From assembly GCA_032622095.1 (NCBI GenBank), contig CP136061.1, positions 216,348,373 through 216,412,372 of the forward strand: a stretch of DNA of 64,000 nucleotides. The letters run 5' to 3'. Within the stretch, counting starts at the first letter, position 1; every line of letters begins with the position of its first letter. Made by a program: the position numbers and the translations under genes. Source of the DNA: Siphonodentalium dalli (Eukaryota; Mollusca; Scaphopoda; Gadilida; Siphonodentaliidae). This document shows, piece by piece, positions 1 to 64,000 of the stretch. The notes beneath the pieces were generated by a model. That model worked only from the letters and a program-made list of their open reading frames with translations, did no database searches and was not told the origin of the DNA.

Positions 1-1200
1 CGTCCAGCATGGATTTAGTTGGTTCATCATCCTGGTCCCGAACTCATTGACTGGAGTGGAGTTACCTTCACCGTAGGTACCTAGCTACGAAGTATCCGAG
101 TATCTTCACCCACCCTAGGAATTGCTAGAGTTAATTGGCACTCTTCAATATGGCCAATGGAATATAACTCACAACTCCTTATGAATTTTAGGGGTGCGAT
201 TAATTTGACACCATATCCAAGATATCTTCACATGTTCCTGAACAAACTCATTTCTTATTAACATGTCCAGGTTATACAATCTGGATACTAGTAAGAGATC
301 GATGTCCCACAATTCATTAAATCTGAGATAAACAAATTTAATCAGTAAACAGCCCTGATATAGTTTGTCAACTATGAAAGCATAATTAGCTTTTTCCCTG
401 TTGTCACACTCCAACACTTTGATAACTGGATATTAAATTTTGCCAATGAGTAGTCAACTTGAGGAATGTTAAGATTTGAGTTCTTGTAATCTGACATTCC
501 CTATAAAAGAAAATCCTATTATTCTTTATTTGCAATTACAATAACACCTCGCATGAATGCGAATATGAATGCTTATGACAAAAGTGGCTTAACTGTAACT
601 TGCGTCAGGATCCATGCCCATTTTAAGAGGTAAATAAAGAATACAACTGTATTATTGAAAATATATTGTTATTTCATATTGCTCAAGGCTAGTGGCTCAC
701 AGTGTCAATTAGATAGGAGTGTACAATAAGTGAAATTTTCTTTGTTTAATAAAATAAGAGCAGCAGATACCAAATTAAGATATTACTATTTTTTAAACTG
801 CTTCAATATTCATAGTTTATGTCCGTGCAGCATTAAATCTTTATTTAGTATATGAGGGTGCACACCAACAAGACGGTTTGGAACTAATTTCTGATAACCA
901 GAGCTCAAGGTTTTTAGATAACCCATGAGAAGACATATTCAATAAAGCAAGATACTCTAATTCAAGATAAATTTATTGTGTAAGATTTGTATACAAAATT
1001 TTAAAAACAACATGGGATTCAGCAACAATATGATATAAAATATATAAATAACTGAAAAAATTAAGTTCCTCCCTCATATAATACACAGTATATCCATTCG
1101 TATTGATAATTTGCATAAATTGAGAGCATCAAAATGTAACACATTGTGAGAGTTAATTAACCAGAGGGTTTTCTAGCTTTCTGTCAGAATATTGCTTGAT
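1..1200. other. Gene-free AT-rich stretch
   Basis: Only short open frames are present; none has a recognisable domain, biased composition or conserved motif. I see no RNA gene and no clear repeat. Confidence 0.5.
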
Positions 1201-1209
1201 TGGATATAT

Positions 1210-1465
1210 TTGCAATTTTCAACAAGAGCATTTCTAGGACGTGGCCAAATACACCCGTGGTAATTTCAACAATGGGCCATAACTCAAGTGGAAATTAGCA
1301 AGCGGAATCCAAATAAGAAATTTCACCTGTATTTGGGGCTAATAAACTCACATACCAAATTTAATTCCATTCTATTCAGACTTGCAAAAGTTATCTGGAA
1401 AATTAAGTGCAAATTCCAACAAAAATGGCCATAACTCTGGTGAAAATTGGTGAGAGGAATCCAAA
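1210..1465. repeat. Interspersed repeat fragment, family A-like
   Basis: The text contains two diverged copies of a phrase reading roughly 'aaaatggccataactc..ggaaattgg..gaggaatccaaat', near 1270-1315 and 1422-1470. It opens with CAACAAGAG, as several other repeats in the window do. It is related to the family A copies at 3.2, 8.3 and 13.6 kb. No coding capacity is visible. Confidence 0.5.
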
Positions 1466-1469
1466 TTAC

Positions 1470-2568
1470 TACATTTAAAAAAAAAGAAGCTATTATTAAG
1501 ATAAAAAATACAGATAACATAATTAATATGTCCCAAAACAGGCGTATACAATATCACACTCAACTTTGAGGCTCAACAGAATCATATGTTGATGGGTTAA
1601 CTGGGTGATCATTGTTGGTTAAGTGTCACCAGCCTTATTACTGCATGGGATTTTCGACAAATTGACCAGTTGTCATGCTGTTTTATGTGCATGATTTCGA
1701 ATCGCTCTAATATCTGGTTCACTGCAACCACTCGATTAGAACCATATCCCATATGGAGGACCAGCAAGGGTTAACACAATAGATCTGTTGAATGTAAACA
1801 ACTCCATAATACACGTCGTCTGCAAAATAGGTGTTTCAGTAAGAAACCTCATTTACAAGAGACTGGCTGATGTCAATTACACTGCCAAATTTGGATGCAG
1901 TGTTTCGCACAGCCAGTTCCTTGAAATTTGGCCAAGTTTTCATGTCGCATTCGGTGAAACACACATTCTTATAGCTGCTTTATGGCAATGTTTGCCTTTA
2001 ATATATCCATGGCGAAGTCAATCCAGACATTATTGCTATACAGTGTTGATTAATTTCAGTTTAAGTATATTACACGAAAAATTAAATCGCATGTGCAATT
2101 CTCAGGTTGTATAATTAATATATATATGTACATTTCGGTTATGTTTTATTAATTTAAGTAAATACAGTTATGTGTATGGGCAAAAATAATTAAGCAGTTT
2201 TCAGTTAATCACTAATTTCGATCGAGTTTGATATCAATACCGTATAATCTGCATACATATTCATGGCGTAATTATGTGACACTATTAATTAGTGATACAT
2301 ATACATGTACATGTACACCCACAATGCAGTTTGTGAAAATTCGGTACAGAAAGATCTACGCATGTATAACTACCATCCCGATGAAACACAATGAACCAAT
2401 AATAAAATGCTAGGCTCTTATCAAGTTCAAGAAAATCCCATGCAGCAATAAGTCTATGACACTTTAATAATCACTGATCACCCAATAACCCATAAACACA
2501 AGTGTTAGACCAAGTCTCCTCAGCCTGGGAAATCAGTTGGATTGATACTATTTTTGACCGAGTTACTT
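1470..2568. other. Gene-free stretch
   Basis: A 108-codon open frame on the plus strand (1788-2114) has no recognisable motif and is not out of place in AT-rich random sequence. Nothing else is supportable. Confidence 0.4.
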
Positions 2569-2968
2569 TTCTATAACAGACTTTACGCCCATAATCGAGG
2601 GCGGGAGTTATCTTGCTGGCATGTCTTCATATTAAGTCAATTAGCGTTTCCCAAGCATGATGATATAAAACAATCGTATATCAGAAGTTTGTTGAATGTC
2701 AAAGCAACAAGATTTAACTAAACAAACCATTGTTTTCCAGAGAATTTGAATGTGTCACATTATCAGAAAATGTGTGTAAACAATATAATAATCTATCAAA
2801 TCTTCACTTAAATACCTTTTTCTATCATAGTAATTGATACATCAGTATGAAGACAGATTAATCGTGGACATATCAGATGACTAATCACATTCAACAGTTC
2901 ACATGAATATCCAGGCTCCACTTGTAATTATATAGAGTACAACTTTTTAATGAAAGTCTGTTATAGAA
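2569..2968. mobile_element. Possible 400-bp element with 16-bp perfect inverted ends
   Basis: TTCTATAACAGACTTT at 2569-2584 is exactly reverse-complementary to 2953-2968. The inside is non-coding. No convincing target duplication is seen, so the element family is unknown. Confidence 0.45.
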
Positions 2969-3239
2969 GAAATTCTGTTGTAGAAGAGCAATAGCACTTG
3001 ACTGGGTCCAAAAAGACATCAACACAACTGATATCTCAAGCTATTGTGGACCGACAAGTCTTGGTCTACACGAGTGTAAAAGTGGAAAGTGTGATTTTTC
3101 AAAATGGTAATTTTTTCGATCAAGTAACATTCAAAAGGTTATAAAACATTGGGATAAATAAGTCCCACAATATGCTGCACTTTAATAATACCATGTTTTC
3201 AATTTGCTATAAATTTCAATATGATCAGATGAATAACAT

Positions 3240-3525
3240 AGGAGATACAGGACAGATAATTGGATGAAACCCATATTTGAACTTGGCCTGTATCTTTTGC
3301 AAAGAGACACACATACCAACTTTGGTTCAGTTCAAATAATCCAAACAGGAGCTATCAGTTGGAAAAAAAAAATTGTGAAATTGGGCAAATAGAAAGTCGA
3401 ACAAGAGCACGCCGTCGGAGCGTGGGCATAATACGCCCTTTCTGGAGTAGAGTGGGGCAAGGTTTAATTCATTTGGTTGAAACCTTTGACTTAAGATGAA
3501 ATAATAAAAAAAATAAAACACAATA
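3240..3525. repeat. Family A interspersed repeat copy
   Basis: Contains the family phrase 'cccatatttgaacttgg..ctgtat' and 'accaactttggttcag'. At 3400-3440 it has AACAAGAGCACGC followed by a short hairpin (CACGC / GCGTG). Similar CAAGAG-plus-hairpin starts occur at 3601 and 10997. Confidence 0.5.
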
Positions 3526-3600
3526 ACTTCAAGTGTGTTATTTATGACTGAAAACCCCCAAAAAAACTTTTAAATAATTATTTTCGGCTATTTTCAGACA

Positions 3601-4194
3601 AAACAAGAGGTGTGCACTCGAGTGCTAGCATACCCCCACCATGGCAAATTTAACCCTCATTATCCGTAAACCCAACAAAACAGATTTTTAACTTTAAATA
3701 AAAATTCGGACTAATAATATTGATATGGTGTCACAAGAAGCTTGTACAGAAAAAATTATTCAAATTGGTTCATATTTGTTAAAGTTATTAAGTCGGACAG
3801 AATTTTCTAAGTCAAAATAAGTCGAAAATGAAGTGTAATATTACGAAAAACAGTCTGAGCCAATCACTAGCCGCATCATGTAGAAAGGGTATTGTGAGAA
3901 GCATGTATACCAAAATTTTTTGAAATCGGTTCATTTTTGTTAAAGTTATTAAGTGGGACAGAATTTTCTATGTCGAAATAGGTCGAAAATGAGGCGTAAC
4001 TTTAAAAAAAATTAGCATCATACAGAGAGGCAGTCCTAAGGAGCTTGCGTACCAAAATTTAAAATAATTGGTTCATAGTTGTTCGAGTTATGAGGTCGGA
4101 TGGACGGACGGACAGACACAGAGGGAGAAAGCATGACGGACAGTCGCAGTCAATCCAGTATACCCCCCATTTTCTTCGAAAGTGGGGGTATACT
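3601..4194. repeat. CAAGAG-headed repeat with hairpin tail
   Basis: Begins AACAAGAGGTGTGCACTCGAG (the first part contains the palindrome GCACTCGAGTGC) followed by GCATACCCCCAC. Two diverged inner units carry 'aaattggttcatatttgttaaagttattaagt'. The 3' end is a GGACGGACGGACAGAC tract followed by a hairpin at 4157-4194, whose arms AGTATACCCCC and GGGGGTATACT flank a TTCGAA loop region. The ATACCCCCAC near the head also mirrors GTGGGGGTAT at the tail. Non-coding, probably a non-autonomous mobile repeat. Confidence 0.55.
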
Positions 4195-4535
4195 TTGGCA
4201 AAAATGGTTGGATCAGACTCAAATTCGAACTTGACCTGCAAAATCATGTAGGCAGAACCCATATTTGAACTTGATCTGAACACCAAATTTGGTTCAGTTC
4301 ACTCAATTCAATCTAAAGTTATCATCTGCAAACTGCATATCAGGTAAAATCTAAGTCGCAAAAGGGGTATAACTCAGTCAAAATCATGCGGAAAAAACCC
4401 ATATTCGAACATGATCTGTATTTTGGGGTGGTAAACTAACATACCAAATTTGGTTCAGTTCACTCGATTCAATCTAATGTTATCATCCGGAAACCAAATG
4501 TGGACGGACAGATGGACGGACAACTCATTTATATA
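4195..4535. repeat. Family A repeat copies
   Basis: Two units with 'cccatattcgaac', 'ctgtattttggggtg' and 'ataccaaatttggttcagttcact', ending in GGACGGACAGATGGACGGAC. No open frame of interest. Confidence 0.5.
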
Positions 4536-4960
4536 ATACTAGCAGGTTAGCCAGCGACATTCGTCCCATGACTTTGTTCGAAATAGCAATTGCAACAGGT
4601 TCCGAGACACTTGTGCTGCATTTGTACCAAATTTTGTCGAAATCAGCAAGTTTTACCCGATTTGACCTTGAATTGACAATTTTGTAGGTCAAGGTCAGGT
4701 CGTGGTCATGATTTGACCTGTCCAAAACACTCCCCGGACAAAAGTACAGAAATCCGCCAGTTTTACCCAATTTGACCTTGAATTGACCAGTTTGAAGGTC
4801 AATGTCACATCGGGGTCACGATTTGACCCGTCCGTGACACATTCGGGACAAAAGTACCCATACATGTAGATAGCAAGTTTGGGCTCAATCGGTTGACCCG
4901 TCCCGAGTTGACCACTTTGCTTCCATAGAATTTTAACAGTGTATCGAAAATAATATTTAA
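4536..4960. repeat. Family B repeat (ACTAGCAGG head, TGACCTTGA words)
   Basis: Starts ACTAGCAGGTTAGCC and contains 'ttttacccgatttgacc' twice, each followed by an 'aattgac' phrase. It shows TGACCTTGA at 4663 and 4773 and TCAAGGTCA at 4689. A clearly related copy lies at 22,612-23,235. Any open frames here are read-throughs of repeat units. Confidence 0.65.
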
Positions 4961-4961
4961 A

Positions 4962-5311
4962 TTTTAACATAGGATTTCGCATTCAAATCGATTTATGTCG
5001 ATAAAACTCTTATTTTTCAAAATTTCAAGCTGAGACTTCGTGTGACTGCATGTAATACTTATATATTCTTAAAATGACACAGTCCAACACGTAATTATGT
5101 TTTAGTTGGAAGAAATTAAATTTTTTCGATGCTAAATTTTAACACAGAATTTCCCATTAAAATTGATTTATGTTGATAAAACTCTTATTTTTCAAAATTT
5201 AAAGCTGAGACTTGGTGTGTATGTGTGTAATACTTATATATTCTTAAAATGACAGAGTCCAACACGTAATTATGTTTTTGATGAAGAAAATTAAATTTTT
5301 TCGATGGTAAA
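4962..5311. repeat. Tandem dimer, period about 175 bp
   Basis: Two adjacent copies (about 4962-5136 and 5137-5311) share 'ataaaactct tatttttcaa' (5001 and 5176), 'aatacttatatattcttaaaatgacacagtcc', and the closing 'aaattttttcgatg'. Identity is high by eye. Non-coding. Confidence 0.75.
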
Positions 5312-5985
5312 TTTCGAGCGATATTGTTGCGTTGAATTGTAAACAAACAATCTTTTATAGCGACGCGTCATATACAAACGCTCATTAAATTATCATTTGA
5401 TTAACCACCGCAGTGCCGTTTTTTGGAGAACGGGTGCTCTGAGCTTCTCCAAAACGCTGCGACGACCATTCCCGTGGGATTTGACCTTTAGATAGGAAGT
5501 TTGGTCTCGATCGGTCAACCCGTTTTCGATTCTATAAAGTACACACACACACACATATATTTATATACGGAAGTCTCAAAATATATTGGAGACAACCTTT
5601 TTTTCAAAAGGGCGTATAAAAAAGGGCCTTTACTAATGTAAAAATAATTGGACGGAACCCATATTCGAACTTGGTCTCTATTTTTAACCGGGAAGCACAA
5701 ATACCAACATTGGTTCAGATAAAATAATACCCACTAGAGTTACCGACAAGAACACAAAATGTTAAGAAATTAGGCGATTTCTAAGTCGAAAAAGGACCGT
5801 AGCTCATTTAAAAATAATATGACGGAACACATATTCGAACTTGGTCTGTATATTTTAGCTGGGAAAAACACATACATAATTATGTTCAGATAATCCAAGC
5901 TGGGGTTAACGGTCAGAAACAAGAACAAATTAACAGACAGATGGATGGACAGACCGATTACGAAATACAACATTTTTTTTTTCAA
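5312..5985. repeat. Mixed family A/B repeat fragments
   Basis: 5470-5560 has 'aagtttggtctcgatcggtcaacccgttttcgattc', typical of the 3' part of family B. 5640-5960 has two family A units ('cccatattcgaacttggtctgtat') ending in ACAGACAGATGGATGGACAG. Homology is clear but borders are not. Confidence 0.45.
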
Positions 5986-7360
5986 ACAGGCATATAAAAA
6001 GCATGTGACTGATCAGAATTACTATTTCTGCAAGAACCATTTTCTCTTTCATGTATATAGGTGTCAATGCCTCAGATTAAATGTAGTCACTTTGAAACAA
6101 GGAGCATTGCTATAACTTTCAAAACTGGAATCTGGAAATACTAGCTGGAATGCTTTAGAAAGTAGCAAATTGCTAGATGCAGTTGTGCAAAAACAAAGAC
6201 AATATATGCAAGTAAATGAACACAAGGGTGGCTCTTGATTTACAAAATGACACTGTCATCAACAAAATCTAGAGTTAAGACCCAGTTCAAAATTGTGCAT
6301 GAAGATCTAGCTGTTTGTTTGATTACAAGGTATGGTGTATATAAATATAAAAATCATATGATAATATATTTTGCAGATTTTAAATTGTCTATCAGAAAAG
6401 CCTCCAAACATTGGCTTGATTCTTCTTTTTCTGCAAAATATAGCAATGTGTCAATACAAGGCCTTCCAGATTTTCTGTATCACTATGTCACCAGTATCGT
6501 CCCAGGTGAAGATTATTCTTGCTGACATTCACAGTTCAGAAGATAAAGTTGATCCTATCTGAAAGTAGAGGTAACTGTAAACAGTATTTAATCCATATAA
6601 TTCATAAAGTAATTATGGTACAATATAATAACAAGTTACATGTATGGTATGGAGGGGATTCAACAACAAGCTGATAGCTTATATGTGTCTTCGCCAGTTA
6701 TGGTGTGACCGAGCCCACAGCGTGAGTGTGCTTGGACTAAGTGCGATGTATTTCAGACAATTTGATGTTCACAGTTGGCTTTATTTTTATTTTTTTCTCG
6801 CATTAGCTCACGTAGTGGGCTCGTTCAATAGGTGTGACTAAGTGAGACTAAGATTTGGTATTTGTAATACAGTTGGTATTAGAAAAATTAATAACAGACC
6901 AATGGGAGAAAAAGGGAGAATTAGATAGTAATGTTTCAGATAGAAGATAATTTGAAGATATGTGGATAATCTGATGTAGATATAATGATTTTGATGAGCT
7001 GGCCTATAGCCATAACTATGATATATAAACTTCACAACTATTTTGACATTATATCATATGAATTAGAAAAAATATTAATTTTCTTTGAATAAATAACAAA
7101 TAAAAGGCTGCTTGGCCACATGACAAAAGTGGCTTAAAATTTGTTTGGCAGGTGGCTTTTTACACACTTACACATATTTATTTAGAAAAAACAATTTTAA
7201 AACTGATTTCATCATGAGGGGTCTAAATACCATGACAAAGCAGGACTTGGTTGTCACAAAACCATGGTTAACTGTATTAGAACCAGCTTCCCAATTGTTG
7301 GTCTGCCTATGATGTTGAATTTGCTATGTACATTACTGATTGGCTCAATTTTGGACCCCT
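5986..7360. other. Gene-free stretch
   Basis: The 96-codon frame at 6235-6525 and a few similar ones have no recognisable motif. I see no repeats shared with the rest of the window. Confidence 0.4.
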
Positions 7361-7363
7361 ACA

Positions 7364-7510
7364 ATATCTGAACATTAAAGTTACTCATCCCGACGCAATG
7401 GTCCCCATATCATCATATTCCAACAATAACACAAATTTTTGAAATGCTGCTTCAGAATTGATTTATTGCCTGAAAATAATGCTAACAACAGTCAACTATA
7501 GTATGAGAGT
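7364..7510. repeat. Degraded end of the GGTACTCAATCC MITE family
   Basis: 'attaaagttactcatcccgacgcaatggtccccatatcatc' followed by 'attccaacaataacac' matches the first ~130 bp of the elements at 29,634 and 31,250, with substitutions. The other end is missing. Confidence 0.6.
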
Positions 7511-7516
7511 CATTGT

Positions 7517-7660
7517 ATTTAATTAATGTATAAGAATGATGGCGTGTGTTGTTAATTTGGATTAATATTCATAAAAAAATAACTACTTTGAACAAGATTA
7601 TTCTCAATTTCTATTTGATCATCTTACTGGGGTGTTTCACATCACTTTAACCACTTTTAT
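7517..7660. repeat. Repeat shared with 27,545-27,690
   Basis: Both copies share 'ggattaatattc' and 'aactttgagcaagat/aactttgaacaagatt', then 'ttctatttgatcatc' and 'gtgtttcacatcactttaac', in the same order and spacing. Non-coding, family unknown. Confidence 0.65.
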
Positions 7661-8250
7661 TGACAGATTTTGTACACATGTCATTGGTATTTTTGGTAAA
7701 AATGATGCAAATTGGAAGAAAGGCGTAGCATAAATTGGAAATACGACAAATCCTTGAGTACAGGCTAACACACTTTGAATATGTATGCTATTACCTCACC
7801 ATGGCATGTTGATCATTAGTATGACCAGAGGATGTCTTTTGACATTAGAAAATCATAAGTTTGCTAAATCATTGAAGAAATAAAAAAAGTGATGAGATTC
7901 TGCATGTGTGAATCAAAGTTGATAAACAATCTACTGTAACAGAAGCCAATGATAATGTATAATAACTCTAAAATACAGATAGCTTAGAATATGATGAGTT
8001 TTAGTGTGTATTTCCTCATTAAATTATCTGTAACAGCAATGGTAGTATACTCGAGTTGCCTTATATTAATGTCTTAGTATTAAAACAAAAGAAAACATTA
8101 CTTGAAACAGTCTGCGTGAATGTCCTGGTAAATGCCATAATTGGTCAAATTTGGACTCGAGAAGTAAATATATGTTTAGGAGATTTACTGATAGCATGTC
8201 CATTTTTCGCTAGTTGTTATTTATTATTTGATTGCCGAAAGTGCCAATAA
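7661..8250. other. Gene-free stretch
   Basis: No motif-bearing frame, RNA gene or clear repeat recognised. Confidence 0.35.
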
Positions 8251-8612
8251 TACAATGAATTCAAAAGTCAAACCCATATTCAAACTCTATCTGTATTTTG
8301 GGCTGAGAAATTCACATAGCAAATTTGGTTCCATCCAGATAAAAAATGTTTGAATTAAGGCAGCAAGCGTCAATTCTAAGTCGAAAAAGGGCCATAATTC
8401 TGAAAAAAAAAAGACTCAGGTCAAACCAATATTTTAACTCGATCTGTATTTTGGCCTGAGAAACCCATATACAAACTTTGGATCCGTTCGGATTTAAAAT
8501 ATTTGAGTTATTGCATGATGCGTAAAGTGTCTACAAACAGACGGACAGACGAACGAATGACGAGTGGTCAATCCGGACGTCGACACTATGGTATGGGTAC
8601 ACATAAAAATGG
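8251..8612. repeat. Family A interspersed repeat
   Basis: Two units with 'cccatattcaaactctatctgtattttgggctgag', 'aaatttggttcc' and 'taagtcgaaaaagggccataa', then the tail 'cgtaaagtgtctac', a GACGGACAGACGAACG tract and an imperfect hairpin around ACTATGGTATGGG. It has the same order as the copy at 13.6-14.19 kb. Confidence 0.65.
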
Positions 8613-9156
8613 AATCCGCCAACAAAAATGTATGACCATTTATCACATTGAGTTCTGGCATTGTTTATATAGTCAGTACCACAATATGGTGGCATGTATG
8701 CAGTCTGTTTGAAAAGATAATGGAAATCCTAACGGATGTATATCTCTATATCTCTAATGAAATTAGTTTCTGTTTTGAAGGGATTCCTTCCATTTAATTG
8801 GAGGGCGGTGCAGACTATGCATGATTCATTGGTTATTGGCATAGCAGATCACTTCACAGATCAGATATCATGCAATAACTTGTTGACAATTTTCCAATGC
8901 AATGTAAAACTCAACTACTGTTGAATCAGTCAATGATATTCATGACTGATTATTCTTTCGCATCTAATAACTATTTTTAAATACTATGATTCTCACAAAC
9001 ACTTACTATGCCAGGAAAGCACTCCATATTTGGAAACGGTTTATTACATCGTGTTGGGAATGCCGTGTTATCATATAAAAGAAATATAATGTACTAATCT
9101 AGAGACGTTCATCCGTTAGGATTTTTATTGGCTTTTCAAAGAGACGGGCATGCCCT
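8613..9156. other. Gene-free stretch
   Basis: Nothing recognised. Confidence 0.35.
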
Positions 9157-9822
9157 TTAGGCCAAAAAAAAAGAGTTTTGGTTCTCTGGCAATTTTTTTT
9201 TCAAATCAATGAGGGAGGGAGGGTTTTATTTTTATTTTTTACTGCTCATAGTTAGCATGAACAAAGATACCTTCCTCTGTCTAGTAATAACCAGAAATGT
9301 AGAGGGAACTTTTAGGCATATAAACTCATTTAATCTTACATAAAAATGACATTGTACTATCAGTCTAAGACTGGGATTACCTAACACCATACAATGCCCC
9401 TGACATTCAATATTGTTATTGTTTTCTAAAAGCTGATACCTCCCCATTCTAATATGTGATCCTGAATTCAATCCTGTGCCTTTCAATTGTATGGAGTTAA
9501 AATTAGTGTAAGTTAGATCACAATGACTAATTGTAAGAAGAGCATGATGATCAGCTAATCATTTTCTTAATTGCAGTCATCTACTTCATGTTGAAAGCCT
9601 GCAAGTAACTTTATAACACATTACATGTTAGAGCTCAATGCATGCTAATATTCAACACATATCTCATATCTACTATGGACATGTTTATGAAATACAAATT
9701 TTGTTAATTATTTTTTGTTAATTTTTAATTTTTTTATTTAAATTTGTTTTTGTCATAACATCAGGCATTGCAATAAAAAGGCCTAATCCGGCCCTGAGAA
9801 CCAAAGCTCTTTTTTGGCCTTA
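9157..9822. mobile_element. Inverted-repeat element, about 670 bp
   Basis: The left end 'tttaggccaaaaaaaaagag' continuing into 'ttttggttctctggcaa' (9157-9193) is matched in inverse orientation by 'ccctgagaaccaaagctctt' plus 'ttttggcctta' (9792-9822). Arms are about 30 bp and imperfect. The interior is AT-rich without a convincing frame. No target duplication identified. Confidence 0.5.
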
Positions 9823-10295
9823 TACATTATCAGCTTTCACCTACCATGTCTTGAATAATATCTTGACCAAACTCTGGTTACTTTCTTTATCATTTGTTGT
9901 CATCATCCCTGATTTTAATAGAACAAGAAATTATGAATACATGTACTTATATAATTGTCATACAAAATGCTAAGGTATGATCACCTGAGCCCATATTTAG
10001 AATGAGATGTCAATTTGTTCATAGTGACGTTGACCATATGATTGGACTGCTGGAATATGGCAGCATATGTCACTTTGGTGTAGTTTTAATATAGCATTTA
10101 CATGTATCAAGTAGAGCACACCTAAACGATACAAGATTTGCAATCTGACGACTTAATATAACTTGTTATTATTGTATTGATAACATAGTGTAGGTATTAC
10201 ATACATATAATGTTTTTATGGTATTAAAAAAAAAATTGGCACCCACAAAGCTATTAAGCCCCAAGATAGTCAAGACAAGAGAACAGATTTCCGAG
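9823..10295. other. Gene-free stretch
   Basis: Nothing recognised. Confidence 0.35.
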
Positions 10296-10420
10296 TCATT
10301 AAATAATTTTCATTATAATTACCATGCTGTTTACATTGTTCATAGAGCACACAAGTGTATTTTGCGCTCTTCCAAGGCTCAAATTCATCCTTTTGTTGCA
10401 CATATTCTGTTGAGTATAAC
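10296..10420. repeat. Single-arm copy of the 50.5-kb hairpin repeat
   Basis: 'attataattaccatgctgtt' plus 'tacattgttcatagagcaca', then 'agtgtatttt', 'ccaaggctcaaattcat' and 'ttgttgca' follow the right arm of the hairpin at 50,539-50,745 in the same order. Only one arm is obvious here. Confidence 0.55.
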
Positions 10421-10995
10421 AGGAGATGGTCCCATAAATGGCTGGATTTAGTTTGCAGTACCCACTTATAGTAAAAGCTATTGATACATATAACTGTTGG
10501 TAAAAGTTCTCCTGAATCTCATAAGCTTTAAATAGAAAGGGTTCAAATGGATATTGGTTCAATGTTCATGCATTTCAATCTACCTAAATCGTCCTGTACA
10601 TCTACTCTAGCACATATTCACTTGCAGACGGCGGGTCACGGCCCCGTATCAGGATTCCGACTTTACAATTATACCAACCAACTAATTCGCTCAATTTTTT
10701 TAACCTAACAACCAGGCAAATTTGAGTAATTGTAGACACCTAATTTATGGTCTTATCATGCTCAAACTACAGTTTCACTAAATAAGCAAACATATATTGA
10801 AAACAATGCCAAAAATTACACTTATAAAATAAGTTGTTCCAATTAGATATTTTGTTGCATATTTTAGTTATATTCTTGTAACATGAGTTTTTTTTGTTTT
10901 AACAATGTTTAAACTTCAAAATGTCCCAATTTAATTATATATGTAACAATATTTCTGAAATATTACCTGACAAATGCTATTTAAATGATTAAACT

Positions 10996-11420
10996 AAACA
11001 AGAGTTGACTAAACAATACAGTGATGCAGCCAAAGCCCATATCTGGGCTTCCAGCACTCTTACATAGGGTCCAAATATGGGCTTTCAGCACTGAACCAGT
11101 TAACATCCATGACAAATTTCATGGCGATCAGACAAACAGTACGACCTGTAGCCTGTGCTAATGGATTGAAATTTGAAATCCATGATGACCACTGGCAGCC
11201 ATGTATTTTTGCCGAATGACCCAAAGTGACTTATTCCCATCTACATGTCAATGTCAAAATCCATGACAAATTTCATAATGATCCAACCAAAGGTACGACC
11301 TGTAGCCCATGCTAAAGGAAATTGTTGATGAGTCACTCACACACACACGCAAACACACCCACGGATGACAGATACCAAACCATGGCAATAGCTCAAACTT
11401 TACAAAGTATAGTTGAGCTA
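10996..11420. repeat. Family C repeat fragment
   Basis: Starts with AACAAGAG. It carries 'catgacaaatttcat', 'gtacgacctgtagcc', 'cccatctacatgtcaatgtc' and the ending 'catggcaatagctcaaactt' plus 'agttgagctaaaaa'. It is the same family as the large array at 16.7-19.3 kb. Confidence 0.65.
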
Positions 11421-12300
11421 AAAAACTGCAAAAATTCTCTAGATACTATATAGCAATGCTAATCTCCTTAAACATCCGTTGTAACTTTTGTTTTGTTTTG
11501 AAAAATCATGACATTGGCGAGTCACTCTCAGTCTCATGGAGGGTTTTGGATATGTTGCATTGCATTTCTATCTAGCTGTGTCATGGCGAATATGATGCAA
11601 GAAGTGATAGTAAGACACTTGAAGACAATTCATTCAACGTATCACAAACCCCATGGAATGGAAGTCACTTTAATAAAGATAATAAAGAGTTGACACAAGT
11701 GAACATGGGTTCACCGTTTAGCTATATGATTGTTGTAGTCCGATACCAATGGTAGTTATCTGTTAAACTGTTCACACCACAATAGGTCAAACACCTACAT
11801 CACATATTCACAGTAACTGTCTTGACAGAGGGGGTCCCAGAAAACAGCCAAAAGTTACAAGTGTTAAATGTTATTACTAGTAACAAGATTCAACGCATAG
11901 AAACTTGGTGCAACATGCTCAATTTATCGGGAAACAGAAACTGAAAGTAGGAAATTTATAGGAATTCTGCCAGCAGTGTTGCAGATAACTCGTCGCACAT
12001 GATAACGCCTGTTTAAGAATGTAATAGACTGTTTGTTTTAAGGTCTCTCACTGTTCATTCCAATCTATGTTTTGTCCTCATAACGGTGACTGAGATTGAA
12101 TTTTATTCATATGATTATAATCTGAATTGGATATATGAAGTTCTAAACATAATGTAATCAAATGAGTTCCGCATCTAGCAATCACGCACCGTGTATACAA
12201 TATAGACAGTGTCGATTCAGATTACAAATAAACGCGGCGATTGATGAGCGTCACAGGTTGCGATCGAAGCAATAATTTGCATAATCACATCTACATGTAC
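11421..12300. other. Gene-free stretch
   Basis: Nothing recognised beyond short open frames. Confidence 0.35.
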
Positions 12301-12651
12301 GTCTGTATACACCCGTCAGTGAGCCTGGGGGCTCATGCATGTTTTTGCTCAAAAAGTGGGTACTGGGCTTACTCACGAGGACCGTCCCGTGCAAAAATTC
12401 AGTTAGCCTTCAGGTGCCAACCTACCATCATGTTTTATACCAATACCATATTTTTTTTATTGAATAAGGATAATAATGTGTTTTATTTATATTATTAAGA
12501 TAAAATCACAGGATAATAACCAGAAACAGTGATAGATAGATCTACACATTTTGGATCAATTTGAATAAGGTTGTAAATGTTTGTATTAATTTGTAAAACA
12601 ATAGGGCTGTATGATCAGTTCACAAGTTACTAGTAATGTACCGCTATACTT

Positions 12652-12972
12652 AAAGTAATTGACCACCAATAACGTGGTGTCACCCCGTTAATATGGCGGT
12701 ACTATACCGCGGTATCCTCCAATACGTGGTACTGATACCGCTTGTTAACGCGAACAAGTATGTGTGAGTAAATACCTCCCCTCAAAGAGTTCCATGAAAA
12801 TCACTGCGGTATTCAACAAATTTAATGCGGTGCCCGCTAAAAGACCGCGGTATCATTATCGCCCAATACCGTAACTCCACCGCCATGACCGTCTTGATAC
12901 CGCTACCGTTTATTACCGGTATCACCGCGGTCATGACCGGGGTATCACCCTGTTTTTCTGGTCAATTACTTT
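12652..12972. mobile_element. Palindromic-word element 1 (ACCGCGGT words)
   Basis: Termini AAAGTAATTGACCA and TGGTCAATTACTTT are exact inverse matches (321 bp between outer ends). The interior is built from variants of the self-complementary word GATACCGCGGTATC (for example around 12699, 12842 and 12920). It is GC-richer than its flanks and has no open frame. No clear target duplication. Compare the elements at 20.7, 28.8 and 55.1 kb. Confidence 0.7.
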
Positions 12973-13079
12973 GAGAATAGCCGTAGCTACACTAATGCTT
13001 ACTAATCAAGTAATTTCTTATAACGAGAGGCCGATCGTGAGATGTTTAACCCATACTTGGCGATAGTGATCAGCTAGTT

Positions 13080-13200
13080 TCAGTTCAGACACGAAAATCC
13101 ATAAGCCATAACTCTGTTTAAAATATAAAAAAATGGATCAAACCCAAATTCGAAATCTATCTGTATTTTGGGCTGAGAAACTCACATACAAAATTTACAT
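13080..13200. repeat. Family A repeat fragment
   Basis: 'tccataagccataactctg', 'cccaaattcgaaatctatctg' and 'gggctgagaaactcacatac' match the family A unit. Confidence 0.55.
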
Positions 13201-13629
13201 ACATCTCAATAAAATGAGATATATCAGATGAAAGGTATTTCTGCTAAGTATAAAGAATGTTGTGAATTAAGGGTTCATTTAACCACAAAAATCCATACAA
13301 GTGAAAGGGATATAATAGGAGAATGATTACATGAAAAATATACAAAAGCATAAATTGATGACAAGGGTTAACAATTTTAACTCAATAAAATTAGGTACAG
13401 GTATGTCACTGGAACATTGCATTGATAAACCAGAGAGCTGTATGGAAATACAATAAACAACAGATGGTTCTCTGTCCAATTACACCTTCCACTGTGCCCT
13501 GACAATATGATGGCTAAAAATAACTGTAGTTTCCAATAATACAAGTTAATCTACAGTATTCTCTCTCAGTGCTAACTGATATCACCAGTGTTAGCTGCTA
13601 TGGTTCTACATGATAAGCATAAAAATATC

Positions 13630-14192
13630 GAATCTGTTCAATCCTTAGTTAAAAAGGCCATAACTCTGGTATAAAAAACAGGATCTAACCCATATTCAAA
13701 CTTGATCTGTATTTTGAGTTGAGAAACTCACATACCAAAGTTGGTTCCGATCAGACGATAACTGGTTGATCTATCGAAGCATGGATGAATTCTATATCAA
13801 AGGGCCATAACTCCATTAAAAATAATCTGATCAAACCCATATTCGAACTCGAACTGTATTTTAGATAGAGAAACTCACATACCAAATTTGGTTCTCATCA
13901 GATAATTTTTGTTTTTAGTTATCGTAGCAACCATGAATTCTAAGTCGAAAAAGGGCCATGACTCCGTAAAAAAAACTCGGATTAAACCCATATTCGAACT
14001 CGATCTGTATTTTGGTCTGAGAAACTCATATACAAAATTTGGTTCCGATCAGATAGAAACTATTTGAGTTATCGCACCATGCGTAAAGTGTCTACGGACA
14101 GACAGAGGGTCGGACGGACAGACGGACGAATGACGAGTGGTCATTCCGGACGTCAACATTATGTTTACCATACTATGGTATGGGTAAACATA
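13630..14192. repeat. Family A repeat, best-preserved copy
   Basis: Three to four units of about 150 bp ('gggccataactcc..catattcgaactcgatctgtattttg..gagaaactcacataccaaatttggttc'). The tail is 'cgtaaagtgtctacggacag' and GGACGGACAGACGGACG, followed by an imperfect hairpin at about 14,164-14,190 (TGTTTACCATAC / GGTATGGGTAAACA). Non-coding. Confidence 0.7.
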
Positions 14193-15640
14193 AAAACACA
14201 ACAGTGTGATGCAGGTGAACTTACATCCTCCTCTGCATTATCAAAGGATACTACAAAAACACCAAGTCATTGCTCCACATCCCATTGGATTTACTCTGAT
14301 AGAGGTGTGAACAATAAGTGGCACATCCTTTGATTTTATTGATATAGTACCTCTTTGACAGACCCAACAACTAAGAATAGAATAAGATATGTATAATTCA
14401 CAACGATATTAACACAAGTGTATACTATTATACATCTTTATTATTTAAGAAAAACTGGAACAAATAATAGTATCTTCTCCTATTCTACAGGATAGATACA
14501 TGATTGTATTCACCTTCCAAATGCTAAAAAATGGGGGTGGGCTTATCTACGAGAACCACCCCATGTTTTGTTTAGGGGAAAAACCCAGACTGGGCTTATC
14601 TTTGAGGATGGGCTTACTGACGGGTGTATACATTATTCTGCTTTAATTTTGATGAGCTCAGGTCATTTGGCATGTGTTATTTAGATGCAAAAAATGAAAC
14701 TACACCGAAGTATAACACCGATTCAAAAATATCTGAATCAGCGGATCTCGAATCGGGTGCCTGATATCAACATTGAATCGAATCTCGATTATTCGCAGGT
14801 CCCTAATTCGTATATCCCAACCAATTCACAATTATACATTCTAATTTGAATCAATTAAATATCCCCTACATGTAACTTGGCAGTGCCCTATATAAAATGA
14901 ATTCTCAAATATGCTCTTGTATCTACACAGGCAGTAAATGTGAAGGATGGTTACATGTAAGCAAGAACAATGCTTCATTAACTTTTTCTATCCAAACATT
15001 ATGTTAAGATTTTCTATATACCTAATTTGTTTTCAGCTCTGTCTGGAAAAATATCTTGATCAAATTCTGGTCTGTGTCTTTATTATCCATTGCCATCTAC
15101 ATGTATGTGTATGATATGTATGAACCCTGATGAGAATGAAAAAAAAACAAATTATTCATTTACTTATCATCTAAGGTTCGAACCCTGACATGGGTAAACA
15201 AATATTGGGATAAATTTTCAAGTGTGATCTGAGTTGAGGGACATTTCAATGTGCCATTCCGATCGATAAGAAATGAGAATTTGTTCATGCTCACTGAAGC
15301 AAGCACACTCATACTGTGTCTGTGATTATAAATACCCTAGTACCAGTAATTGTATGGTCAGATACAATTGCAGAGCTAGTGCATTGTGTTGTTCCAATAT
15401 AATGGTAGATGTGTTCTGTGTCAATATTCAAACCCATGTTCAGACTAATATGGTTCCCAACTCTGGGCGAAAGGTATGGACATCATGATTATTCCTATGA
15501 ACGATGAACTGTTGATAAAGCCGATAACTGATTACCATTTCCGTTGTTGATTATTTCGGATGTCAGACAATGCCGGGTATAATTGCATACCGTGTTTGAA
15601 CCTACAACATTTTAATCAACGATGTTCCCCGAACTGCGTC
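14193..15640. other. Gene-free stretch
   Basis: No recognisable gene. A perfect B-box-like word GGTTCGAACCC lies at about 15,175 but has no A-box or cloverleaf partner. Confidence 0.35.
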
Positions 15641-16500
15641 AAATTGAGCCAAAAATGGTAAGGCCTGTAGTCTGTGTTAACGGATTGATTTTTGGCCACT
15701 GACCGCCATGTTTTTTTGCCGAAAGGCTGCTAAAATGACCCGTTCCCAGCTACATGTTATGACAAATTTCAAACTGATCTGACCAAAGGACTTGTAGCAC
15801 ATGCTAGTGGGAATTGTCGGATGTACACATGCACACACAGCATATCATGGTCAGAAAACAGGGTTCCCCAAAAAATCTCTGTATTCATCCCTATCCCTTT
15901 TATTGGTTACCCCCGAAGCGACATATGAAGTTTGGTGATGACCTGATGAGGGATGTGGTCTGTAGGGTGTGTCAAAGGATTTATTCATCTAAAGAGTAAA
16001 ATCCAAGATGGCTGCTGACGGCCATGTTTTTCTTAACAGATTTCAGATAAAATTGATGGCTCTCATCTATAGGTCACCCTGATGATCCATGTGAAATTTG
16101 GTGACGATCAGATTCTATAGGGTGTGCCAAAGGATTTGGTCAAGCAAAGAGTAAAATTAAAGATGGCGGCCATGTTTTTCATAAAAAATCCTTCAAATTT
16201 TATAGCTCCAAGCTAGAGGCAATCCTAAACATGCCTGTACATTATCAAAACATTTCTTCAATAAATGTGGAATGCAAAGTGTGCTGATGGATTTAAATTT
16301 GAAATCAAAGTTACTGCTGGCGGCCAATTTTTTAATGAAATTCGGAAAAAATTGATGGTTCCCATCTACATGTAGAGGTCTCACTGTTGGGTGTGCCAAA
16401 GGAAATTGTTGATGGATGGATGGACGGACTGACAGACAACGGATACCAACTCATGGCAATAGCTTAAACCTCTGAAACCTGACTTTGTCAAGTTGAGCTA
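15640..16500. repeat. Family C repeat copies
   Basis: Diverged units with 'aagatggc..ggccatgtttttc', 'gtgtgccaaaggattt' and 'aagtttggtgacgat', ending 'ggatggacggactgacagac' and 'catggcaatagcttaaac' plus 'agttgagctaaaaa'. The segment near 16,159 has AAGATGGCGGCCATG. Confidence 0.7.
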
Positions 16501-16729
16501 AAAATTATTTATTTATATTACTGTATCCACATATCATGATAGACATTATATATACCTTATCAGTTTTCAGCTATCTCTGGGATAATATCTTGATCAAATT
16601 CTGGTCCCTCACATTATTATCCATATATATATATATAAGTAGCTCTTTGAGTTCCAGGATCCTTAATGATAATGAAAACAAAATTATGAATAATCCTTCA
16701 CTGATCATACAATAATAATCCTTGTACAC

Positions 16730-19262
16730 AATAATCCAGAGTAAATTCCAAGACGGTGGCCATTTTTAAAACAAATTTGAATTTTTTTTATGGCTCTGAT
16801 CTGGTTGTCATACTGAAGATCTATATTAAGTTTGGTGACAATCGGATAAGGGCTTGCAGGATGTGCCAAAGGATTCACCATGGAAAGCGTAAAATTCATG
16901 ATGGTCACCCCAAAGAACCATATGAAGTTTGAATGAAAGTGTCAATGACACTGTAGCTCAACTTAGAAAGGGAATAATTTCATGTGTTAAAGTCAATGGA
17001 GTGATTAGGAATGTGGAAAGTTGAAAGGTCTAGTTATGCAAAGAGTAAAATCTAAGATGGCCACTGGCAGCCATGTTTTTTTTTGCCAAATGATCCCAAA
17101 AAGACTCGTTCCCATTAACATGTCATTATTAACATCCAGTACAAATTTCATGATGATCTGACAAATGATACGACCTGTAGGTCGCGCCAAAGGATTTAGT
17201 CATGCAAAGAGTTAAATCCAAGATGGCTTCTGGTGGCCATTTTTTTTGCCAAATGACTCGTTCCGATCTACATGTCAATATTAACATCCTTGACAAATTT
17301 CATGATGATCAGACAAGCAGTATGACCTGTAGCCCGCGCCAATGGATTGAATTTTGAAATCCAAAATGGTGGCTGATGGCCATGTTTTTTGCCGAATGAC
17401 CCCAAAATAACTCGTTCCCATCTACATGACAATGTCAACATTCATGACAAATTTCATAAAGATCGGACCAAAGGTACAACCTGTAGCCCGTCCTAATGGA
17501 TTGAATTTTGAAATGCAAGATGGCCGCTGGCGGCCATGTTTTTTGTTGAATGACCCCAAAATGACTCCCATCTACATTCCAATTTCAACAGCCATGACAA
17601 ATTTCATCATGATCAGACTAAAGGTACGACCTGTAGCCCATGCTAAAGGATTTATTTTAGTCATACAAAGAGTAAAATCCAAAATGGCTGCTGGCGGCCA
17701 TGTTTTTTTGACCCCATCATAACTCAATACCAACTACATGTCAATATTAACATCCATTTCAAATTTCATAATGATCCGAAAAAAGATACGACCTGTAGAC
17801 TGTGGTAATGGATTGAATTCTGAAATCCAAGATGGCTGCTGGCTGCCATGTTTTTTTGGCCGAACAAACCCAAAATCACTCATTCCCATCTACATGGCAT
17901 TGTTAACATCCATGAGAAATTTCATGAAGATCCGACAAAAGCTACGACCTGTAGCCCGCGCCAAAGGATTTAGTCATGTAAAGAGCAAAATCCAAGATGG
18001 CTGCTGGTGGCCATGTTTTCTGGCCGAATGACCCCAAAACGAATCGTTCCCATCTACATGTAATTTTTAACATCCATGACAAATTTCATGAAGATCCGAC
18101 AAAAGCTATGACCGGTAGCCCGCGCCAAAGGATTTAGTCATATAAAGAGCAAAATCCAAGATGGCTGCTGGCAGCCATGTTTTTTGGCCAAACGACTCCA
18201 AAATCACTTGTCAATATTAACATATATGACAAATTTCATGATGATCAGAGGAACAGTACGACCTGTAGCCCGCGCCAATGGATTTAATTTTGAAATCCAA
18301 GATGGCCGCCAGCAGCCATGTTTTTTGGCCGAATGACCCCAAAATGACACATTCCCATCTACATGTCAACATTCATGACAAATTTCATAAAGATCAGACC
18401 AAAGGTACGACCTGTAGCCCGCGCAAAAGGAAATTGTTGACAGACACACACACGACAACCCATGGCAATAGCTCAAACTTACAAAGTAAGTTGAGCTAAA
18501 AATAACGGCTCCTATCTGAGGTCTCCCTGAAGATCCCTGTGAAGTTTGGTGACGATCCGATGAGGCAGAAGGCATGTAGGGTGTGCCAAAGGATTTAGTC
18601 ATACAAAGAGTAAAATCCACGATGGCTGCTGGTGGCCATGTTTTTCAATAAAATATCGAAAAAAATTGATGGCTCCAATATAAAGGTCAGTCAAAAGTAC
18701 CATATGAAGTTTGTTACAAAGAGATGAGGGATGAGGGACCTGTAGACCGTGCCAAAGAATTTAGTCATGCAAAGAGTAAAATTCAAGATGGCTGCTGGCG
18801 GCCATGTTTTTTTGCCGAATGAACCCAAAATGACTCTTTCCCATCTACATGTTATTGTTAATCTCCATGACAATTTTCATGATGATAAGATAAACAGTAC
18901 GACATGTAGCCCGTGCTAATGGATTGAATTTTGAAATCCAAGATGGCTTCTGGCGGCCATGTTTTTTAGCCGATTAACCCCAAAATGACTTGTTCCCATT
19001 TACATGTCATTGTTAATATCCATGACAAATTTCAAGAAGATCTGACCAAAGGTACAACCTGTAGCCCGCGCTAAAGGATTTAGTCATGCAAAGAGTAAAA
19101 TCCAAGATGGCTGCTGACAGCCATCTTTTTTGGCCGAATGACCCCAAAATGACTCGTTCCCATCTACATCTCATTGTTAGCATACATGACAAATTTCATG
19201 AAGATCTGACCAAAGCTACGACCTGTAGCCCATGCCAAAGGATTTAGTCATGCAAAGAGTCG
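16730..19262. repeat. Family C tandem array, unit about 145-165 bp
   Basis: At least a dozen degenerate head-to-tail units. Each unit reads, in order: 'catccatgacaaatttcatg', 'gatc.gacaaa.gtacgacc', 'tgtagcccgcgcc', 'aaaggatttagtcatgcaaagag', 'aaatccaagatggctgctgg', 'cggccatgtttttt', 'gccgaatgaccccaaaatga', 'ctcgttcccatctacatgtc'. An internal tail ('catggcaatagctcaaact', 'agttgagctaaaaata') at about 18,460-18,503 marks the end of one element inside the block. The open frames across it (for example 17,426-18,031) are read-throughs of repeat units and not genes. Confidence 0.85.
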
Positions 19263-19857
19263 ATTGATCAGAATTCTTTATTTATTTTCGAATAGCGGTT
19301 GCTGCTAACTATTCTGACATTTTGAATGAGGTTTTGGCCACGTGACGGTCATGCGACAAGCAAAACATGCGTGTTGCCATCGTCACGAGCCGGATTTTCC
19401 AGGTGAAATAAAACTCAGTTTGATCGGTCAGATTAAATCGAATCCGACAAAAACCGGCCCAAAGTGTTGGCGCACACGATCCCGGTTGTCCCCGATTTAT
19501 CCGGCAGCCGAGATCGTGTGTGCCGACACTAAGTTGTATTGATTTTTCGCCACTTCACAATCACGGGCATTCACGATTGCCAGACCTGCTAGGCCTATTG
19601 AGTTCCACCGAAGTTCTGTATCTGTAGATACCGGTACATGTATTACAGTGCAGGAACCAATTCTGGTTGTAGACGACACACTGGTCCAGGTGCTACCACG
19701 GCCGAGTAACTTTATAACCCTGTGGTGACTCCAGTAGCGTTCTTTAACGTGCACACACCGAGGCGTGTACACGGGTCATGCAGCCATTAAATTAATGTCC
19801 GCACCCGATCGGACAGTGCGTGGCTGCACCACCTATTACCTGGACAAGTGTTGTAAT
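19263..19857. other. Unique, GC-richer stretch
   Basis: Contains GGCGCACACGATC at about 19,469, inverted with one mismatch at about 19,512 (GATCGTGTGTGCC). A 91-codon minus-strand frame (19,497-19,772) has no recognisable motif. It could be part of an exon or promoter, but I cannot support a gene. Confidence 0.3.

Positions 19858-19889
<32 letters not shown>
19858..19889. repeat. 32-nt poly(G) run
   Basis: An uninterrupted run of 32 G on the plus strand. It is the longest of twelve G or C homopolymers of 11 nt or more in the window. Confidence 0.9.
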
Positions 19890-19890
<1 letters not shown>

Positions 19891-20004
19891 GTGGGAGTCA
19901 GCATTTTGCAATTTGCAATCAGATCTTTATTCAGTGATCTCAAATGAGACTTTTCAGCCTGACAAACTTGATATCTGACCGAGTTCTGATTTTTGTCAGA
20001 ATAC

Positions 20005-20088
20005 CCTGCCCAGGTTCAAGTTGCGATCCCCGGTCCGCTAGCACGAGAGACCAATAGGCAATACGCTACCTCTCGGCTACCGACTTCC
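20005..20088 (-). repeat. tRNA-like (SINE-type) fragment
   Basis: Read on the minus strand, the segment has an A-box-like TAGCCGAGAGG and, about 45 nt on, GATCGCAAC, a damaged B box, followed by 'ttgaacctggg'. The order and spacing resemble a tRNA-derived SINE head more than a functional tRNA; no convincing acceptor stem is visible. A 182-bp MITE is inserted at its edge. Confidence 0.3.
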
Positions 20089-20270
20089 TAGTCCAACAAA
20101 TTAGACTATTCGGGTTAAGATATATTTTCATATTTGGACATTTACGATTATCTTAACCCTTCTAAGGGATTAACTTCATTAACTTGATTAAGGCCACATA
20201 AATGTCCAAATATTAAAAAAAAATAGGTCTTAAAATTGACTTAATTCGAATCGTCTAATTTGTTGGACTA
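20089..20270. mobile_element. 182-bp MITE with 9-bp target duplication
   Basis: The ends are inverted repeats (TAGTCCAACAAATTAGAC and its mirror ending TTGTTGGACTA). Inner arms also mirror each other ('atatttggacattta' and 'taaatgtccaaatatt'). CCGACTTCC occurs directly before (20,080-20,088) and directly after (20,271-20,279), a clean 9-bp target duplication that can be extended to 11 by the flanking TA. This length fits Mutator- or Merlin-type elements. No coding capacity. Confidence 0.8.
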
Positions 20271-20619
20271 CCGACTTCCAAGTTATTGAGTTATTGACTA
20301 CAGCAAATACTTACACTCCGATTTCTTGATCCTGAAACATCGACTGGTTCTTCAAGTACGTTGGTTTGCGTCCGATGTGAAGTGAAATACAAGAATTTAA
20401 TTTGTGAAGCGTGGTAAACGTATAAAACGCCATTTTGTACGATGAGAAATCACGTGACTACCCATGTCAAGTATCCATATCACGTGAGCAGGCAAATCGC
20501 TGATTCTAATCTGGACAAGCTCACCCAGCGTCCATGACGTCTCAAATAAATATTATGGCAAGCCGATAACTGATTCTGGTAGACTTTCTTCACTCGTTAG
20601 ATTCCGGCTTACGGTAGTC

Positions 20620-22535
20620 TATGGGTGCCCATTTGAACCCCTGGATGGCGGCAATTTTTGGATTGGGATAGGGTTATGGGGTGTGAAAACAGTTCCTTGT
20701 GGGAGGCGGAAGGGGGCACAATGTAACTATGGGAGGTCAAATTCACTTCGTTTCAGCGCAATTCAATTGCGCTTCAGTGCAATTGATGAAGCGCAATTGA
20801 ATTGGACTGAAGCGCAATCAATTGCGCTTCAGCACAATTCATTTGCGCAATTATTTTCCCATATATGGGAACGCCCACTTGCATTTGGGTCTACAAGTGG
20901 ATCATCATACAGCACACTTTGTTTGACATAAATCGGTCAAGGGGCCGAGAAATGGCATGGGCACGTGCACCCTATTCAAACCCCTCTGGACGGCGGACAT
21001 TTTGGATCGGGATGGGGTGTGTGGGATGTACGACGAGTTCATTGAGGGGAACTCATAACAATGCCCTTTATTTGACCTAAACCGGTCAAGGGCCGATAAA
21101 CGGCATATATGCCCCATTTGAAACCCTCTGGGTGGCGGCCATTTTGGATCGTGTTGTGGTGAATATTTAGATCGGCTTAGGGCCACCCTACAATTACACC
21201 CTTTGTTTAACCTAAATCGGCCAATAAATTGCGCGAGTGGCCTATTTGAACCCCACTGGACGGCGGCCATTTTTGGATCAGGATGCATGGGTGAATATTT
21301 AGATCGGATAGGGGTCACCCTAAAACACCATTTGTTTGACATTAAACGAAAAAAATGGCACGAGTGCCCTATCTGATCACCATTGGATGGCGGCCATTTT
21401 GGATGGAAGTGGGTCACACAAAACCTATTATTGGATATAGGTTTATGAAACCTAAATCGATTAAGGGTCTAGGGTTAACATGGTGCCCAATTTGAACCCA
21501 TCTGGACAGCGGCCATTTTAGACTGGGGTCGGGTGAACGAGGTGAATATTTAGATTGGCTTGGGGCCACACGTAACATCCTTTTTTGAACTAAATCGGGT
21601 AAATGGCCATGGGAGCCCTATTTGAACTCCTCTTGATTCTTTGAATCTGGAAGGGGTGAATGGGGTGAATATTTAAATTGGCCGGGGCCATCATACAACG
21701 CCATTTGTTTGACCTAAATCGACCAAGAGGACGAGAAATTGCATATATATGTACCCTATTTGAACCCCTCTGTGTGGCGGCCATTTTGGACCAGGTTGTG
21801 GTGTGTGCAAAGATTTGATTGTAGGACACCCTAGAACGCTAATTATTTGACATAAATCTGCCAAGGGACCTATGCCATATTTGAACCCATCCGGGTGGCG
21901 TCCATTTTGGATCGGTGTGGTGTGAATATTTAGATCGGTTAGGCGGCCACTCTACAACACCCTTTGTTTGACATATACCGGTCAAAGGACCGATGCATGA
22001 GTAGGCCTACCTATTTGAACCCCTCTGGAGGGCGTCCATTTTAGATCAGATAGGTGCATATTTAGATAGGCTTGTGAGTCATCCTACAACACCGCTATGG
22101 GGTCACCATACAATACACTTTGTTTGACCTAGATTGGTCAAGGGGCCGAGAAATGGCATGGGTGCCATATTTGAACTCTTCTGGACAGCGGCCATTTTGA
22201 ATCGGGGGTTGAATGGGGTAAATATTTAGATTGGCTTGGGAGCCAATATACAACGCCCTTTGTTTGACCTAAATCGGTCGAGGCCGAGAAATGACAGGGG
22301 TACCCTATATGAACTCATCTGGACGGCGGCCATTTTTTGGATCAGGGTGGGGTGTTTGGAAAGAGTTATTTGGTGCAATCTATAGCATCCTTTATTTGAC
22401 CTAAATCGGTTAAGGGGCCGAGAAATTACATTGGTGCCCTATTTGAATCCCTCTGGGTGACGGTATTTTTGGATCGGGGTGGGTGCGTGGGGGATACATT
22501 GTGGGCACCATATAATACACTTTGTTTTACCTTGT
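20620..22535. repeat. Family D tandem array, unit about 115-140 bp
   Basis: More than ten degenerate units. Each reads 'ccctatttgaacccctctgg', 'cggcggccattttggatcgg', 'gtgaatatttagatcggctt', 'ggccaccctacaacaccctt', 'tgtttgacctaaatcggtca', 'aggggccgagaaatggcatg'. Cores GGCGGCCATTTTGGAT fall at about 20,993, 21,130, 21,262, 21,391, 21,776, 22,190 and 22,327. The minus-strand 170-codon frame at 20,905-21,417 is only the repeat read through (its product repeats P-K-W-P-P blocks). Confidence 0.85.
20727..20864. mobile_element. Palindromic-word element 2 (GCGCAATTG words)
   Basis: Left end CTATGGGAGGTCAAATTCAC; right end TTTTCCCATA, which mirrors TATGGGA. The interior consists of variants of a self-complementary word, CAATTGCGCTTCAGCGCAATTG-like (written here without its middle: CAATTGCGC..GCGCAATTG). 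It interrupts the family D array. The left terminus is nearly identical to that of the element at 28,789. Confidence 0.65.
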
Positions 22536-22611
22536 ACAACTTTTGAATAAGGAATAAGGAATGGAACTAATCTTTGTTGTCCGTGTTCCTTAATCTCATA
22601 TTGTATATCGT

Positions 22612-23235
22612 AACTAGCAGGTGGACCCGACTTCGTCCGGGCTGTTTCCCCTCTGCTTTTCGGCGAATTGCGCGATTTGACCTTGAATTGTCCATTTCGA
22701 AGGTCAAGGTCAGGTGGGGTCATGATTTGACCCGTCCAAAACACTGCCCAGGCAAAAGTACCTCCATCCGGTTTTACCCGATTTGACCACGAATTGATAA
22801 TTTTGAAGGTCAATGTCAGGTCGGGGTCACGATTTGACCCGTCCAAAACACCCAGTGGACAAAAGTAACCATATGTATCAAATTCCGTCAAAATTCCATA
22901 AAAATTCGCGATTTGATCTTGAATTGACCCGATTTCAAGGTCAAGGTCACGTCGCACGAGCAAACGAATAGGCTTATGATACTCCCCATACGAAAGTATC
23001 CCCAGACACTAATTTTCATCGAAATCACGTGATACTCGGGCGTTCGACCTGGAAATGACCCGATTTCAATGTCAAGGTCACACGGGCAAATTAATAGGCC
23101 CATGCCACTCCCCGGCCGAAAGTATAACCACATACCAAGTTTCATCGAAATCGGTTCGGCCGTTTTCGAGTCCATCACGAATAGACAGACAGACATACAC
23201 ACACACAGACAAATTTCCCAACATATATAATAGAC
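22612..23235. repeat. Family B repeat (TCAAGGTCA words)
   Basis: Head ACTAGCAGGTGGACCCGACTT followed by a short hairpin (CCCGACTTCGTCCGGG). The body has 'cgatttgacc', 'aattgac' phrases and eight-to-nine-base words TGACCTTGA (22,678) and TCAAGGTCA (22,704; 22,935; 22,941; 23,072). The tail is 'catcgaaatcggttcggccg', then 'agacagacagacatacacac' and 'catatataatag'. It has the same organisation as 4,536-4,960. Confidence 0.75.
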
Positions 23236-23963
23236 TAGCCGATGAGCCCGACGTTGTCCGGGCTATTCAAAAACCAAATTTAAAGTCGATAGCTCTACCC
23301 AGCCCGACGTTGTCCGGGCATCGATCTATACAATATACGTCGATGGTCCGGGCTATTCAAAAACCAAATTTCAAGTCGATAGCTCTACCCGTTTCCGAGA
23401 TCTGGTCTGCGCATGCGCGAAGCTGGCGTCGCACGGGCTCGGCGACCCGATAAAATTCGTATCCGGGGCAAGATACATTCACATACCAAATTTCAAGTCG
23501 ATAGCTCCACCCGTTTCCGATATCTCGTCTGCGCATGCGCGAAGCTGACGTCGCACTGGCTCGGCGACCCGATAAAATTTGTATCCGGGGCAATATACAT
23601 TCACATACCAAATTTCAAGTCGATAGCTCCACCCGTTTCCGAGATCTCGTCTGCGCATGCGCGAAGCTGGCGTCGCACGGGCTCGGCGACCCGATAAAAT
23701 TCGTATCCGGGGCAAGATACATTCACATAGAAAATTTCAAGTCGATAGCTCCACCCGTTTCCGAGATCTCGTCTGTGCATGCGCGAAGCGGGCGCCGCAC
23801 GGGCTCGCCAATACGGCAACGACGACCGCCTGGTCAAACTACACACACGTACCAAGTTTCGTCCCGATCGGTCGAGAATCGTAGATTTGTATAAATTATA
23901 TACATACAGACAGACATACAGACATACAGACAGACATACAGAGGTCTTCAAAATATATAGGAG
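23236..23963. repeat. 122-bp tandem array, copy 1
   Basis: Head GATGAGCCCGACGTTGTCCG. It then has three full 122-bp units ('accaaatttcaagtcgatag', 'ctccacccgtttccgagatc', 'tcgtctgcgcatgcgcgaag', 'ctggcgtcgcacgggctcgg', 'cgacccgataaaattcgtat', 'ccggggcaagatacattcac') and a diverged fourth that runs into 'ccaagtttcgtcccgatcgg' and a CAGACAGACATACAG tail. TGCGCATGCGC recurs at 23,408, 23,530 and 23,652. Because 122 is not a multiple of 3, every frame stays open by turns, which produces spurious 'MREAGVARARRPDKI' frames. Confidence 0.9.
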
Positions 23964-24505
23964 ATAGCCGATGAGCCCGACGTTGTCCGGGCTATTCAAA
24001 AACCAAATTTCAAGTCGATAGCTCTACCCAGCCCGACGATTTCAAGTCGATAGCTCTATCCGTTTCCAAGATCTGGTCTGCGCATGCGCGAAGCTGGCGT
24101 CGCACGGACTCGGCGACCCGATAAAATTCGTATCCGGGGCAAGATACATTCACATACCAAATTTCAAGTCGATAGCTCTACCCGTTTCCGAGATCCGGTC
24201 TGCGCATGCGCGAAGCTGGCGTCGCACGGGCTCGCCGACCCGATAAAATTTGTATCCGGGGCAAGATACATGCACATAGCAAATTTCAAGTCGATAGCTC
24301 TACACGTTTCCGAGATCTCGTCTGTGCATGCGCGAAGCGGGCGCCGCGCGGGCTCGACAATACGACAACGTCCACCGCCTGGTCAAACTACACACACCTA
24401 CCAAGTTTCGTCCCGATCGGTCGAGAATCGTAGATTTGTATAAATGACAAACATACATACAAACATACAGACAGACAGAGGTCTTCAAAATATACATGAG
24501 ATTGG
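23964..24505. repeat. 122-bp tandem array, copy 2
   Basis: Repeats the organisation of the preceding array with the same head and the same diverged last unit and tail ('gaggtcttcaaaatata'), but with two normal units in place of three. TGCGCATGCGC occurs at 24,079 and 24,201; the last unit has TGTGCATGCGC, as in copy 1. This indicates duplication of a whole element plus change in internal unit number. Confidence 0.9.
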
Positions 24506-25499
24506 GAAGCATACATCATACACGCGTAAGATTTCATGGAAATACGCAACATTTTTTTTTAATTTGATGTCGATATTGGTACTGTATATCAGTTTAAGAC
24601 GTTTACTCAAAACGGGTCCTTTTCAACCATTCATTTAAAAACATCCATGCATCGATTCGTTTATACCTCATACCCACTATTTAACTAGAATAGATATGCA
24701 CACTTCAATGCATAGAGATGCCGATATTGCCCACCCCTATACACACACAAGGCAATGACCATAAACGCTATACACACAAAACTATCCGTTGGGTTTTATC
24801 ACAGTTTTATAGATAAACATAATGGACTCTGGATAAGGTTACAATTAGTGTTCTATATGTCATAATGATGGGCCCGTGATCAGACAGCATTAAGAGATAT
24901 AAATGGTAATAGTGGGCTCGATAGGCGTATACGGTCCACACTTACGTATCTATAGATGGTAAAGAATTTCCGTCATTACGTATTTATATCTGATAAGTCT
25001 ATGCGGATCGGGTGGCCATGTGCACTTAAAGGCCCACTTAATTTTCGAGTCTCCGATTATTTTTGTATAGTGACTTGATATACTGTTTTAATAACAATCT
25101 ATGACATAAAATATGATTAAAATACTATAATTCATTACTATTTGAAACATCTGTGTCTCAGAAGATGCCCACAGAGAAATAGAAAACTGCTGAAGACTCC
25201 CCCCCCCCCTGGCACCCAGAATGCAACAGAATTCAAACGTTTTCAATGAAAGGGGAAGAACTCAATCTTTAATATATAGAGTTATTCCCCCTGCATTGAA
25301 AATAATACTGAGTTTTACTTCAATCTTGATGACAAAACGCGTTGGCAACTCAAAAAAAAAAACATGTCCACAGTTTATGACACCGGATAAGTTGATAATA
25401 CAATGTTTTGGAGCTTCCTCTTTCAAATGGTACCGTATGTATAATATGGCATCTATTTTATATAAAGTAATCTGGGGGTTCGAAAATTAAGTGGACCTT
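24506..25499. other. Gene-free stretch with an 11-nt poly(C)
   Basis: Nothing recognised apart from C11 at 25,199-25,209. Confidence 0.4.
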
Positions 25500-25549
25500 T
25501 AACCCGTTCTTTAATAGATATGTATACAGGTGTATTAAAGAACGGGTTA
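25500..25549. repeat. Perfect 17-bp stem hairpin
   Basis: TAACCCGTTCTTTAATA (25,500-25,516) is exactly inverted at 25,533-25,549, with a 16-nt loop. Purpose unknown; possibly a remnant of a foldback element. Confidence 0.75.
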
Positions 25550-25604
25550 TTTGCACATGACTTGTGTGAGCCTCCAAGCTGTGCATATATCCCGTCGGGG
25601 AATT

Positions 25605-26803
25605 CCCCCCCCCCCCCCCCCGCCCCCAAAAAATAAGTCATTGCGGAATCGCAAAGTTTCACAAAGCTAATTAAAAAGTCACCCTGAATGCATACGATAA
25701 ACTGTAGGTTTTGCGAAGTATATCGATTGCATCTATATATAATTTAAATTCCTTATGCATTCTATAACCGTATACTTGCACTCAAAATAACTAAAATTCT
25801 TTTATAATTTGGACCAAAATCTGCTCGCAATGTGACTGTCGACGGAAACAGTTTACAAACGGATGCTACTCCAAATCTTTGACTTTTGCCTATGGGTTGG
25901 GTATATAATCTAGGAATTTTAAATAAAATTAATAATAAAAATAATAATATAAAAATACCAAACAAATTGTTTGCAACGAAATAAGCCGACATGTGCATGG
26001 CCAGGTCGATCCATCCTATATACCGGTAGGCCTTTGTATGATGGATATGAAATATTAATGAGCCCCGTGCATGTATAATTGCTGGGTCCGATATTTACCG
26101 CTGTTGTTTGATATTATGTCAGATTTGACACACTGGTGTTTAATTATTGCACTCGTGTTAATTTCCCCACGGGGTAATCTAGAGGCCACAATGGAGAACT
26201 GTATATATTCATCTCATATGCACGGCAATAGGTCAGGGTGGTCAGCTTCAGAAATAATTACATAACATGCAGAGGGGGGTAATAATCACCGATCTACTGG
26301 CGGTGGAATTGAACTAATGACGAAAATAAACACTCGTGAAGTCAGCTTACGCCTAATTGGCCCACAGGGACAGGGGATCGTGGGTGGATAAGTCCCACTG
26401 TTTAAACAGAAAGGGATCAAAATACGCCAATGGCTGATACCATATGACAGACATCGGATGTTTCTGCCAAATAGCTGACAAGTCTTAATGTCGTAATGAG
26501 CTATAGATGTTAATTGTCATGTGGATGGCATGCATTCACTGAGTGCATAACAGAGCAAAAGCTGTCACTGTCATCTAATGAGGAAATCAGTGGGCACACA
26601 TGCAGCGGCTTTCAGAATATTCTGCCGGGTATACACACAGCTTGTGTTAAAAGTGCATGCATGGGAATGGATACGTGGGTTCTCAGTATTATGCGCGTGA
26701 ACAAATTATGCATATATATTATCAAAATGACGATCTTTGCACTCACGTGACCCAATTTAACTTAGCCCCGTGTATTTACTTCATTTATGGGTATATCTTA
26801 TAT
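25605..26803. other. Poly(C) run then gene-free stretch
   Basis: C17 at 25,605-25,621 is followed by 'cgccccc'. The rest has only short open frames with no motif. Confidence 0.4.
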
Positions 26804-26807
26804 TTAA

Positions 26808-27287
26808 AGGTACTCAATCCGATCAGAGGGTCCCCATCTCAACAGATTCCAACAACAACAATCCGATCAGAGGGTCCTATATTACTATTTATTTGGCTTT
26901 GGGGGTAACAAATATTTGATTCGAGTCGAGGAACCCATCAAACAAAGCTCACAGTTATTAGATATTGATTTTTTGAAATTTGTTATTTTCTCGAGATGAG
27001 TACTAATAATTGCGTTAAATTTCGTAATCTGCTCGAGATGTGTACACCAAAACACTATTCAAACAGACAAGGATGGATAACTCTAAAATCAAGTGGTAAA
27101 AAAAACGCAATTTTGACTGTGTTCTGGGCCAGAAAGTATTCCCGATAATGAAAAATAATAGATTTCTAAAATCGATATCTAACAAATCTGAGCTTTGATG
27201 GGTGATTCCTCGACTCGAATCAAATATTTTTGACCTCCGAAGCCATTGAAATAGTAATTGAGAGGAGTTTTATCGGATTGAGTACCT
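26808..27287. mobile_element. TTAA-flanked foldback MITE, copy 1 (480 bp)
   Basis: Ends AGGTACTCAATCCGAT / ATCGGATTGAGTACCT, flanked by TTAA on both sides (26,804-26,807 and 27,288-27,291). Long imperfect inner arms: 'tttgattcgagtcgaggaac' plus 'ccatcaaacaaagctcacag' mirrors 'ctgagctttgatgggt' and 'cctcgactcgaatcaaata'. TTAA duplication fits piggyBac or Kolobok mobilisation. No transposase. Confidence 0.85.
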
Positions 27288-27544
27288 TTAATTTGTTTCG
27301 GATGTTAAAGACGTATTACGGACTTGTTCGAGTTCGTGAAACTGATGTTAGTATTCAGACGTTATACCAACCTGGATAATGTAACATTCTACTAACATCG
27401 CCGAAAATTTCAAAGAAATCGACCATACGACTCAGTAGAAACCATCGTCAAAATTACGCTCAATTGTAAATATTTACATCTGGATTAGGGACGCAACAAT
27501 CGGCGACAAACAAACACAAATGATTTCAGCCATCCAGATTCAGT

Positions 27545-27690
27545 GCATTTAATTTATATATCAGAATGCCGGTGTGTGTTGGCTATTGGGATTAATATTC
27601 GTGAAAAGAACAACTTTGAGCAAGATATATAATTCTCCATTTCTATTGGATCACCATATATACCGGAGTGTTTCACATCACTTTAACATT
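27545..27690. repeat. Repeat shared with 7,517-7,660
   Basis: See the partner copy: same words in the same order ('gggattaatattc', 'aactttgagcaagata', 'gtgtttcacatcactttaac'). Confidence 0.65.
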
Positions 27691-28114
27691 AACGAGAAAT
27701 AAAAGTGGTCGCATACCATGCGGGTCTCTTAGATTGCCATTAAAGTAAAGAGGTGTACTCAATTATGATAATGAGATCATGAATGTGTCGTTTGTCTCTG
27801 TGGGAAAGCATGCATGGTCGACTTAACTTTATTTTATACATTTATCAGAGAGAATATAGAGGATCACCACCGAGTTATATTGGGATACAAGATTTTATGA
27901 AACGAGTTTGATAAATTCTTATATCCCAACATAACGATTTGAAGATATGTTATATCAGTGGGAGTTATTGTCACGACAACTCCATCCACGCGTATACAGT
28001 TGAGTTGGGGATAGTGAGGCGAAGTACTTTCCTTTCTTCTCATTCCAGAAAAAGTCACACAAATTCAAGATGACGCCCAAAACAGCGACCAGAAATTGAA
28101 AAAATCATCAAAAA

Positions 28115-28720
28115 CCCCTTTTTGCCCAACTTTACTTTGTAAAGTTTGAGCTACTGTCATGGGTTGGTATCCGTCGTCCGTGCATGCGTACGTATTACAC
28201 GAGCATGCACATATACGTACGTCCGTTAGCACGGGCTACAGGTCGTAACGTTGGTCGAATCATTATGAAATGTGTCTTGACTGTTGAAATTGACATGCAG
28301 ATGGGAAACGAGTCATTTTGGGATAATTCGGCACACACACACAAAAACATGGCCGCCAGTGGCCATCTTGGATTTCAAACTTCAATCCATTGGCACGGCT
28401 ACAGGCCATACCGTTCGGGATCATCGTTACATTTGCCATGTACGTTGATGTTTATCATGGAAGTTGACATTGACATGTAGATGGGAGCGAGTCATGTTGG
28501 GGGTCATTCGGTCAAAAACATGGTCGCCAGATTTCAATTTAGAATCCATTGACATTACATGCAGTCCGCAGTTATCGGAGAATTGCTTAGGACCACCTTT
28601 AGAACCTTTAGATGGGAGCTATCGAATTTGATCTATTTTCGGCAGCCATCTTAGATTTTAGTCTCTGCATGACTAAATTCTTTGGTACACCATACAGCCC
28701 ACATCCCTGATACGATCAAC
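28115..28720 (-). repeat. Family C repeat in reverse orientation
   Basis: Minus-strand family C units: 'acatggccgccagtggccat' then 'cttggatttcaa', 'acgggctacaggtcgtaac', 'cattatgaaat' and the opening 'aactttactttgtaaagttt' plus 'gagctac'. About four units. Confidence 0.75.
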
Positions 28721-28788
28721 ACCAAACTAAAAAATGACGGTAATAAACTGTCAATATTGTGAAAGTTACCCGTTTTATTCCATAAAAA

Positions 28789-29228
28789 CTATGGGAGGCC
28801 AAATTCACATTTAATAGCCAATTACACTTAAGCATAACGCATTATGCTTAAGAGTAATGCATTTATGCATATGCGTAAGCGTAATTCGTTACGCTTAATC
28901 ATAATTTAATTATGCTTAATCATATAATTTCATTTTGCTTATGCATAATGGCATTACGATTAAGCATATAATGCCATTACGCTTAAGCGTAATTAAGATT
29001 TCCATTACACTTAAGCATAAAAACTCCCCTGGAGCTGAAATGGATGCAACCAATTACTGATGCTAGTAACCTTTGATATATATTTACCTTAGATGTTACA
29101 ATTATATGTAAGATAGTAAGGCTGTGGAAACCTATGAATTTAGTTGTGAGTAAGGCAATTAGGCTTAAGTGTATTACATTTTGGCTTAAGCGTAATTAGC
29201 TATTAAATGTGAATATGTCCTCACATAG
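28789..29228. mobile_element. Palindromic-word element 3 (CGCTTAAGCG words)
   Basis: Left end CTATGGGAGGCCAAATTCAC continuing 'atttaatag'; right end 'ctattaaatgtgaatatgtc' plus 'ctcacatag' is its inverse with three mismatches over 29 bp. The interior (28,818-29,012 and again 29,160-29,195) is variants of AATTACGCTTAAGCGTAATT joined at random phase, with a non-palindromic segment at about 29,030-29,150. Possible AAAA duplication at the borders. Confidence 0.75.
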
Positions 29229-29633
29229 AAAACATTATATTTGTTCTGAACTTCGCAAAAGTTGTCAACTGAAAGTGGTATAATTAATAGTTCATTGTTG
29301 GCAAGCGTCATGCAATATTATGGGATGTAAACGAGAAAGATTTATACGCTCGATTGCTTTCAGAAGACAATCTCTATATATCGTTAACAAATATTTGGCG
29401 ATATGATGGTATCGATATCTCTTAAATTGGGGTAACTATATTCAAGAAATAACTTGAAGATGGATTGGGGTCATTGGATTTTTATCGGCAGAGTAAGTAA
29501 ACAAAGTATTTGAATCCCGAGGGGATTCACACGAACCTTGTTTAATTACTCCAGCTGTCAAAACCAATTACCCCAAATCGATCTTCAAGTAATTTCTTAT
29601 ATATCATATACCAACTCGTTTTAATAGAAATAA

Positions 29634-30090
29634 AGGTACTCAATCCGATCAGACGGTCCCCATACCATCAAACTACAACAACAACATTACTTCAAAATAC
29701 GCTTATAGTTATCACAATCGATTTATTGCAACAAAATAATGCCAACCACTGTCAACTATGGTATCAAATTTCACAAAACTTGTTATTTATAAACATTTTG
29801 TTCAACAAAATATGTCCGTATTATCACTAAAGTATCACGAAATTTGATCGTATTACCACTTGATTTTACAGTTATCCATCTTCATCCGCAATTTTGTCCG
29901 AGACCTTCCGTTTGACCACGTATCTTTGGGCCACATATTATTACACATCTCGAGAAATAACAAACTTCAAAAATCGATATCTGATCACTCTGAGCTTTGA
30001 TGGATGGGTTCCTCGACTTTAATCAAATATTTTTTACCCCCGAAGCCAAAGAAATAGTAATTTAGGAACGTCTGTTCGGATTGAGTACCT
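29634..30090. mobile_element. GGTACTCAATCC foldback MITE, copy 2 (457 bp)
   Basis: Ends AGGTACTCAATCCGATCAGA and GGATTGAGTACCT. Inner arms as in copy 1 but diverged. The flanks read ATAA and TTTT, so the TTAA duplication is not preserved. This subfamily matches the fragments at 7,364 and 31,250. Confidence 0.75.
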
Positions 30091-30094
30091 TTTT

Positions 30095-31244
30095 CAAAAC
30101 TACCAAAACAATTGTAAGTAACATATTGTTCAAACTCCAACACGCAGCGAGTGCGTGCGCATGCGCATGCGTATGATCGGCTTGAAGTGATGTAGGTGGT
30201 TCGTCGCATTTTATGTATGAAGTGGAGACTGCAGTTATTGGTTGATAAACCTCGGAAACGTTCGTGTATATAGTATGGCGATTTGTAATGACTCTTATCT
30301 TCGGGCGCTATAATTGTGTGAATAAGAGGGTTTGTGATTATCTATATCTGTGTTTGCGAATGTCTGTCTGTCTGTGTTCTATATACCATCTATAGATGAC
30401 ACTAAAGGGGTCTATAACAGGGGTACCCTTTTGCGAGGAAGATAATGGTGCGGGTGAGAATTTTCTAAAGTGACGCTGTTGTTTTCAGGGGCAGAAAATG
30501 GGAGGGGCAGTAAACAATTCTGACGCCGATTCCCGCCAAACTTATAGACATAATCGTCTCCATGACATGAGGAATCTATTGACTATTGGTGTGTTTAAAG
30601 ATTCGAGTCAGTGGGGGGGGGGGGGGCATGGAAGGGGAGAAGGCCACCAACATTGATAAAGATATTTTTAGCTTCTCCATGATACAAGGAATCTAATCGT
30701 ATGACTTAAAGACGCCAAATTGGTGTCGTTTGATTTGAGGAACGGGGACGCACTAAATTTGATAATAATTGGTTTAGTCGCCGATTACCACGGTGCATGT
30801 ATACCAGATGGATGGGTAACATACTAATTAAGTATGCATATGTTCTCTCTATAAATATAATATTGACCCCGGTTTGCCCCTCACCTGCTTCAGTTAATTA
30901 AAGGTATATATATGTACATATAATATAACTCCATCAATCACTTATATATAAGTAACCAGATGGGATTGCGCATATACTATATATCCCCCGAATATTCATA
31001 TATGATTGGTATATCAAACTGGTGCACATTTACATATAACTATATATACTGTAGGCAGTATGGTAGATATATGCATGCAGTGCACGTATTCTAAAATAGA
31101 TTTTTATCGTGACGCTCGTGTCACCGTGGACCAGGCCACATCCAATGTTTATGACAGTTTATATAAATACAGTTAATGACGCTGAGATTCCTGACAACTA
31201 TAACAATGTGTATTTTTTGCTTGCAATGTTATGGAAATGAATCT
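30095..31244. other. Gene-free stretch
   Basis: Poly(G)14 at 30,613-30,626 and a TGCGCATGCGCATGCG word near 30,155 are the only notable items. Confidence 0.4.
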
Positions 31245-31249
31245 TAAAG

Positions 31250-31345
31250 GTGCTCAATCCGATTCGATGGTCCCCATATAATCAGATTCCAACAACAACA
31301 TTTTTTATAAGCAGCTTCAGCTATCAGAATCGATTAAAGCTTTTG
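31250..31345. repeat. 5'-end fragment of the GGTACTCAATCC MITE
   Basis: 'aaaggtgctcaatccgatt', 'ggtccccatataatcagatt' and 'ccaacaacaac' followed by 'gcagcttcag' match the element at 29,634. The partner terminus is absent. Confidence 0.65.
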
Positions 31346-31482
31346 TTGTAAATTCGGTTACTTATCAAGTCACCGTTGGCATTTCACTCATGCAGGCTAC
31401 GAACAACAAATTAACGAGATACGGAACTAGTATATACGTTAACTAAATATACTGTGAGGGTCCCTATATGTATGCATTATAG

Positions 31483-32139
31483 CTCAGTAGCTCACCGTAT
31501 ACTAACAATGCTATAGTTGAAGGATCAGAATTAGCTAAAAATGTATTCCTTCTACTCAGGTATATCAATGATGGTGATGCCATACTACAAAACAAGATTA
31601 AATGGATTTCGTTTATCAAAGAAACTCTGCGAGAAGTAAATATGGAAAGTGCGTGGCAGAATCAGTCACCACTAAGCAAGACAGACATGAAACACATGAA
31701 AGCGAAATTAATAGAGCAACACACATGTTGCCTCTTCGGCAATCTAAATATGTCTATTTCAAGCCGTGCCATATTTTATCGAAACATAAAGGATTCTGTC
31801 AGATTGAGCCGATACTTAGTATATATGCCATCTCATCTATCTACGTATTTACTGAAATTTAGAACAGCCAATCACAGACTACCGGTAGAGCAATGCAGAT
31901 GGAATAAAAGTACATGTAAAGACACGAAATGCCCGTTATGTGGCGAAAATGTATGTGATGAATACCATTTTGTTATTTTGTGTACTGAACTCAACGATCT
32001 GCGAGAAACCTATATACCGAAGTATTACTGGGAAAACCCTAACAGAAATAAATTCTACAGACTGCTGTCACTGCTTAACATAAGTATATTGAAAAGAGTG
32101 AGCATTTTCTTAAAATTAGCATTTATAAAGTTACCATGA
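31483..32139 (+). pseudogene. 3' tail of a non-LTR retrotransposon reverse transcriptase ORF
   Basis: An open frame of about 218 codons with no upstream catalytic domain. It shows the signature of the C-terminal region that follows the reverse transcriptase domain in many invertebrate jockey/CR1-like LINE polyproteins. There is an 'LLKFRTANHRLPVE..RW' segment (FR.G-.H.LP.E.GRW in relatives), a zinc-binding C-P-L-C-G-E-N-V-C-D-E-Y-H-F-V-I-L-C stretch (CxxC..HxxxxC), then 'YIPKYYW..PN..KFYRLL'. The stop TGA is at 32,137-32,139. The frame is open from a stop at 31,480 and lacks the YADD core, so this is a 5'-truncated copy, the usual product of incomplete target-primed reverse transcription. No poly(A) tail is obvious; AT-rich palindromes follow. 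The family assignment is from recalled pattern and not from a search. Confidence 0.8.
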
Positions 32140-32142
32140 AGC

Positions 32143-33387
32143 AAGTATTACATTATATTATATATAATGTAAATATTATATGAAACCATTTCAGAAAACA
32201 TATTCCCAAATGTATTAGCATTATTTGTATTTATTATCAATATCATATAATATGATGAACTCATTTATTGATATATATGTATGTTGTGTATTGTTTGTAT
32301 AATGTTGTGTACATAAGTTGTATGGCATGTTGCAACTTAGATGTTGACTTTGCTAATAAACAATTCAATTCCGAAAAAACAATCACCTGTTGTTTTGCAA
32401 CATAATGGTTTTCCAAATTGTCTCCGAGGACAAGCTGTGCTGTTTTAGTTCGTTCCAATGGGGACGTACAAATTTGCTATTTACATAACTTTGTATATAT
32501 GTGGTCGAAAGTTAATATTTTGACAGGGGCGCTGGGCGCATTATAGCACTGAATCAATTTGAGAAGTGTCAATCGTTGTGTAACGTTATAAGCTGACAGC
32601 GTGGAGTTTCATGTCGGACTTCTAAAGGAGCCGCCTGTGAGTGCAAGGTGATAATTGGATAATTAGCAAACATGTAATGTACCTGCTTGCATGAGGTTTG
32701 TTGACCAGCCATATATGGCCATCGAATAATAGGCGAGTAAACGGTACAAGTTCAGGCGTGCATGGTATACAAAGGACAGATTGCGTGATATTGCATAATC
32801 TTATTATCCGTGGAGACACTGTGGAACCAGTCATTATGGTAATGCAGTTTGTTCACCCTGACCCGTAGTGTACGTGGACTCCAAAGGCCAAGAAATAATT
32901 TACCAGTATATATTTACCAGTATAGCTCATGCATGTCAGAGTTATGGAGGCACGGACTCAGTTTGAGTGTTCATTGCTTCATATATATTTGCTTAACTCA
33001 GTGAGCGTGAACATATTCTCATTTCTTATCGAAATGGCATGGTACATTGAAATATCAGCATTATATATAGTATATATAGAACCGCCACTTTATATATACA
33101 CGCAGTACATGACCACGGGAGCTAAATGTGTCTATTCTGAGATATCGGTTAATGAATTTCTATAGTTCAGATTGCTTTGGACTGCATGCATCCCAATGTC
33201 ATTATATTGGCTTTCATTAACATATAATATGATTTGTTTTATATCTGGGGAATACAAATGTGTTTATATCAAAGTATTCAGCTGAAATGCATTCGATTTT
33301 GTTGCATGTGCACTGAACGTGGCACAAAGTTCATCCAAGATTGAGACATGCACGCTCTGAGTATCTGCATGAGATTGAATAAAATTA
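32143..33387. other. Gene-free stretch
   Basis: AT-rich; no recognised feature. Confidence 0.4.
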
Positions 33388-33395
33388 GTGTAAAA

Positions 33396-33596
33396 TACAG
33401 GGGACTGTAACGCGCTCCGCTGCCCGCCCCCTTTTGCGCTGCCCATATACGCGCCTGCTTCACGTTAATGGTAGTATAATAAGGACCCTATTGTACTACC
33501 GCTAACGTGAAGCAGGCGCGTATACATATAGAAGCGGCGTATATATGAGCAGCGCAAATGGGGGGCGGGCAGCGGAGCGCGTTACAGGCCCCTGTG
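33396..33596. mobile_element. hAT-like foldback MITE with 8-bp duplication
   Basis: The ends TACAGGGGACTGTAACGCGC and, inverted, CACAGGGGCCTGTAACGCGC continue as arms of about 75-80 bp ('tccgctgcccgccccc', 'cgcgcctgcttcacgtta', 'ggtagtaca') around a ~15-bp centre near 33,478-33,492. GTGTAAAA lies immediately outside both ends (33,388-33,395 and 33,597-33,604). Eight-base duplications and CAGGGG-type ends are hAT features. Non-coding and GC-rich, and it sits just upstream of a GC-rich frameshifted ORF. Confidence 0.8.
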
Positions 33597-33816
33597 GTGT
33601 AAAACGTCATTGAAAAGCTCGCAAACAAAATGGATATTGTAGATACTCTGGCAGCGAGTGGAGCGAACCAGTCATTATTGCTTTGGCTGCATTAGTTCCT
33701 CTCTGTCAGAGCGTTGGCACGAGTGAGTTGTGCGGACTGTAACCTTTATTGGGAGCATCCGTCCTCGTGCTAATGCCGGCGAGTGAGACGGTTTTTGATT
33801 AGGCTTAGGTCGGACA

Positions 33817-34670
33817 ATGGAGCTAATCCCTGACGCCGCGTTGGCTGCAATGCAAAGATCTCAAATAGTGGACACTGTTAGTTGGAATCTCCAATCTAAC
33901 AGGGGCTATTTGGTTCGTTGCGTTGAATTCCGGACAGAGGATGCTGGTATCCAGAGATCTTCTACCCGGAGCAGGAACACCGAGACCAGCCGTGACTTGA
34001 AGAAGGGGCCTCCAAAGAAAAAGACACCAGCTATAGACGGAGAAGGGACGCCGCCAGACGGGCAAAGTGGAAGAAGAAGATGTGGGTGACCGTTGATCGA
34101 CCGGTCACCCCTCCCCGTGTGGTTCAGCCGTCCAGTGTCATATCCGGCAGGTCGAAGTTGTCTGAGAGACGCCCAGACGACTCGACCTGCATGGAGACTG
34201 ACGACATTGTACCAGCCAGCAGGGATCTGCCGGAGGTCCCTGCTGTCGTCATCGAAGCAAGCGGAAACAGGGACGTGGACACCACCCCAGATGTTCCTGC
34301 CGCCAGCTTTGAGGTGGAGTTGGACAGCTTGCCACCACGGACACCGGAATTTCATCTCATCCCGGTGTCTCCCAGCTCTACCACCAGCAACAACAACATC
34401 AGCACATACACCACCCGTTCTGTAGAAGAGTTATTCGCAGACGCCAGAATACTCATGGCAGAAGTCGCGGCTGAAAAAGCAGAAAACTTAAAGAGAAGAC
34501 AAGAGCACGAACAATGGCAGAAAGAATTCGATCAGCGGCAGACAGAACGGGAAGAAGTACAAGCCATTTGCGACGCAGCAGCAGATTCTGCGATCCAACA
34601 AATTCGTCAACAACAGCAGCAAACAGAACTTCAACAAAGGAAAAAAAAGAAAGCAAAGAAGAAAAAATAA
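33817..34670 (+). pseudogene. Frameshifted ORF, probably retroelement-associated
   Basis: Two overlapping frames look like one broken gene. The first (33,817-34,089; start context ACAATGG) ends in a Lys/Pro-rich stretch KKGPPKKKTP. At about 34,029 the other frame picks up with the very basic SYRRRRDAARRAKWKKK and runs to TAA at 34,668-34,670. That second part is Pro/Ser/Thr-rich, then a Glu/Gln-rich coiled-coil-like region (VAAEKAENLKRRQEHEQWQK onward), a poly-Gln tract and a Lys-rich end. Continuity of the basic region across the frames implies a single-base indel near 34,029. Base composition is GC-richer than the surroundings. Basic RRDxxRRxxW stretches of this kind recur, as I recall, in multi-copy unclassified invertebrate proteins linked to retroelements, so a Gag/ORF1-like role is a guess. 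A bona fide host gene is the alternative. Confidence 0.55.
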
Positions 34671-37600
34671 TAATATGTCTAGATCATCTTTTTTTCACAT
34701 CATTTCATGTTAAATGTTCGTACCATTTCATGATCCCTTTCATCATATCACAAGTGGGTTGTAGGGGAGGGGTTACACCCCTTCCAAATCCTCCCTGGGC
34801 TTATTCCCAAAACCCCTAATAAACGGATATTGTAGATCCGAATAGACCCACAGTCCCCTGAATTTCGACGGTTTTAGTCTGATAATATGGTTAAATGAAT
34901 CCGAGATGACCTTCTTCGTGTCAAATGAGGGCATTTTTGTTATCTGTGTCTGCGATCGAAAAATGCGTATAATTATTGTCGCTGTGCATGTTATGACGTG
35001 GGACCAGATAAAGGTTATGCTGTCGTGGTATACATGTATATATATATCGAGATATATATCAGTGTATAGATTGAGATTACTGATAAGTTTGACAGTGACA
35101 CATTATAATGCACACAGTAATCATTTCACTAATATTGTCTGTGGTATCTACCTCCACCATTTCACCATTTTACATGCATCAAATTACGTCGAAATAACTT
35201 CTCTTCCATATAAAAAAAAAATTATGCATGTATAACAAACAAACAAAATCAAAAGAATATCCTTGAAAATGATACTTTGCTTCCGGTCAACTGTCGTTCA
35301 GCCCCATACGCATGCATGCATGGGAACTTGGAAATTGTAATCCTATGATATATATAATCGGTTTGTAACTTTAGTCCAAATTTTCAGCAGTAGGAAATTC
35401 CATTCCCTGACACAACAGCTATAGTATATATAGGTGGAAATTTCATACTTAAATTTTATTGAAATTATTTCGACAATTGATTTTCCAACCAAATGTAAAA
35501 TGGGATAACATATTTCATGATTTCAGTCACATTTTTCAGCCGAAATTGCCATCAGTATGAAAACCTCCAAGTTCCACTGGCTGTTATGGAAGATTGGAAT
35601 ATTCAAACCCGCAATTAAGGAGTTCTGAAAATGAAATTTTCCCTGAACAAATATATAATGATGGCTGATATTGCACGAGACAACGCAGGTTGAGTCATCA
35701 CTTATTTGGATAATTTTGTTGCGAAACATGGCAATTTTCTTCGAGGAGGTCTTATTGACTCATATAGTTCAAGCGATAATTGTTATCCAGTCAGCAGATT
35801 CACGCACGCATGTCACTCCTATATCACGTCGAATTAACAGTCAGCGTTCATCACAACAGGAAGTTACCTCTGGCACCATATTCCGATATATAGAGCATCT
35901 TATAGACATATCATGCCATATTCAAATGTTTCAAATATATGTATTGACATTCTGCATCAGACATAATACTATATATAAGGCTATTCGACCGGCTTAGGCC
36001 TATTTATAATAGTTCAATATAAAACGTTATATGGGTTCGGCCAGACAATATCTTTGGTTTAAATGTTTAAAATTTCCTTCATATATTTACAAGTTCGCTC
36101 ATAATATTTCTTGACATTTTCTTATTGTTTGTTCTTGTGATAAGAACGATATTTATATAATAAAAAAGTGAACTTATGGAAATACATATATATCTTATAT
36201 AATTATACGTATTATATAAGATATATTATATATATATATAACTATGTTGATATTTTAAGTCGGAATAGTTGATAGTTCTCACGAAGGCACTTTGTAACAA
36301 GTCTATTCAAAATATATTTACTGCCTGCATGCATGCGCACGCATTGCTAAGCATTTATGGGGGAATTTAATCAGTTGCAAACTTGCAATGGGCAACGAGA
36401 TGCGTGTAGGTTGCAACGAACGAACAGCAATGTATAATAATGCCAAATGTCTTAATGGTTGATGTGCGTGACATTTTAATTCGGACACATTTCCGTTATT
36501 ATAGTACGTTAATTATAAGTACCTCTTGTCGGCGCGACATCAAAAAAGGGAAAACACGGCGCCCCGGGCAGAATATTTCGTATTTACCGGTATAACCATT
36601 TCCGCGAAACATAAAATTGGTCTAAAATTAGTTCGGAGTTATGGGTTATTATCAAAGCACTGACTATATTGCCATTTTCGTGTTATGTTTTGTGTATGCC
36701 ATGCAGATCTGTATCCCAATGATTTTGTTTATGTAGGCCTATACTGGTGCATGCAGCCATGCACGTATGTCATGTGCATGCACACGCATCAATTAAAACG
36801 AGTTAGCCCTGGGGCGAGTACGCCGATTCCGACACCTTTTCTATTTGCAGCAGGTTAAGTTTACGCGTAATTTAATTTACAAAGTTCCCCAATTGGTATC
36901 GTAAATAGAGCGACCTTATTTGACAGAGAATGCCTCTGTTATTGATTATAAAGTTGCTATACATTAAAAACGACAATTCACATGCTCGTTCAAGCGCAGT
37001 AGTCTATTTTCCCCATGTTAAAGGACATCCACAAATACTAAATAACGCTAACTTACTGCCGAATGTTTTACACGACAACTGTTAACATATTTGGGCTGAA
37101 TTCATCTGACGCGGTATTATTCCTCAAAATAAACAACAAAACCATCGTTACTTGGAAATGTAGTTTGGGCTAACATTTACATAAATCCTCCATATCATTA
37201 TTCCGACACACACGTCAGATGAAAAAGTCACATGAAGTAACCGGCCAAATTGGCCGAAATAATGGCCTTTTTTTGTGTATGGCTTTCTGTGTTTTTTTTT
37301 ATAGTGTGTACTTTTCCGTTTGTATAGACATGCATGCATGGGGTGGGAATAGAGAATAGTCTTGATCAAATGATTTGAAGAAATGCCTTGTTGCTCATCT
37401 GTCCATGGTGTTATAGTGGCCAATTATTCTCAGTTTAAAATAAAAGTTGCTAAATATTTCAGCTATACATGTGCATGTAACCGACACAGATCGAGGTTTT
37501 AAAATGTTTATGTTAGGCTATGAGCCTGTTATATATATAAAACTGAAACAAATTATCTGTATTGGGTGATATACCATTGTCACCTTCCAGTATTGGATGA

Positions 37601-37985
37601 TCCTGAAAAGTCATGTACTACTGACTGTTTTCTTTTATCTCAGAAGAAACTATATTTGACTACACACTGTCACCATGCACTATTGCGAATGGGTCTTCAA
37701 CGCATTTCCATCTCTCTTGACAACTTGTATCTATCTTGCGGAAACTATCTTGAATGGGACAGACTAAATTGTGTTATAATACATTACGCAGTCTACTATG
37801 CCATCGATTCAAGGTCCCTCATTTTGCAAGAATATATGCATCTCTTAAATATAATGATAAGTATACTTATAATGTTTTCTTCTATATATATGTATCTGTT
37901 TTGCGAACTCACTGTATGAATGTCCTGATTCCCGGCGTACATATATACAAATGACAGTCGAGAAGATGTAATTGTTCAAGTGACT
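34671..37985. other. Gene-free AT-rich stretch
   Basis: Short open frames only. AT-rich palindromes occur at about 36,185-36,240 ('cttatataattatacgtattatataag'). Confidence 0.4.
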
Positions 37986-37989
37986 TAAT

Positions 37990-39885
37990 TATATATATAT
38001 AGGTCATCACATGTCGAGGCTGTGAAATGTGAACGCCAAAAAACCCTTATATAGACGAATTATATGGAGATGACGTTATACAAATTTTGTTGATATTGGC
38101 GACTAAAACATTCTCATCAATGTTACACGTATATATAGCGTCCCTTCTTGGTGGAAATTAGTGCCAATCATATTTGTATCAGCTTTGGTGCTCATCCCTT
38201 GCACATTAATGACTTGAACGGTGCCCCTTTTCCCATATATATATAAACCACACCCATTATAGATTCCTGACATCATGCACGGAGATGATTACGTATATAT
38301 ATGTGTGGTGGTAATCGACAACTAAACAAATTCTTATCAAATTTATCATGTCATGGAGATTATATTGTATCAGTTTGGGGAAATCCCCATTTTTTTGCAC
38401 CTGACACTAACAGCGTCTTTTTAGAAACATTTAACCCACACCATTATCTTGCCCGTAATAAGTTACACGTGTTAGTCCCTTTAGTACCATATAGATGGGC
38501 GACATGAAGGTATATGTGACACAGACAGACCCGATCGATTCGCAAATGTAGGCAACAACCTTGGCGTCTTCAACGGGTCCACACAGTTTGATTCCTCGTA
38601 TCATTGGAGAATAATGTGTATGAATTTGGTGGAAATTTGCGCTAAACATATTTCTATAGATAAACAAATTCGTATCAAATATAGTGCCCACATCTCTTCA
38701 ACAAACGTCGCCACTTTCCTGATATATAATGGAGATGATGCATGTATATACGTTTGGTGGAGAAGAATTTGTATCCATCTGGCGGAAATCGGCGCTGGAA
38801 ACAGTTTTATCAATTTTGGCGTCCCTCTCCCCTTAATTGCACCCCTGACTCAAATGGGACAACTTTTGCCATCTTTAAATCACATGTTTAAATGGCACTT
38901 TTGACATATTTAAAACACACGCCACAGCGTTACGCTTCTGATGTCATGAAGATGATAATGTATAAGTTTGGTGATAATCGGCGACCAAATACATTCTTAT
39001 CAAATTAAGTGCCCCCTCCATATTTCATCCACAAGACACCAACTTGGCGTCTTCACATCACACGATTATATTTCTCGTATCACGGAGAAGAATGTGTATC
39101 AATTTAGTGGAATTCGGCGCTAAAAAGTTTGATAAATTTTGGTGCCCATCTCCCCTTCCGTGCACCCCTGACTCTTTACATCACACGATTAGATTTCTAG
39201 AATCATGGAGAAGAATGTGTATAAATTTGGTGGAAATCGGCCTTTAAATGTTTTATCAATTGTGTTGCCCCTCTCCCCTTCCGTGCACCCTGACTCAAAT
39301 GGCGCCAATTTTGCCATATTTAAATCACAAGATGAGATTTCTGGCATCATGGAAAGGAATGGGTATCCATTTGGTGGAAATCGGCGTTAAAAAGTTTTAT
39401 CAATTTTGGTGCCCCTCTCCCTTCCGTGCATCCCTGAATCAAATGGGGCCATTTTTGCCATCTTGAAATCACACGATTAGATTCCTCGTTTCATGGAGAA
39501 GAATGTGTATCAATTTTGTGGAAATCGGCGCTAAACATGTTTATCAATTATTGTGCCCCTCTCCCCTTCCGTGCACTCCTGACTCAAATGGCGCCACTTT
39601 TGACATCTATAAACCACACCATTAGATTCCTCATAGCATGGAGATGATTATGTGAAAGTTTGGTGGAATCGGCGACAATTTTGTTTCTGCCCTCCCCCTT
39701 TTGTGCCCCTGACAACAACAGTGTCACTTTAGAACATTCTAACCCGCACCATTATCTTTCTCGTAAAAAGTTACCCATGTTAGACCCCTTTTATGCCATC
39801 TAGATAGTCCCCCGTGAATTTCTATAGAACATAGACAGACAAACAGACAGACAGACAGGCAGACAGACATTCGCAATATATATAT
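37990..39885. repeat. Family E tandem array, unit about 145-150 bp
   Basis: Around ten degenerate units: 'atggagaagaatgtgtatca', 'atttggtggaaatcggcgct', 'aaaaagttttatcaattttg', 'gtgcccctctccccttccgt', 'gcacccctgactcaaatggc', 'gccacttttgccatctttaa', 'atcacacgattagattcctc'. It ends with an ACAGACAGACAGACAGGCAGAC tract at about 39,833-39,870. Frames such as 38,614-38,904 are repeat read-throughs. Confidence 0.85.
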
Positions 39886-39889
39886 AGAG

Positions 39890-41627
39890 AGAGCTATATA
39901 CAGGGGAAGAGTTATTAAATTGGAAGAGCACAATGCACTTCCTCCGAAATAGTACCGCATGTGACCATATATATATATACGCCATTGTTTACGCCAATAT
40001 ATTATATAGTCGCAGATACGAGCACTTATAATTATACTGAGTCCTCGTGCCTCCATAAATCTGATATACATATATATATTTATATATTTATCGTTGGAGT
40101 TCACTGTATTATATGGATGAATTATATATGGAGACAAAGTTCAGAGAGCGTGAATACATTCTCATATATAGAAATGGCCATGTATATATCGATCGGAATG
40201 GCACATTGAGATATGTCCCTCAACTCAGATATACTCGGTCAATTATTCTTTAATTTTGAGTACTCTATATATTTGCGTCTCGCATTGTGATTTTCATCCA
40301 CCTGAAGTCAATTGAACGTGAAAATTCGGTCACATTATATATAGAGCTATATATACAGCGCAAATAATAAGACGTAATGTCAAACGAAGAGCCAGAGCGG
40401 TTCATGTCTGTATAGGCCTATATGTATGTGCATGCATGGTGTCGATGTATGAATTATAAGATTTTTTTTCCACAGAAATTCTGAACATTTCCTATAATAT
40501 AAGGGAACTACTCGCCAACTACTCTTTGGAGTGCATAAAGAATTTTGATACCAAAATATTTTACCGCAAAAAATAAAATAAAAAGTCTATATAGAAGAGG
40601 AATGCAATAATAATATACATTTTATAGACATTGCAACAGGCAGCATTTTCTATATATATAATTATGCATTTATCGATTCCGACTTGTTCAATAAGACGAG
40701 GCCTTGACCGCCGATTCAACTGACCACAAAAAGCCAACACAAATATCCGAATAATACTCGCCTCTGAGCAATACAATAACATAATGCACGCTTCCGAAAC
40801 GGAAGGAACTCTTCGCCAAGAATATAATATGGCAGATGGCAAATCCATCATAAGGCCCAACAATGGACAATCGTGCATGGGACGTGGGAGTTGGGCTCTT
40901 CAAAATGTAAACAATAGATATGACACACTTTATAGGGAGCTGGCGCGTTCGTGTCTGTCAGTGTCGTTTGATGATATAGCCCACCAGATTATAAAGCCAT
41001 GCAAAGCAAACGATCGACCGCCATCGATAACCGATCGAGAATAGGGAATAGGCCCATATACATAACAATACCCGCTCCATCTGGGGACCAGCTGCTTTAT
41101 AGATATAGGCTAAACCAAGTCCCGTTATATTCAGAGCAGGTTGCAAGCTATCTATATATATATATTTATTTTTTTATTAATTATTGTTTATTTCAGGCAA
41201 GGTATGCCCATATATGGAAATCAAACATACAATTACATATATAGAATTTGGTTCCAATGAAGGAATAAATCAGACTTGTAAATAATATCTGATTGACATA
41301 TAGCATTTAACAACTCGTTACCAGATGTAAAAACTCTCTCTCGAAATGCATACACACCCTATAATGGTATTTATATATACTATATATATAGGTAATGCAC
41401 ACGGTGTGGGGGGGGGGGGGTCTGCAAAAAAAATATCCGTACGTGTACAGCAGGAGATCGACCGAGGGGCGGTCTGCAAAAACAATTCCGTACACAGCAC
41501 TGTATACACAGGGGTGAAAAAAAACAAATCCGCACAACCAGAGCCACCATGCATGCAAAAATAATTTCCTGTGACAAATTGGGGATCCACCCCTCTTTTT
41601 CCATAATTTTTACTCTTGTATACTATA
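39890..41627. other. Gene-free stretch
   Basis: Open frames near 40,561-41,668 overlap a poly(G)13 at 41,408-41,420 and lack domains. Nothing supportable. Confidence 0.4.
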
Positions 41628-41630
41628 TTA

Positions 41631-44353
41631 GGGTGATTCTCAAAAAATGTCAACCAGAAGGGTAACAATTTGAATTTGTCCTAAGATTGTGATTTTTTTT
41701 TAATTTGTTTGTGAAGACTCTGATTTGTTTGAAAAATTTAAATTTTATTCCAGTTTGCCAGAATATTTCTTGTTATGCATGTGGGACACAGGGACAAAAA
41801 GTCTCAAATACTTGTGAAAATCTAATTCCAAATTAGTATTATGAAAAAATAGTTGCTAATATACACCAGGCCATAGTTTTATCTCATTTTATATTGTTTG
41901 AGTAGTCAAAACTATAATCAAACATACTACTTCAAAGAACAGTGCATCAATTTCTTGATATGACACAATACACCTTATGAGTTTAACTGTAACGTACGTG
42001 ACAAAAATGAACTGTTTAGTATTCTTATTACACGAAAACTATGTAAAGGAATATAACAGTTGCATTATTGTATGAAGTAAATGGATTGGAAAATGATGAC
42101 GGTTAATCAGAAGTGTGCTTGTGGTAGGTAAAAACACTTAAATACTCTATAAGTTATGTAACGCACGTGACGTCACGTACGTTACATTTTAATTTATTGC
42201 AACTAAACATCAATTGCCCATTCTGTTTTATACTATGATGCTTCTACTAACAGAAGCACTTAATCTACATGATTTGACATCTACATCTCCATTGTTTACC
42301 AGCAGATTGGCTAATATACATTAGTTTTAGTGGTTATAGGTGATTTGTGCAATCTCTTGAAATCAATTGTTCCAGACATGGCGAAACAAACATGTTTTAT
42401 AATTTATTGAAATGCAGAGGCCAGTTACTTCTTATTGTTCAGTTACCCAGAGTTCCAGAAACTGCCTAATAGATGGTTAGCATTTCTCCCAATTTAAATT
42501 TCATACAGTACAGCTGTACTACAGCATAACACATACACAATGTAGCAATATTTCAGCAGAAAGTTTAGCAATTTCATATAGATCATACATGTCTAATTAA
42601 CCCTTCAATTATATTACTTTGTTATTTCCAGTGCTATTTATTAGAACAGTGGCCTAAATAATAGGCAGTGAAAATCAAAGAGCGCTATTCTGACATTAGT
42701 TATCCATTATTTATACGTTTAAAGGCTCTCATTGTGGTGGAATCAATAACATTGTTGTATGTGGTTGAATTTTTTCACCAGCGCAGCTCATGTCATGGAA
42801 GGGTTAAGGAATGCATAAATATAGGATATCTGCACAATTTTAGTGAATATGGGAATTATTTTATTAGTGTAATCTCTAAGATTACATACTGTTATAACTT
42901 AGCATATTATCTGTAAAGCGGCCCGTGGTAGATTTATTACTGATATTATTTTCAGATGAACATAGGAAAAGAAATATATACTTCACCAAAATATGCAATT
43001 CCATTGGTTTAGGATTTAGAAAATTTATGTTTTCAGCAAGATATTCACGAAAATCGGTTGAAAATTTCCATCTTAAGATTTATTATGATATCCAAACTAT
43101 ACTTACATGCAATGCATAGAAACACTTAATATGTACATATATAGCTATATTGCCATAAGGCAGTGGGGCCGACGAAGGAGTGTGTTTCTATCCACACAAC
43201 ATCCCTTACCCCAGACATGATTCATTTTATTATACTTACATTGTTTTACATATGGTATAAAGGAAAAGAGGCACTCTTAAATTAAAAAGAGTGTCTATTT
43301 ACTTTTACACCATTTGAAAGAATTTGGATTTGTTATTCTCTGGATAATCATTTTTTGTGTTACAATTTAAAGGTACTCAACCCGTAAAGAGGGTCCCCAT
43401 CTCAACAGATTCCAACAACAACAATCCGATCAGAGGGTCCTATATTACTATTTCTTTGGCTTTGGGGGTAAAAAATATTTGATTCGAGTCGAGGAACCCA
43501 TCAAACAAAGCTGAGAGTTATTAGATATTGATTTTTCAAATTTGTTATGTTCTCGAGATGAGTACCAATAACTGCCGTAATCTGCTCTGGATGTGTACTC
43601 CAAATCTATTCAAACAGACAAGGATGAATAACTCTAAAATCAAGTGGTAATTTTAACGCAATTTTGATTGAGTACTGGGCCAGATAATATTCCCGATAAT
43701 GAAAAATAATAGATTTCTAAAATCGATATCTAACAAATCTGAGCTTTGATGGGTGACTTCCTCGACTCGAATCAAATATTTTTGACCCCCGAAGCCATTG
43801 AAATAGTAATTGAGAGGAGTTTTATCGGGTTGAGTACCTTTAACGTAAATGTGGTATTAAAATAATTTTACAAATAAATGTCTGCATTATAAAGCTATTT
43901 TCATGAAAACATTGTCCATGATTTGAAGATGTAACGTACGTGACAATTCAATGCAACGTACGTGACAACAGATTGAGAGTTACTGCAAAACAATTTGAGG
44001 CTCTGCAGATAAATTAATTCTTGAAAACAAAAGAAAGTGAGCCTGAGTGACTAGTGGTTGATTGGAAATGACATATAGTTGTCAGAAATCACAGAAACAA
44101 TGAATGACACCAATAGTTTGCGAAAAAGTGTGTTTTTGCATGTAACGTACCGGTACGTGACAGACTTCAGTTTTGGCATAAAATTTTAAAACACCACCAA
44201 TCCACCGATCTGCTATTTTGTTATGATTATATATACTGTTGACTATCTGGACACTTAGACATTTGTTGATATCAGTGTTCAGTTTTCAAACAGTAACTTC
44301 TTTTATTCTTCAAAATGGGTTCAGTGTAACATACGTGACGCTGAGAATCACCC
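41631..44353. mobile_element. 2.7-kb TA-flanked element with reiterated TGTAACGTACGTGACA
   Basis: Ends GGGTGATTCTCA (41,631) and TGAGAATCACCC (ends 44,353) are exact inverse matches, each flanked by TA. The interior carries TGTAACGTACGTGACA or close variants at 41,988, 42,157 (a near-perfect 30-bp palindromic pair to 42,186), 43,930, 43,952, 44,141 and 44,325, in both arms. Such subterminal motifs usually bind a transposase. Two short frames (42,668-43,119) have no recognisable motif, so it looks non-autonomous or decayed. A TTAA MITE is nested inside at 43,371. Confidence 0.75.
43371..43839. mobile_element. TTAA-flanked foldback MITE, copy 3 (469 bp)
   Basis: Ends AGGTACTCAACCC / GGGTTGAGTACCT with TTAA at 43,367-43,370 and 43,840-43,843. 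By eye nearly identical to the copy at 55,240, suggesting recent movement. Inserted within the 2.7-kb TA element. Confidence 0.88.
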
Positions 44354-44507
44354 TATAGCAGCTTTAAAATTAAATAACTATATATTAACGTTTGAATTCT
44401 GCATGACAATTGAAAAATTTAGCCTTTTAATGCTGATTATAATGTATATACACATCTCTCAGTGATAAACAATATATATATATCTGACTGATGTAGATAC
44501 ATAGAGG

Positions 44508-44628
44508 ATATCCACACTTTTTCAGTGGATATAGGTTATATCCCATGAGTGATGACAAAACGTTGAATTTCCACGAGTGGCTTTAGCTTTGAGATTTAAA
44601 CCCATATCCACTGAAAAAGTGTGGATAT
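44508..44628. mobile_element. 121-bp foldback with about 21-bp perfect arms
   Basis: ATATCCACACTTTTTCAGTG continuing 'gatat' at the left is exactly inverted at 44,604-44,628. Short non-coding centre. Family unknown. Confidence 0.65.
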
Positions 44629-44639
44629 TCTGTTTATTA

Positions 44640-46380
44640 TATAGGCCTAGCCTACTTTAGTTACTTGCCTATGGCCCCCAATGAATGTCAATACATCAGA
44701 AATTTCAAGCTGAATATATCACTCACTAGTGGGATATATCACTTATATCTCACTGCTAAAACCTTATAGCAAGTACCGGTACCGGTATATACGTAATCAA
44801 TTTATTTCTCTGCATATGCAGCTAACCATGTAGCCGATATATCATATTTGTTATCGTCATTCATAGAGTAGGCTACATGAAAAATTTGACTGCTAATTTG
44901 CAACTAAAATTTAGGTAATTTCTAGATATAGTAACAATTATTTGCGTAAAACCCATGGTGCATGCGAATGTGGTTGTTCTATTATATAGTACCGGTGCCG
45001 GGTACCGGTACCTTGTATTTTTTATAATTTGTACAACCGCATGTAGGCCTATGTGACCACCGTCCCCTATATTGATAGCCAATGGATGCATATCTATATC
45101 TATTTTAGGCAAATTAAAGCACTTCAGTATTGCAAAAACACATTTATCACCCTCCTACCAAAAGGGTGTTGGTATATAGGCTAACTATATATACGGTACT
45201 GAACAATAGAAAATTATCATTGTTTATAAATATAATTTGGCATTTGAGCCATCAGGAAAAACCACCGGAAAAATGGGTTTCTCCACATGGGCTCCTGACC
45301 ACCCACTCACGTCGGCCCTGTGTACTGGGGATATATAACTATAATAGACATATGCAATGCAATGTCCACCAACACAACCAAGCTTGAAAATCGGTCCATA
45401 TTTTCGCCTATATCGGGATTAGAACCCACGAGCGCCTGTCTAGCCATTAATTGTGCACAGTCTTGACTTGATGGCATCCATGCACGACATCTTCACGTCG
45501 CCAATTTTCGGGGGACACCATAAAAAGGAGAACTTTCAAATATAGAGTTGCGCTGAATTCTTTTGCACTTGTATAACATTTTTCATCTATTTGTCGTCTG
45601 CTTAAATTTATTACCTGAACATCCCTCCAAATGTATAATAGACCTTTCCAATAGGCCTATATATTTGTATAACTGGGGGGGGGGGGGGGCGGGGTCCATT
45701 TAGTAGGCCTAAGAAAGGATTAAATTGTATTATAATATATTATAATAATTACATATATTATTACCAAAAATACAAGAGAAACAGCCGATGTATAGTCCAC
45801 TCAGTGTTCAATTTAAAAGACTGCCTATATATATAGGCCTATATAATTATGTGTTTCTTGAAAAAACTGGTACAACGTACCGGTACGGTACAGGCAATGT
45901 TCTCATCCGTGAAACGAGAGAAATGGGGCATATATAGGCCTGATAAATGTGGGACATACATACTTGACAAATTTAGCAAAAGGTATTAGGTATGACATAA
46001 ATAATTATATCCGTAGGCGTCAATAATGGCTCCCTATATGTATTTTAGTATTTTCAGCGGCATTCTAAGAGTTAAACGTACAATACAGTGCCGTGGTATA
46101 TTCCGTTCTAGATAACCCACATCAATATTATCCAAGGTTGCAATGTTAAAATCAGGTTCGACAGAGTTCTAAATTATTATGCTAACTCCAGATATATTTC
46201 ACAACCAAGGGTAATGAAACTCGTTCCAGAACATACTATGCTGCATAATGTGCAATACCCTTGCCAATTGACAGCAAACACCAAGTGGATTGAGGTCACG
46301 TCAAACTAGTTTTCACAGGCCTTTCAACTCTGTTGTTGTTTTGCATGACAGATGCAGTTACTCAAGCACATTTATTTATA
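44640..46380. other. Gene-free stretch upstream of the BTG gene
   Basis: Rich in TAGGCCTA and ACCGGTACC palindromic words, with poly(G)15 at 45,675-45,689. No gene recognised. Confidence 0.4.
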
Positions 46381-46386
46381 GTAACC

Positions 46387-46490
46387 CCATATTTGGAAAA
46401 TAATTAGTATTCCAAGGATTGTGATTGGCTAGCACTGGAGCTGACGGCAGGTGGAGTGACGTCAGCTGTTAATTTGTCTATTTACTCAGT
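46387..46490 (+). promoter_or_regulatory. Putative immediate-early promoter of the BTG gene
   Basis: CCATATTTGG at 46,387-46,396 is a perfect CArG box (SRF site, CC(A/T)6GG). An inverted CCAAT box, GATTGGC, lies at 46,423-46,429. The consensus CRE TGACGTCA is at 46,457-46,464 and is followed by the E-box CAGCTG. An initiator-like TCAGT at 46,486-46,490 would put transcription start about 25 bp below the CRE and give a ~350-nt 5' UTR. There is no good TATA box. CArG plus CRE is the classic arrangement of growth-factor-inducible genes, which suits a BTG2/TIS21-type gene. Motifs are seen; function is inferred. Confidence 0.6.
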
Positions 46491-46837
46491 GGAGGAGAGA
46501 AGGACGCCATTGTGATATTTGTTGGGAACAAAGAGCGGTTTGCAATATTTTTGAGCTAGAAAGTGCGGAGAGACGAGTAGAAACGCCAGTTTCACGCAGA
46601 ATGTCAAGTTGAAGCAGTATAGAACTAATATATGTGTTTACCGCAGAGAAAAAAACAACATATTGTGATATATTTTGGAGCGAAAACAAAATCCTGTTGA
46701 ATCTTCGTTGTGGATTCGGTTTGTTGACAACCTATTCGAGAATACGACATAACCAGAAGGCGTAACGCAGTCAAAGGGAATATAAAATTCACGGCTTTTT
46801 CACGCCATATTGGCTTTATTGCTTTAAATTGTTTGTC

Positions 46838-47191
46838 ATGAAGGACGAAATAAGAAGTGCTGTTGACTTTCTTAGTAACATTCTAAGATCGGGAGATGTT
46901 GATGCAGAACACATTTTTAACTTCAACGCCACACTTCAGAATTTGTTGAAACAGCGATATGAAAACCACTGGTTCCCAGAGAAGCCTTTCAAAGGAAGCG
47001 GATTCAGATGTCTAAGGATTAACCACAAAATTGACCCAATTTTGTTACAAGCTGCTGACGCAGCTGGATTGCCTCATACCTCAGTCCGCACGCTATTGCC
47101 AAAGGAATTGACAATGTGGGTTGATCCACAAGAAGTTTCTTACAGATTTGGTGAGAATGGAAGTATTGGGGTGCTCTTCGATGCTGTGAAA
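46838..47191 (+). other. BTG domain region (boxes A and B)
   Basis: Sub-feature marking the conserved domain (residues 1-118). Box A is encoded at about 46,958-47,023 and box B at about 47,096-47,179. There is no intron between the boxes. Confidence 0.85.
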
Positions 47192-47380
47192 CCCCAGTCC
47201 TCATCTCCGGATAGTACTAGTAGTAGTTCCAGTTGTGACTCGGAATCGGACAGTGATATGTGCAGTACCAGTCCACCAAGTGATATCGATATGTATTCCT
47301 CATGTAAGAATCAAATGTTTCATGTCTCGGGAGTCGCATCTGAAAATATTCAGCAGCTAGCTGCTTTTGTCTACAGTTAA
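46838..47380 (+). CDS. BTG1/BTG2-type anti-proliferative protein (180 aa)
   Basis: Intact single-exon frame from ATG 46,838 to TAA 47,378-47,380. An in-frame TTG three codons upstream gives a slightly longer frame, but ATG AAG GAC is the natural start. The BTG/Tob domain fills residues 1-118. Box A is Y41 to N62 (core HWFPEKPFKGSGFRC) and box B is L87 to F114 (LPKELTMWVDPQEVSYRFG, then ENGSI). Y41/W45 and W94 lie where vertebrate relatives contact the CAF1 (CNOT7/8) deadenylase, so a role in recruiting CCR4-NOT to mRNA and slowing the cell cycle is expected. Residues 121-155 are Ser/Asp/Pro-rich and probably disordered. The end, KNQMFHVSG (157-165), resembles the conserved C-terminus of vertebrate BTG1/2, which argues for BTG1/2 over the longer Tob type; it is followed by 15 extra residues. 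Vertebrate BTG1/2 genes have a coding intron; none is present here. No in-frame stops or frameshifts are seen. Confidence 0.95.
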   Translation: MKDEIRSAVDFLSNILRSGDVDAEHIFNFNATLQNLLKQRYENHWFPEKPFKGSGFRCLRINHKIDPILLQAADAAGLPHTSVRTLLPKELTMWVDPQEVSYRFGENGSIGVLFDAVKPQSSSPDSTSSSSSCDSESDSDMCSTSPPSDIDMYSSCKNQMFHVSGVASENIQQLAAFVYS

Positions 47381-50300
47381 GTTACTTCCAAAAAAGTAAC
47401 TGGATCTTCATTCATCAACAATCAGTACCACATTGTTACAATTTGTTGTGAGAACTGCAAAGCAGGCAGTAGTGTGAGCTAAATCTGTAGGACAAGGCAC
47501 GTCGTTTTCTCCATTTATCTTTAATATTTATCTCACGACTTAAGATAATTGTTGGAAATAATGTTCCCTGTCAGACTTCAATTTTAACATTTTATGGGTC
47601 AATTCCTTCTACCAGTACCAGTGTGTTTCTATCTGGTATTTTTACGATTTTGTATTTGGTTCTTTTGTGAATATATGGTATTCTACACACAAAAAATTTG
47701 AATGAGAATTTTAAATTTCATCGCTATTCTCAGTCTAGGATATATTTGCATTGTTTAGAGTTAATTGAGACGCTTGGGCAACATCTATTTTAAAGCCTGG
47801 TTTACAAATTCATCCTGTAACATCCCCCCCCCCCCCCCCCACATGCTATGGTTTAAAAAAAGATTAAACTTATTATTGATTGGTTTTTGTTAAAGTTCAC
47901 TAATTCATGAAGCATGTTGTGAAGAAAATAGTAGATGGCAAGGTCTTTCCTTTTGTGTTCTCCTTCCCCCTTATTTTGACATTTTTATGTGAAGAAATAC
48001 CTCAGTTTATCTGTATCAAACAATCTTGTGGAAGTCTATACATTTGCTATATTCATCATTGAATTTTTGAAAATAATTTTTCCCCCTTCTGCATTAATTT
48101 TTGTCCAGCCAAATGTTTTTAAACCAGGCTATATTTAAATATTGTTGTGGCTTTAAGGCTGTTGTTGAATTGTGGTTAAAATGTCATATAAAGTAAAAAT
48201 TTGCCTGCTTTGCAGTTCCCGTGGGTTGCACATTTCTCATGTGTAGTTGATTCCCATCTATTTCCGGACCAGGAACATTTTTCATTTGAAACTTTTGTTT
48301 CACATGTATCCATATATTTGTTACTTTTTGTGACATGTTGATCACAGCATTCATCATTGTCAAGTTGTCCGTTGGAGTTTTTTTTGTATTGTTCTGATCA
48401 AAATGTCTCAAAATGTTTGTGCCATTTGTTGATTATTTCATACCTACTGATACTGCCTTAAACATTGCGCTCAGCCTCATACAAGTTCATCCTGACATAT
48501 TTAGAAAAAATTCCGCAGCTGAGATTTTTATGCTAATATTATTTTCCATTTATATCTGTTTTCATTCTTTTTGCTGGTTCAGTTTTCTTATTAATGACAA
48601 TATTTTAAGTTTTCCAGGAATCTCTTACAAATATGCATACTGAATTTAACTTGCTAAAGTTCTACTGTACATCTACCTGTACAGGTATAATACATGAGGA
48701 TTCAAAAATCTGTTGTTTTTTTTTTAAATTTGTTTTCAAAGACGAATTTCATGATCTCAATGATATTTTTTTTAGTCCTTTCTGTGGTCTGTAAACCATA
48801 CTGAAAATATGTGTACATATACAGTACTATTATGTGTGGGTTTAGGTAAAATTTGTGAAAGTTCTCAATTATTTTGTTTAAAAATTCCTTTCTTTTCTTC
48901 CAAATATGAATTTTGAAATTTCAGCTGATTCGTGACAAGGTTCCTCCCATACTGTTGTCATATTATCATATACAGTATTTTGTGCACCGGTCACAAATTT
49001 CAATCATACTATTAATAGGAAAAATCATATTTTGGATGTTGTTCGCCATGAACCAGTAACTTTTAATTATCATACCGGTATAAACACCATACTTAGCCAA
49101 TCTCTGTAAATGGTTTATCCAAAGGTTTGCCCAGTTCTGATTAAAATCAGACTCTCAAACATCTCTGCCTTCCTGAGTCTGAAGAAATTAGTTAATACTT
49201 TTTCCATTAATACCATCAGCAAGCATTATGCCAGTGTCAGCCAATCACAACATCTATTGATAAAGTGTCCAGAATTTACGATTAATGCACAGGAAGGAGA
49301 ATAAAAGTGCGTATTCCAAGAATTTCTACAGTTAACCCCAGTTTCAAGCGGCAAATAACAATGAAGCTGAACGAGATCGTAGAACTATTTGTGCCCTGTG
49401 TCAGTGGTCATACTGCATGAATTGAATGCAGAATTTAGTTAACTTAGTTATAGCTACAGTAATGGAAAACCCGCCTATTACTTCAGACTCAGTAACACAG
49501 CTGTTTGAACTTGATTTTAATCTGAACTGAGGTTTGCCCAGTTAAAAATCTGTGAATTTACTTTTTGAATATATCGGTACTAGTAGGCATCAATTCTTTT
49601 AGGAATTTTTTGGATTCCCTGCTAGCAAGTAATAAAATTACCCATTATTTTGAGTAAGATAATATTCCTCTCAGAAAGTCATTTGGGTTACTTTATTATT
49701 AAAATGGCAGGTAAAATATGACACCAGTACTTGTACGATACACAACAACATGTACACTGGACTGATATGGTTATTACATGTACATGTACTTCCTCAGGTT
49801 GACATGAATATTTTGCAGACATCCACTTTTCTGACAGGTTCTAATCATACCGGTAGAAATTTTCTTTGTGATACATGTGGTATTTTTTCTTCTCAGTTCT
49901 TTTCCTTGTGATTTAATTTCATAAATTTACTCTATTTATTAATATATTTATGAAAGGGACTATTTAATTTCTTACTGCAGTAGACCACTCAGTGCTAATT
50001 GTAAATTTCTTAATTGTTTATTTCTTTTTGGGATTTTAATACCTGGAGAGTGGAACCCAAAGTACGGTACTATTCTCTAGATCCAAATAATATTACAAGA
50101 CCCAAATAGTGCACACTGTACTAGTAATCAGGTATATTATCAAATGTGTTTATCAAAATTAGAATATATAGATGATGAACTTCAAAAAAAAATTCTTTGA
50201 ATTGTCAGAGGACCGGCGAAAAAGAAAGTTTTCTACTCCTACAGTAACAAACTGTAATTAATCAGGGGGTTGTTTGGAACTTTGGATGGATTTACATTGT

Positions 50301-50500
50301 ACAGGTATTTGCTGAGATTGGTTTTTCTACCATTGAAAGAACAACATACTCCTGTATGTTTAATGTTTCACATAGAAAAAAAAACTTTGGAAGAGGTTGA
50401 CATGCAGTGTATTCAAGTTGCATTTTCAAGTTAAATTTATAATGTGCATACCGGTACATGTTTATTTGGATCCTGAGAGTAGAACAACACTTGTGTTTTT
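47381..50500 (+). other. Likely BTG 3' UTR and downstream unique sequence
   Basis: U-rich sequence with none of the window's repeat families, several ATTTA words and a Pumilio-type TGTACATA at 48,812. Candidate poly(A) signals AATAAA lie at 49,300 and 50,856. A C17 run sits at 47,824-47,840. Long, AU-rich 3' UTRs are usual for short-lived BTG mRNAs. The actual cleavage site cannot be fixed from sequence alone. Confidence 0.4.
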
Positions 50501-50538
50501 TGATAACTCCTACTTTTAAAATGAGAAGAACAGAATAT

Positions 50539-50745
50539 ATGCAACAAATGAATGAATTTGAGCCATGGATTGTGGTGCAAAATACACTCACTTTCCCTAT
50601 AAACAATAGAAATAACATAGTAATTATAATGAAAATGAGTAAACTCTTTTTCATTACACATGTAATTACCATGTTTGCATTGTTCGTAGAGCATATGAGT
50701 GTATTTAGCACTAATCCATGGCTCAAATTCATTAATTTGTTGCAT
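50539..50745. repeat. Long hairpin, arms about 95-100 bp
   Basis: Left arm 'gcaacaaatgaatgaatttg' / 'agccatggatt' / 'aatacactca' mirrors right arm 'tgagtgtattt' / 'aatccatggctcaaattcat' / 'taatttgttgc'. The centre is at about 50,640. A one-arm relative is at 10,296-10,420, so this is a dispersed foldback element and not a miRNA gene. The minus-strand 146-codon frame here is a shadow of the hairpin. Confidence 0.7.
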
Positions 50746-50759
50746 TTCGGTCTCCGGTT

Positions 50760-53630
50760 ATTAAATTCTTATGTCCACTATAGATGTAAGTGGGACACAC
50801 ATTAATTTTTAGGCTTAAATCAATTGGTGCATGCATTCCACAGCTGTTTTGTTATAATAAAGTATCAGGTATTATTGGGTTGAACATAACATTTGGTATC
50901 AGATCATATGGACATGCTAGAGACAAAAATCATTGTGAGTTTGTGTAGTGCTAGGTGGTGAGTGTAGTTTTGTGTGTTGCATATTGTAAATCATGTTTCA
51001 ATTCCATGTGATGACGGATGGCCAACATTCCTCCTGAAGCATTGTAATTTTGATCTTATTGGCATGGAAATTGACAATTAATATCTACAACTTCAGCAAG
51101 ACGTTTTCTATAGAAAAAAAAAAAATTATTAAAGAATTTCTAAATTTAATTAGTGTTTGGTACATGGTTTCAGTCTCTCAAATAAACTTACACTACCCAT
51201 TTTGATACAGTGTGACAATTCTGTGTAGTAGCCAAGCTGCCAAGGATAATAATAACAATATTACCTTTCTCAAAATTCTCTTACATGCAGAATGTCAACC
51301 CACGATGTTCTGAACTTCTCATTATATATAAACAAAACTACTACTAGTACATTCGCTGGTACTAACGCTATTGCTGTTTACTGTTATTGTTTTTGTAACA
51401 ATGCTTCATGCTGTTTGGTTGGTCAGGAATCGGGTGTGTTGAAAACATTCATAGTCACATTTTGCTCCAAATGAATATTTGTATTGAAATGTGATTCGCC
51501 CCTTGTGGGTAACACAGGGCATTGTTGTCTTTCAATTTGTTTCTGAGTCCATCCTGAGTTCCAGATCTCCAGCAATCTATGTATATTTTATGGAATATGT
51601 GTATAGACAAAATGTACAGTTGATGATGAATGAACGTATTATTTGCAGATGCAATATTTTTAAAAGAAAAGGTTTTAAAGATGAAATAAAAGTAATTGCA
51701 TTTTACATGTGTCTTCTATTGTGAATTAATTTCTGTTCCATATTAGAGAGGTGAATTCAGCCATGGAAGTTTGTATCAATGACTGGGATGAAAGAGATAA
51801 ACCTTTTGAGACTTGTTTACTTTTAACATGATCACAGCTGTTGTAGCGATCTTTTAATATCCCGTTGATCCAGTAACGTCCCCTCAAGTAAACAAATCTC
51901 AAAAGGTATACAAAAATGTATCTTCTTCATCCCTATCATTCAATTAATTTCTGAGAAAGCTACATGTACCATTCAATGTGATTTGTCCCACAATGGTCCC
52001 TCAATTTGATGTGCCATATGAGCCTGAAATTAGTGGTACATGTACAATGTACATGTACATCCATGGTGCGACTTGTTTCTCTGCGATTTCAATGCAGTCA
52101 AATTACCAATCCAAAACAAATTAACCGTTTTAGTTACAAAATAGACAATACTGCCAGTTGTAATACTAAGTCTAAAAACAAACTGAATTTGATTGTGATT
52201 GCATCATTGCTTTTTTTAGACTTATTTAATACCGGGTACAACAGCCAGTATTGTCTGACCTGTCACTGAAACATTTAATACTACTGGTAGTTTTATCCTT
52301 GCCAATAATTCATATTTCTCCACCTTCTCCCAACAGACTTAACCATCACAAACTAATCATTCCTTGTGACATGGAGATACATTATTGCTCCCTTCTGGAG
52401 AGTACTTTATTCCCATTAACTCATCAGTTGGGATGTCGAGCTACATGTAATAGGTTAAAAAATAATTGCAGTCTGTCAAGGTCATGAGCTACACATGTAC
52501 ATGTAAACATCACATCGCTTTTGAAGTACGGTAACTTTGAATGGTAATTTCAGTGGTACATGTAGCTAATATCAGTATCCAATCTGGTGAATCTCATCAG
52601 TAAAAACAGTAATCGACTGCCTTGTAATTTACAACTGTTCGGGCAATAGGATTAAGTTCTCACTGAATATTAAGTGTTATTAACAATGACACCCCCCCCC
52701 CCCCCCCCACTAATACATGTAGTTGTCAGTTATGTACATGTATGTAGTAGGATGGGAAACAAGGATTCCCAAGTTTATCCAGACAAATACATGTAGGCCA
52801 GTACAGTATGATTGTATCATGTGCATTGGATACTAGATTTGTGGGCTCTTGAGTCTTTTCCCTGAAGAAAATACTGTTTCTTGTTTCTCTTCTCCACGTT
52901 TACAAGTTTGACCTTTGAGCTAAATGTGGCTTGTATGAAAAATATATTGTAAAATGATTTCATTATTTCAAATTATCTGGAATCTCTTGGCGGGCCCCTT
53001 GGACAAGGTTACAGTAAAGCTCTAAATAATGGACTCCTTACTGAGAGCTTTCCGATGAATGGCAACAAGCCATATTTCCGACTAAATCCTGAAAAATTAC
53101 CCATAATTCTGCTGTGGTTAAGGAGTCGATTATTTAGAGTATCACTGGTACATCTGTTAATTTTCTTCCAACAGAAAGATTAGAGTGGGCTCATATTTAG
53201 TGTGGAATTCACTGTTGGTGGTGGTCCATCCGTGACTATCGGTAGTTCCATATGTGTAGAGCCAAGTAACTACCATAAGTCATTGGTGACTGGGATCTAT
53301 CGTAGATTTGATGAATGGGTTAGTTTAGAACTGAATGTACCGTATGTTTGAACATCTCAAGATCATCCAATGAAGTCACTGAATCACATATGACATATCA
53401 GACAGTTTGATTGTGATCATATTTGATGCAGAGGGTCATTTTTCGATTTGGCTTCATTTTTGATGGCTGACAAACAGCCCTTTAAAGATTTTACATTATA
53501 CTTCTCAGACGGGTTCGGATTTGGTCAATTTAATTTTGGTCAGTTTTGCACTGAAAATCTTAACTGGTTATATTTACTGTTGTCATTGTACATTTCAGTT
53601 AGATCCTGCAATGAATCTCTACTCGGGCTA
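50760..53630. other. Gene-free, mostly repeat-poor stretch
   Basis: No recognised gene. It has poly(C)17 at 52,692-52,708 and frequent TGTACATG words at about 52,040-52,800. Confidence 0.4.
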
Positions 53631-54100
53631 CTATATTCCACCAGTTAAAAACCTGGGAACTTTTTGAAGTTCTGATGGGGGAACTTTATAACATTAAACA
53701 AAATAAAGCAAGTAATACATTTCTTATTTAATACAATCATGTTCCTAAAAAATGTACAATGTACCGTAATGCACTGTAGGTGAAGGTCCCAACTCGATAT
53801 TCTTCTGAACCAATTTTGCAATAAACTTGAATTATTTACCCCGGGGATTTTTAGCGATGCAAAGCAAAATCGGCTCCCAAAAGTGCCTAAATCATACAAT
53901 CTCGAGCTGGGGCCTTCACTCACTGTCAAATACATTAGATAGAAACAGGTATTAACTAAGAAATATCTTACACGGGGTAGGAACTGCTCCGCGTGGCGGA
54001 TACATCTTCCGAATTTCCGATCTTCGGTCCAGTTCTTATCCGATCTTGTCAAGGTCACTGGGGATTTTCCCATGGTAGATAACACAAGTTTTACGCAACA
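53630..54100. repeat. Module F copies in opposite orientation
   Basis: 'ccaccagttaaaaacctggg' plus 'aactttttgaagttctga' (53,638-53,676) and, inverted, 'ggggccttcactcactgtca' / 'aacaggtattaactaagaaa' / 'cggggtaggaactgctcc' (53,910-53,990) are parts of the module repeated at 54.5-57.2 kb. The 146-codon minus-strand frame (53,645-54,085) is an accident of this repeat. Confidence 0.55.
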
Positions 54101-54519
54101 GTGATTATGATATGTACATGTATGCAGTTCATTTGTTTTATATAAATTGCCAGCTACCTATTAAGCTATCAAGGTACACCAGTTGGAAATTGTTAAGTGT
54201 GGAATAGTAGAATTTATCCATTTTAAGAAATGTTCCAGTTCACTAGTGATGGGTCCCAGTTCACCATTGATAAGATCCGTTCACTACCCGAACATCTACG
54301 CAACAGATTTGTGCTAAAATAAGTGTGCACATATGTTTGAACTAAAACTTTCGCACTAGACTCACTTTTGATTGAATTTAATCGCTAATGGTTATTGCGA
54401 TACTGTAGTTTGGTACCTTGTACATGGTGTAAAGCACGTCTGTTTTGGACCAAGTACAAAAAAACTAGCAAGTGAACTGGACACGCATCGATAGTGAACT
54501 GGACCGAAAATCAGAAGAG

Positions 54520-54920
54520 GATCTTTTCTCATGGAGCAGTTCCTACCCCGTGTCTTACCTGCGTTATGTTTTCGAGGTTATAAAGTCCCCCCCCCCCCCC
54601 TCTGAACATAAAACAGTTCCCCTGGTTTTGAGCTGCATGGTGGAATATAATTATATGATCTCTACTGGTGTAGCCATGCAGAGTAAAGATTCATGACATG
54701 ATCTAGTACTAGTATCATGTCATGAATGATGAATCTCTACTCCAGCTAATGCCTGTAGAGTTCAATCAGTACAAAACCTGGAAACTTTGTAATGTTCTGA
54801 AGGGGAACGTTTATAACAAACAAGGCATGGAATATTTCTTTGTTAATACTAGTACTTCCTCAATAATCTACTTCACATTAGGGAGTGGTCCCAGCTCGAG
54901 ATTGCATGCTTTTCTGTGAA
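54520..54920. repeat. Module F inverted pair with central palindrome
   Basis: 'agttcctaccccgtgtctta', C14 (54,587-54,600), 'acagttcccctggttttgag' and 'tggtggaatataat' face 'gtacaaaacctggaaacttt' and 'gttctgaaggggaac'. The two sides meet at a palindrome near 54,692-54,727 (CATGACATGATCTAGTACTA and its mirror). Confidence 0.6.
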
Positions 54921-55066
54921 TTTTGTGAGCAAATATCGTAAAAAAGATTTAATTACCAACGATTAATATTCCTTAATTGTATGCGATGCAAAGCAAATTC
55001 GCTCAGTCACTTAAAGGGGTCCTTTAGACTAAATCATTTTATTTTTTGGGGAAGAACAAAAATTGA

Positions 55067-55818
55067 TGGGGAATGAAATGTACATTTTTTAGCTTAAGCA
55101 CAGATATTTGCACTTAGGCACAGGTATTTGCACTTGCACAAATATCTGCACTTACATGTAGGCTCAAATAATTGCACTTGATCTCATATATTTGTGCTTA
55201 AGCAGAAATGTTCATGCTTGTGCAAATAATTGTGCTTAAAGGTACTCAACCCGTAAAGAGGGTCCCCATCTCAACAGATTCCAACAACAACAATCCGATC
55301 AGAGGGTCCTATATTACTATTTCTTTGGCTTTGGGGGTAAAAAATATTTGATTCGAGTCGAGGAACCCATCAAACAAAGCTCAGAGTTATTAGATATTGA
55401 TTTTTGAAAATTCTTATGTTCTCGAGATGAGTACTTATAACTGCCGTCAATTTGGTACATGCTCGAGATTTTACGCCAAAATTCTATTCAAACAGACAAG
55501 GATGGATAACTCTATAATCAAGTGGTAATAATTGACTACGTACTGGGCCAGAAAGAATTCCCGATAATGAAAAATAATAGATTTCTAAAATCGATATCTA
55601 ACAAATCTGAGCTTTGATGGGTGACTTCCTCGACTCGAATCAAATATTTTTGACCCCCGAAGCCATTGAAATAGTAATTGAGAGGAGTTTTATCGGGTTG
55701 AGTACCTTTAAACACAAAAAGAGCAATGCTTTTACGCTTAAGCCTAAATAATTGTGCTTGAGCACAAATAATTGCGATTAAGCACAAATAATTATTAAAA
55801 GTGAACTTTGCCTCCCTC
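55067..55818. mobile_element. Palindromic-word element 4 (TTGTGCTTAAGCACAA words), split by a MITE
   Basis: Variants of AATTATTTGTGCTTAAGCAC and its mirror fill 55,091-55,239 and 55,708-55,797. The right end 'aaaagtgaactttgcctccc' read inversely is GGGAGGCAAAGTTCACTTTT, close to the termini of elements 2 and 3. The left end (about 55,067, 'gatggggaatgaaatgtaca') is more diverged. The element is interrupted at TTAA by a 468-bp MITE. Confidence 0.65.
55240..55707. mobile_element. TTAA-flanked foldback MITE, copy 4 (468 bp), nested
   Basis: Ends AGGTACTCAACCC / GGGTTGAGTACCT; TTAA at 55,236-55,239 and 55,708-55,711. Removing the MITE and one TTAA rejoins 'attgtgcTTAA' to 'acacaaa' and restores the host element's repeat word, which proves the insertion order and the TTAA duplication. 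Confidence 0.9.
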
Positions 55819-55824
55819 TCTTGC

Positions 55825-56034
55825 AATTTCGAGTTGGGACCTTCGCCTACAGTGATATACATTATTAAGGAACAGGTAATAACTAAGAAATACCATGCAT
55901 ACTTCAAAAAGTATAAATAGTTCACAAAAAAGTTCCCAGGTTTTGCACTGGTGGAATATGATCTCTACCTGTGTTAACCAGAGTACAGATTCGCGACATG
56001 ATCCAGATCTAGAATGTACTGGTCGCATACCCCC

Positions 56035-56068
<34 letters not shown>

Positions 56069-57175
56069 CACCCCATGCATTTTTCGCCACCGACTATTGT
56101 GCGTGGACTATACATGCATCATATGATCTCGTATACCAATCTGGATTCGATTCAATGAGAGCGAGAGAGAGTTGTGACAATTTTCGACTTAAAATTTACT
56201 GCATGGTTATTATGGTTCACGGATAAACCAACTTCAGAACTTGTCCGATTGACAGAATTTCTTGTTTCAATAAAGGCAACGCCCAAAAAGAAGCAATCTT
56301 TTTCAGGGAACGTTTGGTCGGTGATTGACGGCGAACTGTTATTTGTTGTAATTTCTGGTAAACAGAAACTGCTTCCTCGGTTTTCTTGTCAGGTTCTCCC
56401 CTGTGCACGGATTTTGTTAAATTGTTTACTAGTTCTTGAATTTATCATTCGTGTGCACGTAGTCTTGTGAACTGTACTTATACTGCATTAGTATACCGTA
56501 CTTTAGCCAAACAGAAAGGATATTTGTGTCCAAATGTCAGAATGACTACTTTGGACTTCGCCCAAAACCAACACCCGCTATTGTGCAATTTGAAATAGCA
56601 CTTTATAAGTTGATTTGACAGAGTCGTGAGGCATGAATTATAGGTTTCTGTGCGTGTTAACCGAGTTGAAATGCGGCCGCATTATGCACAGGTTGTTTAC
56701 GTCAGTGCTGTATATAATTCTCTGTGTAATTTATTCAGTACAAACATATTTGTTTGGAAGTTCGTGTGCCTATCAAGCTAACGCTTTGTCTTTGTCCGTG
56801 CTGTCACTGGCACCCATATCTATCCAGTTTTGTTGGCTCAGTGCAAGCACACGCGATGCATGGTCGGCGAGATTGAAGTCAGTTAACTATATATGTGTAT
56901 TTTATTTGCGTTGCACCATGCATTGAATGCATACACACATGATCCGTATCAGTTCTGGGTAAACCCAACTCGATTTTATGCGACCGCCGACCAGTACATT
57001 CTATATATAGATCTAGATCATGTCGTCAATATGTACTCTGGCTAACGCCCGTGGAGATCATATTCCACCAGTGCAAAACCTGGGAACTTTTTGAAGTATG
57101 GTATTTCTTAGTTATTACATGTTCCTTAATAATGTATATCACTGTATAGGCGAAGTTGGGTTTACCCAGAACTGT
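55825..57175. repeat. Inverted copies of module F around a unique core
   Basis: 55,835-56,025 ('gagttgggaccttcgcctac', 'agtgatatacattattaagg', 'aacaggtaataactaagaaa', 'gttcccaggttttgcactgg', 'tggaatatgatctctacc') is the inverse of 56,985-57,155. Inside lie C31 (56,036-56,066) and the open frames 56,174-56,470 and 56,633-56,926, which I do not recognise. At the right, CAGTTCTGGGTAAACCCAAC (56,949) and its mirror ending at 57,173 bracket the right-hand module as a smaller ~225-bp inverted-repeat element. Confidence 0.65.
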
Positions 57176-57355
57176 TCGAGTACTGGATCCGTTAATTAAT
57201 GATCGTTTATACAGTCATGAACATTTAAACAAATCGATTGAGCCAACTTGTGCATCTGGGACGTCACACATGCACACTATCATATACATATGGGGTTCAC
57301 AAAACGACATGTATAATTAAAGACAGTTTCGTTTATCCCTTTACCCAACAGAAGG

Positions 57356-57580
57356 GCCCTGTGCCAATGCATTCTCTTATATATGCGAGTCGACCATAGG
57401 TCGCCTCGCATATATAAGAGAATGCATTGGCTTAACACATTAAAAATTATAAAATTGTTAAAGAATGTAAGAAAAAATGGTAAAAAGTGTTAAAAAAAGA
57501 TTTTTTTTAGGCCAATGCATTCTCTTATATGGTCGACTATGGTCGACTCGCATATATAAGAGAATGTATTGGCACAGGGC
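57356..57580. mobile_element. Double-hairpin foldback element, 225 bp
   Basis: Outer ends GCCCTGTGCCAATGCATTCT and its mirror with one mismatch. The left hairpin has perfect 27-bp arms (57,363-57,389 and 57,405-57,431; GCCAATGCATTCTC..GCGAG). A second hairpin of the same sequence lies at 57,511-57,573. A ~79-bp AT-rich spacer separates them. No open frame and no obvious target duplication. Confidence 0.75.
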
Positions 57581-60228
57581 ATAACTGTAACTATCACAAT
57601 GTGATCAAGGAGCCGGTTCCAATGATATCCATATTTGTACGGTTCTATTGAGACAGACCGAAGATATTTTAGGCTGTTGAAGCTTTATTTGGCCGGTTTG
57701 TTGGGTAAAGGGTTATATGAATTCACACACTGCATGTCCGGGGTGATTTTCTACATTTTGGTGGAACGTCCTCCGCTATTTACTCTCAAACCTTTACCGC
57801 TTGATGTCAAGAGCTTCACACCTTCTCTCGCCCTGTAGGCCTATATCTTTTCGTCCACGTATTCGTCTTATTTGACTATATCCATATAATCTAATTAACA
57901 TTCACCCATTCCATGACCACACCCAGAAACAGACCCATGCAGACACTGACCAATTTTGGACTAATTTTCTAGACGTAATTTTATTTATCTCTTCCAGTCC
58001 AACAACAACAACAACAATGTATAATGTTTGTCCCATGTCGTGATATGTTCATGTTATTGTGTAACTAGAGTACCGTACCGTGCTGGGACCACGAATCAGT
58101 GAAGTATGGATATAGATCGTTGGGGGGGGGGGGGGGGGGGTTATTCGTTATAGGACAATATTCGACTTAACAATAAATAGTATATATAGGCCTATATATT
58201 ATATGTTGGAACGAACAATCTCAACCTATATCGGCGTGTTTCAGGCTGTAATTTCTTATCTATTGAGTAATAAGCCTAATATAATAGACTGGTTGTATGT
58301 GTCTATATGCCACGGAAATAACATTTATGTAGTTCGTTTTCTCCTGATGTGATATCACAATTCAGTTGGCTAAATCGCATTTATATAGAGTTCGATATTC
58401 ACTTTTTACTGCAAGAGTGAAGATTGGAGAGTTTATAATTTTCCCCAAGTTGTCCACGTGGGCTTGTAACACGCTCCGCCGAACATACAATACATATAGC
58501 TGGTATATATATGCCACATAACATATTGTTATAAAATTATGTCAATATAATGTCAATACAATATAACCATTTCATGGTTTATATTACCTCCCCCCCCCCC
58601 CCACACACACACACACCCTCACACAACCTTCAAATCCTGGTTTATATATTGTTTATACCACAGGGGTCCGGGACCTTTTTTTTATTTTATTGTATTATTT
58701 TTTTAAAGAAAATTAAAACAAATGTACCTGGACGTACCCTGTGGTTTATACGACAGTACAATTCTTCGATACAATTATGTCTACAGGTACATGTACGTTG
58801 GTACCTACGTACAGTGTCAATGTGTTCCATTGGTTACCTCATACGGTAATTCTTTTTTACTGTATATGAATATCCAAAGATAGGTTGCTTACACACAGCC
58901 ACATTCGTTACTCACTCAGAAAAACATAAATCACACAGCCCGTATAAATTGTTATTGAGAATATGGTGTGCCTATGGAGAAACGGACTATAGATACAAAA
59001 TGTGGGTCACGCGTTTATACTCTCATCATTGACGTCAGATGTTTTGTTGACTGTTGTACTATAAATAACCAGGGATTTCCAGTGCGGTGAACTTTAACAA
59101 CTTGATATCTACGGAAACCCGTAAGTCTGCCACCGCAGCATAATTATAATGTACAGAGGCCCGGCCCTTTACACCGATGCTAAACAAATGAAATAGTCTC
59201 AATAACGAGAGGCCAGCAATTTCAAGAGATGAACAACGACAAGTTAATTAAGCTTGGAATGATGTCCCATGAATATATGCATTGCCATTTGATAAAACCT
59301 GTACCGTGGATAGGCCTATGTGCACATTGCCATTTGATAAAACCTGCGTGTTTTCTCTGATCGGATCCTGTGGTTAGAAAGCGTGACATTTCCGAAACCG
59401 TTTCTGCAATTCTCACACGATCGATCACGATACACAGAGCCGGAAATTAATAGGATGTCTCTCGATCGATCACATATAAAGTATATATATAGGCATGTCG
59501 GTAAGCCAGTTTACAGTGGAACCAATTAAACATAACTGGTGGAGTCGATATTGTGAAACCAAACGGTTATCTCTGATATCTACAATAATAATATAATTAA
59601 AACGAAGGTGTAAAACATGTGCGGGTAGGCTGCAGCCTGTAGTATACGAATTGTTCATTGTTTCGTGTGCGAGAATAATTTATGGCTGTATATATCATTC
59701 ACAGGCGTCTGGGATTTTTTTTTTTTTTAAATTATATAGAGAAGGGTTCGATGTAGATTTTCGAGGAAATCACACCAAGTCTGGGAAAATGCCTTCAAAG
59801 ACACGTTTATTTCAAGATTATTACTAATTTTGTTGACACCAATTCCCCTTCCTTCGACAATATTCTTCAAAACTAACAGCCATACTATTATAACTATATG
59901 ATAATGCGAAACCAGTTGGAGAAAATCTAATTGTATTAGCTGTGTTTATATTGGAATATTTTGTCTTCTTTATCATATAGATGCATAAATAAATCTAGTG
60001 ATAAAATTACTAAAACAGTGAAATTATAAAGCCCTTCATTTTTCACTAGTTTTTAAAATACTTTACCATACAATATGGAATTTGACTCATTCTGAGAAAT
60101 TGAGGCTCCGAACTCAGATAAACTCCCGTTTTTCAACGAATCCGGGAAAGGTTTTCTGTTATGTATAATCAGGAAAGTATAATATCTACAAAATGGGCAT
60201 GACATTTCCAGACCCTGCATGGAACGGA
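57581..60228. other. Gene-free stretch
   Basis: Poly(G)19 at 58,122-58,140, poly(C)13 at 58,590-58,602, and a short direct repeat 'cattgccatttgataaaacc' plus 'tg' at about 59,280 and 59,327. No gene recognised. Confidence 0.4.
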
Positions 60229-61231
60229 GATACTATTTACCGAGAACAAGTCTAAAATTAATAATTAAGTTAATAATGTTCAATTATAGTGTATACATGT
60301 GTATATCAATCTTTAGTGGATATTATGCCACGTTTGACCTTTTAAATGACATATATGTAGTTATTATGGGTATACCGAGAAGTTGAAACATGTTGGACAA
60401 AAACAGCAATTGCTAGAATATATCTAGCGGATATCTCGGTTGTTCTATGTAAATAGTATTAATCAATACGGGGGTGATTAATTGACTGAGCTTGTTCTCG
60501 GTTTGTAGTGTCTTCTCGGTTTTACAAGAGTGTGAACATGTTATTAAATAAGCTTGCTAATTTGCTAATTTGGGGCTAATTCAAAATCACCAATTGATGC
60601 ATTGGCAGACGCTGCACACAGTGCACTTCTGATATCTCTTGTAGTTGATCGTCTATAATTTCGAAACATCTTTTCTGTTAGATCTGGCAGTTTAAATTTT
60701 TTTTTTAAGTTTTGCTTCTTAACTTCAATGGAAGTTTTGCTTCTTAACTTCTTATGGGATGTGTTCTTCATATAATAAGCTACCACCATCATTATGGTAT
60801 TGGTTCCGAAAATAATAATAATGATAAGCAGTGTACGTCATATATCTTGCATACATGTATGCATGTTTGACTTCTGATTCAATTATGTATATTGCTTGCT
60901 TGATTAACAGTGGTATGCACCAAATATAACTCAACTCAATGAATTTTGTTCACCAATCAGACCCATCATGCAGCTAGTACTTAGTTAATTAACACTTAGG
61001 CACGGTTTATGCCTTTGTGTTACCACCAACCGAGAACAAGCACGGCGGCTGTGCGATGTTTCAACTTCTCGGTATAGGCTATACCCATAATAACTACTTA
61101 TATGTCATTTAAAATGTCAAATATGGTATAATATTCACTTAAGATTGATATATACACTATAATTGAACATTACTAACACTTAATTATTAATTTTAGACTT
61201 GTTCTAGGTTGTTCTCGGTAAATAGTATCAC
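60229..61231. mobile_element. 1.0-kb element with about 175-bp inverted ends
   Basis: The left arm (60,229-60,395: GATACTATTTACCGAGAACA, 'agtctaaaattaataattaa', 'gttcaattatagtgtata', 'gttattatgggtataccgag', 'aagttgaaacat') is inverted at 61,058-61,231 with a few indels. A second inner pair 'gcttgttctcggtt' (60,490) / 'aaccgagaacaagc' (61,028) mirrors too. The interior has a 75-codon minus-strand frame (60,565-60,792), Lys-rich and unrecognised. No target duplication seen. Confidence 0.75.
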
Positions 61232-63390
61232 CCCATTGGAAGGACTTGTGAATTAGATTTTTTGTTTATGTACAATCATTCCTGAAAATCAATAAATTGA
61301 TAATTTGACCAAATTTATTTCACAATATTCACCAATTTTTCTTTTCTGAATTAATGTTGATTTTTAGTATATTCCTGCAAAGAAAAAGCTTGTTGCAATT
61401 AGTTCCGGGTTTGTCATTTTTTTCTCTCATATAAATGCACTGGACTACACATACCGCGGTAATGGGGGGTAACTAATTAGTGATCAATTCAGCTTAAAGG
61501 GACCCAAGACCTTCGAATTGGTTCATGAAAAAACAATACATTTTTATAAAAGTCTGTGAAACAACTATACCACCCACAAGTGAAAAGAGATTGATTTTGT
61601 TATTTTTATTTTTCACTGATGATTATTAATAACTCTCCAATAACGAGAATTTGAATATTGACACGATTATTATGTAAACATTACTGGTATGTAGCCTACA
61701 GAGGCGCATTACCGACCAAAGTCAAATTAGATACCAATATTATGTTTAATCAAAACTTAAAGGTAAACATGATTGGAAAAGGCCAAAAACTTTGAATAGA
61801 CCTAGCTACTACTCTGAAAATCAAATTAATTTAGACTATATAATATATTTGACATTATATAATACGCGATCAACGATGTTGACGAATCACCTTAATGTGC
61901 AAAAATTCGTTTGGAGAGCTATCATAAATCAATATAACTTATAAGAACAACGGTTTATCTATTTCTCCATATATGTTCTTGGCAGCACTGGTGTTTTACA
62001 GACGTATAGCCTATATATCTTATGCACATGTAGGCCTATACGCACGGCGAGAACCTTTTGTCTGCTTTATAATCCTACATCGCAGTAGGCTATATGGATA
62101 TACAATTCGACAAAAATATCAATATTCAAATAAGACTGTGTTTAATTGTGATTAAATTTTGTTTTCAAATGATCGATTGTTTATTTTTCATATGGAATCC
62201 AGTTGAACATTGAACACTGTTTTTGTTGTTATTTTTGTTTCAGTGTTTTGTCTGTTTGTTTTGGTCTGTTTTGTAGTTGTTGTTGTTTTTTATTTTATTT
62301 TATTTTATGTTTGTGTTGTCGTTTTTGAGTCAACTTCGGGTAGTGGAATTGAATTTGAATTGAGATGGGCTACATGAGGCCCCACATTATTGATGTGCGC
62401 TGTCAATTCCAAATCCAGAGTAATGAAATATAATTAATAAGTTATAGAAGCAAGATCAGACTTGATATAACCATGTACCTTTATCCAGATTAACGGATTA
62501 TCTGGATTAACGTACTTGATATAACCAGGCTAAAATATAATATAACAATCATCATTCAAATAACGACAAAATATAGCGCGGTGAATATTCGGTTTGCAAT
62601 TTATTTTGACGTTGACTGTAACCCTAGAAATTTTGTGGAGCTCTTCTGTGCCAAAAATGACAGAAAGAGATGGCGGACTGTTCTAGCCGATGGAATTACA
62701 GTGGTGAAGGAAATTCCAGCTTAGTTCTAGCAGATTCTGTCGTAAGTTGCTAATATTTAATAACTGTTATCAAAATAACAGTTTGCTGATATATTTTAAT
62801 TTGATTTAAAGTCTAAAACATCGACGTTGTGAAGGTTACGCTTCCGTTCCTCGTGTCGTGAGGAAAAAAACAACAACATCGAAAATGATCGTTCGAAATT
62901 TGAGTTAGAACTGTCTTCATTCGACCAACACCTAATATTATGTTTAAACATTAATACTATGCTAGTTGTCTCTATCTTCCGAAGCTTATCTGGCGTTAAT
63001 ACTCCCATTTTAGCGTCATTTGTTTAATGCAAACCAATTTCACATTCCCTATTTTCGCTATACTAAAATAACACAAACGAGGACAATACACTACTTCAAT
63101 ATAGCCCTATACTACTTGTACTTCCCAGGCTGGCACAGGGCTAGGCTGTCATAATCATGGATGTACGCTCAAGGTTCTAAGACCCTCTGCACTGCATGTA
63201 TTTGTATCTGTAGACTGTAGACAGGTCTGGCAAATGTGACTGTGAGAACACAGCTACAAATGAGTACAAATTACAATAGCTGTATTCAGCTATATATTCT
63301 ACTTTCAAGCCTGCTGCTTTTCCATAATTAACTAGAAATGCTAATTTGCACATCTAATCTAGGTCGCAATTCTCCAATCACTTTCAAACA
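61232..63390. other. Gene-free stretch
   Basis: AT-rich; T-rich run with 'ttttattttattttatttta' at about 62,290. No recognised gene or repeat. Confidence 0.4.
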
Positions 63391-63439
63391 AATCAAAGTC
63401 AAAAGTCAAAGATATCCAAAGAGAAAAGGAATTGTATCC

Positions 63440-63812
63440 TTAAGTTATGGGAGACTTTAATATTAACTTACTAGTACTAGTAGGCTCAGAGAACAATGCA
63501 GGGAAACACTTTACCAATCTCTTGAAATCATTTATGTTCCTCCCAATGATAACCAAGCCAACACGAATAACTGAGTTCAGTGCAACCCTAACAGACAACA
63601 TTTTCACCAACTGTCACCATTCATCACCAAAATACTCAGGCATTTTTGTTGAAGATATATCTGATCACCTAGAACAATATTCCTTATAATTAGAGGTCAT
63701 GATCATAAACAACACCAAAATAAAGCAACGTACATCTTCCAATGGGAATTTTCAAAACAAAATATTCAAACCTTCATCAACAAGACATCAACTATGGACT
63801 GGAGCAGTGTGA
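63440..63812 (+). pseudogene. Non-LTR retrotransposon endonuclease (EEP) fragment
   Basis: From 63,447 the frame begins MGDFNINLL, the GDFN motif of the exonuclease-endonuclease-phosphatase domain that nicks target DNA in LINE elements. It continues through 'KPTRITEF..TLTDNIFTN' to SDHLEQYSL, where active relatives have SDH followed by a hydrophobic run. A stop at 63,687-63,689 ends the frame. A shifted frame immediately after encodes YIFQWEFSKQNIQTFIN and MDWSSV, which resemble the linker towards the reverse transcriptase. The N-terminal half of the domain and the whole reverse transcriptase are missing, so this is a dead fragment. It may or may not belong to the same family as the tail at 31.5 kb. 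Confidence 0.8.
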
Positions 63813-63828
63813 TTGACGGGAGCGGGTC

Positions 63829-63910
63829 GATTCGGTCCAGGGCTCTTTCGGTCTTGGACTTTTCGGTCCAGGGCTCTTTCAGCCGGGCTTGTTCGGCCGG
63901 GCTTGTTCGG
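63829..63910. repeat. Minisatellite, unit about 14-16 bp
   Basis: Consecutive units GGTCCAGGGCTCTTTC, GGTCTTGGACTTTTC, GGTCCAGGGCTCTTTC, AGCCGGGCTTGTTC, GGCCGGGCTTGTTC. It abuts the end of the LINE fragment. Confidence 0.75.
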
Positions 63911-64000
63911 CCCCTATTCAATTCAGGTAATTAGGTAGTGTGGGTGTTAATTGGACGGCATGTTAATTGCCTTTGATTTGGGACCGGTCTTATGTTTGTA

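Follow-up and report, generated by a model that had tools for sequence, protein, structure and literature searches.

The closest described systems to the elements analysed here are DNA transposons of the IS3EU/GingerRoot type. As stated in the accessible parts of the two reports, IS3EU termini are always TA..TA with a TSD of usually 6 bp (PMC10045372), and fungal members end in TAYGG..CCRTA (PMC12730594), with TIRs stated to be >30 bp. The window family described below resembles them in both the termini and the 6-bp TSD, but unlike them it is non-coding. In the same parts of both papers 'subterminal' and 'tandem repeat' are absent, and 'palindrom' occurs zero times and once respectively, in another context. 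That a transposase can have its sites within terminal repeats has a precedent in Galileo, whose THAP domain binds repeats within the element's own long TIRs; Galileo/Foldback elements have long, internally repetitive ends like the present arrays, although Galileo is a P-superfamily element and 'palindrom' is absent from the text of the article examined (PMC3688188). The bivalve MITE/Helentron elements, as far as the available text of PMC8268682 goes, likewise contain tandem repeats inside non-autonomous elements, whereas the window family has ~20-bp palindromic words beside its TIRs in a fixed register; a paper on a Donax MITE is cited in the same text. Among the papers listed in our searches, judged by title and the start of the abstract and with most subscription journals beyond the scope, we found no description of palindromic word arrays in IS3EU, and as the literature was compared in part only, we regard these arrays tentatively as undescribed so far.

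The window is a stretch of 64,000 nucleotides (G000:C1:216348373-216412372) of the scaphopod Siphonodentalium dalli, and the genome searched comprised 2.23 Gb in 9 contigs. A preliminary description had singled out four places in the window as a set of elements with short inverted ends and interiors of palindromic words, different in each. Each of the four places was read and then used as a genome query, and the copies were gathered. Palindromic words were found by reading at all four places (Table 1), and hairpin folding was confirmed for elements 1-3, with DNA folding z values of -7.2, -8.2 and -9.3 respectively, which were unmatched by any of 100, 200 and 100 shuffles. As a whole, the observation was partly confirmed and its interpretation partly supported, as detailed below.

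Table 1. Positions of the four elements and their parts within the window
Feature	Position	Strand	Description
Element 1	12641..12983	+	Separate homogeneous MITE, TIR CCGCTATACTTAAAGTAATTGACC
Element 2	20728..20848	+	Family B left TIR and array of GCGCTTCAGCGC-type words; truncated, inside a larger repeat
Element 3	28790..29227	+	Complete copy of family C with both TIRs
Element 3 left palindromic array	28813..29023	+	ACGCTTAAGCGT / ATGCTTAAGCAT words; limits by eye
Element 3 central body (family C)	29024..29156	+	Limits by eye
Element 3 right palindromic array	29157..29199	+	Limits by eye
Element 4	55043..55816	+	5'-truncated family D: body, array and right TIR; left limit approximate, by eye
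TIR insert within element 4	55240..55707	+	AGGTACTCAACCCG..CGGGTTGAGTACCT ends; TTAA at 55236-55239 and 55708-55711

Elements 2, 3 and 4 are members of one abundant non-autonomous TIR transposon family. Exact TATGGGAGG-NCAAATTCAC ends occur 4,137 times in the genome (pattern TATGGGAGGNCAAATTCACNTT, 2,104 + 2,033) compared with 0 for the reversed control. The TIR (TATGG..CCATA) is near-constant over about 29 bp and is followed by the first word. For further analysis we drew on a listing of 100 places, every one of them on contig C1, taking the 20 +/- pairs <2.2 kb apart, a single pair of 4.4 kb and, of the unpaired sites, the first 40; copies retrieved when elements 2 and 3 served as queries were added. 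Two-ended copies were 80 bp to 4.4 kb long. The TSDs vary from locus to locus; in 37 end pairs, none of them from family D, 18 were exact over 6 bp, 7 matched at 5/6 and 12 at <=4/6, so that 25/37 matched at >=5/6 against 0.7% for shuffled partners, the 37 pairs being partly dependent (L011/L020 have common flanks, a single host repeat contains L012/L052/L075, and L022 is a duplicate of element 3). Like MITEs, the family is short, non-coding and present in high copy number with thousands of ends, and has TIRs and TSDs; unlike them, it consists in large part of arrayed short palindromic words, and some copies reach 2-4 kb, the longest (to 4.4 kb) being above the usual MITE size.

The common terminus proposed for the three elements was found at 20728 (left of element 2), at both 28790 and 29227 (element 3) and at the right of element 4 (~55816), whereas the right boundary of element 2 and the left boundary of element 4 turned out to be internal body. 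Element 2 is thus a left-end fragment rather than a whole element, and the other two copies of it that were read (L034 and L035) have the same outside flanks, indicating that it was amplified together with the larger repeat. Element 3 is flanked by AAAAAC/GAAAAC (a 5/6 match), as is its duplicate. For element 4, the proposed left terminus was rejected, the left ends of family D lying upstream in L144, L146 and L147. A copy of the element 4 region ~62 kb upstream (L133) is without the 55240-55707 insert, which is a separate TTAA-flanked insertion splitting element 4. The search for empty sites suggested beforehand therefore yielded one for this insert, but not one of element 4 itself.

Element 1, proposed as a member of the same set, does not belong to it. 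Its TIR, CCGCTATACTTAAAGTAATTGACC (CCGCTAT..), differs from that of elements 2-4, and TA flanks it on both sides (12639-12640 and 12984-12985), as it does in 8/8 copies read with their flanks (L114-L121, two with common flanks); no 6-bp duplication was seen outside the window copy or these eight copies. On these flanks a Tc1/mariner-like origin with a TA target duplication may be considered for element 1. All 40 scored copies, taken from 2,013 first-look candidates and including the window's own, were >=98% identical across the entire 346-bp query (a 41st row in the list was the TIR matching its own inverse). The palindromes of element 1, such as GATACCGCGGTATC, are therefore fixed parts of its sequence, and its core is not swapped.

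In elements 2-4 the words vary around a single palindrome with the centre GCTT(A/C)AGC. Four word types pair with four bodies (A, B, C and D): the A, C and D consensuses (TTAATTGCGCTTAAGCGCAATTAA, GCCATTACGCTTAAGCGTAATGGC and ATATTTGTGCTTAAGCACAAATAT) are each a 24-nt palindrome with weakly conserved outer positions, type B has the asymmetric centre GCGCTTCAGCGC, and the family D word in element 4 is of the GTGCTTAAGCAC type. Although the words had been described as quite different between elements, the 20-nt consensuses of B, C and D are 60-75% identical. The expectation of several core types under one terminus type was borne out: exact genome counts of the terminus plus first word were 1,611 for A, 442 for B (with a pattern that also lets in a few TTAA-centred words) and 159 for C, with reversed controls of 0, and type D likewise lies under the family terminus (L144, L146 and L147). 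Considering spacings up to 30 bp, words were mostly 20-21 bp apart (88/134 in A, 78/88 in B, 80/110 in C and 52/55 in D). Within 110 bp of the end, the first word was centred 39-40 bp from the end at 89/121 ends, elsewhere at 21 and nowhere at 11, most of which had a half-word and then a break; the chance of a word at any given position is 0.0005. Elements with >=3 words had 3 to 21, and two very short copies, L016 (80 bp, exact TSD) and L012 (90 bp), each retain one. The common register of families A-D may reflect common descent.

Both the termini of the window family and its 6-bp TSDs are those of IS3EU/GingerRoot. A transposase of its own was not seen: the 4.4-kb copy L021 has no transposase gene (longest ORF 118 aa), tblastn of nine PF24764 proteins against the family copies collected gave only three chance-level matches (E 0.35-0.85), and no TATGGGAGGCC end at <=4 mismatches lies in the stretches around 43 PF24764 loci. 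The assignment thus rests on termini, TSD and architecture, by which we class the window family as a putative non-autonomous IS3EU/GingerRoot-type family, and only this much is claimed. Dada, which according to the accessible part of PMC3706591 has a TSD of 6-7 bp, inserts into small RNA genes and has no TIR in the families described, was rejected, the window family having TIRs and locus-specific TSDs.

We took PF24764 (rva_4) to be an integrase core, possibly of IS3EU type, and the coding elements of this genome with IS3EU-like ends carry this integrase-type core. The profile search gave 126 matches in the genome, several per locus, and 43 loci were taken (13 with 6.5 kb, 20 with 2.8 kb and 10 with 3 kb of sequence). 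Six lineages among them had palindromic words spaced by ~20 bp, with a separate word in each lineage, one of them odd-centred. Our strongest result is the lineage of L090, in which another terminus and another word are combined with the same 40-bp register as in the window family. This lineage comprises 12 loci by word (L090 and L094-L104), with a PF24764 match and TTTTGTGATATCACAAAA arrays; its TIR is TATGGGGCGCC.. (TATGGGG) and its word GTGATATCAC, both different from those of the window family, and yet the first word was centred 40 bp from the end at 14/15 ends. The TSD could be read in 4/12 loci, being 6 bp and exact in L098 and L100, 5/6 in L095 and 4/6 in L090; the end was shifted by a base or two in 2 loci and one end was missing in 6.

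The other lineages differ in word and partly in layout. L086 has a TACGG TIR, again an IS3EU-like terminus, a 5/6 TSD and arrays flanking a 371-aa PF24764 ORF on both sides; by reading, its word GGGAGATAACTTATCTCCC is odd-centred with a spacing of about 19-20 bp, and the array starts well beyond 40 bp. The words of L087 (GGCGTTTAAACGCC, x30), L088 (CCTGATATATCAGG, x34, AT-rich) and of L089 and L112 (TCGTGGCCACGA, x45 and x30) are spaced mostly by 20-22 bp, and L108 has the word TTGCANNTGCAA with a variable centre (by reading). Between the PF24764 cores of L086-L089, L091 and L108, identity ranges from 39 to 65%. When hand-typed consensuses of A-D and L087-L090 only were compared, the words of L087, L088, L089 and L090 agreed pairwise at 5-40% of positions, and the family A word agreed with that of L087 at 60%. 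These transposase-coding elements with quite different words suggest that every lineage of transposase recognises a repeated code of its own. Arrays lay 5' of the gene in 9/9 array-bearing loci among the 13 with 6.5-kb context, and in L086, L090 and L093 also on the 3' side; among the shorter-context loci, the array was 5' in L112 and 3' in L108. Matches to N-terminal HTH-like domains in the PF24764 proteins were weak and below the Pfam cut-offs.

A strict automated criterion (the same 8-bp palindrome found exactly >=4 times in a cluster) was positive in 15/43 PF24764 loci, 12 of them from one lineage, compared with 0/10 Harbinger (PF13359) loci of 2.8 kb out of 150 listed, one of which had three clustered copies of one palindrome. 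This filter misses the AT-rich word of L088, the odd-centred word of L086, the variable centre of L108 and the diverged elements 2-4; it was positive in 0/22 window slices although elements 2-4 lie there, showing that it sees only little-diverged arrays and that the window is a weak control. Of the 28/43 PF24764 loci that fail it, L086, L088 and L108 thus have words; in the remainder no palindromic array was seen in the stretch examined, and none was found on looking in L134-L143 (10 loci of 3 kb each).

Taken together, we consider it probable that elements 2-4 are non-autonomous cut-and-paste copies of IS3EU/GingerRoot type, with subterminal arrays of predicted dimeric transposase sites that are exchanged together with specificity. 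Of the three suggestions made in the preliminary description (a core generated de novo, homogenised, or serving as a binding array), the binding array, as a prediction, fits best because of the fixed register, the 20-21 bp spacing and the position of arrays 5' of transposase genes, whereas hairpin-templated copying is not supported overall. The architecture would consist of a ~29-bp TIR, an array of words spaced mostly by 20-21 bp and a short body, in which each word may be a site of two-fold symmetry that a transposase dimer binds through its N-terminal part. With centres about two helical turns apart, several dimers would sit on one face of the helix, with added specificity, and the fixed distance to the end would align them with the catalytic complex. 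From their position on the 5' side of the gene in coding elements, the arrays may also repress the transposase promoter, a possible autoregulation. Upon a change in transposase specificity the entire word set would be replaced, and the lineages would therefore have the architecture in common, not the word. A wider version, to which we give somewhat less than even credence, is that IS3EU-type elements in general have a lineage-specific palindromic word in a two-turn register from 40 bp, that related enzymes rewrote the full array, that the array acts as an operator and that non-autonomous families compete by array length.

It seems unlikely, although it is the best of the alternatives, that the arrays are satellite-like by-products, made of short units that expand within transposons through slippage or unequal exchange and play no part in transposition. 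The wide variation in word number would agree with this, as would the nearly uniform arrays of L087, L088 and L089, which look like young tandem repeats, the non-palindromic 20-23-bp arrays seen in L082/L093, L085 and L091, and the oyster mobile elements with tandem repeats that are discussed in the accessible part of PMC8268682. Against it stand the placement of the first word at 39-40 bp in two lineages that differ in both TIR and word, the single word kept in the 80- and 90-bp copies, the 24-nt palindromic consensuses of A, C and D and the Harbinger loci, 10/10 of which are without such arrays.

The copying mechanism proposed beforehand, in which hairpins generate or homogenise the core, each half-word being rewritten from the other half, is much less probable still. 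Mirror agreement was analysed in 75 elements with 590 words, the near-duplicates L020, L022, L057, L058 and L133 and isolated words having been dropped. Besides the strong hairpin folding of elements 1-3, agreement within elements exceeded that of shuffled halves at position -6 (475/590 compared with 451, z 4.6) and at -7 (z 2.7), but it was below expectation at -5 (z -3.2) and also at -4 (z -3.4, a value biased because words were selected for no more than one mismatch in the core), so that two of the six single mirror positions were above expectation and two below. Jointly, the mirrored half-words at (-6,-5) agreed at the level of chance (279/590 compared with 286 expected). Among elements with at least three words, family A words resembled each other more inside an element than across elements (0.833 compared with 0.797, z 7.0), whereas B (z 1.4), C (0.795 compared with 0.782, z 2.4) and D (0.791 compared with 0.790, z 0.3) showed little or no such excess. 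With joint agreement at chance and -5 in deficit, hairpin-templated copying was not supported overall and was rejected as the main process. That all four places are ordinary unrelated MITEs, similar by coincidence, is scarcely credible: element 1 is indeed unrelated and element 2 is carried along by a larger repeat, but the 4,137 exact ends against none in the reversed control, the TSDs and the common word register refute it for elements 2-4.

If the words are binding sites, as we favour, this one genome would provide some six transposases, each naturally paired with a repeated symmetric word, and the evolution of protein-DNA specificity in a transposase would be directly testable, since several of these enzymes, at 39-65% identity, have entirely different words. 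Binding sites of this kind would also suggest how short non-coding copies are recognised, and the word register near 40 bp plus the ~20-bp spacing would provide a signature for searches. Two minor observations may be added. PF13683 (rve_3), tried as another way to reach the transposase, gave 30 weak matches, several of them within long open frames, and was set aside. B-type end pairs showed a recurrent spacing of ~2.7-2.8 kb, with six such pairs in a listing of 100 places for the B-type pattern (for instance G000:C2:37100867/37103567).

Two of the palindromic-word elements of the window recur upstream on the same contig (G000:C1). The genome search revealed a 98–99% identical copy of the complete family C element (28789-29228) at G000:C1:216313653, ~63.5 kb upstream, and a 98–99% identical copy of part of the truncated family D element (55067-55248) at G000:C1:216341229, ~62.2 kb upstream. 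A large tandem duplication would account for these copies, as would a haplotype that the assembly left uncollapsed. The window also contains an ORF that presumably resembles a BTG/Tob family exon.

Among the 100 places listed, six pairs of family B ends lay ~2.7–2.8 kb apart (for example, G000:C2:37100867-37103567, on another contig), and such pairs are candidates for the full-length element. One family B copy, L021, hosts a nested TIR element. A hairpin-forming repeat (..GGATTTAGTCGGAAATATGGCTTGTTGCC..) was present in L086 5120-5519, L128, L001 and further family A copies. It was common to family A bodies and other loci, and thus a further repeat is apparently nested within the family A bodies.

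Features located in the window and in the family B copy L021
Feature	Location	Length	Remarks
Nested TIR element (GGGTCTATTCTCATTGCACACGCGCG..)	L021 1687-3108	1,422 bp	TAA at both sides; host, B-type element
ORF	window 46766-47380	204 aa	

Twelve PF24764 (integrase-core) loci, L090 and L094-L104, had one common word and matched the C-terminal third of the domain only. The L090 ORF was uninterrupted over its 252 aa and lacked the catalytic two thirds of PF24764, and it is conceivable that the product of this lineage is a truncated-transposase repressor.

A minimal 90-bp element, with the order TIR, one word, TIR, was observed at L012, L052 and L075, where it forms the middle of a larger palindrome; at L012 its 30-bp flanks were perfect inverted repeats of one another.
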